NCBI RefSeq assembly: GCF_900109955.1
Contig: NZ_FOJB01000001.1
Location: forward strand, 1,488,001-1,552,000
Direction of reading: 5' to 3'
Source: Aliiroseovarius sediminilitoris
GTDB taxonomy: Bacteria > Pseudomonadota > Alphaproteobacteria > Rhodobacterales > Rhodobacteraceae
Length of the DNA stretch: 64,000 bases
Below, piece after piece: positions 1-64,000 of this stretch. How positions within the stretch are numbered: position 1 is the first letter of the stretch; every line of letters starts with the position of its first letter. The notes beneath the pieces are model-generated. The model was not told the DNA's origin. It did not search any database and was given only the letters and a program-made list of their open reading frames with translations. Position numbers and translations under genes: made by a program.

Positions 1-1
1 T

Positions 2-529
2 GCATTCGCAACCTATGACGATCTGATCGTCTCGGGCGCAGGAAGTCGCCGTGGCTTTGCCGAGCTTGTCGCGGGCTATCTGGTGGTTTGGCTGGGCTTC
101 GCCGCCATCGCTGCCGCGGGCCAGTTGGTGCTGTTTCGTGCCGGACTGCTGTCGCCTCTGGGGCAAAGCATCTCGCCATGGCTGACAGGTGCGTTGTTGA
201 TCGGGGCGGGAATGTATCAGTTCTCGACGCTCAAGGACGCCTGCTTGTCCAAGTGCCGCCAGCCGATGACATTCTTCATGCAACACTGGCGTGAAACACG
301 CTGGAACGATGTAACGTTGGGTCTGCGCCTTGGCGCCATCTGCCTTGGCTGTTGTTGGGCGCTGATGCTTTTGGGCTTCGTTGGCGGGGTGATGAACCTC
401 GCCTTCATGGGGCTTGCGACCCTCATCATGATTTTTGAAAAACTGCCGGATCTTGGCCGCTATCTGACCCGCCCCTTGGGCTGGGCGCTGATTGCGGGCG
501 GTGTCTTGGTGCTTGTCCAGGGAGGATAA
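2..529 (+). CDS. DUF2182 integral membrane protein, 5' end outside the window
   Basis: The frame is open from base 2 and ends at TAA 527-529, so the true start lies left of the window; 175 residues are visible. An internal GTG at 83 would give 148 residues, but the residues before it continue the same membrane protein, so I treat the gene as cut by the edge. Four or so hydrophobic segments are visible. The segment YQFSTLKDACLSKCR is typical of DUF2182, a family of predicted metal-binding membrane proteins. The next gene (DUF1326) starts two bases after the stop, and DUF2182 and DUF1326 genes are commonly paired, which supports both calls. The biochemical role is not known to me. Confidence 0.85.
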   Translation, partial: AFATYDDLIVSGAGSRRGFAELVAGYLVVWLGFAAIAAAGQLVLFRAGLLSPLGQSISPWLTGALLIGAGMYQFSTLKDACLSKCRQPMTFFMQHWRETRWNDVTLGLRLGAICLGCCWALMLLGFVGGVMNLAFMGLATLIMIFEKLPDLGRYLTRPLGWALIAGGVLVLVQGG

Positions 530-530
530 C

Positions 531-1166
531 ATGGACGGAACACAAGTCGGTCAGGTCGAATGGACCATCAAAGGGGAGTTGATCCTCAACTGCAATTGCA
601 CGGTCTTTTGCCCCTGCGTGGTGAGCCTTGGAAAACACCCGCCCACAGAAGGGCATTGCCAGACATGGGGCGGGGTGCGGATTGATAGCGGTCAATACGG
701 CGATATTGACCTGTCGGGCCTGAACCTTGGTCTGATGATCGAAATCCCCGGCAATATGGGGCGGGGCAACTGGAAGGTGGCGCTGTTCGTCGATGACCGC
801 GCCAGTGATGACGCCTATGACGCGTTGGTGACGATCTTTTCCGGCGCAGCCAAAGGCACTACCGGTCTGTTCCAGATGCTGGTCGGTGAGTTCCTCGGCG
901 CGGAACGCCAGCCAGTCACATACGAGACCGAGGGCAAGACCCGTCATATCACCGTCGGACGCAAGATAGACGGCGTGGTGCATCCGGTCGGTGGTGCCGA
1001 CCCGGACGAGGACATTGTTATCCGAAACACCCAATACTGGATGGGGCCGGACATTACCGTCGCCACCGCCACAAAAGGCAAGCTGCGCGCGCATGGGCGG
1101 GTGTGGGATTTCGATGGCCGCTCGGCCGAGATTTGCCAGATCGACTGGAAAGGCCCCGGTCGCTAA
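531..1166 (+). CDS. DUF1326 domain-containing protein
   Basis: A 211-residue soluble protein. The ATG at 531 is chosen because GGAGGA at 521-526 sits just before it; a longer in-frame reading from 492 would run into the upstream gene. The N-terminus carries a dense cysteine cluster (NCNCTVFCPC, then a further Cys near residue 43) that is characteristic of DUF1326 and suggests metal or cluster binding. The rest is a mixed alpha/beta domain with a conserved central Gly-rich stretch. It is translationally close to the DUF2182 membrane protein upstream, so the two probably act together, perhaps as a membrane-linked metal-handling pair (inference). dmdA begins 31 bases downstream and could be read from the same transcript. 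Confidence 0.85.
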   Translation: MDGTQVGQVEWTIKGELILNCNCTVFCPCVVSLGKHPPTEGHCQTWGGVRIDSGQYGDIDLSGLNLGLMIEIPGNMGRGNWKVALFVDDRASDDAYDALVTIFSGAAKGTTGLFQMLVGEFLGAERQPVTYETEGKTRHITVGRKIDGVVHPVGGADPDEDIVIRNTQYWMGPDITVATATKGKLRAHGRVWDFDGRSAEICQIDWKGPGR

Positions 1167-1197
1167 GGCGGCTGGGATTGGCACGGACGCGCGACCC

Positions 1198-2298
1198 ATG
1201 GCCCTGATCTCACCCTCCCGCCGTTTGCGGCGCACGCCCTTCAGCCCCGGTGTCGAAGCCGCCGGGGTCAAAGGTTACACAGTTTACAACCACATGTTGC
1301 TGCCGACCGTCTTTCGGTCGGTGGAAGAAGATTATCGCCATTTGAAAGACGCCGTGCAGGTCTGGGACGTGGCCTGCGAACGGCAGGTCGAGCTGCGCGG
1401 TCCCGATGCCGCGCGCCTGATCCAGATGCTCACTCCGCGCGACCTGTCAAAGATGCAGGACGGACAGTGCTTTTATGTGCCGATGGTGGACGAAACCGGG
1501 GGGTTGCTGAACGACCCTGTGGCGGTGAAGCTGGACGAGGACCGCTTTTGGATATCAATCGCTGACAGTGATTTGCTGTTTTGGGTGAAGGGGCTGGCCT
1601 ATGGGTTTCGGTTGGATGTGCTGGTCGACGAACCGGACGTCTCGCCGTTGGCCATTCAGGGGCCGAAGTCCGACGATCTGGCTGCGGCGGTCTTTGGTGA
1701 CGCGGTGCGCGACATCGGCTTCTTTCGATATAAACGGCTGGAGTTCCAAGGGCGTAGCCTTGTTGTGGCCCGCTCGGGCTATTCCAAGCAAGGCGGGTTC
1801 GAGGTTTACGTCGAAGGCTCAAATATCGGAATGCCGCTGTGGAATGCGCTGATGGAGGCGGGCAGGAACATGGACGTGCATGCCGGTTGCCCCAACGCGA
1901 TCGAGCGGGTCGAGGGTGGGCTGCTCAGCTATGGCAACGACATGACCCGCGAAAACACCCCGCACGAGGCCGGGTTGGGACGATTTTGCGCGACAGAATC
2001 CGCGCTGGGCTGTGTGGGTCGTGATGCACTGCTCAGGGTGGCCAAGGAAGGTCCGGTGCAACAGATCCGTGCCATCGAGATATTTGGCGGCGTCCCACCA
2101 TGCGATCGCAGCTGGCCCCTGATGGACGGGGAAAAGCAAGTGGGGCAAGTGACTTCGGCCGCCAATTCTCCGGATTTTGAAACCGGCGTCGCCATCGGTA
2201 TGGTGCGCATGACCCATTGGGCCACGGGCACCGAACTGGATGTTTTGACACCTGACGGGCCGCGCGCGGCCACCGTTCATGAAACCTTTTGGATATAG
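1198..2298 (+). CDS. dmdA: Dimethylsulfoniopropionate demethylase DmdA
   Basis: A 366-residue protein of the GcvT/aminomethyltransferase fold. DmdA moves a methyl group from DMSP to tetrahydrofolate, giving methylmercaptopropionate and 5-methyl-THF. The whole sequence follows remembered roseobacter DmdA proteins: N-terminal SPSRRLRRTPFSPGVEAAGV, then YTVYNHMLLPT, VWDVACERQVE, ARSGYSKQGGFE, GLLSYGNDMTREN and PHEAGLGRFC. These DmdA-like blocks separate it from glycine-cleavage T protein and from DmdA-like paralogues, though a phylogeny would settle it. The ATG at 1198 matches the usual DmdA N-terminus; the frame remains open further upstream inside the DUF1326 gene, but that extension is out of family. 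acuI follows after 10 bases, the same order as described in Ruegeria pomeroyi. Confidence 0.9.
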   Translation: MALISPSRRLRRTPFSPGVEAAGVKGYTVYNHMLLPTVFRSVEEDYRHLKDAVQVWDVACERQVELRGPDAARLIQMLTPRDLSKMQDGQCFYVPMVDETGGLLNDPVAVKLDEDRFWISIADSDLLFWVKGLAYGFRLDVLVDEPDVSPLAIQGPKSDDLAAAVFGDAVRDIGFFRYKRLEFQGRSLVVARSGYSKQGGFEVYVEGSNIGMPLWNALMEAGRNMDVHAGCPNAIERVEGGLLSYGNDMTRENTPHEAGLGRFCATESALGCVGRDALLRVAKEGPVQQIRAIEIFGGVPPCDRSWPLMDGEKQVGQVTSAANSPDFETGVAIGMVRMTHWATGTELDVLTPDGPRAATVHETFWI

Positions 2299-2308
2299 GA
2301 AAACGACG

Positions 2309-3301
2309 ATGTTCAAAGCACTTGTGATGGAGCAGAATGACGACGGCCTGGCCCAAGCTGTGATCAAAGAGATCAGCGAGGATCGACTGCCCGAGGGCAA
2401 TGTCACCGTCGCCGTCGAATATTCCACCGTGAACTACAAAGACGGGCTGTGCCTGTCACCCAAAGGCGGGGGGCTGGTGCGCAACTACCCCCACGTGCCC
2501 GGCATTGACTATGCGGGCACGGTCGAGGCATCGGACGACAACCGCTACAAGCCTGGCGACAAGGTCGTGCTGACCGGATGGCGCGTGGGCGAGGTGTCCT
2601 GGGGTGGATATGCACAGAAAGCCCGGATCAGTGCGGACAAGCTGGTGCCGCTGCCCAAGGGTCTGACGACGCGTCAGGCAATGGCCGTGGGCACGGCGGG
2701 CTTTACCGCAATGCTGGCCGTCATGGCGTTGGAAGATCACGGGCTTCAACCGGGGCAGGGACCGGTGCTGGTGACAGGCGCGGCAGGCGGCGTGGGGTCG
2801 GTTGCCACGGCCATTCTGTCCAATCTTGGGTATTATGTGGCTGCCGTCACGGGCCGTCCGGATCAGACGGACTATTTGCAAGGGCTGGGTGCGGCTCAGA
2901 TAGTCCCGCGTGAAGAGTTGAACCAGACAATCAAACGCCCGCTTGAGGCCGAGACATGGGCCGGTTGCGTCGATGCCGTGGGGGGCGACATGTTGGCGCG
3001 CGTGCTGGGGCAGATGAAATACGGGGCCAGCGTGTCGGCGGTTGGTCTGGCTGGTGGTGCGCAGCTTCCCGCCACTGTCATTCCGTTTCTGCTTCGCGGT
3101 GTGAACCTCTTGGGGATCGACAGCGTGATGCAGCCCTATGAAAACCGCCTGCGCGCGTGGACGCGGATTGCCACCGACCTTCCGATGGATAAGCTGGATG
3201 CCATGGTGCAGGCTGCAACTTTGGACGATCTGCCCGCGCTGGGTGCCGATATTCTGAAAGGCCAGGTGAAGGGACGGGTGGTGGTGGATGTGAATGCCTA
3301 A
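2309..3301 (+). CDS. acuI: Acrylyl-CoA reductase (NADPH) AcuI, MDR superfamily
   Basis: A 330-residue medium-chain reductase of the YhdH/AcuI group, which reduces acryloyl-CoA to propionyl-CoA with NADPH and so detoxifies acrylate formed from DMSP. Visible landmarks are the N-terminal substrate domain (STVNYKDGLCLSPKGG, VPGIDYAGTV), the nucleotide-binding glycine motif in TGAAGGVGSVA near residues 152-162, and the C-terminal LLRGVNLLGIDSV. ATG 2309 is chosen over the in-frame ATG at 2279, which lies inside dmdA; AGGA precedes it at 2297-2300. No zinc-ligand Cys/His pattern is seen, as expected for this branch. Adjacent dmdA shows the context: both DMSP demethylation and removal of acryloyl-CoA. 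Confidence 0.92.
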   Translation: MFKALVMEQNDDGLAQAVIKEISEDRLPEGNVTVAVEYSTVNYKDGLCLSPKGGGLVRNYPHVPGIDYAGTVEASDDNRYKPGDKVVLTGWRVGEVSWGGYAQKARISADKLVPLPKGLTTRQAMAVGTAGFTAMLAVMALEDHGLQPGQGPVLVTGAAGGVGSVATAILSNLGYYVAAVTGRPDQTDYLQGLGAAQIVPREELNQTIKRPLEAETWAGCVDAVGGDMLARVLGQMKYGASVSAVGLAGGAQLPATVIPFLLRGVNLLGIDSVMQPYENRLRAWTRIATDLPMDKLDAMVQAATLDDLPALGADILKGQVKGRVVVDVNA

Positions 3302-3320
3302 CACCGAAAAGGGGCACCAG

Positions 3321-3638
3321 ATGGCGTCCCGTGCCGACAAGACGCTGGAAGAAATAGACGGTCAGGTCTGGCCGATGCCCTGCTGTGCGTCCTATTTGGA
3401 AGCGACCTGTGCGACCCTGCGCAAGAAACCCATCGGTGATTTCACCGTCGAAGACCTGCGGATCATGGTGGCACAGGATGTCGGGGCGGATGTGTTGAAG
3501 CCGTTCGTGTTAAAGATGCTTCGGGACAACCCGATGGCAGAGGGGGACTACTATCCCGGCGATCTGCTGGAGGCCGCGGTGAAACGCTGGCCGGATGACG
3601 ATTTTCTAAGCGATCTTGCGGCCCGGAACGGAAAGTGA
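3321..3638 (+). CDS. Small protein resembling CdiI-type immunity proteins
   Basis: A 105-residue acidic protein with no membrane segment. The block LRKKPIGDFTVEDLRIMV, followed by a C-terminal AEGDYYPGDLLEA, is the hallmark I remember for a family annotated as contact-dependent growth inhibition system immunity protein (CdiI_2-like). GGGG at 3311-3314 favours the ATG at 3321; an alternative ATG at 3294 overlaps the end of acuI. No CdiA toxin, two-partner secretion gene or other toxin tip is nearby, so it is an orphan. In this operon it may serve a housekeeping role unrelated to toxin immunity. The family call is fairly secure, the function is not. Confidence 0.65.
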   Translation: MASRADKTLEEIDGQVWPMPCCASYLEATCATLRKKPIGDFTVEDLRIMVAQDVGADVLKPFVLKMLRDNPMAEGDYYPGDLLEAAVKRWPDDDFLSDLAARNGK

Positions 3639-3708
3639 GCACCTATCGAGCGCCCCACCCTTTTTCGCCGCTTGACCCTGACCGAAACCCATAGCACAAC
3701 CGCGCTGT

Positions 3709-3791
3709 CCCGTTTTTCAAACGGGGCTGCCTGCGAAGGTGTTTTCGCACGGCTGGCTGGAAGTCCTGCCGGATCAGGGGGTGCCTGATCC
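3709..3791. promoter_or_regulatory. Three consecutive hairpins ahead of the aminotransferase gene
   Basis: Three perfect inverted repeats lie within 83 bases: CCCGTTT/AAACGGG (3709-3725, 3-base loop), TGCGAA/TTCGCA (3732-3749, 6-base loop) and GGATCAGG/CCTGATCC (3771-3791, 5-base loop). None has a T-run behind it, so a simple intrinsic terminator is unlikely. They sit in the 193-base gap between the CdiI-like gene and the aminotransferase gene and could be an attenuator, an mRNA-processing region or protein sites. I do not recognise a named riboswitch. Confidence 0.45.
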
Positions 3792-3831
3792 GTCTGGCAT
3801 ACCCCCAATTGACATAAAGAGGAGCCGACAG

Positions 3832-5058
3832 ATGGCGAAACTGGATATCAACTGGGTGCGGGCACAATTTCCGGCCTTTTCCGAGCCAAGCCTGCACGAA
3901 CAGGCGTTTTTTGAGAACGCAGGTGGGTCATACACCTGCAAGCCGGTGATTGACCGGCTGACGCGATTCTATCGCCAACGCAAAGTGCAGCCCTATGGTC
4001 CCTTTGAAGCCTCGCGACTGGCAGGGCAGGAGATGGACGAGTCCCGTACCCGCTTGGCCGCAATGTTGGGAGTGGGTTCGGATGAACTGAGCTTCGGTCC
4101 CTCAACCACGCAAAACACCTATGTGCTGGCGCAGGCCTTTCGGCAGCATCTGGCATCGGGTGATGCGATTGTCGTGACCAATCAGGATCACGAAGCCAAT
4201 TCCGGCCCGTGGCGACGGCTTGCGGATGAAGGGTTTGACATTCGCGAATGGAAGATCGACCCCGACACGGGCCATCTGGACCCGGCGGGGCTGGATGAAT
4301 TGCTGGCAGACGGCAAGGTGCGGCTTGTGTGTTTCCCCCATTGCTCGAACGTGGTGGGCGAGGTCAATGATGTGGCCGCGATCTGCACCAAAGCCCGCGC
4401 GGCGGGGGCCTTCACTTGCGTCGATGGCGTCAGCTATGCGCCGCATGGATTGGTGAATGTGGATGCACTGGGCGCGGATATCTATTTGTTTTCGGCCTAT
4501 AAAACTTACGGGCCGCACCAAGGGATCATGGTGATCCGCCGCGCGCTGGGCGAAGCGCTGCCCAATCAGGGGCATTATTTCAATGGCGATGCGCTCTACA
4601 AACGGTTCACACCTGCCGGACCGGATCACGCGCAAATCGCTGCGTCGGCCGGGATGGTGGATTATTTCGACGCGATGGCGGCCCATCACGGTATCACGGG
4701 TGACGCGGCCACAATGGCAGCAGGCGTGCATGACCTGATGCGCGCGCATGAAACTAACCTGTTGCAACCCCTGCTGGATTATCTGATTTCGAAGAATTCG
4801 GTGCGCTTGCTCGGGCCTGCGCGGGCTGACCGGCGCGCGCCGACCGTCGCGCTTGTTACGCACGAACCTGCGGCTGGGCTGGCAGAGCAACTGGCCCCGC
4901 TGGGCATTATGGCCGGTGGCGGCGATTTCTATGCTCTACGAGCGTTGCAGGCGCAGGGCGTCGACCCGGCTCATGGGGTGCTGAGGGTCAGTTTTACCCA
5001 TTACACATCTGAGGGTGAAGTGGCGAAGTTGATCGGTGCGTTGGATCAGGTTATTTAA
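3832..5058 (+). CDS. PLP-dependent class V aminotransferase, cysteine-desulfurase-like
   Basis: A 408-residue fold-type I PLP enzyme of the NifS/SufS/isopenicillin-epimerase superfamily. FFENAGGSY near the N-terminus, FGPSTTQNTYVLA, TNQDHEANSGPW (the His that stacks on PLP), VDGVSYAPHG (the Asp that contacts the pyridine nitrogen) and SAYKTYGPHQG (the Schiff-base Lys) are all present. No clear catalytic Cys loop typical of true desulfurases is visible, so the substrate is open; a sulfur-linked or amino-acid lyase role is possible. ATG 3832 is set by AGAGGAG at 3818-3824; an upstream in-frame start at 3739 would translate through the hairpin region. It may share the dmdA-acuI transcript, though the hairpins suggest separate control. 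Confidence 0.8.
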   Translation: MAKLDINWVRAQFPAFSEPSLHEQAFFENAGGSYTCKPVIDRLTRFYRQRKVQPYGPFEASRLAGQEMDESRTRLAAMLGVGSDELSFGPSTTQNTYVLAQAFRQHLASGDAIVVTNQDHEANSGPWRRLADEGFDIREWKIDPDTGHLDPAGLDELLADGKVRLVCFPHCSNVVGEVNDVAAICTKARAAGAFTCVDGVSYAPHGLVNVDALGADIYLFSAYKTYGPHQGIMVIRRALGEALPNQGHYFNGDALYKRFTPAGPDHAQIAASAGMVDYFDAMAAHHGITGDAATMAAGVHDLMRAHETNLLQPLLDYLISKNSVRLLGPARADRRAPTVALVTHEPAAGLAEQLAPLGIMAGGGDFYALRALQAQGVDPAHGVLRVSFTHYTSEGEVAKLIGALDQVI

Positions 5059-5137
5059 TCAGGATTGAATAACAGGCAGTTACCAGCCTTTTTGCATGTC
5101 GTTCAGGCGTGTTTCCGATACAGGGCGGCCACGACGA

Positions 5138-5172
5138 TTTGCAGTTGCAGCATGTGTTGTTGCAACTGCAAA
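5138..5172. repeat. Perfect 12-bp inverted repeat upstream of the cfa-like gene
   Basis: TTTGCAGTTGCA at 5138-5149 is mirrored exactly by TGCAACTGCAAA at 5161-5172 with an 11-base spacer. It lies 80 bases after the aminotransferase stop and 74 bases before the next start. No T-run follows, so it looks more like an operator or a Rho-independent stem lacking its tail than a standard terminator. Confidence 0.55.
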
Positions 5173-5245
5173 GCAACCATCTTGTCAGCGATGCCATCTC
5201 CGTCCTAGCCTGTAGCAGACGGATCGCAAGCATTTGGGGGGTGGT

Positions 5246-6451
5246 ATGATCCTGACCAGCACAGCGGGGCAGTCGAATTTGCCACGCTATTTCAGCAATG
5301 TATTCGAGATCGCCTGTCGGATGAACCGGGGGCGTCTGGATTTTGTCACGCCGGACGGACGCAGGTTCCGCGCAGACGGCGCGCATCCCGGTTTCGTTGC
5401 CGAACTTCATGTGCATGATCCCGACGTATTTGCCCGCCTGATACGCGAGGGGGATCTGGGCTTTTGCGATGCCTATATTGATGGCGGTTGGTCGACGCCT
5501 GATTTGCAGGCGTTTCTGGATTTGCTGCAAGATGACAATGACATTCTGTATGACGGGTTCCCCGGACAGATATTCCTGCGCGCCTACGAACGGCTGCGCC
5601 ATCTGATGAACTCGAACACCAAAAGCAGGGCGAAGAAGAACATCAGCTATCACTACGATTTGGGGAATGATTTCTACGCCTTATGGCTGGATGATACGAT
5701 GACCTATTCCTCGGCGCTGTTTCGCAGCGGGCAGGACAGCCTTGAGAAAGCGCAGGAGCAGAAATACGCCTCGATGATCGAACAGATGGGCGTGGGACCG
5801 GGCGATCATGTGCTTGAAATCGGCTGCGGTTGGGGCGGATTTGCCGAACATGCGGCGCGCAAGGGCATCCGGGTGACGGGGCTGACGATCAGCCGAGAAC
5901 AGCACGATTACGCGGTGGAACGGATTCGCAAGGCGGGGTTGTCCGATCTGGTCACGATCAAGATGCAGGACTACCGTGACGAGACGGGACAGTATGACGG
6001 CATCGCGTCGATTGAGATGTTCGAAGCGGTGGGCGAGAAATACTGGCCGGTATATTTCGGCACCGTGCGCAAATGCCTGCGCCCCGGTGCACAAGCCGTT
6101 TTGCAGATCATTACGATCACCGAAAAACGCTTTGAGGTCTATCGAAAAGGTGTTGATTTCATACAGAAATACATCTTTCCGGGCGGTATGCTGCCATCCA
6201 AGACCGCACTGCGGGCCGAGGTCGAGAAAGCAGGCCTTGCCTTCCGCAATCAGATCGCATTCGGGGAAAGCTATTCCGCGACGCTCAGGCGCTGGCACGA
6301 GGTGTTCAATGCCAAGTGGCAGCAGGTCGCTGCCCTTGGGTTCGACGATCGGTTTAAGCGGATGTGGAATTTCTATTTGACCTCCTGCGCGGCTGCATTT
6401 CATTCCGGCAATTGCGATGTTGTGCAGGTGACACTTAAAAACCCCGAGTGA
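5246..6451 (+). CDS. Cyclopropane-fatty-acyl-phospholipid synthase family methyltransferase
   Basis: A 401-residue SAM-dependent enzyme of the CFA synthase/mycolic-acid methyltransferase family, which methylates the double bonds of membrane phospholipid acyl chains. The N-terminal third holds CFA-type residues; the NISYHYDLGNDFYALWLDD block leads into the methyltransferase domain. SAM motif I is LEIGCGWGGFAEHAA near residues 193-207, and SIEMFEAVGEKYW and FPGGMLPS follow as in family members. ATG 5246 is chosen over TTG 5234; a G-rich stretch at 5236-5244 precedes it. It is a single gene with its own upstream gap, which contains the inverted repeat at 5138-5172. A related uncharacterised lipid methyltransferase is the main alternative. 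Confidence 0.85.
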   Translation: MILTSTAGQSNLPRYFSNVFEIACRMNRGRLDFVTPDGRRFRADGAHPGFVAELHVHDPDVFARLIREGDLGFCDAYIDGGWSTPDLQAFLDLLQDDNDILYDGFPGQIFLRAYERLRHLMNSNTKSRAKKNISYHYDLGNDFYALWLDDTMTYSSALFRSGQDSLEKAQEQKYASMIEQMGVGPGDHVLEIGCGWGGFAEHAARKGIRVTGLTISREQHDYAVERIRKAGLSDLVTIKMQDYRDETGQYDGIASIEMFEAVGEKYWPVYFGTVRKCLRPGAQAVLQIITITEKRFEVYRKGVDFIQKYIFPGGMLPSKTALRAEVEKAGLAFRNQIAFGESYSATLRRWHEVFNAKWQQVAALGFDDRFKRMWNFYLTSCAAAFHSGNCDVVQVTLKNPE

Positions 6452-6572
6452 CGGCAAGCCGGTGATGCGTGATTTGGGTGTCACAACTGTTTTTCCTGGG
6501 TCAGGTGCCATAAAATGGCCATAACCCCCTGTGAAAACGTCGATGTGAACGTCGTGCGAGCAGGAGTGTTAC

Positions 6573-7013
6573 ATGCCCACAGCCGCAAAACTTGTCGCCG
6601 CTGCCATTCTGGCGGTCTCAGGCTGGTTCAGTGCCGAATTGATCAAACCCTTGATGGAAGAAGGCCGCGATTTGTCAAAGCTCGGCCCGATTTTTGCGCT
6701 GGTGGGTCTGTTTGTCGGGTGGAAGTTCCTTGGCCCGCGGGCGGATCGCAGCTTGGGCAGTGTCGGGGCCAACGCGTTCACCACAATACTTGTGCAGGTG
6801 GGACTGACGATGTTCGTCTTCGCGTTTGCCGTGATGATCAAGCAAAGCCTGCGTCAGGCTTATGATGGTCCGATCGAGGCGTTGCAGGATATTTTCATGA
6901 TCAGTGTCGACTTTTTTCAGAAGTATTTTACCGGAGAAGTCGTCGGTGCGGCCCTGATCGGTGGCGGATTGGCCTCGTGGTGTGCGTTCAGCGCGGCCCG
7001 TAAGTGGGGCTGA
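6573..7013 (+). CDS. trgA: TrgA family membrane protein (tellurite resistance)
   Basis: A 146-residue membrane protein with an N-terminal hydrophobic segment, a second at about residues 40-55, a third at about 75-95 and a fourth near the C-terminus. It precedes trgB and cysK, the arrangement described for the tellurite-resistance locus of Rhodobacter sphaeroides, where trgAB and cysK contribute to high-level resistance. AGGAG at 6562-6566 supports the ATG at 6573. The sequence alone has no catalytic motif; the name rests on fold, size and the conserved neighbourhood. How it acts on tellurite is unknown, and a general membrane stress role is equally possible. Confidence 0.75.
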   Translation: MPTAAKLVAAAILAVSGWFSAELIKPLMEEGRDLSKLGPIFALVGLFVGWKFLGPRADRSLGSVGANAFTTILVQVGLTMFVFAFAVMIKQSLRQAYDGPIEALQDIFMISVDFFQKYFTGEVVGAALIGGGLASWCAFSAARKWG

Positions 7014-7017
7014 TCGT

Positions 7018-8148
7018 GTGACACCCATGTTTTTCTATGGCACCCTGTGCCACCTGCCATTGCTTGAGCTTGTGTTGGCAGGGGAGTGTTATCAGACGCG
7101 CGCGGCCACGCTGGCGGGCCATCGGGTCAGATGGGTCAAGGATCAGCCGTTTCCCACCATCGAAGCGGACGCGGATGGCAACGCGCATGGTTTATTGGTC
7201 GAAGGGTTAAGCGACACCGCCAAAGCGCGGCTTGATTTCTATGAAGGCGGGTTCGATTATGCATTGAAGGGGGTCGCGGTGCGCCCGGATGACGGCACCG
7301 ACGCCGTGATCGCGCAGGTCTATTTCCCCACGCCCGGCCTTTGGACGCCCGGCGCACCGTGGTCGCTGGACGATTGGGTGTCGCAATGGGGCGCGATGAC
7401 ACTGGAAGCCGCGCAAGAGGTCATGTCCTATTTTGGCGAGGTGTCGGCCGAGGTGATCGCCCAACGTTTCCCGATGATCCGCACCCGCGCGGCCAGCCGG
7501 GTCCGCGCGCGCGCCAGCAAGTCTCCCACCACGCTGCGGGCAGGTTTCGGGGCAAGGGATATCGATATTCACACCAGCACTCGGCCCTATGCCCGATTTT
7601 TCACCATCGAGGAGCAAGACCTCTCATTCCGCCGTTATTCCGGTGAAATGAGCGAGGTCGTGAACCGCGCAGCCTTCATCGGCGGTGATGCGGTGATCGT
7701 TTTGCCCTATGACCCGGTGCCGGATCAAGTGATGCTGGTGGAACAGTTCCGCATGGGGCCGCACATGCGCGCAGATCCCCATCCGTGGACGCTGGAACCC
7801 GTTGCGGGCCGCATTGATGCGGGCGAGACGCCAGAGGATTGTGCACGCCGCGAAGCGCTTGAGGAAACCGGGCTGACGCTCGACCGGTTGTTGGCGCTGC
7901 CGCATCACTATCCCAGCCCTGGCTCCAGCACCGAGTTTTTCTATACTTACGTTGCGTTGTGCGACCTGCCGGATGCCGCCGCCGGGATCGGCGGCGCAGA
8001 GGAAGAAGCCGAAGACATTCGAAGCCATGTCGTCCCGTTTCAGCGCCTGATGGACCTTGTGGACAGTGGCGAGGCCGCCTGTGGCCCGCTGGTCGTGTGT
8101 GCGCTTTGGCTGTCACTGAACCGCGACGCGCTTCGGGCCGGAAGCTGA
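7018..8148 (+). CDS. trgB: TrgB: gamma-glutamylcyclotransferase-like domain fused to a Nudix hydrolase
   Basis: A 376-residue two-domain protein. Residues 1-130 start with MFFYGTLCHLPLL, the YGTL motif of the gamma-glutamylcyclotransferase/AIG2-like fold. Residues about 180-370 form a Nudix domain of the ADP-ribose pyrophosphatase type; the full Nudix box is present (G-x5-E-x7-REALEETGL, around residues 265-287). The likely activity is hydrolysis of ADP-ribose or a related nucleotide diphosphate. GTG 7018 is preferred because GTGGGG lies seven bases upstream, but ATG 7027 is nearly as good. It begins four bases after trgA, so the two are co-transcribed. The fusion is the known TrgB architecture; what it has to do with tellurite is not explained by either domain. 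Confidence 0.82.
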   Translation: MTPMFFYGTLCHLPLLELVLAGECYQTRAATLAGHRVRWVKDQPFPTIEADADGNAHGLLVEGLSDTAKARLDFYEGGFDYALKGVAVRPDDGTDAVIAQVYFPTPGLWTPGAPWSLDDWVSQWGAMTLEAAQEVMSYFGEVSAEVIAQRFPMIRTRAASRVRARASKSPTTLRAGFGARDIDIHTSTRPYARFFTIEEQDLSFRRYSGEMSEVVNRAAFIGGDAVIVLPYDPVPDQVMLVEQFRMGPHMRADPHPWTLEPVAGRIDAGETPEDCARREALEETGLTLDRLLALPHHYPSPGSSTEFFYTYVALCDLPDAAAGIGGAEEEAEDIRSHVVPFQRLMDLVDSGEAACGPLVVCALWLSLNRDALRAGS

Positions 8149-8178
8149 CCACGGCCCCTTGAACCCCTCATTGCCAAC

Positions 8179-8195
8179 CCCTACAGATTGTAGGG
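8179..8195. promoter_or_regulatory. Palindrome between trgB and cysK
   Basis: CCCTACA (8179-8185) and TGTAGGG (8189-8195) form a perfect 7-bp inverted repeat around GAT, 24 bases before the cysK start. It could be a protein-binding site giving cysK separate control from trgAB, or a small hairpin. No T-run follows. Confidence 0.4.
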
Positions 8196-8218
8196 AAACC
8201 GCGACACAGGGGCAGAAG

Positions 8219-9256
8219 ATGGATATCAAGCAGGATCTGGAAGCGACCGTCGGCAATACGCCACTGATCCGACTGAAAAAAGCGTCGGAACAGACAGGTT
8301 GTGAAATTCTTGGCAAGGCGGAGTTCATGAACCCCGGCCAGTCGGTCAAGGACCGGGCAGCGCTGTATATCATCAAGGACGCCGTGGCGCGGGGTGAATT
8401 GAAGCCGGGCGGCACCATTGTCGAAGGCACGGCGGGCAACACCGGCATCGGTTTGGCGCTGGTCGGCGCTTCGATGGGGTTCAAGACGGTGATCGTGATC
8501 CCCGAAACCCAGTCCGAAGAAAAGAAGGACATGCTGCGGCTGGCGGGGGCTGAACTGGTTCAAGTGCCGGCGGCGCCTTATCGCAACCCCAACAATTTCG
8601 TGCATTATTCGCGCCGTCTGGCCGAAAAACTGGCCAAGACCGAACCCAATGGCGTGATCTGGGCCAACCAGTTCGACAACGTCGCCAACCGCGTCGCTCA
8701 TATCGAAACCACCGGTCCCGAGATTTGGGCGCAGACCGGCGGCAAGGTTGACGGGTTTGTCTGCTCGGTCGGGTCGGGTGGCACGCTCGCCGGGGTTGGC
8801 ATGGCATTGCAGCCCAAGGGCGTGAAAATCGGCATTGCAGATCCGATGGGCGCGGGGCTTTACAGCTATTACACCACCGGCGAGATCGCGATGGAGGGCA
8901 GCTCGATTGCGGAAGGGATCGGGCAGGTGCGGATCACCAAGAACCTTGAAGGCTTCACCCCCGACATGGCCTGGCAAGTGCCTGATGAAGAGGCCTTGCC
9001 CCATATTTTCGATCTTTTGCAAGAAGAAGGCCTTTGCCTTGGCGGCTCATCCGGGATCAATGTCGCGGGCGCGATCCGTATGGCCAGGGAAATGGGCCCC
9101 GGACACACCATCGTGACCGTCCTGTGCGACTATGGCACACGCTATCAGTCGAAACTGTTCAATCCGGATTTCCTGCGTGAAAAGGAACTGCCGGTGCCGG
9201 ACTGGCTGGATCGTGGTCCCGCGATGCTTCCCGAGGTGTTTGAGGAAGTCGAATGA
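8219..9256 (+). CDS. cysK: Cysteine synthase (O-acetylserine sulfhydrylase)
   Basis: A 345-residue PLP enzyme that makes cysteine from O-acetylserine and sulfide. The start VGNTPLIRLKKASE, the PLP lysine in NPGQSVKDRAA near residue 44, the substrate loop EGTAGNTGIGLA and the glycine loop GSGGTLAG are complete. It is about 20-30 residues longer than standard CysK owing to the C-terminal part, as in other trgAB-linked copies. ATG 8219 follows a purine-rich GGGGCAGAAG. The ATGA overlap with the MscS gene shows shared translation. Linkage with trgAB fits the idea that cysteine and thiol supply supports tellurite reduction or detoxification; that link is known from R. sphaeroides, not proved here. 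Confidence 0.92.
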   Translation: MDIKQDLEATVGNTPLIRLKKASEQTGCEILGKAEFMNPGQSVKDRAALYIIKDAVARGELKPGGTIVEGTAGNTGIGLALVGASMGFKTVIVIPETQSEEKKDMLRLAGAELVQVPAAPYRNPNNFVHYSRRLAEKLAKTEPNGVIWANQFDNVANRVAHIETTGPEIWAQTGGKVDGFVCSVGSGGTLAGVGMALQPKGVKIGIADPMGAGLYSYYTTGEIAMEGSSIAEGIGQVRITKNLEGFTPDMAWQVPDEEALPHIFDLLQEEGLCLGGSSGINVAGAIRMAREMGPGHTIVTVLCDYGTRYQSKLFNPDFLREKELPVPDWLDRGPAMLPEVFEEVE

Positions 9257-11742
9257 CCCGCCTTCTTGCGGCCGGGTTTGCGGCCTTTCTGCTCATTGTA
9301 ACTGTGTTTGGCGCGCTGGCTCAGGACACAGCCGAGCCGGAAGCAGAGCGCCCCCCGGCCTATGTGGTCAAGGACGACGGATCGCCCGACTATGCGGCGT
9401 GGGAACAGGCTGCGAACCGAGCCGAGCAGGCGATCGAGCAAAACCGGGCGTCCGACAAGGTGCTGGATGATTTGCGGCTGGAACTGACCGACTGGCGCAA
9501 CCTTTTCAGCGAGGCGCAGAAAGAGAACTCGATCCGCATCGACACGCTGAAAATGCAACTGTCGACGCTGGGGCCGGAACCGGAAACCCCGGGGTCTGAA
9601 CCTGCCGTTCTGACCCAGCGCCGCAGCGAGCTGACGACGAAGCTGAATTCGGCAAGATTGCCGGTCCAGGAGGCGGAAGAAGCCTATTCCCGTGCAGATG
9701 TGTTGATCCGGGAAATTGATGCCTTGATGCGGTCGCGACAAACAGATCAGATGCTGGCTCTGGGGCCAAGCCCGGTCAATCTCGCGCTGTGGCCGAAGGC
9801 GTTTACGGATCTCAAGACGACACTGGACCTTGCTGTCGGAGAAGTGCGTGAAAACTGGGGTAGCGACGCCCAGCGGCAGGATCTGCGCTCAGACTTGCCG
9901 CTGACCCTGCTGTTTCTGGTGGTTGCGATCTTGCTGCTGACACGCAGCCGGGTCTGGATCATGCAGCTTGGCAATAAAGTCCGCGAACGGCGCCGCGGAT
10001 CGGCCCGCGGCGTGATTGGCTTTATCGTCTCCATCGGTCAGGTGCTTGCCCCGATGTTCGGGATATTTGTGCTGATGGTGGCACTGAACCTGGCAGGCGT
10101 TCTGGGCCTGCGCGGGCAGGTGATCGCGGACGTTCTGCCTTGGTTTGGGTTCAGCTTGTTCAGCAGCCTGTGGATCGGCACCCGCTTGTTTGCGACAGAA
10201 AGTGGCGGTGCGCCGCTGATCGACCTGCCGCGTGCTGCACTGCGCACCGAGGCACGGGTCAACGTAGCCCTGCTGGGTATGTTGCTGGGTATATGGCCCA
10301 TTCTGACCAGCTTGTCTGACCACGAAGGGTATGCCGGCGGCACCTTCGCTGTCCTGTCCTTCCCGGCCATCGTAGCGACCGGATATCTTCTGATGCGGGT
10401 GGGCCGAACTTTGCGGCAGCATATTCAGGTCCAGTCAGATGGTGAGACGAAGACCTTCCGCGAACGGGCTGTGGTGTTGATGGGTCAGGCGTGTGCGGTC
10501 GTCGGGATCGCTGCGCCCGTGCTGGCGGCGATTGGATACACCACTTTGGCCTCGTCCATCCTGTTCCCCATGGTTTTGACCATGGGCATGATTGCGGTTC
10601 TGTCCTTGTTGCATGTCTTCCTGATCAATGTTTACGGCGTCGTGCGAAAGATCGACGAAAAAGAAGCGGATCAGGCCCTGCTGCCGGTTCTGATGACATC
10701 GGTTCTGGTGCTGTTGTCGTTGCCCATCCTGGCTCTGATCTGGGGTGTGCGTCCGACCGAATTATCCGAGCTCTGGACCACGTTCCAGCAAGGGTTCCAA
10801 CTGGGCGAAGCGCGTGTGACACCACGCTCGTTCATGATCTTCGCGTTGATTTTCGGCATCGGGTATGTCGCCACGCGGGCGACCCAGTCGGCCTTGCGCA
10901 GCTCTATCCTGCCGAAAACCCGGCTGGACAAGGGTGGCCAGAACGCCATCGCGGTCGGCGTGGGATATCTGGGCATTTTCCTTGCAGCGGTGATCGCAAT
11001 CACGACGGCGGGCATCGACCTGAGTTCGATTGCAATTATCGCCGGTGCCCTGTCGGTCGGCATCGGGTTTGGCCTTCAGACCATCGTGTCCAACTTTGTG
11101 TCCGGTATCATCCTGTTGATCGAGCGGCCGATCTCGGAAGGCGATTGGATCGAAGTCGGCGGACAGATGGGCTATGTGCGCGATATCTCGGTGCGCGCCA
11201 CCCGGATCGAGACGTTCGATCGCACCGATGTGATCCTGCCAAACAGCGACCTTGTCTCAGGGGTGGTGACGAACTACACGCGCGGCAATTCAATCGGGCG
11301 GGTAATCATACCGGTCGGTGTTGCCTATGGGTCCGATACCCGGAGGATCGAGGCCATATTGCTTGAGATTGCCGAGAACCACCCGATGGTGACAGTGTCT
11401 CCGCCGCCATCCGTTGTCTTCCAGGGTTTTGGTGCCGACAGTCTGGATTTTGAAATCCGGGCAATCCTGAGCGACGTGAATTTCATGCTCAGCGTGAAAA
11501 GCGAAATCAATCACGAGATTGCAAAACGGTTTGTCGAGGAAGGCATCGAGATTCCGTTTGCACAACGCGACATCTGGCTGCGCAATCCCGAGGCGTTGGT
11601 GGGACGGCCTGAAGTCAAGGCCCCCGCCGCAACAACCGAAGCAGTATCGCCCGCCGCGTCGCCCCCCAAAGATATGCTGACCGCCGAGGATATGCCGGGC
11701 GCCGAAAGCTCGGACGCCGAGGATGGAGACAGCGATGACTGA
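9253..11742 (+). CDS. Large mechanosensitive channel, MscS family with DUF3772-like domain
   Basis: An 829-residue inner-membrane protein. Residues 1-24 are a signal peptide ending ALAQ. A periplasmic helical region (about 25-210, with repeated Gln/Glu-rich helices and a DUF3772-like part) is followed by about ten membrane segments. The MscS core lies near residues 560-760: a glycine-rich pore helix (GALSVGIGFGLQTIVSNFVSG split across two helices), then ISEGDWIEVGG and the beta domain with VILPNSDLVSG. The last 60 residues are an acidic, Ala/Pro/Asp-rich tail. The architecture resembles MscK/YbdG-type large channels that release solutes on hypo-osmotic shock. It overlaps cysK by four bases, and alaX overlaps its end by eight. 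Confidence 0.88.
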   Translation: MTRLLAAGFAAFLLIVTVFGALAQDTAEPEAERPPAYVVKDDGSPDYAAWEQAANRAEQAIEQNRASDKVLDDLRLELTDWRNLFSEAQKENSIRIDTLKMQLSTLGPEPETPGSEPAVLTQRRSELTTKLNSARLPVQEAEEAYSRADVLIREIDALMRSRQTDQMLALGPSPVNLALWPKAFTDLKTTLDLAVGEVRENWGSDAQRQDLRSDLPLTLLFLVVAILLLTRSRVWIMQLGNKVRERRRGSARGVIGFIVSIGQVLAPMFGIFVLMVALNLAGVLGLRGQVIADVLPWFGFSLFSSLWIGTRLFATESGGAPLIDLPRAALRTEARVNVALLGMLLGIWPILTSLSDHEGYAGGTFAVLSFPAIVATGYLLMRVGRTLRQHIQVQSDGETKTFRERAVVLMGQACAVVGIAAPVLAAIGYTTLASSILFPMVLTMGMIAVLSLLHVFLINVYGVVRKIDEKEADQALLPVLMTSVLVLLSLPILALIWGVRPTELSELWTTFQQGFQLGEARVTPRSFMIFALIFGIGYVATRATQSALRSSILPKTRLDKGGQNAIAVGVGYLGIFLAAVIAITTAGIDLSSIAIIAGALSVGIGFGLQTIVSNFVSGIILLIERPISEGDWIEVGGQMGYVRDISVRATRIETFDRTDVILPNSDLVSGVVTNYTRGNSIGRVIIPVGVAYGSDTRRIEAILLEIAENHPMVTVSPPPSVVFQGFGADSLDFEIRAILSDVNFMLSVKSEINHEIAKRFVEEGIEIPFAQRDIWLRNPEALVGRPEVKAPAATTEAVSPAASPPKDMLTAEDMPGAESSDAEDGDSDD

Positions 11743-12451
11743 CGCATTGTTTCGGCAAGACGCTTATCTGCGACAGGCATCAGGACAGGTCGTGTCACAT
11801 GCCGATCGCGGTGTGGTGCTTGACCAGTCAGTTTTCTATCCAAACGGGGGCGGACAGCCGGGGGATCGTGGCACCCTGACCTGGGATGATGGGGCGATGG
11901 TCGTGATCAACGCGCTGAAAGGTGAGGGCGACGACATCGCCCTTGTGCCTGAAGAAGGTGCTGTGTTGCCGCCAGTTGGTACGATGGTCACGCAATCGCT
12001 CGATTGGGCTCAGCGTTTGCGCCATATGCGGATGCACACGGCGCTGCATCTTCTGTCCGTTGTCATTCCTTTGCCGGTCACGGGTGGCCAGATCGGGGCC
12101 GGGAAGTCGCGCCTCGATTTCGCGATGGACGAACCGCCCGAGGACAAGCAGGCACTGGAAGACGCGCTGAATGCACTGATCGCCCGTGATTTGGAAGTGT
12201 CCGAGCGTTGGATCACAGATGCAGAACTCGACGCCAATCCAGGTCTGGTGAAAACCATGTCCGTTCAACCGCCAAAAGGGGCAGGGCAGGTGCGCCTTGT
12301 CCGGATCGGCACGGAGGCCGAGCAAATTGACCTGCAACCCTGCGGTGGCACCCATGTCCGCCGCACCTCAGAGATCGGGCAGGTCCGCTTCGGCAAGGTT
12401 GAAAAGAAAAGCCGCCTGAACCGCCGGTTCAACATTCATCTTGCGGATTGA
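11735..12451 (+). CDS. AlaX-type alanyl-tRNA editing protein
   Basis: A 238-residue stand-alone editing protein that hydrolyses mischarged Ser- or Gly-tRNA(Ala). The zinc ligands are visible as HTALH (about residues 97-101) and CGGTH (about 204-208), the two halves of the AlaRS editing site. The N-terminal barrel contains [13 protein letters not shown], typical of AlaX-II. ATG 11735 overlaps the end of the channel gene; GGATGGAGA at 11721-11729 serves as the binding site. No aminoacylation domain is present, so it is not a fragment of AlaRS. A tRNA-Ser gene lies 126 bases downstream, probably by chance. Confidence 0.9.
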
Positions 12452-12540
12452 TCAAGGCGATAAGGCTGAGGCCTGTAATCGGGATTTTGAAGGGCGAAAT
12501 TGGTCACGCCACAATCCTTTCGGAAAATCACAATGACGGC

Positions 12541-12569
12541 TTGAACCCGCTTGGCTTTTTGCTGTAGCA
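12541..12569 (+). promoter_or_regulatory. Possible promoter of the tRNA-Ser gene
   Basis: TTGAAC at 12541-12546 and TGTAGC at 12563-12568 are spaced by 16 bases and lie about ten bases before the mature tRNA 5' end at 12578. The -10 element is a poor match to the consensus, so this is a weak call based mainly on position. Confidence 0.35.
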
Positions 12570-12577
12570 ACGCCCTC

Positions 12578-12667
12578 GGAGCGGTGGCCGAGTGGTCGAA
12601 GGCGCACGCCTGGAAAGTGTGTAGGCGGGGAACCGTCTCGAGGGTTCGAATCCCTTCCGCTCCGCCA
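12578..12667 (+). tRNA. tRNA-Ser (anticodon GGA)
   Basis: A 90-base class II tRNA. The acceptor stem GGAGCGG (12578-12584) pairs with CCGCTCC (12657-12663), followed by discriminator G and encoded CCA (12665-12667). The anticodon loop CTGGAAA at 12610-12616 carries GGA at 12612-12614, closed by a CACGC/GTGTG stem with one G-T pair. A long variable arm precedes the T arm with GGTTCGAATCC. It reads serine codons UCC and UCU. It is followed by an integration-like region (see 13058-14257). Confidence 0.97.
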
Positions 12668-13057
12668 TTATCCCCATTGCGAACCAGTTACACCGCCCTG
12701 ACGGGCACGGATTTTTCCGTGTTATCAAAGGGGTTTGCGGGGAGCGACCGGACCTCTTAGACGCGCTTCCAGGCTGAAGTTAGGCTCAGAATGGCCCTCA
12801 GTCTCAGTTTGGGCGAACCTAGCCCGTTCCGGTTCGGCCCGCTTTTATTATTACCTTTCAATGCTTTGATGCCAAACCCCGCCAAAACCCAAACGCGCGT
12901 TCCGAACGATATCGATGGCAACATAGACGGAACACGCAGTAGGCGCGTTGCTCGGGATGCCAACGTAAACCGGCGGATTTCTTGGGCGGGTTCGCATCCC
13001 AATCCCCCAACCGAAACCGCTAATGACAAATGATTTTCCCGCGTCTAGCCTGGCCGC
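12668..13057. other. 390-base gap between tRNA-Ser and the DUF3883 gene
   Basis: No convincing gene is seen; short frames on both strands have low-complexity products and no ribosome site. The stretch contains a hairpin with a T-rich tail at 12811-12848. I looked for a second copy of the tRNA 3' end (an attachment repeat) up to 14.3 kb and did not see one. Confidence 0.5.
12811..12848 (+). terminator. Terminator-like hairpin
   Basis: GGGCGAACC (12811-12819) pairs with GGTTCGGCCC (12831-12840), leaving one bulged G, and is followed by GCTTTTATTATTA. The stem and T-rich tail fit an intrinsic terminator on the plus strand, downstream of tRNA-Ser but about 140 bases away. Confidence 0.45.
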
Positions 13058-13888
13058 ATGTCGAACGGGGCCTGGACAGATGCAGAGAACGACCTGATCG
13101 TCGCGGACTACTTCGCGATGCTGGCTGCGGACTTTGCTGGCCAGTCCTATAACAAGTCCGCGCACAATCGCGGTCTTCAGAGCCAGATCGACCGCAACCG
13201 CAGTTCGATTGAATTCAAGCACCAGAACATCAGCGCGGTTCTCAGGGCCCTCGGAGAGGACTGGATCCCCGGCTACAAGCCCGCGCAAAACTACCAGGGC
13301 ACACTAGAAGATGCGGTGGTGCGTTGGCTGGAACTCAACCCTGGCTGGCTGTCCCGCATTCCCGACCGGCCCGCGATGGGCCTCCGCGAGGCGGCTCAAC
13401 TTTGGATTGGACCGCCCCCGACGCTCCGCAACCAACCGCCTCCGGCTGAACTTGAGCAAACCATCGCCACCGCCCGCAAATTCGATGTGGCGGAGCGTGA
13501 TGAGCGCAACTGCGCGCTTGGCCGGGCGGGAGAAGAACGCGCGCTGGCGCATGAGAAAGGGGTGCTGGCTGGCGCCGGGCGTTCCGATCTTGCATCGAAG
13601 GTCAGGTGGGTCTCGGAGGAGGATGGCGATGGCGCGGGGTATGATATCGCCAGTTATGCGCCGGATGGTCGGCCCCGTCTGATCGAAGTGAAGACGACCA
13701 ACGGCTGGGAACGCACACCATTCCATATTTCGCGGAACGAGCTGGCTGTTGCCGACGAACGGCGGGCGGACTGGTGCCTCATGCGGCTCTATCACTTTGC
13801 ACGCGAGCCGAAGGCGTTCGAACTGCGCCCGCCGCTCGACGCCCACGTGTCGCTGACCGCCACGAGTTTTCAGGCCAGCTTTCACTGA
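13058..13888 (+). CDS. DUF3883 domain-containing protein
   Basis: A 276-residue soluble protein. The C-terminal 110 residues match DUF3883: YDIASYAPDGRPRLIEVKTT, then FHISRNEL and a final beta/alpha unit. The IEVK(T)T element is the core of a PD-(D/E)XK-like nuclease fold (Asp at YDIASY, Glu-x-Lys in IEVKTT), and DUF3883 is often found in mobile and defence loci. The N-terminal half has WTDAENDLIVADYFAML and SAHNR, a helical region with no name I know. The ATG at 13058 has no clear ribosome site. Location between a tRNA and a recombinase remnant suggests acquired DNA. A role in DNA protection is inferred from the family, not shown. Confidence 0.7.
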   Translation: MSNGAWTDAENDLIVADYFAMLAADFAGQSYNKSAHNRGLQSQIDRNRSSIEFKHQNISAVLRALGEDWIPGYKPAQNYQGTLEDAVVRWLELNPGWLSRIPDRPAMGLREAAQLWIGPPPTLRNQPPPAELEQTIATARKFDVAERDERNCALGRAGEERALAHEKGVLAGAGRSDLASKVRWVSEEDGDGAGYDIASYAPDGRPRLIEVKTTNGWERTPFHISRNELAVADERRADWCLMRLYHFAREPKAFELRPPLDAHVSLTATSFQASFH

Positions 13889-13891
13889 GCG

Positions 13892-14257
13892 TCAGTCAAA
13901 CACCCGCCCCGGTTGCTCGGCCCACGGCAGTTCCGCCACGCCGCAGAGATCGAAGATCGACAGCACCGTGGGCTCGCGCCGCAGGACCAGCCGTTCCAGC
14001 ACCGATGGCGCGAGCCATGCCAGCCGGATCACGCGGCTGACGTAGCGGTCGGAGATGCCTTCCTCTCTGGCGAGATCGGCGATGGTGGTAACGTCGCCAC
14101 GCTCAAGCCTGTGCCGCCAGTGCCACGCGCGCCCGATGGCGCGCAGCAGGCGGGCGTCCTGGCCGCGATCCATGGCAACTTCGATTTCCTTGGGCGGCAG
14201 GATGCGAGGGCGGCCCCGTGATGATGATGGGCGACGGCGTGAACGACGCGCCCTCAA
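13892..14257 (-). pseudogene. C-terminal fragment of a recombinase-like protein
   Basis: A 121-residue frame ending at 13892 resembles the C-terminal tail of serine-recombinase/resolvase-like proteins of alphaproteobacteria: a basic N-terminal stretch, RPRILPP, ARAWHWRHRLERGD, a helix-turn-helix (IADLAREEGISDRYVSRVIRLA) and a final LP.WAEQ-like end. The catalytic domain is missing. The only start is a TTG at 14257; the frame stays open for some 20 codons further left with no family match, so I read this as a truncated remnant. A free-standing small DNA-binding protein is possible. It converges on the DUF3883 gene, with three bases between stops. Confidence 0.55.
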
Positions 14258-14335
14258 GCAACTGACATTGATGCTTCCCGAAGATTTTGTGTCAGAATCG
14301 TTCCTGCGGTGTGAATAATCAGATATTTACATCCT

Positions 14336-16849
14336 ATGGATATTGTTATCGTCACGACCGTTATCGCGTCGCTTTTTCTTGTCATAGGAGTAGCAGAGCC
14401 ACTGGCCGCGCGCCTGCGCCTGCCTTACAGCGCAATTCTTGCAATCCTCGGCATTCTCATCGGGTCGTTTGCGATTTTCTTCCTTCGCACGGAACTGACG
14501 GATGCACTTAATCCTGTGGCGGAAGCGATAATAGGGCTGCCGATCAGGTCGAATGTCTTTCTTTATGTGTTCCTGCCAACGCTTCTGTTCCAAGCCACAC
14601 TGGGCATGAACTTTCGCCGGATGCTTGACGATTGGGTGCCCATCATGGTTCTTGCGGTCGTCGCGGTGGTCGTTGCAACGCTCAGTGTCGGGTATGCACT
14701 GTCGTGGACCAGCGCCTTGCCTCTGGCCGCATGCCTTCTGATCGGAGCCATCGTATCAACGACGGATCCTTCGGCAGTGGTCTCGATCTTTCGCTCGATC
14801 TCTGCCCCCCGACGCCTTTCCCGGATCATCGAAGGCGAAAGTCTTCTGAACGATGCCGCAGCCATCGCACTTTTCGGACTGTTTTCGGGGTTCGTGATGC
14901 TGGGTGTGCCTGACCCCAAACTTGGCGATGCGCTTGCCCAGTTTCCCGTCCTGATCGTAGGGGGGGCGTTGACTGGTTGGCTGGCGGCACGCATTGCGAT
15001 CTGGATCATGGCGCTGTTCAGCTCACATGAACTTGCACTGATTTCCGTGTCCGTTGCCCTGCCTTACCTCGCCTACATTGTCGCAGAGCAAAGCATTGGT
15101 GCTTCGGGCGTGATTGCGGTCGTGGCGGCAGGATTGACCCTGAACCTGACCGGACCCGGCCGTTTGCCGCCGCAGGCGTGGAAGAATCTGCGCGAGGTCT
15201 GGGATCTTCTGGCGCATTGGGCGGGTGCGCTGATCTTTATTTTGGCGGCACTTCTGATCCCCCGATTGCTTGAAGATGTCCGGATCAGCGATTTTGTCCT
15301 GATCGGAGTCGTGATTGTTGCTGCGGTCGCGGCGCGGGCCGTGATCCTTTTCGGTCTGCTGCCGTTGCTGACGCTTTTGCGTGTCTCACCGTCGGTCGAG
15401 CGGCCGTATCGGACGGCCATCCTTTGGGGCGGGCTGCGCGGTGCCGTAACGTTGGCGCTGGCGCTGGCCGTAACCGAAAGCTTGCGTGTGCCGGTCGAAG
15501 TGAAGCGCCTGGTCGGTATCCTCGCCACCGGGTTCACACTTTTCACGCTGCTCGTTCAGGGCACGACGCTCCGCTCGGTTGTGCGTTGGCTTGGTCTTGA
15601 TCGGCTGTCCGCGATCGACGAGGCGATTTCCCGGCAGGTCGTTGCCGTGGCCCTTCAAACCGTCCGCGAGGATGTGGCACGCACGACTGAAGATTATTCC
15701 TTGACGCATGATGTCGTTCGATCAGAAGCGAAGGCTTTCGGTGATCGTCTGGATCAGGCCGTCAAAACAGCTGAAGACAGTGATGATATCCTTGATCGGG
15801 ACCGGATCACGCTGGGGCTGATCGCGCTTGCCGGTTTCGAGCGTGATACGATCCTTGCCCGCGTCCGAGAGCGCACAATCTCTGCCCGAATGGCAGAACA
15901 GACCCTGTTGGATGCCGACCGGTTGATTGAAGGGGCGCGCTCGGGCGGGCGCAGCGGCTATCAACGGGCGGCGCGGCGCGCTGTCGGCTATGGTCGGACG
16001 CTGCGTGTTGCGGTTATGCTTCACAACAAGATCGGCTTGTCAGCGCCTCTTGTTCGGATGACGGCAGACCGCTTCGAACGGCTGCTGTCACAGCGATTGA
16101 TTTTACGCGATCTCGATCTGTTCATTGACGGTCGTATTCGCCGTATCCATGGCAGGCGAGTCGCAGACCTTCTGAATGAATTACTGACCCGGAGGATCGA
16201 ACTGGTGGAGGCGGCAATGGATGGGCTGCGTTTGCAATACCCGGGATACGCAGAGGAGTTGGAGCGCCGCTTCATTCGGCGCACATCGTTGCGGTTTGAA
16301 GAACGGGAGTATTCTGCCATGCGCGAAGACGGTCTGATCGGCGCAGAGGTTTACACCAGCTTGATGCAAGACCTGACCATGCGGCGCGATGCCGCCGAAG
16401 GTCGCCCGCCGCTGGATATCGCGTTGAAACGGTTCGAACTCATCCGGCAATTTCCATTGTTTGCCGATCTTGACGACAAGGCCGTCAAGCGGCTGGGGCG
16501 GGCGTTGAAGACCCAATATTTCAACCCGGACAGTGTAATCTTGCACAAGGACGGCACAGTCAAAAGCGTGTTCTTCATTGCCTCGGGCGCGGTGGAATTG
16601 GAAAGCGCAGGCCAAAAGTGGCGCTTGGGCCGAGGCGAAATGTTTGGGCAGGTTGCCATTCTGACAAAAAACACCCGCCGCGCAGAAGTGCGTGCCATTG
16701 CGCCATCCTCGCTTTTGGTTCTTGATGTCGCCCGGTTCCGGTCGCTGCTCAAGAAAAGCGTCGCCTTGCAAAAAGCGGTCCGCGCCAGCGCAGAGCAACG
16801 CGGCATTGATCCTGATATACTTCTGATGGAGCACACGAAGGGAGCCTGA
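14336..16849 (+). CDS. NhaP-type sodium/proton antiporter with C-terminal cyclic-nucleotide-binding domain
   Basis: An 837-residue membrane protein. Residues 1-410 form the CPA1 antiporter core with about 12 membrane segments; STTDPSAVVSIF near residue 140 and EGESLLNDAAAIALF near residue 165 carry the ion-binding Asp residues. Residues 420-690 are a long helical cytoplasmic region rich in Arg and Glu. Residues about 704-811 match a CAP_ED/cNMP-binding domain (FPLFADLDDKAVKRLG, then a glycine-rich beta roll and GEMFGQVAIL). It probably exchanges Na+ or K+ for protons, gated by a nucleotide or acting as a sensor. The ATG at 14336 has no strong binding site. It stands alone, convergent with the malonyl-CoA synthetase operon. 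Confidence 0.88.
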   Translation: MDIVIVTTVIASLFLVIGVAEPLAARLRLPYSAILAILGILIGSFAIFFLRTELTDALNPVAEAIIGLPIRSNVFLYVFLPTLLFQATLGMNFRRMLDDWVPIMVLAVVAVVVATLSVGYALSWTSALPLAACLLIGAIVSTTDPSAVVSIFRSISAPRRLSRIIEGESLLNDAAAIALFGLFSGFVMLGVPDPKLGDALAQFPVLIVGGALTGWLAARIAIWIMALFSSHELALISVSVALPYLAYIVAEQSIGASGVIAVVAAGLTLNLTGPGRLPPQAWKNLREVWDLLAHWAGALIFILAALLIPRLLEDVRISDFVLIGVVIVAAVAARAVILFGLLPLLTLLRVSPSVERPYRTAILWGGLRGAVTLALALAVTESLRVPVEVKRLVGILATGFTLFTLLVQGTTLRSVVRWLGLDRLSAIDEAISRQVVAVALQTVREDVARTTEDYSLTHDVVRSEAKAFGDRLDQAVKTAEDSDDILDRDRITLGLIALAGFERDTILARVRERTISARMAEQTLLDADRLIEGARSGGRSGYQRAARRAVGYGRTLRVAVMLHNKIGLSAPLVRMTADRFERLLSQRLILRDLDLFIDGRIRRIHGRRVADLLNELLTRRIELVEAAMDGLRLQYPGYAEELERRFIRRTSLRFEEREYSAMREDGLIGAEVYTSLMQDLTMRRDAAEGRPPLDIALKRFELIRQFPLFADLDDKAVKRLGRALKTQYFNPDSVILHKDGTVKSVFFIASGAVELESAGQKWRLGRGEMFGQVAILTKNTRRAEVRAIAPSSLLVLDVARFRSLLKKSVALQKAVRASAEQRGIDPDILLMEHTKGA

Positions 16850-16941
16850 CCACGGGCAGCCCAAATGGGACCGAGGGCAAGAAAGCGCAACCGGTCTACA
16901 AGTCGAACAGCGGCGATCCCCGGACGTGAGAGAATAGTTCG

Positions 16942-18444
16942 CTAGGTGCCATAGGTGTCGCGCAGGATGTTTTTTTGGACCTTACCCATCGTGTTTCGTG
17001 GCAGCGCGTCTGGCATGACATATTGGCGGGGGTGTTTGAAGCGGGCCAGCAAAGGCTCGATTTTTTCGGCGATGTCTTTGCCGGTCAGGGTGACGCCTTG
17101 TTCGGGGATGACCGCTGCGATGATGCTTTCGCCGAAGTCTGGATGCGAAACACCGAACACCGCGCTTTCAAGCACACCATCAACCTCGTTGATCACATCC
17201 TCGATTTCTTTTGGGTAGATGTTGTAACCACCCGAGATAATCAGATCTTTCTGGCGGCCAACGATGCTGATCCGCCCATCCTCGGATTTCACCCCAAGGT
17301 CGCCGGTGATGAAGAACCCCGTTTCGCGCAGCTCTTCACGGGTTTTCTCCGGCATGTTCCAATAGCCCTGAAACACGTTGTCACCACGCACTTCGATCAT
17401 GCCGATCTCGCCAGCAGGCAGGGCGCGGCCCGTTTCGGGGTCGGTGATTTCGACCTCTGTGCCAGGCAGCGGGTAGCCGACGGTTCCTGCGATACGATCG
17501 CCGTCATAGGGGTTAGAGGTAATCATGTTGGTTTCGGTCATGCCATAGCGTTCCAGAATGCGGTGGTCCGTGCGATCAAGGAACGCGGTGTGGGTTTCGG
17601 CCAACAACGGCGCCGATCCCGACACAAAAAGACGCATATTTGCGCAAAGGTCTGTGGTCGTGCGCGGGTCGCCCAACAGACGCGTATAGAATGTGGGCAC
17701 GCCCATCAGCATTGTGGATTTTGGCAGCTCCTCCACGATGGCATCCTGGTTGAATGTCTCCATCAAGCGAACCTGCGCGCCGGCAAGCAGGCAGGTGTTC
17801 AACGCAACAAAAAGGCCGTGCGTGTGAAAGATCGGCAGCGCATGGATCAGGCGGTCTTGGTGGGTGATTTCCCATAGATCGGTAAGGGCCTGGGCGTTGG
17901 AAAGCAGATTCTTGTGCGACAGCATCGCGCCTTTCGACCGCCCAGTCGTGCCGGAGGTATAAAGCAAGGCTGCAAGGTCTTCAGGCCCCCGCGGTCGGGT
18001 GTCGAAATGTTCGGGTGCTTTGTTCGCGGCGGTCGAAAGCGTGCCCGTGCCCGCCGTGTCGAGCGTCAATATCGTCGCATTCACCTCTGCTCCGAGGTCT
18101 GACATCACGGTGCGGTCATTGTGGTCGCAGACAATCACGCGGGGGGACGCGTCCTTGATGAAGTAGCCGAGTTCGGATTGCGTATAGGCCGTGTTGAGCG
18201 GCAAATAGACGGCCCCGATTTGCACAACCGCACCATAAAGCGCGACCGTGTCGGGGGTTTTGGGGGCTTGAACCACGATCCGGTCGCCAGTCGTGACGCC
18301 GGCGTTTTGCAACACATGTGCCAGCTGGGCCACGCGCCGCACGAAACCCGCGTAAGTGATTGTGCTGCCATCATCGCAGTCCATGAAGGGCTGTTCGTTG
18401 CCCGCATGTGGGGCGATCAGGGCGTCATAGAGAATGTTGGTCAC
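16942..18444 (-). CDS. matB: Malonyl-CoA synthetase
   Basis: A 500-residue ANL-superfamily ligase that activates malonate with ATP to malonyl-CoA. The AMP-binding P-loop YTSGTTGRSKGAMLSH, LIHALPIFHTHGLFVALN, RYGMTETNMITSNPYDGDR, the GDLG hinge and the catalytic lysine near the end (PRNTMGKVQKNILR) closely follow Rhizobium MatB. The start is GTG at 18444; AAGGA on the minus strand nine bases upstream supports it. It is the last gene of the GMC-to-TetR operon, about 200 bases after TetR. No malonyl-CoA decarboxylase or malonate carrier is near, so the source and fate of malonate here are unclear. Confidence 0.88.
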   Translation of the reverse strand: MTNILYDALIAPHAGNEQPFMDCDDGSTITYAGFVRRVAQLAHVLQNAGVTTGDRIVVQAPKTPDTVALYGAVVQIGAVYLPLNTAYTQSELGYFIKDASPRVIVCDHNDRTVMSDLGAEVNATILTLDTAGTGTLSTAANKAPEHFDTRPRGPEDLAALLYTSGTTGRSKGAMLSHKNLLSNAQALTDLWEITHQDRLIHALPIFHTHGLFVALNTCLLAGAQVRLMETFNQDAIVEELPKSTMLMGVPTFYTRLLGDPRTTTDLCANMRLFVSGSAPLLAETHTAFLDRTDHRILERYGMTETNMITSNPYDGDRIAGTVGYPLPGTEVEITDPETGRALPAGEIGMIEVRGDNVFQGYWNMPEKTREELRETGFFITGDLGVKSEDGRISIVGRQKDLIISGGYNIYPKEIEDVINEVDGVLESAVFGVSHPDFGESIIAAVIPEQGVTLTGKDIAEKIEPLLARFKHPRQYVMPDALPRNTMGKVQKNILRDTYGT

Positions 18445-18642
18445 TGCGTGGGTTCCTTAATCGTCGGATCAGTTTTTGCGGCTGCCAATGCTTGAACGCC
18501 ACGCGACGCGCTCACCGTCGACATCAGCGCAAAGCTTTCGTGGTTTGTCGATCCAAAAAACTGGTGTTGTGCACCATTCAAGGATTTGGCCTGGTTCTGA
18601 CGAGTTCGACATTTGTTTCGTCTATGCCTGAATTCATGACCA

Positions 18643-19278
18643 TCACCCCTTAGATGCCGGCGCATCAACAACAAGCGCAAAAGCGTTCGAAATCTGCTTC
18701 TCGAAATTACTGGGTGCAGATTTTTCGCCAGCAAGGAATTTCTGAAGGTGAAAGCGGAATGTGGCATCCAGCATCAGGTAGACAGGCGTGGGGTCGACAT
18801 GCGGCAGTCCCAACCGGTCGGTGAAATTCGCCACGAGATCAATCAGCCCGGCTTCGATTTCCTCGGCGACGTCGCGAAAGGCAGGATCGAACATGGCTTG
18901 AGTGCGAATGTCATACCAGAGGCGATGCGTTTCCGCGTCGCGACGGATCGAAAGAGAAAGGCCTTTGATGAACCGTTCGACGATTTGATCAGCGTCGATA
19001 TCGTCTGACAGAATGGACTGCATCTCGTCAATAAACCCCGCCTTGTATCGTCGGACGCAATAGGTGATCAGATCGACCTTGTCTTCGAAATAGTAGTGCA
19101 GAGTGCCGACGGCCACGCCAGACATTTCGGCGATATCGCGCAGGCCAGTGCGGGCATAGCCGAGTTGTTTGAGCGCAGCAATCGCATGATCAGCCAACTC
19201 GTCCTTCTTGCGGGCGCGCTTGTTGGACTTGGCGTCAGCCTTGTCCACGAGGCGAGAGATTTTTTCAAGTCTGGTCAT
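18643..19278 (-). CDS. TetR family transcriptional regulator
   Basis: A 211-residue repressor. An unusually basic N-terminus (SNKRARKKDELAD) precedes the TetR helix-turn-helix at about residues 30-75 (GYARTGLRDIAEMSG, then GTLHYYFEDKVDLI). The C-terminal ligand domain has RRDAETHRLWYDIRTQAMFDPAFRD, a block recalled from fatty-acid or alcohol-related TetR proteins. ATG 19278 is preceded by GGAGA. It sits inside the operon it probably controls (GMC dehydrogenase, ligase, aldehyde dehydrogenase, MatB), so autoregulation is likely. The candidate operator is at 24373-24386, ahead of the first gene. Confidence 0.88.
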   Translation of the reverse strand: MTRLEKISRLVDKADAKSNKRARKKDELADHAIAALKQLGYARTGLRDIAEMSGVAVGTLHYYFEDKVDLITYCVRRYKAGFIDEMQSILSDDIDADQIVERFIKGLSLSIRRDAETHRLWYDIRTQAMFDPAFRDVAEEIEAGLIDLVANFTDRLGLPHVDPTPVYLMLDATFRFHLQKFLAGEKSAPSNFEKQISNAFALVVDAPASKG

Positions 19279-19297
19279 ATCGCGTTTGTCTCCGACT

Positions 19298-21031
19298 TCA
19301 TCCCATCAATGCATTGACGAAAATGCGTGGCAACTTCAACCAAGCCGGGTTGTGCTGGAATCGGGTCAGCAACTTGCCGACGATATGCTGGCGACGGTTC
19401 GTCACGAACCAGGGGGGACGCGGTAGCAACGAGGTCTTGCCCGACATCAGATTGCGGGGGAAAGGCCGCCACGGGGCTTGCACCACGACACGCTGTGGCC
19501 GATCAAACATGAACGTGTTGTGGGCAAATCCAACACCGCTGCCGACATCCTTAAGCGTGTGGCCCGGAAACGCCCCCCACGGGCAGGCGGTGCTGAGAAA
19601 GGCCAATCCTGTCCAGGCATTGATCGCAATCGCGCCATAGCGAAGCTCGGCGATGATTTCCTCGAACCGGTTTTGGCCGATCTGGCGGATCGTGCCGGGA
19701 TGGATCAGGATGTTCGCTCCAAGCGTGCCGTGAAGCGTCTCGTTGGCATATCGGACCGCATCGATCAAATAGGCCTCGGGGTCGGTGCCACTGATTTCGT
19801 GCGTCGACAGGGCAGGGGCGAAAACCTCGGTTCGGGTGAACCAGTTTTCGCCGTCACCGACAGGGGCCACGATGCAGGCCGGGGCGGTTCCGCGGTCGAA
19901 CCGCTCGGCGTCAAGGGCATGGCTGGCGAAGTTTTCCATCCGGTCGGCGGCGCCCGGGTAATAGGCCTGTCGCGGATCGACCTTCTTCATCACGTCGCGT
20001 AGATTTGCCATCAGCGTGTCTTTCAGCGACCAGTCGCCGGGCAGGATCAGCATCTGGCAAGCAACGCAGTTGAAACCGGAGTTGTGCAGCTTCTGGGTGG
20101 CGAGATGTTCTGCCTGAAAACTCAGATCCGCCGAGGACCAATTGCCGGGCACGACGATGGTCGGGCAGACCGCACCCAATTCTGACGTGATCGGCTTGGT
20201 CAGTTTTGGTGTGCCCGCCGCCTTGTTTTTCACGCCTTCCTTGCCTGGCCCCCAGACGATGGCGTCATGCGATGCCGCGGCCCCGGTGATGTGGATCTCG
20301 TCCACCTGGGCGTGAGTGCAAAGATAGCCGCCGACTTCGGCCCCGCCTTTGACGATCCGCAGGGCATCGCGGTCGATCAGTGGTTTGAGCGCGGCCTGAA
20401 GATAGGGCGTCAGGTAGTCGTTCACGGGGTTCATCTTGAGGATGACAACCTTGTGTTCGGAAAACGCCTTCTGAAACACGTCGAGCGGGGCAATCGAGGC
20501 GATGTTGCCTGCACCCAGCACCAACGCCACGCCACCTTTGCGCGACTCCACAGGTCCATCATAGGCAGAGGCGGTGTTGGCCGCGAGCGTGTCCTCGGTC
20601 ACGTCCGGCTCCATCCAGACATCGGCGGTGACGCCCGACAACAGCAGGTGGTCCCAGGTTGAATGGGGCAGCACACGCACGGCAAGCTGTCCGTTGGCGG
20701 TGCGGCGTTTCTTCAAAGGGCCAAGGAAGCTCTTGCCTTCCATACCCGCCAGGGTCTGTATCAACTCGTTGCACGCCGACATGACGGCATAAGGCCCAGA
20801 AAGCCATTCTTCTCCGGCCAGAGGCGAACCGGGTGGGATCAGCTTGTGCCGGGCGGCGGTTTCAGCCCAGCCTTCGGCCACGACCGACAGGCAGTTCTTG
20901 ATGTCATCCAGCACGGCAATGCGGTCGGCATTCGATGTGCGTGCCCAACTCTCTTTCGCGGCGGCCAAGGTATCAAGGTCTCGGTCAAGTGCAGAATGGT
21001 CCGGGGCGATGTCGGCTTCGATCTGGTTCAT
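19298..21031 (-). CDS. Aldehyde dehydrogenase family protein of an unusual branch
   Basis: A 577-residue protein, about 80 longer than a standard aldehyde dehydrogenase. The nucleotide-binding region (ESRKGGVALVLGAGNIASIAP, VILKMNP) lies near residues 165-205, the general-base Glu in ITSELGAVCP and the nucleophile in SGFNCVACQ near residue 328. The first 150 residues and the last 60 (a basic, Arg/Pro-rich tail) are not those of common classes. Oxidation of an aldehyde to its acid, or an acyl-CoA-reductase-like reaction, fits the fold. Overlap spacing of one base with the ligase stop and AGGAGG before ATG 21031 indicate tight coupling with the acyl-CoA ligase. The substrate is unknown; long- or medium-chain aldehydes are the natural guess from the neighbours. 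Confidence 0.75.
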   Translation of the reverse strand: MNQIEADIAPDHSALDRDLDTLAAAKESWARTSNADRIAVLDDIKNCLSVVAEGWAETAARHKLIPPGSPLAGEEWLSGPYAVMSACNELIQTLAGMEGKSFLGPLKKRRTANGQLAVRVLPHSTWDHLLLSGVTADVWMEPDVTEDTLAANTASAYDGPVESRKGGVALVLGAGNIASIAPLDVFQKAFSEHKVVILKMNPVNDYLTPYLQAALKPLIDRDALRIVKGGAEVGGYLCTHAQVDEIHITGAAASHDAIVWGPGKEGVKNKAAGTPKLTKPITSELGAVCPTIVVPGNWSSADLSFQAEHLATQKLHNSGFNCVACQMLILPGDWSLKDTLMANLRDVMKKVDPRQAYYPGAADRMENFASHALDAERFDRGTAPACIVAPVGDGENWFTRTEVFAPALSTHEISGTDPEAYLIDAVRYANETLHGTLGANILIHPGTIRQIGQNRFEEIIAELRYGAIAINAWTGLAFLSTACPWGAFPGHTLKDVGSGVGFAHNTFMFDRPQRVVVQAPWRPFPRNLMSGKTSLLPRPPWFVTNRRQHIVGKLLTRFQHNPAWLKLPRIFVNALMG

Positions 21032-21032
21032 C

Positions 21033-22658
21033 TCAGACCTCCTTGATCAGCACGTCGCAATAGCTCTCGCGCAATTTGTTCTTGAGCACTTTACCTGTCG
21101 CTCCGAGCGGCAATTCGTCGACGAAAATCACGCGGTCGGGGATTTGCCAATTGGCGACCTTGCCCTCATAGGACGCGAGAATTTCCGCTTCGGTCGGATT
21201 TTGACCTGGCGCGGCTACGACCAATACCACGGGACGCTCGTCCCATTTCGGGTGTCGCGCCGCAATGGCGGCGGCATGGATGACCTTGGGGTGGGCAATG
21301 GCGATGTTTTCAAGCTCCACAGTCGAGATCCATTCGCCACCCGATTTGATGATGTCTTTGGACCGGTCGCGGATGGTCATGTAGCCGTCGCCATCCAACG
21401 TCGCCACGTCGCCAGTGTCAAACCAGCCGTCCTTGGTCAGGGCAGGGCGGTCCTGACCGAAGTAGCTTTCCACGATCCAATGGCCGCGGATCTGCAACTC
21501 TCCCTGTGTCTGGCCGTCGCGGGGCAGTTCATTGCCCGTTTCGTCCACGATCCGCAGGTCCACGCCCCAAGGCGGACGCCCCTGACTTTCGCGCAGCTTG
21601 GCCTGTTCGGCCACACTCAATGCGTCGTGTTTCTGAAGAAGCTGGTTCAGTGTGCCAAGCGGCGAGGTCTCTGTCATGCCCCAGGCGTGGATCAGTTCGA
21701 CGTTATGGGAATCGCGGAACTCGCGGATCATCGACGGTGGCAAGGCTGACCCGCCAACCACGGTGCGCTTCATCGAGGCAGGCTTGATGCCGGTGGATTT
21801 CAATCCCGCCAGCAACCCCATCCAGATCGTCGGCACACCCAGCGACAACGTGACCTTCTCGGCGTCGATCAGCCGGGCCAGACTTTCGCCATCAAGGTTT
21901 GGCCCAGGCATCACCAGCTTGGCCCCGACCGCGGCCGCGATATAGGGGACACCCCAGGCATTGACGTGGAACATCGGAACGACCGGCATCACCACATCGC
22001 GGGCGGCCACGTTCAACCCATCGGGTTGGTTGCCACCGATCGAATGCAGAACAAGCGCGCGGTGCGAATACTGAACGCCCTTGGGGTTGCCCGTTGTGCC
22101 GGAAGTGTAGCACAGCGCAGCCGGAGCGTTCTCGTCAAGGTCGGGCCAGTCGGTTTCGGGGTCGCCAGTCTTCACCAGATCGTCATAGAACAGAAGCCCT
22201 TCGACCATGCCCGCCGCCTCGTCGTCACGCGGCCCCATCAGGATGTAATGTTTCACTGACTTGAGATGCGCGCCGAGTTTAGCGGCGATCGGCAGAAATG
22301 TTCGGTCGAGGAACAGCACCTCGTCCTTTGCATCGTTGAGGATAAAGATCATCTGCTCGGGCGTCAGGCGCGGGTTGATCGTGTGTGTTATGCGACCGCC
22401 GCTGCCGATCCCGAAGTAAAGTTCAAGATGCCGCCGATTGTTCCACGCGATGGTGGCACAGCACGCGCCGGGTGCCACCCCCAGATTGTCCAACGCCGAT
22501 TTGATCCGCCGGGCATTGGCCGCAATCTCACCCCACGAGGATCGAGCGACCGTCCCGTCTGTCTCGACCGAAACGACTTCGGTTGCGGCGTGATATTTTT
22601 CGGCATGGCCGATCAGTGATCCGGTGGTCAGGGACTGCCACATCATGGTTCCGTGCAT
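21033..22658 (-). CDS. Acyl-CoA ligase of the AlkK/DmdB-like group
   Basis: A 541-residue ANL ligase. The P-loop YTSGTTGNPKGVQYSH, VVPMFHVNAWG, HAWGMTETSPLGTLN, the DVATLD/DGYMTIRDRSKDIIKSGG hinge and the catalytic Lys in GATGKVLKNKLRE are complete. The opening (HAEKYHAATEVVSVETDGT) is typical of medium-chain acyl-CoA ligases and of 3-(methylthio)propionyl-CoA ligase DmdB, which belong to one family. The operon (alcohol dehydrogenase, aldehyde dehydrogenase) suggests activation of an acid made from an alcohol; with dmdA in the window, a DmdB role is a second possibility that sequence alone cannot decide. ATG 22658, preceded by AGGGAGA, is chosen over far-upstream in-frame starts inside the GMC gene. 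Confidence 0.85.
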   Translation of the reverse strand: MHGTMMWQSLTTGSLIGHAEKYHAATEVVSVETDGTVARSSWGEIAANARRIKSALDNLGVAPGACCATIAWNNRRHLELYFGIGSGGRITHTINPRLTPEQMIFILNDAKDEVLFLDRTFLPIAAKLGAHLKSVKHYILMGPRDDEAAGMVEGLLFYDDLVKTGDPETDWPDLDENAPAALCYTSGTTGNPKGVQYSHRALVLHSIGGNQPDGLNVAARDVVMPVVPMFHVNAWGVPYIAAAVGAKLVMPGPNLDGESLARLIDAEKVTLSLGVPTIWMGLLAGLKSTGIKPASMKRTVVGGSALPPSMIREFRDSHNVELIHAWGMTETSPLGTLNQLLQKHDALSVAEQAKLRESQGRPPWGVDLRIVDETGNELPRDGQTQGELQIRGHWIVESYFGQDRPALTKDGWFDTGDVATLDGDGYMTIRDRSKDIIKSGGEWISTVELENIAIAHPKVIHAAAIAARHPKWDERPVVLVVAAPGQNPTEAEILASYEGKVANWQIPDRVIFVDELPLGATGKVLKNKLRESYCDVLIKEV

Positions 22659-22669
22659 CGTATTCTCCC

Positions 22670-24316
22670 TTATTCCGCCGCCATCGCGCCTGAAGCGACA
22701 CCGCGGATCATGTCTGCGGCCCGCTCTGCGATCATGATTGTCGGGGCGTTGGTGTTTCCGCGGACCAGCGTCGGCATGACCGAGGCATCGACGACGCGCA
22801 GTCCCTCCATCCCGTGCACCCTCAATTCGGGATCGACCACCGCCATCCCGTCCACCCCCATCTTGCAGGTGCCGATCGGGTGATAGATTGTGTCGGCGCG
22901 GGCGCGGATATGGTTTTCCCATTCCTTGTCGCTCATGCCGTCTTTCACGCCGAACAACTCTTTTTGGCGGAAGGGCTTCATGGCAGGGGCTTGCAGGATC
23001 TCGCGCGTCATCTTCGCGCCTTTGATTGTCGTCTCCAGGTCTCGCGGATCCGACAGGAACTGTGGGTCGATCCCCGGTGCCTTCATCGGATCACTGCTGG
23101 TTAGGAACACTTCGCCTTTGCTGTGCGGTCTTAACGCACAAATATGGCAGGAAAACCCGTAACCCAAGTGCAGCTTGCGCGCGTGATCGTCGACGATCGA
23201 GATCACAAAATGCAACTGAATGTCCGGATGGTCGAGCGCCGGGTCGGTCTTCAGAAAACCGGCGCCTTCTGCAAAAGGCGTGGCAATCATCGAATTGCCG
23301 TCCTTGCGCCATTTCAGAATGTGCTTGGTCAGGCCGATGGTTCCTGCAAGGCCGATGCCGAAATTGTCTGTGTCTTTCGACTTGTAGGCCAGAATGAAAT
23401 CCAGATGGTCCTGAAGGTTCTTGCCTACCCCCGGCAGGTCATGCACGACTTCGATCCCGTGGCGTTGAATCTCTTCTGCCGCTCCGATTCCTGACAATTG
23501 CAAAAGCTGGGGCGAGTTGAAGGCACCCCCGCAGAGGATAACTTCGCGGCTGGCCGTGACACGCGCGTCCTTGCGGCCCTTGCGATAGACGACGCCTGTG
23601 GCGCGCTTGTCCTCGGTCAGAATCTTCGTCGCATGCGCGCCGGTGATGATCGTCAGGTTCTTGCGGGTCTTCTGAATGGGACGAAGATACGCCGCCGACG
23701 CAGAGCATCGTTCGCCATTGCGTGCCGCATCGTGGAATTGCGTGACCTGAAAAAGGCCGACGCCTTCGTTGTCGCCAGTGTTGAAATCCGCAGTCTCGCG
23801 GTGTTGGCATTCTGTCGCGGCCCGCACGAAGGCACGCGAGATCGGGCGGGGCGCTTTCTGGTCCGATACATGCAGCGGCCCGGCGTCACCGTGAAACTCG
23901 CTGGCACCGGCTTCATTGTTTTCGGCCCGCAGGAAATAGGGCAGGCAGTCATCCCAGGACCAACCTTCGCAGCCCATGTCAGCCCAACCGTCATAGTCAG
24001 CTCTGTGACCGCGGACATATAGCATGGCGTTGATCGCACTTGACCCGCCCAGCCCCTTGCCACGGGGCTGATAGCCTCGTCGCCCGTTCAGGCCGGGTTG
24101 CGGCACCGTGTTGAAAGCCCAGTTCGAAATCTTGCCGTGGCCCGGCAACATAGCGACCACACCGGCAGGTGCCCGGATCAAGATGTGATCGCCATTCCCC
24201 CCGGCTTCCAGCAAACAGACGGACATCGCAGGGTCCTCGGACAGACGCGCGGCCAGGGTCGAGCCCGCGGAACCACCGCCTACGATTACATAATCGAATG
24301 ACGTTCTTGATTGCAT
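22670..24316 (-). CDS. GMC family flavin alcohol dehydrogenase
   Basis: A 548-residue FAD enzyme of the glucose-methanol-choline oxidoreductase family. The FAD-binding DYVIVGGGSAGSTLAARL (residues 9-26), GKGLGGSSAINAMLYVRG, GAFNSPQLLQLSGIG and the C-terminal HPIGTCKMG and NTNAPTIMIAE are all typical; the catalytic His is in HPIGTCKMG. Size and motifs resemble the AlkJ/choline-dehydrogenase-like group, so the substrate is a primary alcohol passed on to the aldehyde dehydrogenase downstream. ATG 24316 has GGGAGGAAG directly upstream. First gene of the minus-strand operon. No signal peptide is visible, so a cytoplasmic or membrane-face enzyme donating electrons to quinone is likely. Confidence 0.88.
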   Translation of the reverse strand: MQSRTSFDYVIVGGGSAGSTLAARLSEDPAMSVCLLEAGGNGDHILIRAPAGVVAMLPGHGKISNWAFNTVPQPGLNGRRGYQPRGKGLGGSSAINAMLYVRGHRADYDGWADMGCEGWSWDDCLPYFLRAENNEAGASEFHGDAGPLHVSDQKAPRPISRAFVRAATECQHRETADFNTGDNEGVGLFQVTQFHDAARNGERCSASAAYLRPIQKTRKNLTIITGAHATKILTEDKRATGVVYRKGRKDARVTASREVILCGGAFNSPQLLQLSGIGAAEEIQRHGIEVVHDLPGVGKNLQDHLDFILAYKSKDTDNFGIGLAGTIGLTKHILKWRKDGNSMIATPFAEGAGFLKTDPALDHPDIQLHFVISIVDDHARKLHLGYGFSCHICALRPHSKGEVFLTSSDPMKAPGIDPQFLSDPRDLETTIKGAKMTREILQAPAMKPFRQKELFGVKDGMSDKEWENHIRARADTIYHPIGTCKMGVDGMAVVDPELRVHGMEGLRVVDASVMPTLVRGNTNAPTIMIAERAADMIRGVASGAMAAE

Positions 24317-25215
24317 AACTTCCTCCCAACGTGGTGTCTCCCCACACCGCTAGATAAGTTGAACATATAACTTGAACAATTGTCCAGAAAAATGGACCAG
24401 ATAGCCGATCGGGTCAGATTAACGATTATTGACAAGGGGTTACGGATAGGGCGACGCCGGTAAGCACGGTTGCATACATTCGAATCAACGCGCGGCAGTG
24501 ATGCAAGATCCCGGGATTCCTTCGTTCGAAGGCGGCGCGTCTTTCGCCTCCTGGACAGGCGCGACGGGGAGGCAAGCGTTGCTGTGGAAGACTCAACATC
24601 AGCGATGCACGGTCTATGGAATCAGCCAAGTGAGTGGTGTTGACCGGTCCGAATATGATAGCCGTTGGCTTTTGCGTGCTCACACATCGCATCCAAACTG
24701 GTTATGTCAAAATAGCTCCAGATCTTGTTGATTGGCGGGACGCCATCGCAAGAATGCACGCAGGCGTCCTTAGCAATACCGCGCTATATACCTGGTCACT
24801 TTATACTGGTGACTTTCCACAAGGAAATCCGGCTGTGAAACCGACCCGACCAACGCGCCAGCTACAGACCGCTATTTATGTGGTCAAAGCTACCGCAAGG
24901 CATCTTTGCGAATGTCGTCTGTCTGATTCAGTTCCATAGTCAGCCTAATCTCTTGTAGTACGGCTATCAGACGAGTGGTATCAAACCGCGACAGGTCCAT
25001 GTCGGCCATTAACCCTCATTGGACACTGGTCACATAATTCTTGATTGGATGATCTCGGGTCGGTCGAAACGCGGGATTGAACGACCACTCAATCCAGCGC
25101 GTGATCGGCGGAAATATGATCCTTTTCGTCCGTTTTCAATTCAAAGTTGACAGATTGCCGTGCGGACGAGCAGGCTGAGCCTATTCAAAGAACTTATTGT
25201 GCGAAGTGGAATGTC
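24317..25215. other. Gene-poor 0.9-kb stretch of lower GC
   Basis: Between the GMC operon and the giant-protein operon I find no gene with a family match or a ribosome site. From about 24430 to 25140 base composition is visibly lower in GC than its surroundings. Short frames exist on both strands (for example a minus-strand frame at 24622-24783), but none is convincing. The left 100 bases hold the probable operator of the GMC operon; the right end should hold the promoter of the giant-protein operon, where only TTGACA at 25147-25152 stands out, without a clear -10 partner. Degenerate acquired DNA is the likeliest reading. Confidence 0.6.
24373..24397. promoter_or_regulatory. Candidate TetR operator ahead of the GMC operon
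   Basis: TGAACAATTGTCCA (24373-24386) is a 14-bp palindrome with one mismatched pair, and GTCCA/TGGAC (24382-24397) forms a second, overlapping inverted repeat around GAAAAA. They lie 57-81 bases upstream of the GMC start, in AT-rich promoter-like DNA. The TetR gene inside the operon is the natural binding candidate. Confidence 0.5.
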
Positions 25216-25413
25216 ATGTACACGCTTATCGCAAATTACGGACTGGCACGCGCGTTTCGTGCGGAATTTGTGCCGTTTCTGATTGCGCTCGTTGTCGCGC
25301 AACTTTTCTTCAAATGGGGCAGTTTTGGTTTGGAGCTTCTGGGATTTATCGTCCTGTGGGCTGTTTTGGGCTTCGTCTCTGATCGCGTCATGCCGGCACC
25401 CGGCAAGGACTGA
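25216..25413 (+). CDS. Small membrane protein, first gene of the giant-protein operon
   Basis: A 65-residue protein with two hydrophobic segments (about residues 17-32 and 36-55) separated by a short polar turn, ending in a short charged tail. The frame runs further upstream, but ATG 25216 begins the coherent membrane protein; GAAGTGGA at 25203-25210 is a modest binding site. I know no family name. It is followed after 69 bases by the 253-residue gene, in the same direction, and may anchor or export part of the downstream system; it could equally be an independent small gene at the operon border. Confidence 0.55.
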   Translation: MYTLIANYGLARAFRAEFVPFLIALVVAQLFFKWGSFGLELLGFIVLWAVLGFVSDRVMPAPGKD

Positions 25414-25482
25414 CGCGACACACCTATCGATGTCAACGCACATCACGCTTGTTGGATCATCCAGCAAGCGAGGAGGATCGCT

Positions 25483-26244
25483 ATGGGCAAATCGCCCCGA
25501 CCTAAACCGAAAGTCCGACAGGATGCGAAGCGTCCGGCGAAACGACCTGAGGCGTCTTTACCCGACACCCATCTCGGTGATCTTGAGCGGCTGGTTGGAG
25601 ACGGCGCATTGCGGGTCGCGATTGATCGTTTGCTTGAACGGACACCGGACAAGGACATCGACAAAGACATTGATAAAGTGTGCAAAAAGATGTTTCAGGC
25701 GCTCAGAAAGCGCTGCCCACATCTGGTGCCGGATCGCCCTGTGAATACCGGTCAAATCGGGCCCAGGATTGATCTTGGGCCGAAAACAGTGGTGACGCTG
25801 TTTCGTGGTGCAGCGGTGAAGCTGGCGGGCGACAAGCAAACCGTCTGGGTGCTGGGCGACAGCGAAATGCTGGTTTTCGCAAGCCGCGTGGTGCTTGAGA
25901 CAGAACCGGGCCGGATTGTCGTTCATCTGCCGGTCAGCACCGATCAGACCAAAGATGTGGTGATCAAGGTGCCCTTCGCAGTTGGTTCTGAAAAGCGCCC
26001 CGCGGGGCTGATGGCGACCACGCCCATGCGCCCCATCGGGCCAGAGGAGATAGTGGAAATATGGGCCGATGCTCTGACGGCCTTCGCCTGGGGTGCCGTT
26101 CTGACACTTGCCGAGGTGCTGGCCAACCGTGCCGGACAAGACCCCGACCGCAATGGACTGATCGCATTCAACCTTCTGGCGGGGGCAGGGGGGCTGACCA
26201 TTGGCACGATGGCGCGGCACGGATTTGACCGGAGGGCGCCATGA
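25483..26244 (+). CDS. Uncharacterised 253-residue protein of the giant-protein operon
   Basis: No family recognised. AGGAGG at 25471-25476 gives a strong start at ATG 25483. The first 25 residues are very basic (Lys/Arg/Pro). An acidic/basic helical stretch with a DKDIDKDIDK repeat lies near residues 63-75. A beta-rich middle (residues 95-185) has DLGPKTVVTLFRGAAVKLAG and VVLETEPGRIVVHLP. The C-terminal 65 residues form helices with one semi-hydrophobic segment (LTAFAWGAVLTLAEVLA). Its stop overlaps the start of the 3247-residue gene in ATGA, so the two are translationally coupled. An adaptor or chaperone for the giant protein is a reasonable guess and no more than that. Confidence 0.75.
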   Translation: MGKSPRPKPKVRQDAKRPAKRPEASLPDTHLGDLERLVGDGALRVAIDRLLERTPDKDIDKDIDKVCKKMFQALRKRCPHLVPDRPVNTGQIGPRIDLGPKTVVTLFRGAAVKLAGDKQTVWVLGDSEMLVFASRVVLETEPGRIVVHLPVSTDQTKDVVIKVPFAVGSEKRPAGLMATTPMRPIGPEEIVEIWADALTAFAWGAVLTLAEVLANRAGQDPDRNGLIAFNLLAGAGGLTIGTMARHGFDRRAP

Positions 26245-29200
26245 GCCTTGATGCTGCCGATTTTGGAGATCTTGAAGACGTCCTGAAGGCGCTTGGATTT
26301 GCCGGCGACAGCGGTGCGCTTAATGAAGATTGGCTGGCCGATCCGATCACCTATCTGAAGACGATGCTCGCCAATGAGACGCAGCGAGAAGCACTGCTGG
26401 CGGTCATGGATCGGCTTTTGGAAGGAGAAACCGAGATTGACGGCGAGGGCCATCAATGGCTGCCGGTCGTGGCAAGCGATGATGGCGCTGCGACTTTCTA
26501 TTTTGTCATCGACGATGAGCCGGAAACCGAAGTTCACATCGGGCTTGGCGTGCGGCTGAAAACGACGGACCCAGACACGGCGACCTCGTTCTTCGTGCCC
26601 CTGTTCCGTGCCGCGAAAGAAGGCCACTCCGTCCCGGACCCGGTGTTGATCGGTCATCCGGGTGGCAAACTTATTCTGGCAAGCGAGATTGTCGTCGATC
26701 CCAATCCGCCCAGCGGCGAAGCGGGGCTAAGATCCATTGGTCTGGCCTTCACGACGCCCACAGCTGCGGGGGATGGCGATCCGGCGGTGGCACTGACACT
26801 TGGCGGGCTGTTTCTGCCGGGGTTCTCGGCACCGCGCGATTTCTCGCTCTCGGTCTCTGATCTTGATACGCTTGATGAGTCCGCGCTGGAGTTGATCCTT
26901 GGCATCATCCAGGCCATGGCGGATGGCGGTGCCACGCCCGAGATCACCGCGCTGGCCGGGCTTCTGGGGCTTGCAGGGTCCGTGCCGCCCCTTCCCATCG
27001 ACGGGCTTGTCAATCAGGGGCCGCAGGTTCTGGCCGACTGGTTTGCAGCACTCATGGGCGACAGCGCGGCCAAGTCTGCTTGGCTGCAAGCGGCGGCCAA
27101 CCTGATCGGAGGTGCGGCGAGCCTGTCGGGTGATACGCTTGCCATTGATCTGGGCGGCGGGGTCAGCGTGGATCTGGTGATTGGGGTCGTGACCGGATCG
27201 ACCGGGCGGCCTGTCGTGACGCCCTCGATTTCTTTCGGGATCACGCAAGGGTCGGCCAGGGTCGAGGTGGCTGCGGACCTTCTGAAACTCGATCTGGGCA
27301 CGGGTGCTGCGGTCGCCGTTCCTGCGCTGTCGGCGCAGGTGAGACTTGGCAATTCTGGCGCGCCGCTTCTTGTGGGCGATCCGGGGATCGAGGCTTTGCG
27401 CGCTGGTATCGCCCTTGGGCCGTTGCGCCAACCCATCGCGATCCTTGCGTTGGATCAGGTGGTGATTGCGGGCAACTCCTACGAGGTTCTGGACCTTTCC
27501 ACCCCGGATGCCATAGCCGAAGCGGGCACGACGGTGATCGGCGACGTAATTGCGGACCTTCTGGCGCAGCTTGGCCCCCCCGGCACGGCGATTTCGGTTC
27601 TCTTGGGTATCGCGCCCCCTGCCGGCGCACCAGGACTGCCGACGTTAGACCTGTCTGCCTTTCTGGCTGACCCCCTGGCCGCTGTGCGAAACCACTGGCT
27701 TGGGCTTCTTGGCAGTCACGTTGGCGATATTCCGGAGGTTCTGGGCGCGCTGCGCGGACTGTTGGCCGATGCGGCGGTGGCGGCCGATCCTGTAACCGGG
27801 AATGGCACCATCGACACTCCTTGGCGGGTCGGGATCACGGGACCGGTTGCTTTGCTCATTCGTCAGCCCGATCCGGGCGTGATCGAGCTTGCCGTCGGAC
27901 TTTCCGCGACGCAATCCGAGTTGGGCGAGCGCTGCACGGTGCTGGAAACCAGCATAGATATACTGATCATGCGGGCGGATCTGGCCGCACCTGACGCCGC
28001 CTTCGCCGCAAATGTCACCCTGACCATCGACGCCCGTGGGCGGGGCACGCGACGCACGGCATTGGGTGATGATCCGTTGGCGATTGCCGCAGATCGGGTG
28101 AGCGCCCGGTTCGGTTGGAGCGCCACAGAAGGTCTGTCAGTCAACTTTGCCGCGCCCAACCCCGCATTGATCGTTCGTGAAATCGAGATCCCGCTGGATA
28201 TCCCAAACTTCGATCAAGGTTTTGACGCCCTGACACCCCAACAGTGGGATGCCATCGAAGAACTGATCGGACTTTTAGGTGCTTCCATTGCCGCGCCTTG
28301 GGCGTTGGATATTCTGACTGCCATTGGCTGGCGGCGCGCCGGAGTTCTGGCCGAAAACACCGCGATAAACCGTCTGGCGCTGTCCGATCTGATCGCCGAC
28401 CCCGATGCAGCTTTGCGCGCTTGGCTTGGTCGGCTGATCAGTGATCCGGGCGGGTCACTGCGCAAGGTGTTGGAGCCTTTGGGCCGTGTGATGTCAGGCA
28501 GTCGCGAGCGATTTGGTGTGCTCTCCGGGCGTGGCGCGCCCGACGATCCTTTGCGCATGAACCTTGCGCCGGACCTGGGTGGTCCAGCTTTGGGGCTTTG
28601 GACGATGCCCGGGCGCGCAGTGCAGGGCGACGGGCAGGTCCAGTCAGAAGCGCTTCGACAGTGGCGACCCGGAGACGCGCCGCTCGATACGGCCTCGCTT
28701 GCCGCGGGTATCGTGGTCGAACTTGCGTCGCGCGAAGGTCTTGTTCAGGCAAGCGCGCGGATTGCTGCGTTGGCCGCCGGGATCGATGCACTTGAGGCAC
28801 GGCTTTCGGGCACAGATGGCCTGATAGTGCCGCCGGATGTCCTGCCGGATGGTGCGACGCGTCATGAAATACCCAATGTCGCCGGACCGGGTCTACGCGA
28901 AGCCGTTGATCTTGAAGCCATATTTGGGAATCTACCCGGCACGATCCTTCATCTGGCCGTTGCAAACGAAGCCGACGCCTTCCCGTTTGATGCCGCACCT
29001 GAGGACCGCAGGATTGACTTGCGCCCCGCAGGCCGCGCGCCTGACACGTTCGAGGCACCGACCGCCGCGCCGGGCGAATGGTTCATCGCGCTTGGTCCTC
29101 GCGCGGATGTTGCGCTGTTGTCCGGCGATCCCGACGGCACCGGAGGGCAAACCGCGCGATTGGCCAGGATGTTCGCTGCGTTCTCGACGGTGGGCGGTGA

Positions 29201-32200
29201 CGTTGCGGTGGTGGCTGATGCAGCGGGTGCCCATGCGGCGTGGTTGGCGGCTGAAAATGTCGGGGCAGGATCGGTCAACCGGCTTTTGACGCTTGGCATG
29301 CCGCTGGTTCCGGCGGCGTTTTCGATCTTCGATCTCAATCCCGGTGCCGAAGCCTTGCGAACTTTCCTGGGGCTGCTGCCCCCCGAAGACCCCGGCACAC
29401 CTGACGATGATGCGCTTGGCTTTGCCCGCGCGGCGTTCGGCGCCTTGTCCGGTCTGTCGCGGTTCGCCGACCCGGCCGCCGAACTCAGCCCTCCTGCCAA
29501 CCTGCCAGGAACCGTCGCTGCGGGTCTGAACCTGCACTGCGTCTATGGCATCTTTGACCGTGCGGCGATTCGGGCAGGTCTGACAGCCGCCGCCGCGGCC
29601 GGTCTCAGCGAACGGGCCAGCGTGCAAGCTGGTTTCGAGGCCAGCGCCACAGTGACGGGCGCAGGATTTGGTCTTCTTTTGCCGATTACACCCGCCAGCG
29701 GGGGACTTACCGTTTCGGGCCACGTGGCTGTGGAACTGGGTGCCATCGCGCTTGATCCTCTTCCGTCACTCACGGATGAGCGCAGCGTAAGACTGCATCT
29801 GGAGATCCGCCGGGATGGTGGTTGGCTGCTTGGTGGTCCGGGGTCCGGGGCAGGGGCGGCACAGGAACTGCGCTGGATCGCCGTCGATATCGCGGTGCCC
29901 TTGGGCGCGTCCGGGCCGGTAGAAGCCGAGATCAGACTGCATGATGCGGTTGTCTTTGGTCTGGCCCGCGATGTTTGGGTTCTGCGCGAAGCGGGGGCAG
30001 ACGCCGCCGAGGGTGTGGTTACAACAGCGCTGCCCGAAGTGCGGGTGCTGCTGTCATCCGTCGTGACCGAAATCCTGAGCGATCCCAGCCCAGAGATGGG
30101 AGCGTTAGCCGATTTGCTAAGCGCGATCGGCGTTATTGATGATCTGGGCGGGCTGGTGGCCACAGCGCTGGATCGCGTGCTGCATGAACCCGATGCGCAG
30201 GTGCGCGACGCGCTTCTTAGCGCTGCAAGGGTCTTGGATTTGCAGGGTGCCGCTGACACGATATTCGCGGGTATTCCGGGTTTGAGCATCGACATCGCCG
30301 CCCGGTCTGTCTCGTTCTCACTTGCCGGATCGGCTCCGTCCCTGGGGCTGCCCAATTGGAGCGTTTCCGCCAGTGCCGCAAGCTCTGGCCCGATCACCGC
30401 AGACCTGAGCATTGGGGCTGCGTCCTCTGGTGCGCTGACGGCCTCGCTTGACCCCTTGGAGATCAGGCTTGATTGGACACCTCCGGGTGCGGCACCAGTA
30501 AGCCTGCCCATCTGGCCGAACGCCGATCCCGCTGCTCTGGCCCAGGAAGGCGCGCCGCTGACCATTGCCAGTGCGGTCAAATTTGGCGTCGATTACATGC
30601 GGTCTCAGGATGACGGTGCGAAACTGATCATCGACGGGCTACTTGAGCTGTTGGGGTTGTTGGCTGCCCCTGGCCCGGATGGTGATCGGGCAATGGTCAC
30701 ACCCATCGGGCTGTTCCGCGATCCGGTGGCATGGCTGAAAAGCGATGCGGTCTTCGGGCTGGCGGGCGGCTATGACGCAAGCCGTGTAGGTGCGGCCTTC
30801 GACGCGTTGCGCCCATTCCTCGGCCTGTCCGGCGCGCCGGGACGTTGGGACGTCGCGGACGGTGTGGCAATTGAATTGACTGGCGCAGGGGGCGTGCTGG
30901 ATCTGGGATTGGCGCTGGATAGCGACGCCATTGGTGGCGGGGCGGAACAACTGGCGTTTGGTGGTCGGTTCGGGCTTTTGATTTCAGACACAGCACCGGT
31001 TGCGCCAAACATCGCCGTCTTTGCCGGGTTGCCAAGCGCAATCCAAGGGCGCAGCGCCGTGCATTTGAACATTTCCGCTGAAGTCAGCCTGTTTCTGAGA
31101 AATGCAAGTGGCACGGATTTGCCGCTTTACCCCAATACGCCGGGTTTGGCCTCGCTTGCGGGCGCGGCGGTCGAGACCGCGCTGCCCTTGGCCTTGAACG
31201 CGCTGGTCGATGCGGGCGGAACTGCGGGCGACGTTGTGGCGGCTGTGGGCGATGCGCTTGTATTGCGCGAAGGCACACCGCTTGAATTTACCGGCCCACG
31301 GCTGTCTGCGTGGGCAAATGATCCCGAGGGCGAGCTTGCCGCACGCTGGCCTGCGATCACGACCGGAGCATTGAACGCGCTCGCAAACGCGTTGGCACCG
31401 GTTCTGCCGGTCGGCGTGTCGGCTTCATCCAGTGCTGCCGGGTTGGACATCATCGCAGGACCGATCACCCTGTCGCTGGAGACCGGGCCATTCCGCTTTG
31501 CCATCGGATATTCCGACACCGGGTTGCCGTTCGTTGAAACCGTCACGACGGCAATGGCCTTCGATGCGGGCGGGTTGGACGAATTCACCGGCAGCATCGG
31601 ACCTGCGTTGATTGATGCAGGCGGTGCAAGCCTGTTCCCTGTGGTTTCGTTCGAGGTCGGGGAAAACATCACCGTTCCCTTCGTGGGCCTTGGCCTTGCG
31701 ATTGCGGGGGACGGGGTGCAGGTGCTGACGCTGCGCACAATCCTTGATCCGTTGGGCTTTGAGGTTGTGTTCGACGATGGCGACGGTCCGGTGTCGGATC
31801 CGGCCAGCGTGGCCTCTGGCCTCTTGACCCTGACCGTGGGCCTTGTGGTCGATTTCCTGCGCCAGACCGACCCGGTTCAAGACCTTCTGGAAACCGAAAT
31901 ACCCGGCACCGGCTCGAGCGATATCGAGGATCTTCTGGAAGGTGTGATCTTGCTGGATGGCGACACCAGCCAGCTTGACTTGGCACTGTTCCAACTGATT
32001 CCCACGCCGGGGCAGAGCGCCAGCGACATCCGCGACAACTTCATCGCGCGGATGATCCGGCTGATCGAAAACTTCGCCGATGCGGGTCCGTCCGTGACCA
32101 TCGACAGTATCCTGACGGTGGGTCTGGCGCGCGATGGCAATGCGATTGGCGTGAATGTCGGGCTGACGTCACGCCTTCCGCTGACCTCGGGCGATGTGGT

Positions 32201-35200
32201 TGTTTCGATCGAAAATGACAGCCGCTGGATCAAGGACGCACCCCCGGCAGGGATCGTGATTGGGCTGGTCGAAACAAGCCCGACTTTGGGCTTCGCACCG
32301 TCGATTGCCGCCAATGGGCTGGGCGTGCGCATCGGCAAGGACGGTGCGCCGCTTGTCGATTTCGGCCTGTCGCTTGGCTCGATCGCGTTGCATCTGTTTG
32401 GCCGGATCGGCAATGGACCACCCGCTGGTGGTGTGCAGGTGCAACTTTCCGACCTTGCGGTCAGCGTCTCCGGTGGAACCGGCGGCAACCCTGTGGCGCA
32501 GGGCATCATGGACGAAAGCTCGGACAGTGGGCAGGAACTGGCGCCGATGTTCAGCCCCGCGCTTGCCATTCAGAAACACGGGTCCGATCCGGTGATGGTG
32601 CGGCTGTCGGCGGGCGAAGGCGATGGGCCATGGTGGCTGTCGATCAAGAAGGGCTTCGGGCCGCTTTACGTCGATCAGGTCGGACTGGGCGTAACCCAGA
32701 CCGGTGAAGAGCTTGAAAAGATTTCGCTTCTGTTTGATGGCAACATTTCGATTGCCGGGCTGACGGCGGCTGTGGATGATCTGCAACTGACCTATTCGCT
32801 TGATGCCGGACCTGTCTATGACCCCGGCAGTTGGAGCGTTGATCTGTCAGGCCTGGCCGTCAGCGCCGATCTGTCCGGCGTGCAGTTGGCAGGGGGTCTC
32901 AGGAAATACTCGGACCCCGGCAATCCCGAAAATGTCGAATATGTCGGCATGTTGCTGGCGCGGTTTGCGGCTTATGGGCTGTCGATTTACGGCGGCTATG
33001 CCTCGATCGAGGAAAATGACGAGGGACGTTATACAGCCTTCTTCGCTTATGGTGCCATTGTTGGTCCCATCGGTGGGCCGCCTGCGTTTTTCCTGACAGG
33101 TATTGGCGGCGGGTTCGGCATCAACCGCGAGATCGTCGTGCCCGATGATCTGTCGAAATTTGATGAGTTCGTGATGATCAAGGCGCTTGATCCCAGCGCC
33201 TCGGCCCCGTCTGACCCCATGGCCGAGATGGACAGCGTGCGGGTCACGTTCCCGCCGCGCAAAGGCACGTTCTGGTTTGCCGCCGGGATCAGTTACACCA
33301 GCTTCATGATTGTCGATGGCGTGGCGGTCGTCGCGGTCGAGTTTGGCAACGGGTTCGAGTTGAACATCTTTGGCTTGGCCCGGATGGCGCTGCCGCGTCC
33401 GCAATTCCGGCTGGTCTCGATCGAGATTGCGCTGGTGGCGCGGTTCTCGACCGAAGAGGGCGTGATCTGGATACAGGCGCAACTGACCGACAATTCCTGG
33501 CTGCTTCATGAAAGTGTGCGGCTGACGGGCGGCTTTGCCTATGTTTCTTGGTTCGGTGGGCCGAAAAAGGGCGAGTTTGTCCTGACATTCGGCGGCTACC
33601 ATCCGAAGTTCCACCGCGACGGCTATCCGGTGGTTCCGCGTCTTGGCTTTCATTGGCAGCCGACCAGCAATATCGTCATCAAGGGTGGCAATTACTTCGC
33701 GTTGACGTCCGAGGCGATCATGGCAGGGGGCGGGCTTGAAGCCTCGGCCACGCTGGGGCCAGCCTGGGCCTATGTGGCCTATGGTTGCGATGTCATCATC
33801 TATTTCGACCCGTTCCGATACGAGGCCGAAGCCTATGCCAAGATTTCGGCGGGCGTCACGATTGATGTCTGGATTGGCAAGATCACGATCAAGATCAGCC
33901 TTGGGGCCAGCATCTATGTCGAAGGGCCGGAGTTCCGTGGCGAGGCGCGCTTCAAGGTCGGGCCTGTCAAGCTGAAGGTAAAATTTGGCGCAAGCAGCCA
34001 GTCTTCCCCCAATTACATCACCTGGACCGATTTCGTCGTCAAATACCTGGAAGAAGCACGACCGGGCACGGCGCGGGCGCTATCGGCCATCGCGGGCAAC
34101 GGGGCCTTGCCACCCGGTGGCGAAGAAGGCACCGCGGACGGGTCCATCGACCATCCTTTCGAAGTGATGAGTGAATTCGAGATGACGGTGACGACCACGC
34201 TGCCCGCCGACCGTCTGGTAGTCGGCACCGCAAGCCCGCAGAATTATTCCACGCTGCCGCTTGGATTGCCACCGATCAACGCCTCGTTGGACGGGTCCGA
34301 ATTGTCGCTGTCGCTGATCCGGGTCGACACGGACGCCGAGCGGATCAACGAAACCGGCGTCACGGTTCTGGGCCGTTACACTGGCAAATTCCCGATGGCC
34401 GTCTGGGGTCCGCCACAAGAGCTTGACAAGAAGTCCATGCCCAAGGGCGAAGTGCTGGACGCGCTTGAAGGCGCGCATATGACCGTGAAGCCCTCGCGCA
34501 TTGGAAGGCTGCCGCCCGAGATCGCCTTCAATCAGGTCGAGGCCGGACCGCGCAAACCCCTGCCATTCGTCACCGAGGCCACCGTGCGCCCCGGCTTCCT
34601 TGCCGATATCGGCGGGCTGGTCGCGACTGTGCCGGGCGGGTTGGATCCGAACGAGATATTCGAGCTTGAACAAAACATCCTGGCGCAGAACGGACTGGGA
34701 AAGGCGGCTTTGGCGGGACGCGCAAATGCACGGGTCGCGCCGGGCCGTATTGGCTCGCTCGGCGAACGGTTGGCGGTTCCCGAGGCAGCGACGCTGGGTA
34801 ATGTCCTGAGTGCAGCGCCGGTGAAGGAACTGGACCTGTCGGTCAAACCGCCCCGCGCTGCCGCAATCCTCAGCCCCGAAATCCGCGCCGAGGCCGCGCC
34901 AAGGATCACCACTGTCAGAAACACCGATCAGATCCAGCGCGTGGCCGCCCCAAGCCTTGCACAGATGCGGGCCGGCCTTCCATCACAACTTCCTGCGGTC
35001 CTGACCCGTGTCGACACCGCTGCGCGTGGTCAGAAGACGGTCATTGCGGGCACCCGCCCACCTGTGACGCAATCGGCGCGGGCCAATGCAAGCTTTGTGG
35101 CGGGGCTTGGGCAGGATGGTGCGGCGGCAGAGCGTCTGGCGGCGTTCGACCAAGTGGCAACCGGGCCTGCCCGGCGCGCGGCAACGGACAGCGCACTTCT

Positions 35201-35984
35201 AACACCCGGCGAGATCGCCATCTTTGATATGCCAGCCGCCCGCCGCTCGGACCCCCGCCTTGGGGCAGGGACCATCACGACTTCGGGCGGCGCGGCGCGC
35301 GTCACGGCGATCGGGCTTGGCGGTGCGGTTCTGGACACTGGCAAGTCTGAGCGCGGGCGGGTCAGTCTGCCGGGCCGAACCTCGCGGATCATTATCGAGG
35401 CCTTGGGCGATGGCGGTGCCAAGGGCGGTGTCACGGGCTGGATGGCCGAACAGGAACTGGCCTTTGTTGGCTGGAGCCGCGCGATCTTCGCTGGAGGTTC
35501 GGTCCACGCGGCGGGCGCGCAAATCGGGCGACGGAACGAGGCCGCAGGGCTGGGGTGGATCAACGCGGCCAAACTGACGCGTCAGGGTCGGATCACAACC
35601 CGGTTCGAGACATTCCAGCCGCTGCTGGTGCTATTGCTGGAAGGCCCGGTCAATCCCGACGCCGCGCGCGATTTTGCGCTGGCTCTGACCGGCGCAAAGG
35701 AAACCGCTGCCGCGCCGGTCGTGGTGAATCTGGGCGCGCGCACCGCGCTGATCCTTGAAACGACCGCAGTTGGCAAGGGCGGCCCGGTCAGCGTCGGCGT
35801 GGAAAGCAAAGCGCCCGGGCGACTTGCCGGCGTTATGCTGGCGAATGGAACAGCGGATCGCTTTGCAGAGCTTTTGGGAACCCGCAGCCTGGAAGAGCTT
35901 TTGGATCGGCCTCGGGCGGTCGGCGGCAAACCGGTGAAAATTGCCTGGAAGAAACCACCGAACAAACTGAAGGAGGCGTGCTGA
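26241..35984 (+). CDS. Giant 3247-residue protein with degenerate repeats and a DUF6603-like region
   Basis: One uninterrupted frame of 9.7 kb. Residues 1-2000 contain about six divergent units of some 250-400 residues, each opening with helices of the form DPxAxLxxWLxxL...LxxLLG and continuing into long alternating hydrophobic/polar beta strands. Residues about 2170-2590 resemble DUF6603: SWSVDLSGLAVSAD, then GPPAFFLTGIGGGFGINRE, GNYFALTSEAIMAGGGLEAS and the closing KVGPVKLKVKFG. An Ala/Arg/Pro-rich linker (about 2810-3010) precedes a C-terminal beta-rich domain. I count only about four cysteines, one being the last residue, and few lysines before residue 2000. No signal peptide, membrane segment, RTX repeat or catalytic motif is visible. 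Start and stop are coupled to the neighbours. Function unknown; a long beta-structured scaffold or groove protein is possible. Confidence 0.9.
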   Translation: MSLDAADFGDLEDVLKALGFAGDSGALNEDWLADPITYLKTMLANETQREALLAVMDRLLEGETEIDGEGHQWLPVVASDDGAATFYFVIDDEPETEVHIGLGVRLKTTDPDTATSFFVPLFRAAKEGHSVPDPVLIGHPGGKLILASEIVVDPNPPSGEAGLRSIGLAFTTPTAAGDGDPAVALTLGGLFLPGFSAPRDFSLSVSDLDTLDESALELILGIIQAMADGGATPEITALAGLLGLAGSVPPLPIDGLVNQGPQVLADWFAALMGDSAAKSAWLQAAANLIGGAASLSGDTLAIDLGGGVSVDLVIGVVTGSTGRPVVTPSISFGITQGSARVEVAADLLKLDLGTGAAVAVPALSAQVRLGNSGAPLLVGDPGIEALRAGIALGPLRQPIAILALDQVVIAGNSYEVLDLSTPDAIAEAGTTVIGDVIADLLAQLGPPGTAISVLLGIAPPAGAPGLPTLDLSAFLADPLAAVRNHWLGLLGSHVGDIPEVLGALRGLLADAAVAADPVTGNGTIDTPWRVGITGPVALLIRQPDPGVIELAVGLSATQSELGERCTVLETSIDILIMRADLAAPDAAFAANVTLTIDARGRGTRRTALGDDPLAIAADRVSARFGWSATEGLSVNFAAPNPALIVREIEIPLDIPNFDQGFDALTPQQWDAIEELIGLLGASIAAPWALDILTAIGWRRAGVLAENTAINRLALSDLIADPDAALRAWLGRLISDPGGSLRKVLEPLGRVMSGSRERFGVLSGRGAPDDPLRMNLAPDLGGPALGLWTMPGRAVQGDGQVQSEALRQWRPGDAPLDTASLAAGIVVELASREGLVQASARIAALAAGIDALEARLSGTDGLIVPPDVLPDGATRHEIPNVAGPGLREAVDLEAIFGNLPGTILHLAVANEADAFPFDAAPEDRRIDLRPAGRAPDTFEAPTAAPGEWFIALGPRADVALLSGDPDGTGGQTARLARMFAAFSTVGGDVAVVADAAGAHAAWLAAENVGAGSVNRLLTLGMPLVPAAFSIFDLNPGAEALRTFLGLLPPEDPGTPDDDALGFARAAFGALSGLSRFADPAAELSPPANLPGTVAAGLNLHCVYGIFDRAAIRAGLTAAAAAGLSERASVQAGFEASATVTGAGFGLLLPITPASGGLTVSGHVAVELGAIALDPLPSLTDERSVRLHLEIRRDGGWLLGGPGSGAGAAQELRWIAVDIAVPLGASGPVEAEIRLHDAVVFGLARDVWVLREAGADAAEGVVTTALPEVRVLLSSVVTEILSDPSPEMGALADLLSAIGVIDDLGGLVATALDRVLHEPDAQVRDALLSAARVLDLQGAADTIFAGIPGLSIDIAARSVSFSLAGSAPSLGLPNWSVSASAASSGPITADLSIGAASSGALTASLDPLEIRLDWTPPGAAPVSLPIWPNADPAALAQEGAPLTIASAVKFGVDYMRSQDDGAKLIIDGLLELLGLLAAPGPDGDRAMVTPIGLFRDPVAWLKSDAVFGLAGGYDASRVGAAFDALRPFLGLSGAPGRWDVADGVAIELTGAGGVLDLGLALDSDAIGGGAEQLAFGGRFGLLISDTAPVAPNIAVFAGLPSAIQGRSAVHLNISAEVSLFLRNASGTDLPLYPNTPGLASLAGAAVETALPLALNALVDAGGTAGDVVAAVGDALVLREGTPLEFTGPRLSAWANDPEGELAARWPAITTGALNALANALAPVLPVGVSASSSAAGLDIIAGPITLSLETGPFRFAIGYSDTGLPFVETVTTAMAFDAGGLDEFTGSIGPALIDAGGASLFPVVSFEVGENITVPFVGLGLAIAGDGVQVLTLRTILDPLGFEVVFDDGDGPVSDPASVASGLLTLTVGLVVDFLRQTDPVQDLLETEIPGTGSSDIEDLLEGVILLDGDTSQLDLALFQLIPTPGQSASDIRDNFIARMIRLIENFADAGPSVTIDSILTVGLARDGNAIGVNVGLTSRLPLTSGDVVVSIENDSRWIKDAPPAGIVIGLVETSPTLGFAPSIAANGLGVRIGKDGAPLVDFGLSLGSIALHLFGRIGNGPPAGGVQVQLSDLAVSVSGGTGGNPVAQGIMDESSDSGQELAPMFSPALAIQKHGSDPVMVRLSAGEGDGPWWLSIKKGFGPLYVDQVGLGVTQTGEELEKISLLFDGNISIAGLTAAVDDLQLTYSLDAGPVYDPGSWSVDLSGLAVSADLSGVQLAGGLRKYSDPGNPENVEYVGMLLARFAAYGLSIYGGYASIEENDEGRYTAFFAYGAIVGPIGGPPAFFLTGIGGGFGINREIVVPDDLSKFDEFVMIKALDPSASAPSDPMAEMDSVRVTFPPRKGTFWFAAGISYTSFMIVDGVAVVAVEFGNGFELNIFGLARMALPRPQFRLVSIEIALVARFSTEEGVIWIQAQLTDNSWLLHESVRLTGGFAYVSWFGGPKKGEFVLTFGGYHPKFHRDGYPVVPRLGFHWQPTSNIVIKGGNYFALTSEAIMAGGGLEASATLGPAWAYVAYGCDVIIYFDPFRYEAEAYAKISAGVTIDVWIGKITIKISLGASIYVEGPEFRGEARFKVGPVKLKVKFGASSQSSPNYITWTDFVVKYLEEARPGTARALSAIAGNGALPPGGEEGTADGSIDHPFEVMSEFEMTVTTTLPADRLVVGTASPQNYSTLPLGLPPINASLDGSELSLSLIRVDTDAERINETGVTVLGRYTGKFPMAVWGPPQELDKKSMPKGEVLDALEGAHMTVKPSRIGRLPPEIAFNQVEAGPRKPLPFVTEATVRPGFLADIGGLVATVPGGLDPNEIFELEQNILAQNGLGKAALAGRANARVAPGRIGSLGERLAVPEAATLGNVLSAAPVKELDLSVKPPRAAAILSPEIRAEAAPRITTVRNTDQIQRVAAPSLAQMRAGLPSQLPAVLTRVDTAARGQKTVIAGTRPPVTQSARANASFVAGLGQDGAAAERLAAFDQVATGPARRAATDSALLTPGEIAIFDMPAARRSDPRLGAGTITTSGGAARVTAIGLGGAVLDTGKSERGRVSLPGRTSRIIIEALGDGGAKGGVTGWMAEQELAFVGWSRAIFAGGSVHAAGAQIGRRNEAAGLGWINAAKLTRQGRITTRFETFQPLLVLLLEGPVNPDAARDFALALTGAKETAAAPVVVNLGARTALILETTAVGKGGPVSVGVESKAPGRLAGVMLANGTADRFAELLGTRSLEELLDRPRAVGGKPVKIAWKKPPNKLKEAC

Positions 35985-35985
35985 T

Positions 35986-38076
35986 ATGGTCGCGGTTGGA
36001 AAATTCGTGCTCTATGACGGGTTCGTTCCCCCGCTTGAAGCCGGGGATTACGATCTGGTTGCCCGCCACACGCTCAGCTCTCCGGATGTGTCCGGGCTGA
36101 ACGTGGAAACGCAATCAAGCCGCGTGCGCATTACCTCGCCCCGGTTCAAACTGCCGCCCGATCAAATCCTGTCGACCTTTCCGCCCGCCAATTCCGAAGG
36201 CGCCTATGAAAGCCGACTGCCGCAGATCGTCATCAAACGCCGGACCATGCCGTGGGAGCGCCGCCCGCTGCGCCCCGGCGATCCCGACGTGCCCCACGCC
36301 CCCGAAGAAGCCGCAGATCGCAACACGCCCTGGCTTGCGCTGGTGGTGATTGCGGAAGGCGAGGGCGAGATTTCGGTCGAGACTCCGATTGCCGACTGCG
36401 TCACGCCGGGCGTGCCGATGAATGGCCCGTCCGATGTGGTGAAGGGCCTTTATCTGTCGGTGCCCGAAACGGTGGTGCGCAAGGTATTTCCGACGGTCGA
36501 GGATTTGCGGCTGCTCGCCCATGTGCGCGAGGTCAGTCTGGCGGATACGGAAAACGCGCTTGGTGATGATGACGGATTCATGGCAGTGGTGCTGGCCAAT
36601 CGGCTGCCTCAGTATGATCGTGTGGCCTGTAAACCCGTGCGCTATATGGCCTGCCTTCTGAACCTCGAGGGCCAACTTGACGCCTTGCCGGCGCCAACCC
36701 CGCCGATCAATACGTTTCTGGCAACCCAGTTCGTGTTCAACGCCGCCGCCGTCGCGCAAAGCCAACCGGTCGATCCGGATTTGCGCTTCATGGGGGCCGA
36801 AGTGGACCAGTTTGTTGCACCTGAGGTGCCGGACGGAGACCTGCCTCGTGGTGGCCCAGCAAGTCGTGCGGTTCTGGGCGGGGTTAATCCGCGCGCAAAG
36901 ACCAAAGCACCGACGCGGGCCACGGCGACCCGTTCGGCAAAGGCTGAAGAATGGGCAACCGAGGCCGTGACGGCAAGGATTTCGGATGTCGCGACCTCGG
37001 CCAACTCGGATGATGCTGCTTTCGTGGTGCGCGACGCGATGCGAGCAGGCTTCCGGATCCCGTTTGAAGCATATGTGCTGGAGAAAACCTATCGGTTCCC
37101 GGTGCTTGCGCATTGGAGCTTTACCTGCAACGGCGCGGGGTCGCTTGACACCATCATGCAAGAACTGGATGTGGGGCTTCTGGGCACCTTGCCCGGCCCT
37201 GATGCCGAACCGCCGCGTCCTGAATGCCTGCCCGCCGTGGGCGGGGACGCGCCGCCGCCCGCCGACAAACCCCGCGTGCCGCCGGAAGTCACCGGCACCG
37301 GACATGTCGGGCTTGCGCACAAAACCCGTGAAGGGGAAGACCGCCGTGCGTGGTTCCGCGGACCCTTTGTGCCGTTTGCCACACGCAGGCGGCATCAGGC
37401 AGGTGATTTGCCGGTGCTGGCCCATGTTTCGGACCAATTGCGGCTGACGATTCCGGATGGCCGCGAGGATCTGTCGCTTGCCATCGCGTTCGAGATCGGG
37501 CGGCTTTTGGCGCTTTCGCAACCGTCCTTCGTTGCGGCCTTGATGCGGTGGCGACGCGAGCAATTCGGGGCGGAACGCGCGCGCCTTTTGAACGGCAAGC
37601 TCAGCAAGGTCGGTCAGTTCGCCGGAACGCTTGATCTGACGTTGGGCCAAGGTGTCGCGCGCGAGGTTGGCAGGCGCTTTTTGAAAGTGGCATCGGCCGA
37701 TTTGGTCGCGAATTTCGGCGATGCCCGTCCCATCGCTGACCCCGGTCGCCCGATCGAGCATCTGGCCGCCAACCCCATCACCGATCTGGCAAATGGGCTT
37801 GGGATCGACCGGCAGGTTCTGGTCGAGGCTCAGCGCCTGCGTGATCCGGCGATGCTGGACCGCGTTGCGGTGGCCCGAGGTGCGTCGGCCGAGACGCTCG
37901 ACCCTTCAATAATGCAGGCGCTTGACGCCGGGTTGGACGAGTCGCTTCGCAGCATATTGGCCCAAGGCGGGGCAAGGGCCGCGCGCGACCTGCGACGGTC
38001 GGCGGCACAAGATGAAGATGCGCTTGATGCGTTGATCCGGCACACGACCGAGCGGCGCAAGAAGGAGTTGGAATGA
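35986..38076 (+). CDS. Uncharacterised 696-residue protein of the giant-protein operon
   Basis: AGGAGG at 35971-35976 precedes ATG 35986, one base after the giant gene's stop. The N-terminal 200 residues are beta-rich: FVLYDGFVPPLEAGDYDL, a SPRFKLPPDQILSTFPP segment and QIVIKRRTMPWERR, blocks I recall from unnamed proteins in other bacteria with giant partners. A middle region carries Pro/Ala-rich linkers (around 245-330 and 400-440). The last 200 residues are helical and charged, ending in KKELE. No signal peptide, membrane segment or catalytic motif. Its stop overlaps the next start (ATGATG). A structural partner of the giant protein is my inference. Confidence 0.82.
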   Translation: MVAVGKFVLYDGFVPPLEAGDYDLVARHTLSSPDVSGLNVETQSSRVRITSPRFKLPPDQILSTFPPANSEGAYESRLPQIVIKRRTMPWERRPLRPGDPDVPHAPEEAADRNTPWLALVVIAEGEGEISVETPIADCVTPGVPMNGPSDVVKGLYLSVPETVVRKVFPTVEDLRLLAHVREVSLADTENALGDDDGFMAVVLANRLPQYDRVACKPVRYMACLLNLEGQLDALPAPTPPINTFLATQFVFNAAAVAQSQPVDPDLRFMGAEVDQFVAPEVPDGDLPRGGPASRAVLGGVNPRAKTKAPTRATATRSAKAEEWATEAVTARISDVATSANSDDAAFVVRDAMRAGFRIPFEAYVLEKTYRFPVLAHWSFTCNGAGSLDTIMQELDVGLLGTLPGPDAEPPRPECLPAVGGDAPPPADKPRVPPEVTGTGHVGLAHKTREGEDRRAWFRGPFVPFATRRRHQAGDLPVLAHVSDQLRLTIPDGREDLSLAIAFEIGRLLALSQPSFVAALMRWRREQFGAERARLLNGKLSKVGQFAGTLDLTLGQGVAREVGRRFLKVASADLVANFGDARPIADPGRPIEHLAANPITDLANGLGIDRQVLVEAQRLRDPAMLDRVAVARGASAETLDPSIMQALDAGLDESLRSILAQGGARAARDLRRSAAQDEDALDALIRHTTERRKKELE

Positions 38077-39110
38077 TGGCCAAAGCAACCCTGACCGCCG
38101 AAACCGTAATGAACGAAGCCGTGGCCGCCATCGAAGGCGTCTTGGTGGCAACAGACGTCGATGACTACACCGATGATGACAAAATCACGCCTCGGGAAGT
38201 CCGGCAGTTTCTGGCGCGGCTGCGGCTTCTGGAAGGCGTTCCGTTTTCCAATCTGGTGGCTGACAGCGCGTTGCTTCCCATCGAATCCATTCGCTTTTTC
38301 TATGTCGATCGGGGATGGACCGATGCCTTGACCCAAGGTGCCTTGTCGGTCGGAACGGTCAACACGGGGGACCGGGCACAGCTTGACCGGCTTTATGGTG
38401 CCATAGAAGACGAGATCGACAGTGAGGAACGTCTGGTGCGTCTGCCCGGCGGTGAAGAACGTCAAGCCGGGCGCGCTGGGTTGATGACGGGGTTTCTGCT
38501 GCGGTCCCGGGCGGTGTCGGGTTGGCCCGGCCTGCATGTGCGGGCCTATGCGCGTGAACCTGACGGCAACGACGAAGAGATCCTGCCCGAGTCTCATCCA
38601 GACAGGCTGAAACTTCTGCGGCTGGAACGACTGGCCCCGGCGGTGATGCTGGCGCTGTTCGACGGAATGCCCGAGGTCGTTCACATCGAGGAACCCAAAC
38701 GGGGGCTGCAATTCGGTGTCAGCTTGAAACAGACTGTGGCCAATACCTATGCCGCGTCGATCCCGGCGCGGAATGTGCAGACGGCCAATTACGTGGATGA
38801 GAACGGCAATGAGGTCGAAACGATGGCCGAAGCCAAGCGCCTGCCGGTGCGCTTCCGGCCCGGCAGCCCCGGTGTGCTGGATCTTGCCAACACGGGCCGC
38901 GCGTTTCTTGAGGATGACAGCCTTGGCATGGGGTCTGAGCTTGATGGTGCCGAGTTTGCTTTGCAGATGATCCGCTTCCCGTATCGACAGGTTTTTGGCG
39001 ACCCCCAAGTGACAAGCGATTTTGATATCGCCGCCGTGTTTCGACCGACGTTATCGAAAGAAGTGACAACGCTGGCGGCTGACTTTGAAAGGGTGTTCGA
39101 TGCCGATTGA
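38073..39110 (+). CDS. Uncharacterised 345-residue protein of the giant-protein operon
   Basis: ATG 38073 (or 38076) overlaps the stop of the previous gene. Near the N-terminus DVDDYTDDDKITPREVRQFL is an acidic, EF-hand-like loop followed by a helix, though one loop is not proof of calcium binding. Then LPIESIRFFYVDRGWTDAL and, near residue 135, GLMTGFLLRSRAVSGWPGL, conserved-looking blocks I remember from unnamed proteins in actinobacteria and other phyla. The rest is mixed alpha/beta with a RLLRLERLAPAVMLALFDG-type helix. No export signal. It overlaps the next gene by 11 bases. Function unknown. Confidence 0.8.
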   Translation: MMAKATLTAETVMNEAVAAIEGVLVATDVDDYTDDDKITPREVRQFLARLRLLEGVPFSNLVADSALLPIESIRFFYVDRGWTDALTQGALSVGTVNTGDRAQLDRLYGAIEDEIDSEERLVRLPGGEERQAGRAGLMTGFLLRSRAVSGWPGLHVRAYAREPDGNDEEILPESHPDRLKLLRLERLAPAVMLALFDGMPEVVHIEEPKRGLQFGVSLKQTVANTYAASIPARNVQTANYVDENGNEVETMAEAKRLPVRFRPGSPGVLDLANTGRAFLEDDSLGMGSELDGAEFALQMIRFPYRQVFGDPQVTSDFDIAAVFRPTLSKEVTTLAADFERVFDAD

Positions 39111-42100
39111 GCTTGATCCCCAGGCGTTGGATATCGCCATCTCGTCGCCGCGTTGGTCTGTCATCGCACGCACGGGACTTGGGGTGGACGACTTTGCGAC
39201 CTGGGACCCCAAGATCATCCGCAAACCGCGGTTGATCGTCCCGATTGATGTGCAGGCACTTTATGTCGAAGAAGGTTCGACCGAAGCGTTTGTGCGCCTC
39301 CCGGGTGCTGTGTCGACACCTGATGGTGAACCACCAGAGCCGACCCCCGCACCGCTTGATCCCGGTGCGCCGCGTCCTTCGGGCGTTCATTTGCATTGGG
39401 CGATGCCCGATGCAGTGATGAACGGTCAGATGCAGGATGTCGATGGTGACGGGCTTGGCCTTGCGGCCCTGCCGAACCGCTGGCTGGTGCTACGGCTTCT
39501 GGCCCCCGACCGGGCCGAACGGATGGCCGTCACCGGCTGGGTGATCGAAGCCGATACGACGCGGGTCATTCCACTGAAAGACTGGAAGGAAGAGACCGAC
39601 CAGGGCTTGTCGCCGACTGGCAAGACGCTGAAGGGTCGCGACTTGAATGCAGGTGCGGGCGGAAGTCTGGCCTGGACCGCGAGCTATGACGCCACGTTCA
39701 ATCGTTTTGCCTTCCACGATCCGTTGAATGATATAACGGAAGCCGCGCCAAATGGGGTTTTCGGTGATGTGGCCACCTATCTGATTGCGGGCTGGTGGAG
39801 CCGCGCGGCCGAGGACCCTCTGGATGCCGCTCGCACCGCATCGGGCTTTGCAAGCGTGACCGAGGATTTGGGTTGGCGGGTCAACAGTGACACCGGCGGG
39901 CAGACGGCGGTTACAGAACAGGCGATGCTTTACCAAGCAGAGCTGACCAATTTCGGGGTAGAAAGCGCCACCCGCTTTTCACTGGTCGATACCGGTTCGC
40001 TCGCAAGCTCAACTGCGCTTTCTGGCGCTCAGGGAGCCGAGGTGTTCTTGCCCGAGGGCGGCCGGTTTGTGGCGGTGGAACCCAAACATATCTACTCCAC
40101 TTTGTTGAACGGGATCGTTCATGGTGTGCCAGTCACAGGCCCGGTGCCCGCCGATCAGCGCCCCGATCCCCGCCGGGTTCGTGCAGCCCTTGGCCCGCAG
40201 GTGGAAGACAGTATCGCCGCACTGACGGCGGCAGCGATGGAGGGCGATGATCTTGACGCCCGGGCCGAAACCGAGCGGTTGATCGCGGCATTAACCAATG
40301 ATCAGGTTGCGAAACTGGGCGAACGCAATGGCGCGGTCGAGATCGAAGAACGCGAACATGCCGCCCGGTTCGAGGCCGAGCGCGGGCGGGACTATTCGAT
40401 CGAAAAGATCATAGATCGTGGCGGGCCGGAGAACCTGATCGCCGGTCGCGCGGCGCGCAATCGGGCCGGTAATACGGAACGTCAGGAAACCGAACGCACG
40501 CTGGCGACCGAACTGACGTGGTCGGCCACCAAACCCGGTGTCGTCAGTGTCGTGCCGGACCATCTTGGGTTCACTTCGAATTATTTCGAACGCGACGGCC
40601 GCGCGCAGGCCGAACCGAAAGTGCGCAGCGTGCGCCGCCCCGGCCCGCGCTATTTCCGGGCTTTGGAACCTGTGGTGGCGATCCGCGATGCCAAACGCTC
40701 GCGTCGCCATCAAGAGGACGGTGTGGCGTCGCCCGACGGGACATTGACCTGTCGATGGCCGAGCCAGATACCAATTGTCATTCCAGGCGGCATTTCGGGC
40801 CGTCAACATTTGGGACCCTTCCCGCATGGCGCGCTGCCGGACGAGGTCGTCAGGCTGGCGCAGAATGCTGTGATCACTGATCCGTTCACAACACCCTGGC
40901 TTGCTGAACAGGCCGCGCCGACAAGCCCGTTTCCACAAAGCGTTCTGGCCGCGAGGCTGCGGGGCGAAGTGGCGCTGCGTTATTCGCGCGACGGGCTTTA
41001 CGACGGGACTGTGCCGGGTTTTTCCGCGCCGACCCGGACCGGCGAGGCGTCCGTGCCCGGCCCGATGGAGGCCGCTTTGGGCGATCAACTGCGCCGCCAT
41101 TCCTTGCTGGACGGCGTGGATGCGGCGCCGTTGGGTGTGACCGTCTGGGCGCAGCCCTGGTCGCCGATCTGGTTGGAATGGGAAGTCGAGCTTGATCTGA
41201 CTGATCGGCTGACAGGTTGGGCGCTGGGCCAGGTCGATTACGATGCGGCCCCACCGCCGGGCGGCTCCACCAGGGTCGTTTCAGGCCGCAGCCCCATCAA
41301 CAATGGCGCTGCCGAAAGCCTGACAGCGACCGTCACGAACTGGATGACCGCCGAGGATTTGCGCGATATCGACGATGAAGGGCAGCTTGACGAAGACGGC
41401 GAAAAAGAGGTGCGCGCGGTCTACAAGCACCTGACGAATGCTGATGTGATCTCGGCCACGTTAAGCGGTATTCACGAAGCCTTGTTGGGCTTGCCAGAAG
41501 CACCGGATGGGCAGGTCGAGCAACCAGATACAAAGATCGCACCGATTGATCTGCCACAGCTTTTGTTCTCGGGCCGGATCAGGATCAACACAGCGCGTTT
41601 GGTGGATGCGTTCGGCAGAGTGCTCGATGTGGAGCCGGGCAGGGTGGTGCATCCTGCGGCCTTGGTCCAACCCGGTCCGTGGTTGGAACTTCCCCCCCGT
41701 TTGACGCGGCCCGCGCGGATTGCGTTCCGGTTGGCCGATCCGGCGGATGGTGCAGCCCTGCCGCGAGAGGCGACGATCAATCAGGAACGCCCTGACCTGA
41801 TGGTGAATCCGGTGGCCGGGTTCCTGTTGCCCGATCTGATTGACGAGGCGCTGGAAGTCTTTGATGCCGCTGGCACGCCCTTGGGGCAGTTGCAGCATGA
41901 ACCCATCGGCGGTGGCGTCGTATGGGAGATCGCACCGGGACGCGAAGGGCCGGCAGATGCCGGACCGCTTTTTGACCTTCGCCCTGCCGCGCAGCCCCTG
42001 GGCCGTTTCGCGGCGGCGATGATCGAAGCCGATGCGCGCACCCGGGGTGGCACGGCGCTCAGCGCCAAGCGTGAAACGGCGCTTTCGGCTTTTCTGCGGG

Positions 42101-42900
42101 CGGTTGATACGACGCTTTGGTCGATTGACACATTCGCCTCGCTTGGCACGCCGCATATTGCAGGGTTGGTCGGTCGACCGATGGCGGTGGTGCGGGCGAC
42201 GATCCGGATGCAGATCTATGACGATCTCGATCTCTTGGATCTGTCTGCGCCCGGCGCCCGTGACGCGCGCAAGGCGGTTTATGACGACCTGGCAGATCGC
42301 GCCTTTCATGCGCGTCTTGGCGAATTCACCCGCGATGATGACGGGGTATATGGCTATTTTATCAACGACGACTATCGACGCTTCCATGTGGTTGACAAGA
42401 TAGTCAAAACCCGCGCGCTGGAAAGTGGGCGGCGCAGGGGCCAGTTCGCTTCGTTGGGCGCATCGCGCATTCCCGCGCCGGACCCGATCGATCACCCCTA
42501 TCTGGTCGGCGAGGATGAGTTCCCCATTCATCTGGGCGAGGTCATCCGACTGACGATCCTGATGCATCCGGCGGGCAAGGTGCACCTGACTTCCGGCATT
42601 GTGCCGCGAAAATCGCTGCAACTCGCGCGTGATTGGGTGGATCCTGGGCTGGGACGGATGGCACCGTCGGCCCGGATTGGCCCGGTGCTGATCGACCCTG
42701 ACAAGGTGCGCCTGCCAAAGATCGCCAGTTTTGGAGAAGATCAGATCTGGACCCGACGCGACACGCCGTTTTCCTGGAAGGACGACCCCATTCTGGCGGC
42801 AACGCAAGCCGCGCTTCTGCCGGATGCGCCGGCGGCGATCGAAGAGGGATATGTGCGCATAGCCACCGCACCGATCCCCGGCAACGAGGAGGAGAGCTGA
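39100..42900 (+). CDS. Uncharacterised 1266-residue protein of the giant-protein operon
   Basis: ATG 39100 follows GAAAGGG and overlaps the previous stop; an earlier in-frame ATG at 39085 is possible. Residues 90-110 contain PSGVHLHWAMPDAV, followed by a beta-rich region (to about 350) with AGWWSRAAEDPL. Residues about 365-460 are helical and highly charged. Then PWSPIWLEWEVELDLTD near residue 690 and a C-terminal domain (about 980-1240) with LTSGIVPRKSLQLARDWV. These blocks recur, as I recall, in unnamed bacterial proteins of similar size. Essentially cysteine-poor, with no signal peptide or membrane segment. The gene ends in TGATG shared with the beta-propeller gene. Function unknown. Confidence 0.82.
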   Translation: MPIELDPQALDIAISSPRWSVIARTGLGVDDFATWDPKIIRKPRLIVPIDVQALYVEEGSTEAFVRLPGAVSTPDGEPPEPTPAPLDPGAPRPSGVHLHWAMPDAVMNGQMQDVDGDGLGLAALPNRWLVLRLLAPDRAERMAVTGWVIEADTTRVIPLKDWKEETDQGLSPTGKTLKGRDLNAGAGGSLAWTASYDATFNRFAFHDPLNDITEAAPNGVFGDVATYLIAGWWSRAAEDPLDAARTASGFASVTEDLGWRVNSDTGGQTAVTEQAMLYQAELTNFGVESATRFSLVDTGSLASSTALSGAQGAEVFLPEGGRFVAVEPKHIYSTLLNGIVHGVPVTGPVPADQRPDPRRVRAALGPQVEDSIAALTAAAMEGDDLDARAETERLIAALTNDQVAKLGERNGAVEIEEREHAARFEAERGRDYSIEKIIDRGGPENLIAGRAARNRAGNTERQETERTLATELTWSATKPGVVSVVPDHLGFTSNYFERDGRAQAEPKVRSVRRPGPRYFRALEPVVAIRDAKRSRRHQEDGVASPDGTLTCRWPSQIPIVIPGGISGRQHLGPFPHGALPDEVVRLAQNAVITDPFTTPWLAEQAAPTSPFPQSVLAARLRGEVALRYSRDGLYDGTVPGFSAPTRTGEASVPGPMEAALGDQLRRHSLLDGVDAAPLGVTVWAQPWSPIWLEWEVELDLTDRLTGWALGQVDYDAAPPPGGSTRVVSGRSPINNGAAESLTATVTNWMTAEDLRDIDDEGQLDEDGEKEVRAVYKHLTNADVISATLSGIHEALLGLPEAPDGQVEQPDTKIAPIDLPQLLFSGRIRINTARLVDAFGRVLDVEPGRVVHPAALVQPGPWLELPPRLTRPARIAFRLADPADGAALPREATINQERPDLMVNPVAGFLLPDLIDEALEVFDAAGTPLGQLQHEPIGGGVVWEIAPGREGPADAGPLFDLRPAAQPLGRFAAAMIEADARTRGGTALSAKRETALSAFLRAVDTTLWSIDTFASLGTPHIAGLVGRPMAVVRATIRMQIYDDLDLLDLSAPGARDARKAVYDDLADRAFHARLGEFTRDDDGVYGYFINDDYRRFHVVDKIVKTRALESGRRRGQFASLGASRIPAPDPIDHPYLVGEDEFPIHLGEVIRLTILMHPAGKVHLTSGIVPRKSLQLARDWVDPGLGRMAPSARIGPVLIDPDKVRLPKIASFGEDQIWTRRDTPFSWKDDPILAATQAALLPDAPAAIEEGYVRIATAPIPGNEEES

Positions 42901-45900
42901 TGCGATACAACTGGCCGGGTCGCGGACGCGCTGGCATCGACTTCGCCGCTCGTCGTCACGATTTCAATGCCTTCACCGACATTCATGCGCCAGAGGGATT
43001 GTTTGACGAAATCTTTGGCAATCGCGCGGATTATCTGCGCGTTCTCGAAGATCTGGGCGCTTTTACCGACGCCAATCGCTGGATTCCGCTTGGACCGACG
43101 GGAATGATCAATGGGCAAGCGACCGGCAACCCTGTCGTGGCCGGACGCGTCCGGGATCTGCAAGTCTCGCCAGATGGCAGCCGGGCCTATGCCGGTTCAG
43201 CCAATGGTGGGGTGTGGGTGACACTCGATGCCGGGCAAAGCTGGGCACCGCTTGGCAGTTGGGGGGTGAACCCCAGCGCGGCTTCGGGCACGGGCGGGCG
43301 TGTGCAATCGTTGACCATCGGCGCGCTTGATGTCGAGTTCGGCGCGACGCCGGATGACGATGTGATCTATGCCGCGACCGGCGAACTAAGGGCCATCACC
43401 GGGCGGACCCATGCTGATGATCATGCAGGGGTCGGCATATTGCGGCTTGATGGCACGCTTTCCAGTGCCTTGGGAAGCGTGGGATCAATCCCCTGGCTGC
43501 GCGAGGGGACCGCGCTGCGGGGCGCAGGGGTATTCAGGCTGACCCATGAGCCAGGCGTGCCGCTGTCGTTCGACCCCACTGGCAGCAATGTGATGATCGC
43601 GGCAGCGTCGTCCGGGTTGTATTTTCGCGATGGCCCGTTTGTGGCGGATGCAGCTTGGGATCGGATCGAACGCGCGCCCTTCGACTTTGATGCCGACACC
43701 TGGCCGCATGTTTCGGATGTGTTGTGGACCGGATCGACCCCGAAACGCATCTTTGCAGCCCTGACCCACAACGAGACCGGCAAGACGGCTGTGTATGTCA
43801 CCGAAGGCGGCCCGGACAGCAATTACAGCAAGATCAGTTTGAATGGCGTACGACGCGGGGCGCGGCTGAGCATGGCCGTCGCGCCGTCCAACCCGGATGT
43901 GGTCTATGTGCTTGGCACCGGTGCACATAACCGCGCACGGCTGTGGCGGATCGAAGGCACCGGCCCCGCACGTGTCGTCGATGATGTCCCGCCCGGTCTG
44001 TTTGGCAAGCCGAAGATGGATGGCACCACTGTGAAGGTGGACGGCAATTCATCGCATTATAACAACTCTGTGGCGGTCGATCCGACGAATGAAAACATCG
44101 TCTATGTCGCCGGATCGACGATCCGGGTCAGCAATGTCTCGAACGCGAACATGCACAAGCTGACGATCAGCGGCTCCCATGCCGCAAACGACTACAGCAC
44201 GGATTTCAACACCAGTAACAACCTCGCGGCCGAGACAGACGCGACCTTTTTCGGCAACATGGCACATGCAGACGTTCACGCAATCCGGCCCGTCGGAAGC
44301 GAGGTCTGGATCGGGTGCGATGGCGGGGTTTTTGTGGATCGCGGTTCTGGCATGGTGTCGCTGAACTATGGGCTTGCCATTTCGGAACCCGGTTTTCTGG
44401 CGTGCCATCCCGACGTGCCAGGTGCGCTTATTGCAGGCACGCAGGACAATGGCCGGATTGAAAAGGTTGGCGGATCGCTCTGGCGGCTTTGGCGCAAGGG
44501 CGATGGCGGGGGCGTTGCGTATCACACGACCAACCCGGCCTACTATCTTGGTCAATATACCGAAGCCTCATGGCGGGAAAATCAGGGACGGTTCACGCGA
44601 CCCGTCTTTCGGACCACGGTTGCTGCGGGCAGCGCTCCGCCCGAAAGCGAAACCAAAGAGAACGACGCCTCGCTGTTTTACAGCGGAATCGCTGCGGTGG
44701 CAGGCGAGGTGGATGAAACCCGCATCGCCATCGGCACGACGCGCGTGTGGTTTTCGCCCGATTGGAACCCGGCAAATGCAGACAATACATGGGTAACACT
44801 GCCATCGGGTGAAGATGCCCGCACGCCGGGATCGGAAAATGACGGGCAGGACAAGTTTGGCGACGATGAAATGGCGGTGACGCTGCGCTGGGCACAGCGC
44901 GGCGACGCGACCAATGATTTCGACGGTGCGCGGCTTTTGATCCTGACCAACAAGAACATCTACCAATACAGCTTTGATAAGGCCGAGGACAAATGGACCG
45001 CTCACCGGTTCACCGAAAAGAAGATGAAGAACCGGATCCGCAAGAACGAAGATATCGAGACCGGTCCATCGGAAAAGCTGCCCTATATCGGCAAATGGAC
45101 CGATGTCTTTTCCCATGACCGGACGCGCGGCAGCCACGGCTCGTTTTACGTCGCGACGACGTCCAAATCGAAGATGACAGATACGGGCGAGGTTGGTGAA
45201 GCAGACCGGATGGACACGCTGTGGTGGTTTGACGGCGAAGAGACCTGGCATCCCACCGGATTGCGCAATCAAGGGCTTGATCCGCTGGCTGGAACCTCGG
45301 GCACCAAAGCCCCACAGTTTGCGGTTGTGGTCCATCCTGACGATCCGAATATCGTTTTTGTCGGGGGAAGTGCAGGTGTGTGGCGCGGTGTATTGAGCTT
45401 TTCAGGCGACACGCCAAGTTGGAACTGGACCGGAGAACTGAACGGTCTGCCGCAGGCCGTCGTGCAGGATCTGGTGATTTTCCGAGAGGGGGATCTGAGG
45501 CTTCTGCGTGCCGCATTGGAAAGCCGGGGGATCTGGGAGTTGAATATCTCGGACTCGTCAACGTCAGTGGGCAATACCTACCTGCGCGTGACCAACCTTG
45601 ACACCCGGCAGGCCGAGATTGATGCCGCGCCGATTGACCCGTTGAGTTCCACCAGCCCCCCTGCGACCTTCACGCTGGATATGAGCCCGGACATATATGT
45701 GCATGGTTCAGCGGCGCCGCCGCCCTGGGGCATGGGGGTCTTGCCCAATGAAGCGCAGATGTTCGATCGAACCGAGCGTGAGCGCACGCCGTTCAGGCTG
45801 AGTTTTCGCCGTTCGCCCGGCACTTATCCGACCTATGTCATGGTGCATCACCGGGACACCGATCCATTGGCGGGCAATCAGGTCACGGTGGTCCTGCTGC

Positions 45901-46268
45901 GTCTTGCCAATGCGCCAGTTGATTTGACCACGGTGCCAATCGATACGCCGTGGCGTCAGGCTGTGTTGGCTTTGATGGACGGGTCGTCAAACACGCCGCC
46001 CGCGGGCTGGGCTTTGGCCGAACCAGGAGCACCCCGACGCAATCTAACCGGGCCGATTGAAGCCCGCGTGCCGCGTGCGGTGGAGTTCGCTGTCGATCTG
46101 TCCCACCCGGTGACAGACGCATCGGGACAAGATGACGAGTTGCTGGTGGCAATTGTAAACTCGACCCGAGATCCGCTTTCGCTGGCACAGCTCAATCGCA
46201 ACAATCTGGCGATGCTTATTCGCCGCAGCCGCAAGGTGGCAGCGCGAAGATTCCGCCGCCGCAGTTGA
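42900..46268 (+). CDS. Predicted beta-propeller protein (BNR/sortilin-like repeats), 1122 residues
   Basis: Residues about 55-900 show repeated propeller blades. The first, VAGRVRDLQVSPDGSRAYAG followed by GGVWVTLDAGQSW, is a classic blade with an Asp-box; others include VAPSNPDVVYVLG, VDPTNENIVYVAG and VVHPDDPNIVFVGGSAGVW. This is the pattern of sialidase/VPS10/xyloglucanase-type propellers, but no catalytic set for sialidase is evident. Residues 900-1122 are beta-sandwich-like and end in a very basic RRSRKVAARRFRRRS tail. No signal peptide. ATG 42900 shares bases with the previous stop. It may recognise a surface glycan or protein for the operon, an inference from fold only. Confidence 0.8.
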   Translation: MRYNWPGRGRAGIDFAARRHDFNAFTDIHAPEGLFDEIFGNRADYLRVLEDLGAFTDANRWIPLGPTGMINGQATGNPVVAGRVRDLQVSPDGSRAYAGSANGGVWVTLDAGQSWAPLGSWGVNPSAASGTGGRVQSLTIGALDVEFGATPDDDVIYAATGELRAITGRTHADDHAGVGILRLDGTLSSALGSVGSIPWLREGTALRGAGVFRLTHEPGVPLSFDPTGSNVMIAAASSGLYFRDGPFVADAAWDRIERAPFDFDADTWPHVSDVLWTGSTPKRIFAALTHNETGKTAVYVTEGGPDSNYSKISLNGVRRGARLSMAVAPSNPDVVYVLGTGAHNRARLWRIEGTGPARVVDDVPPGLFGKPKMDGTTVKVDGNSSHYNNSVAVDPTNENIVYVAGSTIRVSNVSNANMHKLTISGSHAANDYSTDFNTSNNLAAETDATFFGNMAHADVHAIRPVGSEVWIGCDGGVFVDRGSGMVSLNYGLAISEPGFLACHPDVPGALIAGTQDNGRIEKVGGSLWRLWRKGDGGGVAYHTTNPAYYLGQYTEASWRENQGRFTRPVFRTTVAAGSAPPESETKENDASLFYSGIAAVAGEVDETRIAIGTTRVWFSPDWNPANADNTWVTLPSGEDARTPGSENDGQDKFGDDEMAVTLRWAQRGDATNDFDGARLLILTNKNIYQYSFDKAEDKWTAHRFTEKKMKNRIRKNEDIETGPSEKLPYIGKWTDVFSHDRTRGSHGSFYVATTSKSKMTDTGEVGEADRMDTLWWFDGEETWHPTGLRNQGLDPLAGTSGTKAPQFAVVVHPDDPNIVFVGGSAGVWRGVLSFSGDTPSWNWTGELNGLPQAVVQDLVIFREGDLRLLRAALESRGIWELNISDSSTSVGNTYLRVTNLDTRQAEIDAAPIDPLSSTSPPATFTLDMSPDIYVHGSAAPPPWGMGVLPNEAQMFDRTERERTPFRLSFRRSPGTYPTYVMVHHRDTDPLAGNQVTVVLLRLANAPVDLTTVPIDTPWRQAVLALMDGSSNTPPAGWALAEPGAPRRNLTGPIEARVPRAVEFAVDLSHPVTDASGQDDELLVAIVNSTRDPLSLAQLNRNNLAMLIRRSRKVAARRFRRRS

Positions 46269-46587
46269 TCTGGCGCTTTTCGTGACAAGTCCGATCCAGC
46301 GATGACCTGACTGACGGCGACAACAAAATCGCCTGTTGCCGTCAGGTGCAGATTGCATATCCCGGTCACGAAGACATCATTTCAAAAAAGTGAAACGGAC
46401 AAGGCGCTGATACTCTCTGCGTGGCAATCCGATTGGTGCAGGCGGGCAGGCGAGGGCGGGTAGCAACCTTCTCAACCCAGAATCTAGCGGGAAAAAAGAG
46501 CTTATGTTGAAGCGTCGTCCCGCGACGCAGCTTCTTCCTGGTGCCATTGCGCAGCCGACCAAACAGTTTGTAAGCTTGCGACCATCA
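46269..46587. other. 319-base gap after the giant-protein operon
   Basis: Convergent gap between the propeller gene and a TetR gene. No gene is seen. It holds one strong hairpin (46311-46345) that may end the operon transcript. Confidence 0.55.
46311..46345. terminator. Strong hairpin ending the giant-protein operon
   Basis: CTGACGGCGACA (46311-46322) pairs with TGTTGCCGTCAG (46334-46345) over 12 bp with one G-T pair and an 11-base loop, 43 bases after the propeller stop. There is no T-run, so it would work as a Rho-assisted end or 3' stabiliser rather than a textbook terminator. Confidence 0.5.
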
Positions 46588-47202
46588 TCATCCCGTGGCA
46601 CCGTACAGCCGACTTGTCAGGTCAAAGGCGCGTTCAGCTCGCTGGGCGATCGCGGTCCGATCCAATACATCCATCCGGCCCAGTGCTTGCCGCAGTTGCA
46701 CCTCTCCGAACAGTAAGCTGATATAGCTTTCGGCGGCATCGGCGGGATCGGTGTCATCGCGAAACCGGCCCGCAGCGACCAATTGCGTCATGATGGCGGT
46801 GATCAAGGCCACCATCTCGTGGCGCGCGGCACTGTCAATTGCTTCGCCCAGAAGGCCAGTTTCGTCTGCATCTGCGATGGCTGCCCGGTTCATGATAATC
46901 GCCTTCTCGCCGGTGGTGAACGCCAGCAGCAGGGGGCCAAGGGCGCGCAGGGTGTCCTGTGGGTCGGAATGATTGTCCAGCGCATCCCGAAGCAGGTCTT
47001 TGACGTTTCGCGCGTTTTCTTCGATCAGGCTTTGAAACAGCGTTTGCTTGTTGCCATACCAGGCATAGAGCGTCTGGTTTGACGCCGCTGCTCGCTTGGC
47101 AATCTGCAACATACTGGTGCTGCGATAGCCCTTCTCGGCGAGAACGTCGAAGGCGGCGGCTTCGATCTGGCGCCGTCTTTCATCTTGTTTATCCGGAGTC
47201 AT
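46588..47202 (-). CDS. TetR family repressor
   Basis: A 204-residue TetR protein. The helix-turn-helix is at about residues 10-55 (RRQIEAAAFDVLAEKGYRSTS, ASNQTLYAWYGNKQTLF). The C-terminal domain is of the common TetR_C type with RDALDNHSDPQDTLRALGP and DTDPADAAESYISLLFGE. ATG 47202 is preferred because it begins the domain; the longer frame to 47241 would run through the operator. It is divergent from the DUF6544 gene, and two matching inverted repeats lie between them, so it probably represses both directions. The inducer is unknown. Confidence 0.88.
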   Translation of the reverse strand: MTPDKQDERRRQIEAAAFDVLAEKGYRSTSMLQIAKRAAASNQTLYAWYGNKQTLFQSLIEENARNVKDLLRDALDNHSDPQDTLRALGPLLLAFTTGEKAIIMNRAAIADADETGLLGEAIDSAARHEMVALITAIMTQLVAAGRFRDDTDPADAAESYISLLFGEVQLRQALGRMDVLDRTAIAQRAERAFDLTSRLYGATG

Positions 47203-47224
47203 GGTGTGCTTTCTCGATCTGTCT

Positions 47225-47280
47225 TGACAGTAAATGTACATGTGTATACTCCACAGTCAATGGCAGTACATAAGTGTACG
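47225..47280. promoter_or_regulatory. Divergent promoter with two TetR operators
   Basis: GTACATGTGTATAC (47237-47250) and GTACATAAGTGTAC (47267-47280) share the same GTACA-N4-T(G/A)TAC form and are centred exactly 30 bp apart, three helical turns. TTGACA (47225-47230) and TATACT (47246-47251, spacer 15) make a plus-strand promoter overlapped by the first site. The arrangement fits repression by the adjacent TetR. Confidence 0.65.
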
Positions 47281-47313
47281 ATTGTAGCAGAAAACATCAT
47301 AGTGGAGACCCTC

Positions 47314-48165
47314 ATGAAGCCCCTCAAAATTCTTGCAATAGGTGCCGCTGCCGTAATCGCGGCAACCGCCAGCGTCGTCATCTATTCCTCGGCACAGACC
47401 GAAGCCGATATTGCCGCGTTTCAGTCCAGAATCGCAGATATTGGGGCAACCATTCCGGCTGTGGCATTCGACGCGGCGCAAATCGCCGACCTGCCCGAAC
47501 CGGTGCAGCGCTATTTCGAGTTCGTCTTCACTGGACCCGTTCCGGTTTTCACAGCGGTCCAATTGAAAGCCGAAGGGAAGTTCCGCCGCCCGTTGACGGA
47601 GGGTTTCAACGATGCAACCGCTGAACAAGTGATTGCCGTGGGAACGCCAGCTTTGATGTTTTCCGCGACAACGCCTGTTCTGCCGGGGGTCCGGGCGCGG
47701 GCTTACGACTTCTTCGCAAAGGGACAAATGGAAATGAAGGCAAAGATCCTGTCCACCCTTACGGTCGTGGACGAACGCGAAACGCCTGAGTTGAACCGTA
47801 TCTCGCTGCGCCGGTGGTTGCTGGAAAGTGCGCTTTTCCCGCAGGCTCTGCTGCCCGGGGGGCCGGTGACGTGGGATGCGATTGACAGGTCCAGCGCGCG
47901 GGCAACCGTGACCGCCGATGGCCTGTCCGCTTCGATGGTTGCGCATTTCGATGATGAGGGTCGCCTGACCCAAATGGCGGCCGAAGAGGATGGCGATCTG
48001 ACAACGCCCTATCACGGTTCTGGCGAACACGTCACGCGAGGGGACTATAGGCCCGTCGGCAATCTGATGGTCCCCCATACGTTCACGATCTCCCGTTCGG
48101 CGGATGGTGCGCTTTATCCGTTCTTTGAAGGCCGGATCACAGATATCCGGTTTCTGACAGAGTAG
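47314..48165 (+). CDS. DUF6544 family protein with N-terminal membrane anchor
   Basis: A 283-residue protein. Residues 5-27 are one hydrophobic segment (ILAIGAAAVIAATASVVIYSS), a signal anchor or signal peptide. The rest matches the DUF6544 (earlier DUF6920) type: DLPEPVQRYFEFVF, GKFRRPL, and later LRRWLLESALFPQALLPG and TADGLSASMVAHFDDEGRL. GTGGAGA precedes ATG 47314. It is controlled by the divergent TetR and followed by a LysE-type exporter after 89 bases, so the two may share a transcript. Biochemical role unknown. Confidence 0.78.
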   Translation: MKPLKILAIGAAAVIAATASVVIYSSAQTEADIAAFQSRIADIGATIPAVAFDAAQIADLPEPVQRYFEFVFTGPVPVFTAVQLKAEGKFRRPLTEGFNDATAEQVIAVGTPALMFSATTPVLPGVRARAYDFFAKGQMEMKAKILSTLTVVDERETPELNRISLRRWLLESALFPQALLPGGPVTWDAIDRSSARATVTADGLSASMVAHFDDEGRLTQMAAEEDGDLTTPYHGSGEHVTRGDYRPVGNLMVPHTFTISRSADGALYPFFEGRITDIRFLTE

Positions 48166-48254
48166 GAGGCAGCCGTGACCAAATATGACCTTTACTTGAT
48201 CATACGTGACCCTTTCGCCGTCGCCATAGTGACGATCGAAGAAATGGGCTCCCA

Positions 48255-48887
48255 ATGGACCTGACACTTCTGGCTTTTGCAACCGTGGTGGTGATCGCAA
48301 TCGCGACGCCGGGGCCAACTGTCCTTCTTGCCCTGTCCAACGGCTCGCGATACGGCGTGCTGATCGCTTTTTTTGGCATGGGGGGTGCGATCCTGTCCGA
48401 TCTCGTGCTGATCGGTGCCGTGTCTCTCGGTCTCGGCGCACTGCTGGCAACCTCTCAGTTCTGGTTCAGCGTTTTGAAATGGCTGGGCGTGGCTTATCTG
48501 GTGTTTCTTGGTGTCAGTATTCTGCGCCGCAGGGGCAGGGCGGGTCCGAAAGCTGCCCGCATGGAGGTATATACACGCGTCGATCCGACATCCGTATTCC
48601 TGCGCAGCTTTCTGGTGGCCGTGACCAATCCTAAGGGCTATCTGTTTTTTACCGCGTTTCTTCCGCAGTTCGTTGATCCGTCAGCAGCCATATTGCCGCA
48701 ATATGCCCTGCTGACGGCCATCTTCATAGCGATCGATTTCGCGGTGATGGCGGCATATGCGGCTCTTGGTGCAACGACCGCACGAGCTCTGCGCGCCGAT
48801 GGTTTGCGCTGGATTGAACGTCTCTGTGGATCAACCTTTCTGGCCCTCGCCGCCGGTCTGGCTCTCTATCGGCGCAACGGTGGTTGA
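48255..48887 (+). CDS. LysE family amino-acid exporter
   Basis: A 210-residue inner-membrane protein with about six hydrophobic segments. The N-terminal ATPGPTVLLALSNGSRYG and the central VAVTNPKGYLFFTAFLPQFVD are signature blocks of the LysE/RhtB family, which exports amino acids such as homoserine, threonine or lysine. ATG 48255 starts the protein at the expected length. It follows the DUF6544 gene with 89 bases between, in the same direction. The substrate cannot be read from the sequence. Confidence 0.9.
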   Translation: MDLTLLAFATVVVIAIATPGPTVLLALSNGSRYGVLIAFFGMGGAILSDLVLIGAVSLGLGALLATSQFWFSVLKWLGVAYLVFLGVSILRRRGRAGPKAARMEVYTRVDPTSVFLRSFLVAVTNPKGYLFFTAFLPQFVDPSAAILPQYALLTAIFIAIDFAVMAAYAALGATTARALRADGLRWIERLCGSTFLALAAGLALYRRNGG

Positions 48888-49172
48888 ACAACAATTGCAG
48901 ACCAGTGCTGTTCTTTGTTGAGGGCAAGATGTTCATGCCGAATTGGTCGTCAACAGCACCGACCGGAACGCTTTCTGAGTGAATGAAAAATGGCATCTGG
49001 TGCTGCGGGTTGATTGGGTTTGCCATGGATGCAAGACTGTTCACGTCACTCTGGTCCACTCGACCTGCCTATCTTGAAAGTCGAGCGCACCCAGACGAGG
49101 ACGGCCAGTTTCCGAATTGGCGCCACCCGGCAACAAGCGGCGACATGATGGCCGTCGGACACAGGAGGGAAG

Positions 49173-49589
49173 ATGTTTAACAAGATTGTTTCACCAGTCG
49201 ACCTTGCCCATGCAGGGAAACTTGAAAAAGCGATGGCTGTGACGGGCGATTTGGCCCGGTCGTATGGGGCCGAGGTCTGTTTTGTCGGTGTGACGGGGGC
49301 AACGCCCAGCGAATTGGCCCGGACCCCCGATGAATATCGCAAACAACTGGAGGCCTTTGCCGCTGAGCAGGGCACAAAATTTGGCGTGTCAACTTCAAGC
49401 CACGTGATCGTAAGCCACGACCCTGCGGTTCAGATGAATCAGGAACTTGAAGACGCCGTTACCGAAATTGGTGCCGATTTGGTCGTTATGGCGACGCATC
49501 CGCCGGGCGTCAGCGACTACTTTTGGTCAGGCCACGGGGCGCATCTGGCAGCCCACAGCAAGGCTTCTGTGATGCTGATCCGTGGCTGA
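49173..49589 (+). CDS. Universal stress protein (UspA family)
   Basis: A 138-residue single-domain Usp with a Rossmann-like fold: KIVSPVDLAH at the start, ADLVVMATHPPG and the nucleotide loop ending SKASVMLIRG. The family G-x2-G-x9-G-[ST] motif is only partly kept (SGHGAHLAAHSKASV). AGGAGGG at 49163-49169 gives a strong start. Only 43 bases separate it from the BCCT transporter, so it is probably co-transcribed and may tune transport under osmotic or energy stress, as Usp proteins next to compatible-solute carriers often do. Confidence 0.88.
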   Translation: MFNKIVSPVDLAHAGKLEKAMAVTGDLARSYGAEVCFVGVTGATPSELARTPDEYRKQLEAFAAEQGTKFGVSTSSHVIVSHDPAVQMNQELEDAVTEIGADLVVMATHPPGVSDYFWSGHGAHLAAHSKASVMLIRG

Positions 49590-49632
49590 TCGCGCGATAA
49601 CAAGCGCCAAATAAAAACAGAAAGGACGCCGA

Positions 49633-51300
49633 ATGGTCGACCAATCACCCAACACGGAGGAGCTTGAGGGCATACCAACGCCCGATGGCACCACCCAACT
49701 TATCGAAACCGAATACGAAATAGGAGAGGACAACGTCGAAGGCAGTGTCGGGCCCTTTGGGTTTGACATTCACAACCCGGTCTTCCTGATCTCGGGGTTG
49801 TCGATCGTGGCCTTCGTGTTCTACACGCTGGCCCTGCCTGAACAATCAAACACTTTGTTCAGCTGGCTTTTCGGGGCAGTCACGAAAGGTTTTGACTGGT
49901 TCTTTATCAGTGCGGCGAACATCTTTGTGCTGTTTTGTCTGGTGCTGATCGTCACCCCATGGGGCAATGTGCGCCTTGGGGGCACCGAAGCCACGCCCGA
50001 TTACACCTATGTCGGCTGGTTGGCGATGCTGTTTGCCGCCGGGATGGGCATCGGGCTTATGTTCTATGGTGTGTCCGAACCGATGAGCCATTTCTCATCC
50101 TCGCTGGGCGGAACCGCGTCTGAAAATGGCGTGCGCACCGATTGGGCACCGCTGGGTGGCGCCGCGGGGGATCAGGACGCCTCAGTGCGCCTTGGTATGG
50201 CTGCGACGATTTTCCATTGGGGTCTGCACCCTTGGGCGATCTATGCCATCGTGGCGCTGTCGCTGGCACTGTTTTCCTATAACAAGGGTCTGCCTCTGAC
50301 GATCCGGTCGGCGTTCTATCCGATCTTTGGTGATGCGGTTTGGGGCTGGGTCGGCCATATCATCGACACGCTGGCCGTGTTTGCCACGCTGTTTGGTCTG
50401 GCAACGTCGCTGGGCTTTGGCGCGACACAGGCGAATGCGGGCCTGAACGAGTTGTTCGGCCTGCCCGTCGGGTCTACAACCGAGGTGGTCCTGATCTCGG
50501 TCATCACCGCGATTGCGCTGGTGTCGGTGCTGCGCGGTCTGGATGGCGGCGTGAAAGTGCTGTCCGAGATCAACATGGGTCTCGCCTTCCTTTTGTTGAT
50601 CTTCGTGCTGCTGGTCGGCCCGACAGTCTTTCTGGTAAAGCTGTTCTTCAGCTCATTGGGGGCCTATCTGCAATATCTTCCGGCCCTGTCCAACCCGGTC
50701 GGGCGCGAAGACGTGAACTTCATGCAAGGCTGGACGTCCTTCTATTGGGCGTGGTGGATCAGCTGGTCGCCCTTTGTCGGCATGTTCATCGCCCGCGTCA
50801 GCCGTGGCCGAACCGTGCGCGAGTTCATCGTCTGCGTTCTGTTGGTCCCGTCGATGATCAGTGTGTTCTGGATGACTGTCTTCGGTGGCACGGCGCTGTT
50901 CCAGGTGATCAATGATGGTTACACCGTGGCGCAGGACGCCGCTCTGGAACTGAAGCTGTTCAAGATGCTGGATGTTATGCCCTTGGCAAGTTTCACGTCC
51001 TTGGTTGGCATTGTTCTTGTGGTGGTGTTCTTTGTCACCTCATCGGACAGTGGGTCGCTGGTGATCGACACGATCACGGCAGGTGGCAAGATCGACGCCC
51101 CGGTGCCGCAGCGGGCCTTCTGGTGCATCTTTGAAGGGGCGGTGGCCATCGTGCTTCTGCTCAGCGCGGGCGGGCTGCAATCCTTGCAATCCATGGTGAT
51201 TTCCACCGGACTGCCCTTCACATTGGTCTTGTTGCTGATGTGTATCGCGATCGCCAAGGGCTTGGCATCGGAACGACGTTCGATCAAAGACGCGAATTAA
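49633..51300 (+). CDS. BCCT family transporter
   Basis: A 555-residue carrier with 12 membrane segments, of the betaine/carnitine/choline family. The substrate-site region WTSFYWAWWISWSPFVG and the following RVSRGRTVREF are the family signature. AAAGGA precedes ATG 49633. Such carriers take up glycine betaine, choline, ectoine or DMSP with Na+ or H+; DMSP is an attractive candidate because dmdA is in the window, but this is inference. Residues 1-30 are an acidic tail. A clear terminator follows. Confidence 0.9.
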   Translation: MVDQSPNTEELEGIPTPDGTTQLIETEYEIGEDNVEGSVGPFGFDIHNPVFLISGLSIVAFVFYTLALPEQSNTLFSWLFGAVTKGFDWFFISAANIFVLFCLVLIVTPWGNVRLGGTEATPDYTYVGWLAMLFAAGMGIGLMFYGVSEPMSHFSSSLGGTASENGVRTDWAPLGGAAGDQDASVRLGMAATIFHWGLHPWAIYAIVALSLALFSYNKGLPLTIRSAFYPIFGDAVWGWVGHIIDTLAVFATLFGLATSLGFGATQANAGLNELFGLPVGSTTEVVLISVITAIALVSVLRGLDGGVKVLSEINMGLAFLLLIFVLLVGPTVFLVKLFFSSLGAYLQYLPALSNPVGREDVNFMQGWTSFYWAWWISWSPFVGMFIARVSRGRTVREFIVCVLLVPSMISVFWMTVFGGTALFQVINDGYTVAQDAALELKLFKMLDVMPLASFTSLVGIVLVVVFFVTSSDSGSLVIDTITAGGKIDAPVPQRAFWCIFEGAVAIVLLLSAGGLQSLQSMVISTGLPFTLVLLLMCIAIAKGLASERRSIKDAN

Positions 51301-51310
51301 GGAAACGTCA

Positions 51311-51339
51311 AAGACCGCCTCGCCCGGGGCGGTCTTTTT
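51311..51339 (+). terminator. Intrinsic terminator after the BCCT gene
   Basis: GACCGCC (51313-51319) pairs with GGCGGTC (51328-51334), extended by AA/TT, with an 8-base loop and a following TTTTT (51335-51339). It lies 10 bases after the BCCT stop and also separates it from the convergent arginine operon. Confidence 0.9.
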
Positions 51340-51364
51340 CGTTTGGCTGCGGTGCACGCCGTGT

Positions 51365-52147
51365 TCAGAACCGCAGCGACAGACACGACATGCCACCGTC
51401 CAGTTTGGCGCATTCCGAGTTGTTAATCTCAACCACGTCATAACCGGCATTGCCCAGCATCGCGGCGGTGCGCGGAAAGCCCGCAGGCATCAGCACAAAC
51501 TGATTGAACCTGATGCTGTTGGCCGCAGCTTCTTCGCCGTCTTCCACATGCAAAACCCTGTAGCCGTCAAAGCAACCCGAGGCGGCCAGACGCTTGGTGG
51601 ACAGGATCGTCTCACCATCCAGAAGCGAACAATCGGTTTTGAAATGCAGGACACCGGGCGGCGTGAACACCTCTCGCAGACTGTGCCCCCAATCGCTGAC
51701 AATCCCGGACAACTCAGCGACCCCGGCAGCATCCGTCCGGTCAGAGCGCCCCACAAGAATTTCGCGCCCCGTGACCAGAATATCCCCGCCCTCGATATGA
51801 CCCGGCCCGGCGATTCCGCGCACATCGCCATAAAACTCGCGCAGGGCAGGGGCCATATGGGGCACTTCGCCCATGCGGCTGGGCGCGCCGGGTCGCATCA
51901 GGACAGCGCCTTGGGGCAGGCAAAGCGCCGTATCCTCGACAAAGACCGCATCAGGGAAGTCCTCCAGCGGTGGCAGCTCGATCACCTCGGCTCCGGTCTT
52001 TTTCAACGTCGCGACATAATGGGCGTGATCCTTCAGCATCTGATCCAGATCGGGCGTGCCAATGTCCTCGGCGCGCAAACCGTCGGTGATGCTGGCGGAT
52101 GGGCGGCGGGTGATGGCGCGGGAAAACTCAAAGGTCGGGTCGGTCAT
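51365..52147 (-). CDS. Dimethylarginine dimethylaminohydrolase-like amidinotransferase-fold enzyme
   Basis: A 260-residue protein of the guanidino-modifying superfamily. The catalytic triad is visible: His168 in GVLHFKTD, nucleophile Cys255 in GGMSCLS, and the acidic residues of the EDTALC and HIEGGDIL blocks. Bacterial DDAH converts dimethyl- or monomethylarginine to citrulline and an amine. It is the last gene of the tetR-aruH-aruI operon, and 16 bases separate it from aruI. Linkage with an arginine transamination route suggests that methylated arginine or a guanidino intermediate is processed here. An arginine-deiminase-like reaction is the alternative. Confidence 0.85.
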   Translation of the reverse strand: MTDPTFEFSRAITRRPSASITDGLRAEDIGTPDLDQMLKDHAHYVATLKKTGAEVIELPPLEDFPDAVFVEDTALCLPQGAVLMRPGAPSRMGEVPHMAPALREFYGDVRGIAGPGHIEGGDILVTGREILVGRSDRTDAAGVAELSGIVSDWGHSLREVFTPPGVLHFKTDCSLLDGETILSTKRLAASGCFDGYRVLHVEDGEEAAANSIRFNQFVLMPAGFPRTAAMLGNAGYDVVEINNSECAKLDGGMSCLSLRF

Positions 52148-52163
52148 GTTTGATCTCGCTTGT

Positions 52164-53756
52164 TCAAAGGGATTGCGCAGAGTTGGGCGCGTGAATGTCG
52201 ATCAGGGTCGGACCGCGTGCATTGCGTGCTGCGCGCAATGTGCCTGCGAGGTCGCCGGGATCGCAGCGCCAGAATGGCATCCCGCAGGATCGGGCGACGT
52301 GCTCAAAGTCAGGCGGAGTCGGGTCACAGCCCACCACCGTCACGTCGGCGTCCTGCATCGATGTCGCAATCTCCTGATACCCATGGTTGTTCCAGATCAC
52401 GAAACTGATGGGCAGGTTTTCATCCACCGCGCACATCAGCTCGGGCAGGCTGAACTGCGCGCCACCATCGCCGGTGATGCAAATAACCGGGGCGGTCGGG
52501 TCTGCCAACGCGGCCCCGATCGCCGCCGGAATCCCGTAACCCAGCGCGCCGAACCCGGTTGCGGCGTTGAACCAGCCGCCGGGTCGGTCGTGGTCGTAAT
52601 AGAGGTTCCCGGCATAGATCGGCTGTGCTGAATCTCCGACAAGGATCGCAGCAGGGATAGTGTCCCGGATCGTGTTCAGAACGCTATTTAACGCCTGCAT
52701 CTCCGGGCCGATTTCGGCAAAGGCAGCGCACCGGGTTTGATCGGCGCGTGCGGCCCCGTTCCGGTCAACGTCAAAGTCCTTTAGATGCGTGTTCAACACC
52801 GTCAGCGCTTGGGTGGCGTCGCCAAGGATCGAGATTTCGGCGGGATGGCGGGCCAGTTGATCGGGGCACAGGTCGATGCGGATCAGGCGGTGCAGCTTGG
52901 GCATCTGCCCGGTGGCATACATGTCGTAATCGGTCGGCCCAAGCTCGGTGCCGATGGCCAGAACCATATCGGACGCGTCGATCAGATCGCGCACCGCGCC
53001 AAGGCTCGGGCTGGCAGGAACGCCCAACGGATGAGCGTGCAGGACACCGCGCGCATTTACGGTTTGGACGACGGGCGCATCAAGTTTCTCAGCCAGCTCG
53101 CGCAACGCCAGTGCCGCCGCCCGCGCGCCACCGCCCGCCAGAATGACAGGGTTGCGGGCAGTGTGCAAAAGATCAGCCGCGCGCGCAATCTGATCTGCGT
53201 CCAACGCACGCGGGGGCGCCGGAGATGGGGCAGGGGTGTCGGTTGTCATGTCCTGCCCAGCCACGTCCAGCGGGATTTCGATATGAGCCGGTCCAGGCCG
53301 CGCGGTCTGGAATGCAGCGAAGGCCTTATCCACGGCGTCAGCAAGCGCGCCCGGTGTCTCGACCCGTTCAGACACCAAAGCGACGGTGCGCGCCAAGGCT
53401 TGCTGATCGGGCAACTCGTGCAAATGACCCAAACCCTTGCCAAGCCCGGGGAGGGCATTCACGCCCGACACCACCAGCATTGGCACACTGTCGGCGCGCG
53501 CTTGGCCCATCGCAGTCAGCGTGTTGGTCAGCCCCGGCCCGGTGATCACGAAGGCCACGCCGGGTTTGCCCGACACCCGTGCGTAGCCATCGGCCATGAA
53601 CCCGGCGCCTTGTTCGTGGCGAGGGGTGATATGACGAATACCCGAAGCCGCCAGCCCGCGATACAGCTCGATCGTATGCACACCGGGGATGCCGAAGACA
53701 CAGGTGATGCCACGGTTTTCCAGATCGGCGACAAGGGCTTCTCCGACACGGGTCAT
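52164..53756 (-). CDS. aruI: Thiamine-diphosphate enzyme, probable 2-ketoarginine decarboxylase (AruI)
   Basis: A 530-residue ThDP enzyme of the acetolactate-synthase-like family. Catalytic Glu48 lies in RHEQGAGFMADGYAR, and the metal/diphosphate motif is TGDGGAQFSLPEL through WNNHGY. In context with AruH it should decarboxylate 5-guanidino-2-oxopentanoate to 4-guanidinobutyraldehyde. The GTG/ATG start region overlaps the aruH stop by four bases (start ATG 53756), so the pair is coupled. The last residues resemble other members rather than true acetolactate synthase, and no regulatory subunit gene is nearby. A generic 2-ketoacid decarboxylase is the alternative. Confidence 0.75.
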   Translation of the reverse strand: MTRVGEALVADLENRGITCVFGIPGVHTIELYRGLAASGIRHITPRHEQGAGFMADGYARVSGKPGVAFVITGPGLTNTLTAMGQARADSVPMLVVSGVNALPGLGKGLGHLHELPDQQALARTVALVSERVETPGALADAVDKAFAAFQTARPGPAHIEIPLDVAGQDMTTDTPAPSPAPPRALDADQIARAADLLHTARNPVILAGGGARAAALALRELAEKLDAPVVQTVNARGVLHAHPLGVPASPSLGAVRDLIDASDMVLAIGTELGPTDYDMYATGQMPKLHRLIRIDLCPDQLARHPAEISILGDATQALTVLNTHLKDFDVDRNGAARADQTRCAAFAEIGPEMQALNSVLNTIRDTIPAAILVGDSAQPIYAGNLYYDHDRPGGWFNAATGFGALGYGIPAAIGAALADPTAPVICITGDGGAQFSLPELMCAVDENLPISFVIWNNHGYQEIATSMQDADVTVVGCDPTPPDFEHVARSCGMPFWRCDPGDLAGTLRAARNARGPTLIDIHAPNSAQSL

Positions 53757-54940
53757 GCGGTTTCCAGTTGCAGTTGGGTGGCGTGTTGGATGATCCGTGT
53801 GCAGGCTGTGTCGAACGCGTCGTCATCGACGGTCAGCGCGATGCGCACCCACCCTTCCAGCGTGGTGCCAAAAGACGACCCCGGCATGACGGCGACACCC
53901 GCATGATCCAGCAAATGCAACGCATAGTCATGGCCGTTCAACCCGGTCGAGGACACATCGATCAGCGCAAACATGCCGGCTTGCGGTTGGTGCACTTTCA
54001 GATTGCAGCCTTGGCTTAGCCGGTGCTCAAGATGACGGGCGCGTGCGGCGAAACGGGTGCGCATCCCGTCCGCCACTTCCGATCCGTCGCACACGGCTTG
54101 CTCGGTCATGTCCGCGATGAAAGGCTGGTTGCCGAACAGCATGGTTTCCGACAGCGGCAACAGCGCCTCGGTAAAGGCTTGGGGGCCGATACACCAACCG
54201 CTGCGAAACCCCGGTGCCGCGTGCGATTTCGAGATCGAAGACACCACGATCACCCGATCCTCAAGATGCGGGCGTGACAGGGGCGAGATGAAGGTTTCAC
54301 CGTCGAAGATCAGGTCTTCATACACCTCGTCCGAGATGATCCACAGGTCATGCTCCAGGGCCAGCTTGCCAATCGCGTCAATGTCGTCGGCGGTCAGGAT
54401 CGACCCGGTGGGGTTGTGTGGCGTCGTCAGCAGGATGGCACGGGTTCTGGGTGTGATACGGGCGGCAAGGTCATCTGCGGCCAGCCGAAACCCGTTTTCG
54501 GGGTGCAGTGGCACGGGCACCATATCGGCACCGCTGGCGCGGATCACGCCTTCATAGGTTGCATACATCGGATCGCCCACCAAAACGTCGCACCCGGTGT
54601 CGGCAATGCCCATAAACACGGCAAACAGCGCGGTTTGCGTGCCGGGAAAGCACATCACCTGATCGGCGTTGATCGCGCGGCCCGTTCGTTGCGAATAACG
54701 CTCGGACAGGGCGGCCCGCAACTTCGGCTCCCCCCGCCCATCGGAATACCCCGTGCGACCGGCGTGCATCGCCGCCGTTGCCGCTTCGATCAAAGCCGGC
54801 GGGGTGGGGACGTCCGGTTCGCCAATTGTCAGTTCGATGATGTCACGTCCCTGCGCGCGCAGGGCTTTCGCCTTGACGTGAACCTCCCACTTCGCGCCAC
54901 CCAATCCTGCGAGGCGCTGGATGATATCTGCATGTCTCAT
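53753..54940 (-). CDS. aruH: Aminotransferase, probable arginine:pyruvate transaminase (AruH)
   Basis: A 395-residue fold-type I PLP enzyme. The blocks ELTIGEPDVPTPP, TTPHNPTG, SDEVYEDLIFDG and SSISKSHAAPGFRSGW (the Schiff-base Lys) are typical of class I/II aminotransferases. With aruI next to it in an operon, transfer of the amino group of arginine to pyruvate is the likely reaction, as in the Pseudomonas arginine-transaminase route. ATG 54940 overlaps the upstream TetR stop (ATGA). A broader basic-amino-acid aminotransferase is possible. Confidence 0.78.
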   Translation of the reverse strand: MRHADIIQRLAGLGGAKWEVHVKAKALRAQGRDIIELTIGEPDVPTPPALIEAATAAMHAGRTGYSDGRGEPKLRAALSERYSQRTGRAINADQVMCFPGTQTALFAVFMGIADTGCDVLVGDPMYATYEGVIRASGADMVPVPLHPENGFRLAADDLAARITPRTRAILLTTPHNPTGSILTADDIDAIGKLALEHDLWIISDEVYEDLIFDGETFISPLSRPHLEDRVIVVSSISKSHAAPGFRSGWCIGPQAFTEALLPLSETMLFGNQPFIADMTEQAVCDGSEVADGMRTRFAARARHLEHRLSQGCNLKVHQPQAGMFALIDVSSTGLNGHDYALHLLDHAGVAVMPGSSFGTTLEGWVRIALTVDDDAFDTACTRIIQHATQLQLETA

Positions 54941-55584
54941 GACGGGTTTCCTGTTTCCTGCAAATCAATTCCGATGATCGCGCCGACCGATTGCAGCCCG
55001 ATTTTGGGCAGCTCTCCCGGTTCAAACGCATTTGGCAGCGCGCCGCCTTCCATCCAAAGCCCGTCAATCACCGCGTTACAGGCAATCGCCAGATGTCTCA
55101 ACCGGGCGGGGGGTGCGACCAATTCCGCCTCGGCCAATGCGTCGGCAATCAACCCTTCCAGCCGGTCGCGGAAATCGTGATAGGTCTGTTCGTGGATCTG
55201 CCGCATCCGGGGGTCTTCGCGCACCTTATTCAGAAAACTCGCCCACAGGGACACAGAGGCCGGATCGACCACCGGTGGGTTCAAACCCGCCGCCACGAAG
55301 GCCGCCAACCGCACACTGGCCGTCGCGCCATCGGGCACGTTTGGCGCGGCGGTCAGATTTGTCATATGGCTCATGTGAAACGCATAGGCGGCGGATATCA
55401 GGTCTTCCTTTGACGAGAAATAGTGCCGGATCAGACCCTGCGTGACATCCGCCCGTTCCGCGATCGCGCGCACTGTCGCCCCCCGCACGCCACGCTCGGC
55501 GATCAGGGCAAGGGCGGCCAGGATCAACGCTTCTTTGCGTTGCTCGGCAGGTTCGCGCCTGAACTTGGGATGGCTTTGTGTCAC
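54937..55584 (-). CDS. TetR/BetI-like regulator of the arginine operon
   Basis: A 215-residue regulator with a helix-turn-helix at about residues 15-60 (EALILAALALIAERG, AERADVTQGLIRHYFSSKEDLI), closest by eye to the BetI group. It starts at GTG 55584; a weak AGGT precedes it. First gene of the minus-strand arginine operon and divergent from the ABC transporter, so it probably controls both. Palindromes at 55585-55596 and 55604-55623 are candidate binding sites. Confidence 0.85.
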   Translation of the reverse strand: MTQSHPKFRREPAEQRKEALILAALALIAERGVRGATVRAIAERADVTQGLIRHYFSSKEDLISAAYAFHMSHMTNLTAAPNVPDGATASVRLAAFVAAGLNPPVVDPASVSLWASFLNKVREDPRMRQIHEQTYHDFRDRLEGLIADALAEAELVAPPARLRHLAIACNAVIDGLWMEGGALPNAFEPGELPKIGLQSVGAIIGIDLQETGNPS

Positions 55585-55623
55585 CTGAGATCTCAGCCTT
55601 GCTAATTATACGCTTGCATAATT
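55585..55623. promoter_or_regulatory. Palindromes in the divergent arginine control region
   Basis: CTGAGATCTCAG (55585-55596) is a perfect 12-bp palindrome, and AATTAT (55604-55609) with ATAATT (55618-55623) is an inverted repeat around 8 bases. They lie in the 80-base gap between the TetR start and the ABC gene start, the expected place for TetR binding. Confidence 0.55.
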
Positions 55624-55664
55624 GCGGAAATCGCGGCTTACTACAAGCCGGAAATCGGGGAACG

Positions 55665-56468
55665 ATGATGGCGATGCCGGATATGACGGCCAGAGAAGTA
55701 CAGGCACCAGCCGAAGACACCGAGGCCATTCGGGTGACAGATCTGCACAAGTCCTTTGGGACGCTTGAGGTGCTGAAAGGTGTTTCGCTGACTGCCCACA
55801 AGGGCGATGTCGTGGCGATTATCGGCGGCAGCGGGTCGGGCAAATCGACCTTCCTGCGCTGTATCAACTTTCTGGAAACCCCAAGCTCCGGTCAGATTGT
55901 CATCAGTGGGGAAGAGGTCGTGATGCGTCCCGACGGCACCCCCGTCAAGCGGCGCCAGATCGAACGTATCCGCACGCGTCTGGGCATGGTGTTTCAGGCC
56001 TTCAACCTGTGGACCCACCGCACGCTTCTGGAAAACGTGATCGAAGTGCCGGTGCATGTGTTGAAAGTGCCGCGCGACAAGGCGATTGAACGCGCGAAAG
56101 AGCTGCTGGAGCGGGTCGGGCTGGGCGACAAGGCGGACACGTTCCCGTCATACCTGTCCGGTGGGCAGCAACAGCGGGCCGCGATTGCCCGCGCGCTGGC
56201 CGTCGATCCAAGTGTTATGCTGTTTGACGAACCCACCAGCGCACTGGACCCGGAACTGGTCGGCGAGGTTCTGACTGTGATCCGCGATCTGGCGGCCGAA
56301 GGGCGCACGATGCTTCTGGTCACGCACGAGATGAAGTTTGCCCGCGAAGTGGCAACGCATGTCGTGTATCTTTTTGAAGGACGGATTGAAGAGGAAGGCC
56401 CCCCGGCCGAAGTCTTCGGCAATCCGAAATCCGCACGGCTGCAACAATTCCTGAAAACAGTCGGCTAA
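55665..56468 (+). CDS. Polar amino-acid ABC transporter, ATP-binding protein
   Basis: A 267-residue ATPase of the HisP/GlnQ type. Walker A GGSGSGKST is near residues 55-63, the signature LSGGQQQR near 164, and Walker B VMLFDEPTS near 184. The HAR-like insert FQAFNLWTHRTLLENV is typical of amino-acid importers. ATG 55665 follows CGGGGA; further ATGs at 55668 and 55674 are possible. It is the first gene of a four-gene importer divergent from the arginine operon, so arginine or another basic amino acid is the probable substrate. Confidence 0.92.
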   Translation: MMAMPDMTAREVQAPAEDTEAIRVTDLHKSFGTLEVLKGVSLTAHKGDVVAIIGGSGSGKSTFLRCINFLETPSSGQIVISGEEVVMRPDGTPVKRRQIERIRTRLGMVFQAFNLWTHRTLLENVIEVPVHVLKVPRDKAIERAKELLERVGLGDKADTFPSYLSGGQQQRAAIARALAVDPSVMLFDEPTSALDPELVGEVLTVIRDLAAEGRTMLLVTHEMKFAREVATHVVYLFEGRIEEEGPPAEVFGNPKSARLQQFLKTVG

Positions 56469-56500
56469 TAACCATGAAACCAACCAACGGGAGACGACAC

Positions 56501-57274
56501 ATGAAACTCAAGACATTGCTGGCCGCTGGCCTGGCCTCGACCTTGCTGGCCGCTGGTGCTGCATCCGCCCAAGAGGTCAAGATCGGCATCGCCGCAGAAC
56601 CCTATCCGCCCTTCGCCTCGCTTGATGCGTCCGGCAACTGGGTCGGCTGGGAAGTCGAAATCATCGGTGCGGTTTGCGCTGCCGCCGAGCTGGATTGCGT
56701 GATCACACCCGTGGCGTGGGACGGGATCATCCCGTCGCTGACCGGACAGCAGATCGACGCAATCATGGCGTCCATGTCGATCACCGAAGAACGCATGAAA
56801 ACCATTGATTTCAGCGATCCTTACTACAACACGCCTGCCGTGATCGTGGCGGACAAGTCGATGGACATCGAGCCGACACCGGAATCGCTTGCCGGCAAGA
56901 TCGTTGGTATTCAGGCGTCGACCATCCACCAGACCTATGCCAACACCTATTTCGGGGATGCCGCCGAAATCCGGGTCTATCAGACCCAGGACGAGGCCAA
57001 TCAGGATCTTGTTGCAGGCCGGATTGATGCCACGCAGGCTGACAGCATTGCCATGGCGGATTTCGTCAACTCTGACGCCGGTCAATGCTGTGAAATCAAA
57101 GGCGCAGTTGCCAATGATGAAGCCATCCTGGGCAAAGGCGTGGGCGCCGGCGTGCGCAAGGGTGACGATGCGCTGCGTGAAAGCCTGAACGCCGGGATCG
57201 CGGCTATCCTTGCCGATGGTACCCATGCCGAGATCACGTCGCGTTACTTCACGACCAGCATCTATAGCGAGTAA
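56501..57274 (+). CDS. Amino-acid ABC transporter substrate-binding protein
   Basis: A 257-residue periplasmic protein of the HisJ/ArgT family. Residues 1-22 are a signal peptide ending ASA before QEVKIG. The fold markers EPYPPFASLDASGNWVGWEVE, MASMSITEERMKTIDFSDPYY and a GIQASTIHQTYAN hinge block are present. ATG 56501 is set by GGGAGA at 56490-56495; an earlier in-frame ATG at 56474 is unlikely. The neighbouring AruH/AruI and DDAH genes point to arginine, citrulline or methylarginine as ligand. Confidence 0.92.
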   Translation: MKLKTLLAAGLASTLLAAGAASAQEVKIGIAAEPYPPFASLDASGNWVGWEVEIIGAVCAAAELDCVITPVAWDGIIPSLTGQQIDAIMASMSITEERMKTIDFSDPYYNTPAVIVADKSMDIEPTPESLAGKIVGIQASTIHQTYANTYFGDAAEIRVYQTQDEANQDLVAGRIDATQADSIAMADFVNSDAGQCCEIKGAVANDEAILGKGVGAGVRKGDDALRESLNAGIAAILADGTHAEITSRYFTTSIYSE

Positions 57275-57282
57275 GCCCTGCC

Positions 57283-58035
57283 TTGGAACTGATCCTCGAC
57301 TCGCTGGGCCTGGCCAAAAGCGCAGAATTGTTGTCGCTCAGCCCTCCGGGGTGGGGCGGCAACCTTCTGCGGGGCCTGGCCAATTCGCTACAGATCGCCT
57401 TTGGGGCGTTCGGGTTCGGATTGGTGATCGGGCTGTTTGGCGCGTCGGGCAAACTCTATGGCGGGGTGGTCGTTCGTGATCTCCTCGCCATTTACACGAC
57501 GGTGATCCGGGCGGTGCCCGAGTTGGTGTTGATCCTGATCCTTTATTACGTTGGCACGGACCTGATCAATCAGGCCTCCAGCGCGTTGGGATATGGCCGC
57601 GTTGAAATCAGCGGGGTGGTGGCCGGGATCTGGGTCTTGGGCATCGTCCAGGGGGCTTATGCGACCGAGGTGCTGCGCGGTGCCATTCAAGCGATTCCGC
57701 ATGGGCAGATCGAGGCCGCGCGGGCCTTTGGTATGCCGCCCTTTATGCTGATGCGCCGGGTGACAATCCCGGCGATGATGTCTTTTGCCACGCCCGGACT
57801 GGCCAACCTTTGGCTGATCGCCACCAAGGACACCGCGCTTCTGGCCATTGTGGGCTTTAGCGAGTTGACGTTGGAGACGCGACAGGCGGCGTCCAGCACC
57901 CGCGCCTATTTCACCTTTTTTCTGGCGGCAGGCGCACTTTACATGATCGTGACCCTGTTTTCCGGCGCGATCTTTGCGCGGATCGAAAAATGGGCGCGCC
58001 GTGGTCAGCCCTCGTTGCGGGGGGCGGGAAAATGA
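57283..58035 (+). CDS. Amino-acid ABC transporter permease (HisQ-like)
   Basis: A 250-residue membrane protein with five to six hydrophobic segments. The EAA loop is visible as EAARAFGMPPFMLMRRVTIPAM, and GVVAGIWVLGIVQGAYATEVLRGAI precedes it, as in HisQ/ArtQ. The only plausible start is TTG 57283, eight bases after the binding-protein stop. Its end overlaps the second permease in ATGA. The two permeases form the membrane pair of a HisQMP-type importer. Confidence 0.88.
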   Translation: MELILDSLGLAKSAELLSLSPPGWGGNLLRGLANSLQIAFGAFGFGLVIGLFGASGKLYGGVVVRDLLAIYTTVIRAVPELVLILILYYVGTDLINQASSALGYGRVEISGVVAGIWVLGIVQGAYATEVLRGAIQAIPHGQIEAARAFGMPPFMLMRRVTIPAMMSFATPGLANLWLIATKDTALLAIVGFSELTLETRQAASSTRAYFTFFLAAGALYMIVTLFSGAIFARIEKWARRGQPSLRGAGK

Positions 58036-58808
58036 CGGGATGGCGCAGCCTGATGCAGCCGCACAGAATTGTGCTGATGGCACTGTTTGCCGGGTTGGTG
58101 ATCTGGTGCGCGGTTTCGCTGCGCTGGGACTGGATCCCGGAGTACGCACCGTTGGCCGTTGAAGGCGCGTGGCGGACGATCTGGATCCTGGTCGTGACCA
58201 CCGTTGCCGGATTTCTTCTGGCCATCCCCTTGGGCCTCGCGCAGGCGGTTGGGCCATGGTATCTGTCCGCGCCCGCCAAGACCTTTTGCACCATCATTCG
58301 CGGAACACCGCTTCTGTTGCAAATCTGGCTGCTTTATTACGGGTTGGGGTCGCTGTTCCCGCAAATCCCGTGGATCCGTGGCAGCGAGCTGTGGCCTTAT
58401 CTGCGTCAGGCCTGGCCCTATGCGGTGCTGGCGCTGACCCTGTCTTACGCAGGCTATGAAGGCGAGGTGATGCGCGGCGCGTTTGCGGGCGTCAACAAGG
58501 GGCAGTTGGAAGCCGCCAACGCCTTCGGGATGCCGCGTTTCACCATGTTTCGTCGGATCTGGCTGCCGCAGGCGATCCGCAATGTCCTGCCCACATTGGG
58601 CGGAGAGACCATCCTGCAACTGAAAGCCACGCCACTGGTCGCAACGATCACGGTGGTCGAGATTTATTCAGTCTCGTCCCGTGTGCGGTCGGACACGTTC
58701 ATCGTTTACGAGCCTTTGCTGCTGCTGGCGGTGTTTTACATGATCATCGCCGGGATCATCGCGCTGTTGTTTCGGCGGTTCGAACTCAAGACCGGCAGTC
58801 GGGCTTAG
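58032..58808 (+). CDS. Amino-acid ABC transporter permease (HisM-like)
   Basis: A 258-residue permease with five hydrophobic segments. The EAA loop reads EAANAFGMPRFTMFRRIWLPQA, and GTPLLLQIWLLYYGLG is the conserved early segment of this group. ATG 58032 overlaps the previous stop. Its TAG at 58806-58808 overlaps the hydrolase stop on the other strand. With the ATPase and binding protein it completes the importer. Confidence 0.9.
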   Translation: MTGWRSLMQPHRIVLMALFAGLVIWCAVSLRWDWIPEYAPLAVEGAWRTIWILVVTTVAGFLLAIPLGLAQAVGPWYLSAPAKTFCTIIRGTPLLLQIWLLYYGLGSLFPQIPWIRGSELWPYLRQAWPYAVLALTLSYAGYEGEVMRGAFAGVNKGQLEAANAFGMPRFTMFRRIWLPQAIRNVLPTLGGETILQLKATPLVATITVVEIYSVSSRVRSDTFIVYEPLLLLAVFYMIIAGIIALLFRRFELKTGSRA

Positions 58809-59719
58809 ACGCGGATTGCAGCCAGTGCTTCCAAGGCATTGTCCAAAACTTCAGCGTTGTTGGCGTCCATCATCATCATGTGGCTGTTGCCGGGTGTAAA
58901 CGCGGACACACCAAGGAAACGCACAGTCTCCGCAGCCTGCGCAAACCGTTCCCAGCCGCGCGCGCGTGTCTGCCAGTCCGGGTTGGTATCAAGGAAATCA
59001 CCGGCGCAGATCACGATGGGTTGCTTGGATGCGTGGTCCGCGTCACCCGGCAGGCTGGAGGGTTCAATCGCGATGATCCCCTCGAACAGGTCCGGGGCCG
59101 TGGACCGCGCGTCAAATGTGACCTCGGCCCCCTGGCTATGGCAGATGACCATCGCCGGACCTGTCCGGTTCAACACCGCCAGAAGGGCTGCGGATTGAAG
59201 CGAGGTGGTGCCCAACCAGCGCGGCACGAAGCACCGGGCGAATGCTTCGAACTGGTTCACCGGAAAAAGCTGTCCGGGGAAGGGGGTGCGCGTGGCAAAG
59301 CCGCTGGGGGGACCGATGCGGAACAAGGTCCACGCCTCGTCCAGACTGCGCAGGAAGGGATCGCCCTCCCACAGTCCCGGTGCAAACCCCGCGCGTCCCC
59401 GTTCGACATTGTCGACCACATGCACCTCGTATCCGCGCGCAAGCAGCAGGTGCAGCCATCCCGGTCGCCCGTCCGGCGTGGTCTCCCAACAACTGCCCGA
59501 CAGGCCGCCACCATGGACCAGCACCACCGGCGGGCCGGGGCAGCGGTCTTGTGGCACGAAATACTGAACATAGGCGTGTTCGACGGCGAAATATCCGCGC
59601 GGATCGACGGTGAAGGACACGCTGCGGGTAAACTGCACCTCGCGCGGGGTGCCTTCGGTCACGTGCCGCAGACGCCCGCCCACGGTGTAAGAGCCGAAAT
59701 CTTTCAGGGCGTAGCTCAC
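58805..59719 (-). CDS. Alpha/beta hydrolase
   Basis: A 304-residue hydrolase. VVLVHGGGLSGSCWE carries the oxyanion HGGG, the nucleophile elbow is CHSQGA, and the C-terminal His is in PGNSHMMMMD. The family includes esterases and lipases with a hydrophobic substrate. GTG 59719 is chosen because AAGGA (59727-59731 on the minus strand) lies seven bases before it; ATG 59758 upstream has no such site. It is the last gene of the TRAP operon, so it may act on the imported compound. Confidence 0.8.
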   Translation of the reverse strand: MSYALKDFGSYTVGGRLRHVTEGTPREVQFTRSVSFTVDPRGYFAVEHAYVQYFVPQDRCPGPPVVLVHGGGLSGSCWETTPDGRPGWLHLLLARGYEVHVVDNVERGRAGFAPGLWEGDPFLRSLDEAWTLFRIGPPSGFATRTPFPGQLFPVNQFEAFARCFVPRWLGTTSLQSAALLAVLNRTGPAMVICHSQGAEVTFDARSTAPDLFEGIIAIEPSSLPGDADHASKQPIVICAGDFLDTNPDWQTRARGWERFAQAAETVRFLGVSAFTPGNSHMMMMDANNAEVLDNALEALAAIRV

Positions 59720-59781
59720 GGTGCGGTCCTTGGGATGTGCCAAGCGCCGCGCCACCATGATCGGGGGCGCGGCCCGTCGGG

Positions 59782-60801
59782 TCAGTTGAGGTCGGTCAGA
59801 TCCTGATATTCGCGATAATCGGCTGCATAGGCGCGGTAGCTGTCGATCACCCGCTTGAACATCTCGTCCTCGGCGGATTTCTCGGCATAGACCTCGTCGG
59901 CAGCAGCGCGCAGAGCATCCATCACGCTGTCTGGCAGGCGTGCGACATTCACACCATTGGCGCGGAAGCCCTCCAACACCTCGCTTTGCGCGCCAGCGGC
60001 GGACCCCAGTGCATACAGGTTGGCATCGGCACAGGACACTTCGATTGCGGTGCGCTGGCTGTCGGTCAACCCATCCCATTTATCCTTGTTCATGTAAAAC
60101 TCGATAAAGCCCGCCGGTTGGTGCCAGCCGGGGAAATAATAGTTCTTCGCCACCTTGTCGAAGCCCAGAAGTTTATCGACCAGCGGGAAACTTAACTCGG
60201 TCGCGTCCAGCCGTCCGGTTTCCAGTGATGTGGAAATCTCACCGGTGGGCAGGGACATGGCATTGGCCCCCAGTTTGGCCAGGATGTCGCCGCCCAGCCC
60301 GCCGATGCGGATGTTCAGCCCTTGCAGGTCTTCGGGTGTGTTGATCTCTTTCGTGTACCAGCCGCCCGCTTCGGACAGGATCACGCCGCAGGCCATGGGC
60401 ACGAGGTTGTAGGGGGCATAAATCTCGCGCCACAGCTCAAGCCCGCCGCCATGCTGCAACCAGCTGATATAGGACAGCGGATCGCCCCCGAATGGCACCG
60501 ACCCGAACAGCGCGGCGGCTGGTTCCTTGCCGCTGGCGTAGGCGGCAAACGACCAGCCTGCATCAATTGCGCCGACGCTGACATTGTCGAAAATCTCGAA
60601 CGGCGGAGACATCTCACCGGCCAGAAGATACTTGAACTCGACCTCGCCTCCGGTCAGGGCCGAGACATTCGCCACGAACCGTTTGGCGGTCGGGTCCAGC
60701 ACTGGCAAGCCGCCAAAGGCGCTTTGCAGGTTGAATGTCTCGGCCGTTGCGCTTGATGCGACAAGGGTGGCGACGGTGGCCAGCATGTAGGTCGTTTTCA
60801 T
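59782..60801 (-). CDS. TRAP transporter substrate-binding protein, DctP type (TakP-like)
   Basis: A 339-residue periplasmic protein. Residues 1-20 are a signal peptide ending SATA. IRIGGLGGDILAKLGANAMSLP and the nearby TGEISTSLETGRLDATEL, then FPGWHQPAGFIEFYMNKDKW, match the TakP-like branch that binds 2-oxoacids; the arginine of the IRIGG block would bind the carboxylate. ATG 60801 is preceded by GGGAGGA. It precedes the hydrolase and follows dctM. The ligand is probably a carboxylate but cannot be named. Confidence 0.87.
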   Translation of the reverse strand: MKTTYMLATVATLVASSATAETFNLQSAFGGLPVLDPTAKRFVANVSALTGGEVEFKYLLAGEMSPPFEIFDNVSVGAIDAGWSFAAYASGKEPAAALFGSVPFGGDPLSYISWLQHGGGLELWREIYAPYNLVPMACGVILSEAGGWYTKEINTPEDLQGLNIRIGGLGGDILAKLGANAMSLPTGEISTSLETGRLDATELSFPLVDKLLGFDKVAKNYYFPGWHQPAGFIEFYMNKDKWDGLTDSQRTAIEVSCADANLYALGSAAGAQSEVLEGFRANGVNVARLPDSVMDALRAAADEVYAEKSAEDEMFKRVIDSYRAYAADYREYQDLTDLN

Positions 60802-60814
60802 AAGGGTCCTCCCA

Positions 60815-62128
60815 TTAATATGACGTCAGGCCGGTGATCAAACCGGGAAACAGGATCAGCAGCACCAGCACCAGCACCTGCAATGCGATGAAGGGCAGGA
60901 CGCCGCGATAGATTTGCGGTGTCGTCAACGCCTCGCCCGCCGCGCCGCGCAGATAGAACAGCGAAAAGCCAAACGGCGGGGTCAGAAACGAGGTTTGCAG
61001 GTTTACAGCGACCAAAATACCGAACCAGATCAGAAGTGTATCGCCCGTCAGCCCATTACCGAAATCCAGCCCCGCCACGATGGGCGCAAAGATGGGCATG
61101 AGGATAAGCGTTATTTCCAGCCAGTCCAGCACGAAGCCCAGAAGGAAGATCGCGGCCATCACCACTGCCAGAACCGTGTAGGGTCCGGTGCCGAAGGCGG
61201 TGATGCCCGCTTCGACCAGATCATCACCGCCGATGCCTTTGAACACGGCGGAAAAGCAGGTGGCGCCAATCATCACGAACAGCACAACTGAAGTGGTGGT
61301 GACGGTGCGGCTGGCGGCCTCCATCAGCATGGCGAAGCTGAACTTGCGGTATAGCACGGTGATCAGGACCGCGCCGAATGCGCCAAGGCCGCTGGCCTCG
61401 GTCGGGGTGGCCAGCCCCGCGACGATCGAGCCGAGGACCGATATGACCAGCCCCAGAAGCGGCGCGAGGTCAAAGATCAGACGCAGCAATGAGATGCGGG
61501 TCTGCCGGGGTTGCGCGGGCAACCCCCGCGCGCGCCAGATGATGTAGGCGCCATAGGCCAGCACCAGCAAAAGACCCGGCCCGATGGCCCCAGCAAACAT
61601 GTCAGGCACCGGGGTTTGCAACTGGTCGCCCAGCACGATCAGCATGACCGAGGGTGGGATCAGGATGGCCAATGTGCCGGATGCCGCGATCAACCCCGCC
61701 GAGGTTGGCTTGTCATAGCCGACTTCCTCTAACCGGGGCAGGGCGAGCAGGGCCAACAGCACAACCGACGCGCCGACAATGCCGGATGAGGCCGCCAGCA
61801 AGACCCCGATCACGAGGACCGAAAACCCCATACCTGCCGCACTGCCGCCCAAGGCCCGCTGCGCGGCCTTCAGCGAGCGTTCGGCGGCGCCCGAAATTTC
61901 CAGGATCAGCCCCATGAAGATGAACATAGGCACCGCGACCAGTAGCCAGTTGGACAGGACATTGGCGTAAATCCGGCTGATCAGCAGGTTGAAATAGGCA
62001 ATCGGCAGGTCGGACAGAAGGATGAACAACGCGGCGGACCCTGCCAGCACCATGCCGACGCGATAACCGGCGAAGATCGCCGTCAGGGTCAGACCCGCCA
62101 TCGCGAGGGGCAGAAAACTGTCGATCAT
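60815..62128 (-). CDS. TRAP transporter large permease, DctM type
   Basis: A 437-residue protein with 12 or more membrane segments. ILIPPSVMLIVLGDQ and the C-terminal NLQTSFLTPPFGFSLFYLRG are family signatures. ATG 62128 is preferred over earlier in-frame starts that lie inside dctQ; it overlaps the dctQ stop. The large subunit carries substrate across the membrane with Na+. Confidence 0.9.
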   Translation of the reverse strand: MIDSFLPLAMAGLTLTAIFAGYRVGMVLAGSAALFILLSDLPIAYFNLLISRIYANVLSNWLLVAVPMFIFMGLILEISGAAERSLKAAQRALGGSAAGMGFSVLVIGVLLAASSGIVGASVVLLALLALPRLEEVGYDKPTSAGLIAASGTLAILIPPSVMLIVLGDQLQTPVPDMFAGAIGPGLLLVLAYGAYIIWRARGLPAQPRQTRISLLRLIFDLAPLLGLVISVLGSIVAGLATPTEASGLGAFGAVLITVLYRKFSFAMLMEAASRTVTTTSVVLFVMIGATCFSAVFKGIGGDDLVEAGITAFGTGPYTVLAVVMAAIFLLGFVLDWLEITLILMPIFAPIVAGLDFGNGLTGDTLLIWFGILVAVNLQTSFLTPPFGFSLFYLRGAAGEALTTPQIYRGVLPFIALQVLVLVLLILFPGLITGLTSY

Positions 62129-62664
62129 CTGCTGGCCCGGATCAGGCGGATGGTTTCGATCAGGATCGCCACGGCCAACAGCGTCAATCCGAGCGGCAGC
62201 ACCGCCTTGATCAGCCAAAGGTCGTTCAACCCGCCATTGCGCCCACCTTCATCCGATGCCCATGCGCGCATCATGAAGGACCATGCGGCGGGAAGCCCCA
62301 AGGCGAAGAACGGCACTGCGAAGATCAGGTTGCCCACCAGATCAATGCGCGCTTTCGTCCGGTTGCTGCGGTTTTGGTACAGGAAATCCACCCGCACATG
62401 CTTGTTTGCCTGCCAGACAAGCCCGGCGGGGATCAGCCCTATGATGACCAGCAGATGCCATTGGATATCGAGCAGAGAGTTCAGCGTGATGGCCTTTCCC
62501 AACAGGGGCACGGCCCTCATGAAGCTCAGGATCGGGTTGATGTCGAATGTGCTGAACACCACCTGCACAACAATCCCGCTCATCATCGCGATCAACGCGA
62601 TGGCCAAGGCCTTCATCATGGCTGACTTCAGACGTTCCAACAGGCTCCCCCCAACTTGGGTCAC
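62125..62664 (-). CDS. TRAP transporter small permease, DctQ type
   Basis: A 179-residue protein with four membrane segments. The motif QWHLLVIIGLIPAGLVWQANKHVRVDFLYQN is the typical central block of DctQ. The GTG at 62664 gives a 16-residue polar start; an internal ATG at about 62619 is an alternative, and neither has a strong binding site. It is the first gene of the dctQ-dctM-dctP-hydrolase operon, divergent from the PiT gene. Confidence 0.85.
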   Translation of the reverse strand: MTQVGGSLLERLKSAMMKALAIALIAMMSGIVVQVVFSTFDINPILSFMRAVPLLGKAITLNSLLDIQWHLLVIIGLIPAGLVWQANKHVRVDFLYQNRSNRTKARIDLVGNLIFAVPFFALGLPAAWSFMMRAWASDEGGRNGGLNDLWLIKAVLPLGLTLLAVAILIETIRLIRASR

Positions 62665-62901
62665 AGGGAACGATAAATTTTCAGAAGGCGCAATGCCAGC
62701 CTGCGGAACTGTTGGGTCGAATGGAGCAGGCGTACCGAGAGAGCGTCACAATTATAGAACAGGCAGCGCAATAAGGGGCTGTCAATGATCCACCTCAGTT
62801 TGACCTGCGCTGGCGCGTGCAAATTTCACTGTGGCACAGCACCTTCCGCAACCTTTGGGCGCGCGGCATGGGCAAGTGTGCGCTTCTCGGATGGGGGTCC
62901 C

Positions 62902-64000
62902 ATGAAAGTGAAAGAATATCTTAAGATTGAAAGCGCGACGCATATCAGCCGCTCCGAGGTCGGGCGGCTGGGAACCGCCATCATCTTCGTTGTCGGGGTG
63001 ATGATCTATACCGGTGCGCGGTTTGCGCATGTGGATCAGCTTTACCTGTTGGTCGCTGCCGCCGTTATCGGTGCTTACATGGCGATGAATATCGGTGCCA
63101 ATGACGTGGCCAACAATGTCGGCCCCGCCGTCGGCTCTTTTGCGCTGAGCCTGACGGGCGCAATCGTGATCGCGGCACTGTTTGAAGCCGCAGGCGCCAT
63201 CATCGCGGGCGGAGACGTGGTTTCGACCGTGAAGAAAGGCATTATCGACCCCGCCGACGTGCCCGACCCGGATGTCTTTATCTGGGTAATGATGGGGGCT
63301 TTGATCGGGGCTGCCCTTTGGCTGAATGCCGCCACATGGTTGGGCGCGCCGGTGTCGACCACCCATGCCATCGTGGGCGGCGTGATGGGTGCGGGGATCG
63401 CTGCGGTGGGCTGGGATGTCGTCAACTGGGATTCGATGGGCAAAATCGCCCTGAGCTGGGTGATCTCACCCGTGACCGGGGGCGTCATCGCCGCATTGTT
63501 TCTGTATGCGCTGAAAAAGATGATCTTTTTCAAACCGCAACCTGTGGAAGCCGCTCGAAAAGTTGTTCCTTTCATGATCGGTATCATGGCCTGGGCCTTC
63601 ACCACCTATATCGCGCTGAAAGGGATCAAGAGCCTGATCAAGATCGACTTCACCAACGCCATTCTGATCGGATTGGTCGTGGGGTTGGTTGCTATCGTTG
63701 TTGTTCGCCCGATGATCAACAAGGTCGCACCCACGCTGCCAGACACACGCGAGGGGGTGAACAAACTTTTTACCACGCCGCTGATCATCTCGGCAGCTCT
63801 TCTGAGCTTTGCACATGGCGCAAATGATGTGGCGAATGCCGTCGGCCCGCTGGCCGGAGTGGTCGATGCTCTGACAAATACGCAAGGCGGTGCGTCCAAG
63901 GTGGCGATCCCGCTTTGGGTGATGGTGATCGGTGCGCTTGGAATCTCGGTCGGTCTGGCATTGTTTGGGCCGAAGCTGATCCGCACCGTTGGGTCAGAGA
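62902..64000 (+). CDS. Inorganic phosphate transporter, PiT family, 3' end outside the window
   Basis: The frame runs from ATG 62902 to the right edge without a stop, 366 codons. It reads as a PHO4/PiT transporter with ten or more membrane segments. The two inverted signature repeats are GANDVANNVGPAVGS near residue 65 and GANDVANAVGPLAG near residue 310. GGGGG at 62893-62897 precedes the start. It takes up phosphate with a cation. The stop lies beyond the window. It is divergent from the TRAP operon, with 237 bases between them. Confidence 0.9.
   Translation, partial: MKVKEYLKIESATHISRSEVGRLGTAIIFVVGVMIYTGARFAHVDQLYLLVAAAVIGAYMAMNIGANDVANNVGPAVGSFALSLTGAIVIAALFEAAGAIIAGGDVVSTVKKGIIDPADVPDPDVFIWVMMGALIGAALWLNAATWLGAPVSTTHAIVGGVMGAGIAAVGWDVVNWDSMGKIALSWVISPVTGGVIAALFLYALKKMIFFKPQPVEAARKVVPFMIGIMAWAFTTYIALKGIKSLIKIDFTNAILIGLVVGLVAIVVVRPMINKVAPTLPDTREGVNKLFTTPLIISAALLSFAHGANDVANAVGPLAGVVDALTNTQGGASKVAIPLWVMVIGALGISVGLALFGPKLIRTVGSE

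What the first reader, a model, noticed from the sequence alone, without database searches (positions are those of the whole stretch)
25216..46268. A 21-kb operon of giant proteins with no assigned function
Seven plus-strand genes run together, encoding a 65-residue membrane protein and proteins of 253, 3247, 696, 345, 1266 and 1122 residues. From 25483 on, starts and stops overlap or nearly touch. A DUF6603-like region and a beta-propeller are the only parts I can place. Several sequence blocks of the 696-, 345- and 1266-residue proteins are, as I recall, shared with unnamed proteins of other phyla, which would mean a conserved multi-gene system that moves between distant bacteria. Function, location and trigger are open.
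Basis: partly seen in the sequence, partly recalled or inferred. Interest (0 to 1): 0.88.

Follow-up and report, generated by a model that had tools for sequence, protein, structure and literature searches.

The report
Unnamed mobile operon of giant proteins
A block of seven genes in an alphaproteobacterium belongs to an undescribed gene system found in many bacterial phyla and in salt-loving archaea, built of constant core proteins flanked by exchangeable binding proteins and often by exchangeable enzymes, so it may be an unknown kind of targeted protein machine.

Summary
In detail: seven plus-strand genes, tightly packed from 25483 on; DUF6603 is the only Pfam match (1e-119).

It is a real system. 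A scan of species genomes with the DUF6603 region gave 76 loci in seven phyla. In 63 of 63 loci with room downstream, relatives of the 696, 345 and 1266 proteins are present on the same strand; 62 keep the order. The 696 and 345 genes are often fused. Seven more distant loci (four haloarchaeal) keep DUF6603 and a 696-like gene.

In three sister species homology starts at 25066-25105 and stops at 46263-46270, with no flanking homology: a sharply bounded 21.2-kb cassette at different sites.

In other classes the gene after the 1266 relative is often fibre-like, with a tip exchanged while the core stays 72-93% identical; the gene before DUF6603 is often an enzyme of varying family. No phage, eCIS, Tc or defence match to the core was found; the modelled 696-345 fusion matches nothing in the PDB.

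Best reading (inferred): a cytosol-made complex with exchangeable binding part and enzyme cargo. The window's own propeller and 253-aa protein fill those positions but are not shown to be homologous. Function is untested.

The parts
25105..46268 (+). the whole cassette (conserved unit of about 21.2 kb)
   Evidence: DNA homology to G844, G851, G843 begins at window 25101, 25066, 25105 and ends at 46270, 46269, 46263 at 86, 82 and 81% identity; no pair of the four has flanking homology over 100 bp in about 5 kb left and 8.6 kb right
25105..25152 (+). conserved leader block: TCGGCGGAAA (25105-25114), CCTTT (25121-25125), TTGACA (25147-25152); probable promoter/operator, inferred
   Evidence: identical in the four sister-species copies while sequence before it is not alignable
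25216..25413 (+). P1, 65 aa, small hydrophobic (membrane) protein
   Evidence: relatives in 12 of 21 loci of the window's class with upstream DNA and in none of the other loci of the 76; in 2 of 100 family genomes, the two that also carry a close P6 relative
25483..26244 (+). P2, 253 aa, unknown; sits where other classes have an enzyme gene
   Evidence: least conserved of P2-P7 between sister species (74-85%)
26241..35984 (+). P3, giant 3247-aa DUF6603 protein
26241..32240 (+). N-terminal ~2000 aa of P3: degenerate repeats of about 200 aa
   Evidence: profile self-comparison: segments near aa 200-390, 400-620, 640-790 and others align with each other, 94.5-97.8% for the best pairs, weaker for distant ones
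32643..34049 (+). DUF6603 domain (aa 2135-2603), most conserved part of P3
   Evidence: E = 1e-119; homologue modelled as long antiparallel beta strands, core pLDDT above 90
35986..38076 (+). P4, 696 aa, core protein
   Evidence: relatives in 69 of 76 loci; fused to P5 in many; distant relatives beside DUF6603 in haloarchaea
38073..39110 (+). P5, 345 aa, core protein
   Evidence: relatives in 66 of 76 loci
39100..42900 (+). P6, 1266 aa, core protein
   Evidence: relatives over 400 aa in 64 of 76 loci
42900..46268 (+). P7, 1122 aa, propeller-like protein; sits where other classes have a fibre-like gene
   Evidence: profile match to BNR-repeat hydrolase 3b7f, E = 4e-6; conserved N-terminus M.RY.WPRE; no profile link to the fibre-like 3' proteins

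Best explanation
The window holds one class of a conserved, transferable cassette whose core (DUF6603 protein, P4, P5, P6) builds a large multi-protein complex in the cytosol. The gene after P6 supplies an exchangeable target-binding part; the gene before DUF6603, where present, supplies an exchangeable enzyme cargo. The complex would leave the cell by lysis or another Sec-independent route, bind a target through its tip, and present or deliver the enzyme. Shown: the conserved gene set and order; frequent P4-P5 fusion, which implies that the two act together; exchange of fibre-like tips on a constant core; variety of enzymes at the 5' position; few signal-like starts; sharp cassette borders. 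Inferred: that the parts form one particle, that 5' enzymes are its cargo, that it is released, and that P7 and P2 play the binding and cargo roles in the window's class.
For: 63 of 63 testable loci hold all four core genes, 62 in order, and their pairwise identities co-vary (rho 0.63-0.77, 0 of 500 permutations as high). Tips: among the 40 closest listed Streptomyces-group pairs (P6 72-93% identical, 3' N-terminus 59-91%), 38 have tips with a local score of at most 114; e.g. L076/L080, P6 93%, DUF6603 90%, N-terminus 81%, tip alignable over 20 aa. Tip domains found by Pfam: phage Tail Collar (L054, L049), lactonase/YVTN propeller (L045), kelch (L046, L048), F5/8C (L068, L005, L076), Fib_succ_major (L051): 9 of 20 proteins scanned at or next to that position; 3 of 10 match phage tail-fibre families. 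Different 3' families share N-terminal profiles (F0-F5 95.8%, F2-L065 94.6%, F2-F28 93.6%, F2-F27 85.2%, F2-L086 82.4%). 5' enzymes: of 14 tight upstream genes scanned, 5 exceed the Pfam cut-off (Lipase_3 in L042 and L061, Exo_endo_phos in L049, Peptidase_C70 in L053, DUF4135 in L086), 2 match a beta-lactamase fold just below it; also PhoD phosphatase in haloarchaeon L095 and Lipase_3 one gene further up in L040. L040 and L042 join a 3.2-kaa giant like the window's with a lipase upstream and a fibre-like F5 protein downstream. Signal-like starts by a crude test: P4 0 of 66, P5 0 of 66, 5' genes 0 of 25, 3' genes 0 of 37.
Against: No common docking domain was found among the 5' enzyme families. 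7 of the 14 scanned tight 5' genes have no match, and only 21 of 47 non-window-class loci have a tight 5' gene at all; most Streptomyces loci do not. In the window's class P2 has no recognisable enzyme domain, P7 has no profile link to the fibre-like proteins, and between sister species P7 is 89-90% identical, not exchanged. P6 has signal-like starts in 14 of 63 and DUF6603 proteins in 2 of 66 by the crude test; I attribute this to a hydrophobic LIVPVEV-type start but did not check each. No release gene was identified. The DUF6603 model has no global fold match, the P4-P5 model none at all, and P6 was not modelled, so nothing structural shows a particle. Paenibacillus sonchi has P4-P5 and P6 without DUF6603.
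Confidence: 0.4

Rival explanations
1. A cell-surface or extracellular scaffold: the core displays hydrolases and binding modules for attachment and nutrient scavenging, like a cellulosome in logic, with no delivery into other cells.
For: The 5' enzymes are typical scavenging hydrolases (lipase, PhoD phosphatase, sulfatase 268 nt upstream in L090); 3' domains include F5/8C and Fib_succ_major; in two of the three annotated haloarchaeal loci (L093, L095) the large gene two genes after DUF6603 is annotated 'BGTF surface domain-containing protein'.
Against: Few signal-like starts by a crude test; the translated L095 'surface' protein shows no obvious signal sequence by eye; tip exchange on a nearly constant core resembles recognition of changing targets.
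Confidence: 0.25
2. A lipid-handling machine: the giant DUF6603 protein forms an amphipathic beta sheet or barrel that holds or moves lipid, like ApoB, LptD or bridge-like lipid transfer proteins.
For: Foldseek's best PDB matches to the DUF6603 model are ApoB100 (E = 1.8e-6), FimD ushers, LPD-3 and LptD; many predicted strands have one hydrophobic and one polar face; lipases occur at the 5' position.
Against: TM-scores are at most 0.19 by query length and 0.28 by target length among the 50 listed matches, so the likeness is local; no Pfam model of lipid-transfer proteins matched; it does not explain exchangeable tips or non-lipid enzymes.
Confidence: 0.15
3. A degenerate or simplified phage-tail derivative: core proteins are highly diverged tail or baseplate parts.
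For: 3 of 10 scanned 3' proteins match phage tail-fibre families.
Against: No PHROG match of P1-P7 below E 0.1; no relatives of P6 or DUF6603 in INPHARED phages or, by one or two peptide patterns each, in IMG/VR; no tail sheath PF04984 in the window's genome; no PDB match for the P4-P5 model.
Confidence: 0.12

Closest known systems
Extracellular contractile injection systems (eCIS)
   Same: Operon with fibre-like receptor-binding protein and associated enzymes; wide, patchy distribution in bacteria and archaea (PMC8213781, passages read).
   Different: None of the core eCIS domains listed there (tube, spike, sheath, baseplate, DUF4255, AAA, DUF4157) is matched by P1-P7; no sheath in the genome; no injection tube recognisable.
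Tc (insecticidal) toxin complexes
   Same: Very large proteins of an operon without obvious signal peptides, partly with propeller-like modules (recalled).
   Different: No Pfam match of P1-P7 other than DUF6603, hence no Tc or RHS domain.
Phage tail fibres and tailocin fibres
   Same: 3' proteins of other classes: conserved N-terminus, shaft-like repeats, exchanged tips, Tail Collar domains.
   Different: Attached to a core without detected phage relatives; the window's P7 is a propeller protein without profile link to them.
ApoB / LptD / bridge-like lipid transfer proteins
   Same: Long antiparallel amphipathic beta strands in the DUF6603 model; giant repeat-built size.
   Different: No global structural match (TM at most 0.28) and no sequence match.
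PF20248 (DUF6603)
   Same: P3 is a full member (E = 1e-119).
   Different: The family has no assigned function; the system around it was not described in papers I could search.

Membership tests
DUF6603 (PF20248) | match above the curated cut-off of 27 bits | tested here: met
   400.8 bits
eCIS / contractile injection system | contractile sheath gene (PF04984) in the genome | tested here: not met
   0 of 1 own genome; controls ring in 3 of 14
eCIS / contractile injection system | tube, spike, baseplate, DUF4255, DUF4157 domains in the operon | tested here: not met
   no Pfam family but DUF6603 at E <= 1 in P1-P7; list of core domains from PMC8213781 passages
eCIS / contractile injection system | receptor-binding fibre protein | tested here: inconclusive
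   fibre-like 3' proteins in other classes; the window's P7 not linked to them
Tc toxin | TcA/TcB/RHS domains | tested here: not met
   no such Pfam or NCBIfam match
Phage or prophage tail | core proteins related to viral proteins | tested here: not met
   P4 and P5 were not searched in phage records, and the A4 scan failed
Bridge-like lipid transfer / lipoprotein | global fold match | tested here: inconclusive
   local likeness only, low TM-scores; lipid binding not testable here
Known anti-phage defence system | match in PADLOC-DB | tested here: not met
   0 families for P2-P7
Polymorphic toxin system | shared carrier N-terminus with variable toxin C-terminus and an immunity gene | tested here: inconclusive
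   variable C-termini are binding domains on 3' proteins; enzymes are separate 5' genes without a shared domain; immunity genes not sought

The most novel reading that the evidence does not exclude
An undescribed class of cytosol-assembled, tip-bearing particle, unrelated to phage tails and Tc toxins, conserved from haloarchaea to many bacterial phyla, that carries exchangeable enzymes to targets chosen by exchangeable binding proteins and spreads between genomes as a sharply bounded cassette.
Probability: 0.35. Interest if true: 0.93.

Novelty: categorically new. Interest (0 to 1): 0.8.

Why it matters
If the reading is right, there is a widespread protein machine with modular targeting and modular enzymes that no library used here recognises and that two text searches (DUF6603, PF20248) did not find in 5.39 million open papers. 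Even if the mechanism is wrong, the gene set is conserved across at least seven phyla with a distant form in haloarchaea, has a modelled core protein pair without PDB match, and has sharp cassette borders in one genus. That makes a family of unknown function directly testable: the partners, the order and the unit are now defined.

Tried and rejected
Rejected: phage or prophage origin of the core; defence system; contractile injection system; the idea that the cassette lies on a prophage or island with an evident integrase in the window: the ten flanking genes scanned look like housekeeping or regulatory genes or have no match, and a tRNA-Ser lies 12.5 kb away. P1 as an unrelated widespread small gene: within the family it was found only in 2 of 100 genomes, both with the cassette, so I kept it as a class-specific part; I had first expected the opposite.

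Led nowhere: profile searches of the PDB with P4-P5, DUF6603 and P6 alignments (nothing below E 0.2); common docking domain in 5' enzymes (only lipase-lipase and beta-lactamase-fold pairs matched each other); promoter and terminator scan (one weak promoter-like site against 1.2 expected, outside the conserved block; four terminator-like sites against 1.2 expected before and inside the first gene; none after P7); an empty site in the genus (the right flank has no real counterpart in the other 15 genomes); four paper searches by topic gave nothing on this system, and one search gave listings of eCIS and Tc papers, of which I read passages of one. A supposed payload difference between two near-identical genomes (L097, L098) turned out to be unreadable letters in one of them.

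Errors of my own scripts: ORF starts are often too far upstream in GC-rich DNA, so some lengths are inflated and the order count (61 of 63) includes one artefact (L030; by profile coordinates the order is normal). L043 is a true exception: a P6 fragment lies upstream. L067 and L071 were dropped from the 5' gene count because called ORFs overlap by about 300 nt; L023 and L026 because they belong to the window's class.
Full report
THE OBSERVATION. I call them P1 (65 aa), P2 (253), P3 (3247), P4 (696), P5 (345), P6 (1266) and P7 (1122). From P2 on they overlap by 1-11 nt or lie 1 nt apart. Pfam gives only DUF6603 in P3, aa 2135-2603, E = 1e-119. NCBIfam, PHROGs and PADLOC give nothing convincing. 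P7 is propeller-like by a profile match to a BNR-repeat hydrolase (E = 4e-6). The first 2000 aa of P3 are degenerate repeats of about 200 aa. The window's genus is most likely Aliiroseovarius (DUF6603 96% identical to L011).

THE GENES TRAVEL TOGETHER. A scan of one genome per species with the DUF6603 alignment found 76 loci; it used one peptide pattern, so it is a sample. Profiles built from first hits found the other core proteins. 63 loci have at least 6.5 kb after the DUF6603 gene, and 63 of 63 carry P4, P5 and P6 relatives on the same strand. 61 are in order by ORF starts and 62 by profile coordinates (L030 is an ORF artefact); in L043 a P6 fragment lies upstream. The other 13 loci end early. 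In many loci P4 and P5 are one gene. In plasmids, P4, P5 and P6 each match the same 8 of 72,556 records, three of them strains of one Streptomyces species; DUF6603 is in 7 of these 8 and in 7 more. In an even sample of 398 Pseudomonadota genomes, 8 have DUF6603, and 8 of 8, the window included, have P4, P5 and P6 beside it; two are near-identical and some overlap with the 76. In the class sample 3 of 385 have DUF6603: the window's genome and G262 with the core, and G237, where a weak P4 match lies about 12 kb away and no P5 or P6 was seen in the stretch fetched. Pairwise identities of the four core proteins co-vary (rho 0.63-0.77, 0 of 500 permutations).

HOW FAR IT REACHES. The 76 loci fall in seven phyla: Pseudomonadota, Actinomycetota, Bacteroidota, Bacillota, Acidobacteriota, Cyanobacteriota and Sumerlaeota. 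The 7 further plasmid records (four haloarchaea, Streptomyces europaeiscabiei, Paraburkholderia, Gemmatirosa) all have a P4-like gene at DUF6603 (E from 9e-12 to 2e-8 for six; 2e-4 for Gemmatirosa, on an ORF that overlaps DUF6603), but no P5 or P6 relative was detected. The DUF6603 tree needs 13 changes of phylum label against a minimum of 6; Arthrobacter and Holophagaceae rows fall among Burkholderiales. It is a quick tree with long branches, so this suggests, but does not prove, transfer between phyla.

A SHARPLY BOUNDED UNIT. In the genus, 5 of 16 genomes carry P5. I compared three of these with the window. Homology starts at window 25101, 25066 and 25105, ends at 46270, 46269 and 46263, and is 86, 82 and 81% identical. 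In none of the six pairs is there a flanking match over 100 bp within about 5 kb left and 8.6 kb right. So four species carry it at four different places. In G844 the cassette is 86% identical while the window's left-flank gene, on another contig, is 70% identical. The left edge holds a block identical in all four copies, TCGGCGGAAA at 25105-25114 with TTGACA at 25147-25152, probably the promoter region; the right edge is the stop codon of P7. I saw no recombinase in the window flanks scanned. How it moves is unknown. P1 belongs to this class: relatives in 12 of 21 testable loci of the class and no other locus.

TWO CLASSES AND A BRIDGE. L011-L039 resemble the window: giant P3, P2 before it, P7 after P6 wherever enough DNA is held, although in L020, L025 and L033 no P7 was found, and in L025 and L033 a related gene takes the place; in L025 it is an astacin-like metalloprotease. 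L040-L086 lack P2 and P7. L040 and L042 bridge them: a 3.2-kaa DUF6603 giant with a Lipase_3 gene at or next to the 5' position and a fibre-like F5 protein after P6.

THE 3' GENE. In other classes the gene after P6 often has a conserved N-terminus, a stretch with shaft-like repeats and a variable C-terminus. Profiles link different 3' families at their N-termini (F0-F5 95.8%, F2-L065 94.6%, F2-F28 93.6%, F2-F27 85.2%, F2-L086 82.4%, F5-F16 68.6%; P7 linked to none). Of 20 proteins scanned at or next to this position, 9 have a recognised C-terminal domain: Tail Collar, propellers, kelch, F5/8C, Fib_succ_major. 3 of 10 match phage tail-fibre families. In the Streptomyces group the tips are exchanged: of the 40 closest pairs listed, with P6 72-93% identical, only 2 have clearly related tips (L074/L079, L078/L083); 38 score at most 114. 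In the window's genus P7 is not exchanged (89-90% identical).

THE 5' GENE. In 21 of 47 loci outside the window's class a co-directional gene lies within 120 nt before DUF6603 (four called genes dropped as told). Of 14 scanned, 5 exceed a Pfam cut-off (Lipase_3 twice, Exo_endo_phos by 0.1 bit, Peptidase_C70, DUF4135), 2 match a beta-lactamase fold just below it, and 7 match nothing. Further enzymes: Lipase_3 in second place in L040, beta-lactamase fold in second place in L005, a sulfatase 268 nt upstream in L090, PhoD-like phosphatase in haloarchaeon L095. Against the cargo idea: no shared docking domain, no tight 5' gene in most Streptomyces loci, and a LysR regulator or RecG as the upstream gene in L099 and L065.

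STRUCTURE. A DUF6603 protein (L046) was modelled with mean pLDDT 76.9 and a core above 90 made of long antiparallel strands. Foldseek lists ApoB100, FimD ushers, LPD-3 and LptD, but TM-scores are at most 0.28, so only local likeness is shown; a viral library gave nothing better. Many strands have one hydrophobic face. A natural P4-P5 fusion was modelled well (82.3), yet no PDB chain matched below E 0.046. P6 was not modelled.

EXPORT. By a crude hydrophobicity test signal-like starts are absent in P4 (0 of 66), P5 (0 of 66), P2 (0 of 21), 5' genes (0 of 25) and complete 3' genes (0 of 37), rare in DUF6603 proteins (2 of 66), and flagged in 14 of 63 P6 proteins, which I attribute to their hydrophobic start without checking each. 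This fits assembly in the cytosol.

VERDICT. That this is a conserved, transferable gene system is shown. That it is a targeted enzyme-bearing complex is my best inference, about 0.4; a surface scaffold, a lipid-handling machine and a diverged tail remain open. It works like a fibre-bearing delivery particle in its gene logic, but it fails the tested membership criteria of eCIS, Tc toxins, phages and known defence systems, so I file it under none of them.

Noticed in passing
L053:8882-9388, L063:8741-9316: In gut-type Lachnospiraceae cassettes the upstream gene of DUF6603 is a small papain-like protease matching Peptidase_C70 (AvrRpt2 family, E = 6e-8 in L053); L063 has a relative.
   Followed up: partly
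L007:1-3976 and 19959-23092: On a Paenibacillus polymyxa plasmid the cassette lies about 7 kb after a baseplate-V-like gene and a GH-E nuclease fragment (record annotation), and is followed by a 506-aa protein and a phospholipase-D-like protein (by eye); P. sonchi (L006) also has an annotated PLD-like gene nearby.
   Followed up: no
L040:21321-22135, L041:11380-12329: After the cassette of two alphaproteobacterial genomes lie genes that look by eye like an acyl carrier protein and a beta-ketoacyl synthase; not tested with a profile.
   Followed up: no
L086:5193-7208: In Ferrimonas the gene before DUF6603 matches DUF4135 (E = 3e-25), which I recall as the dehydratase part of LanM lanthionine synthetases.
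   Followed up: no
L093, L094, L095, L113: Haloarchaeal plasmids carry DUF6603 next to a P4-like gene and further very large genes; a PhoD-like phosphatase precedes it in L095.
   Followed up: partly
L052:8326-11999: In Desulfosporosinus two extra genes (565 and 670 aa) stand between P5 and P6.
   Followed up: no
window 46588-47241: A TetR-type regulator on the minus strand begins just after P7; it lies outside the conserved cassette and may or may not regulate it.
   Followed up: no
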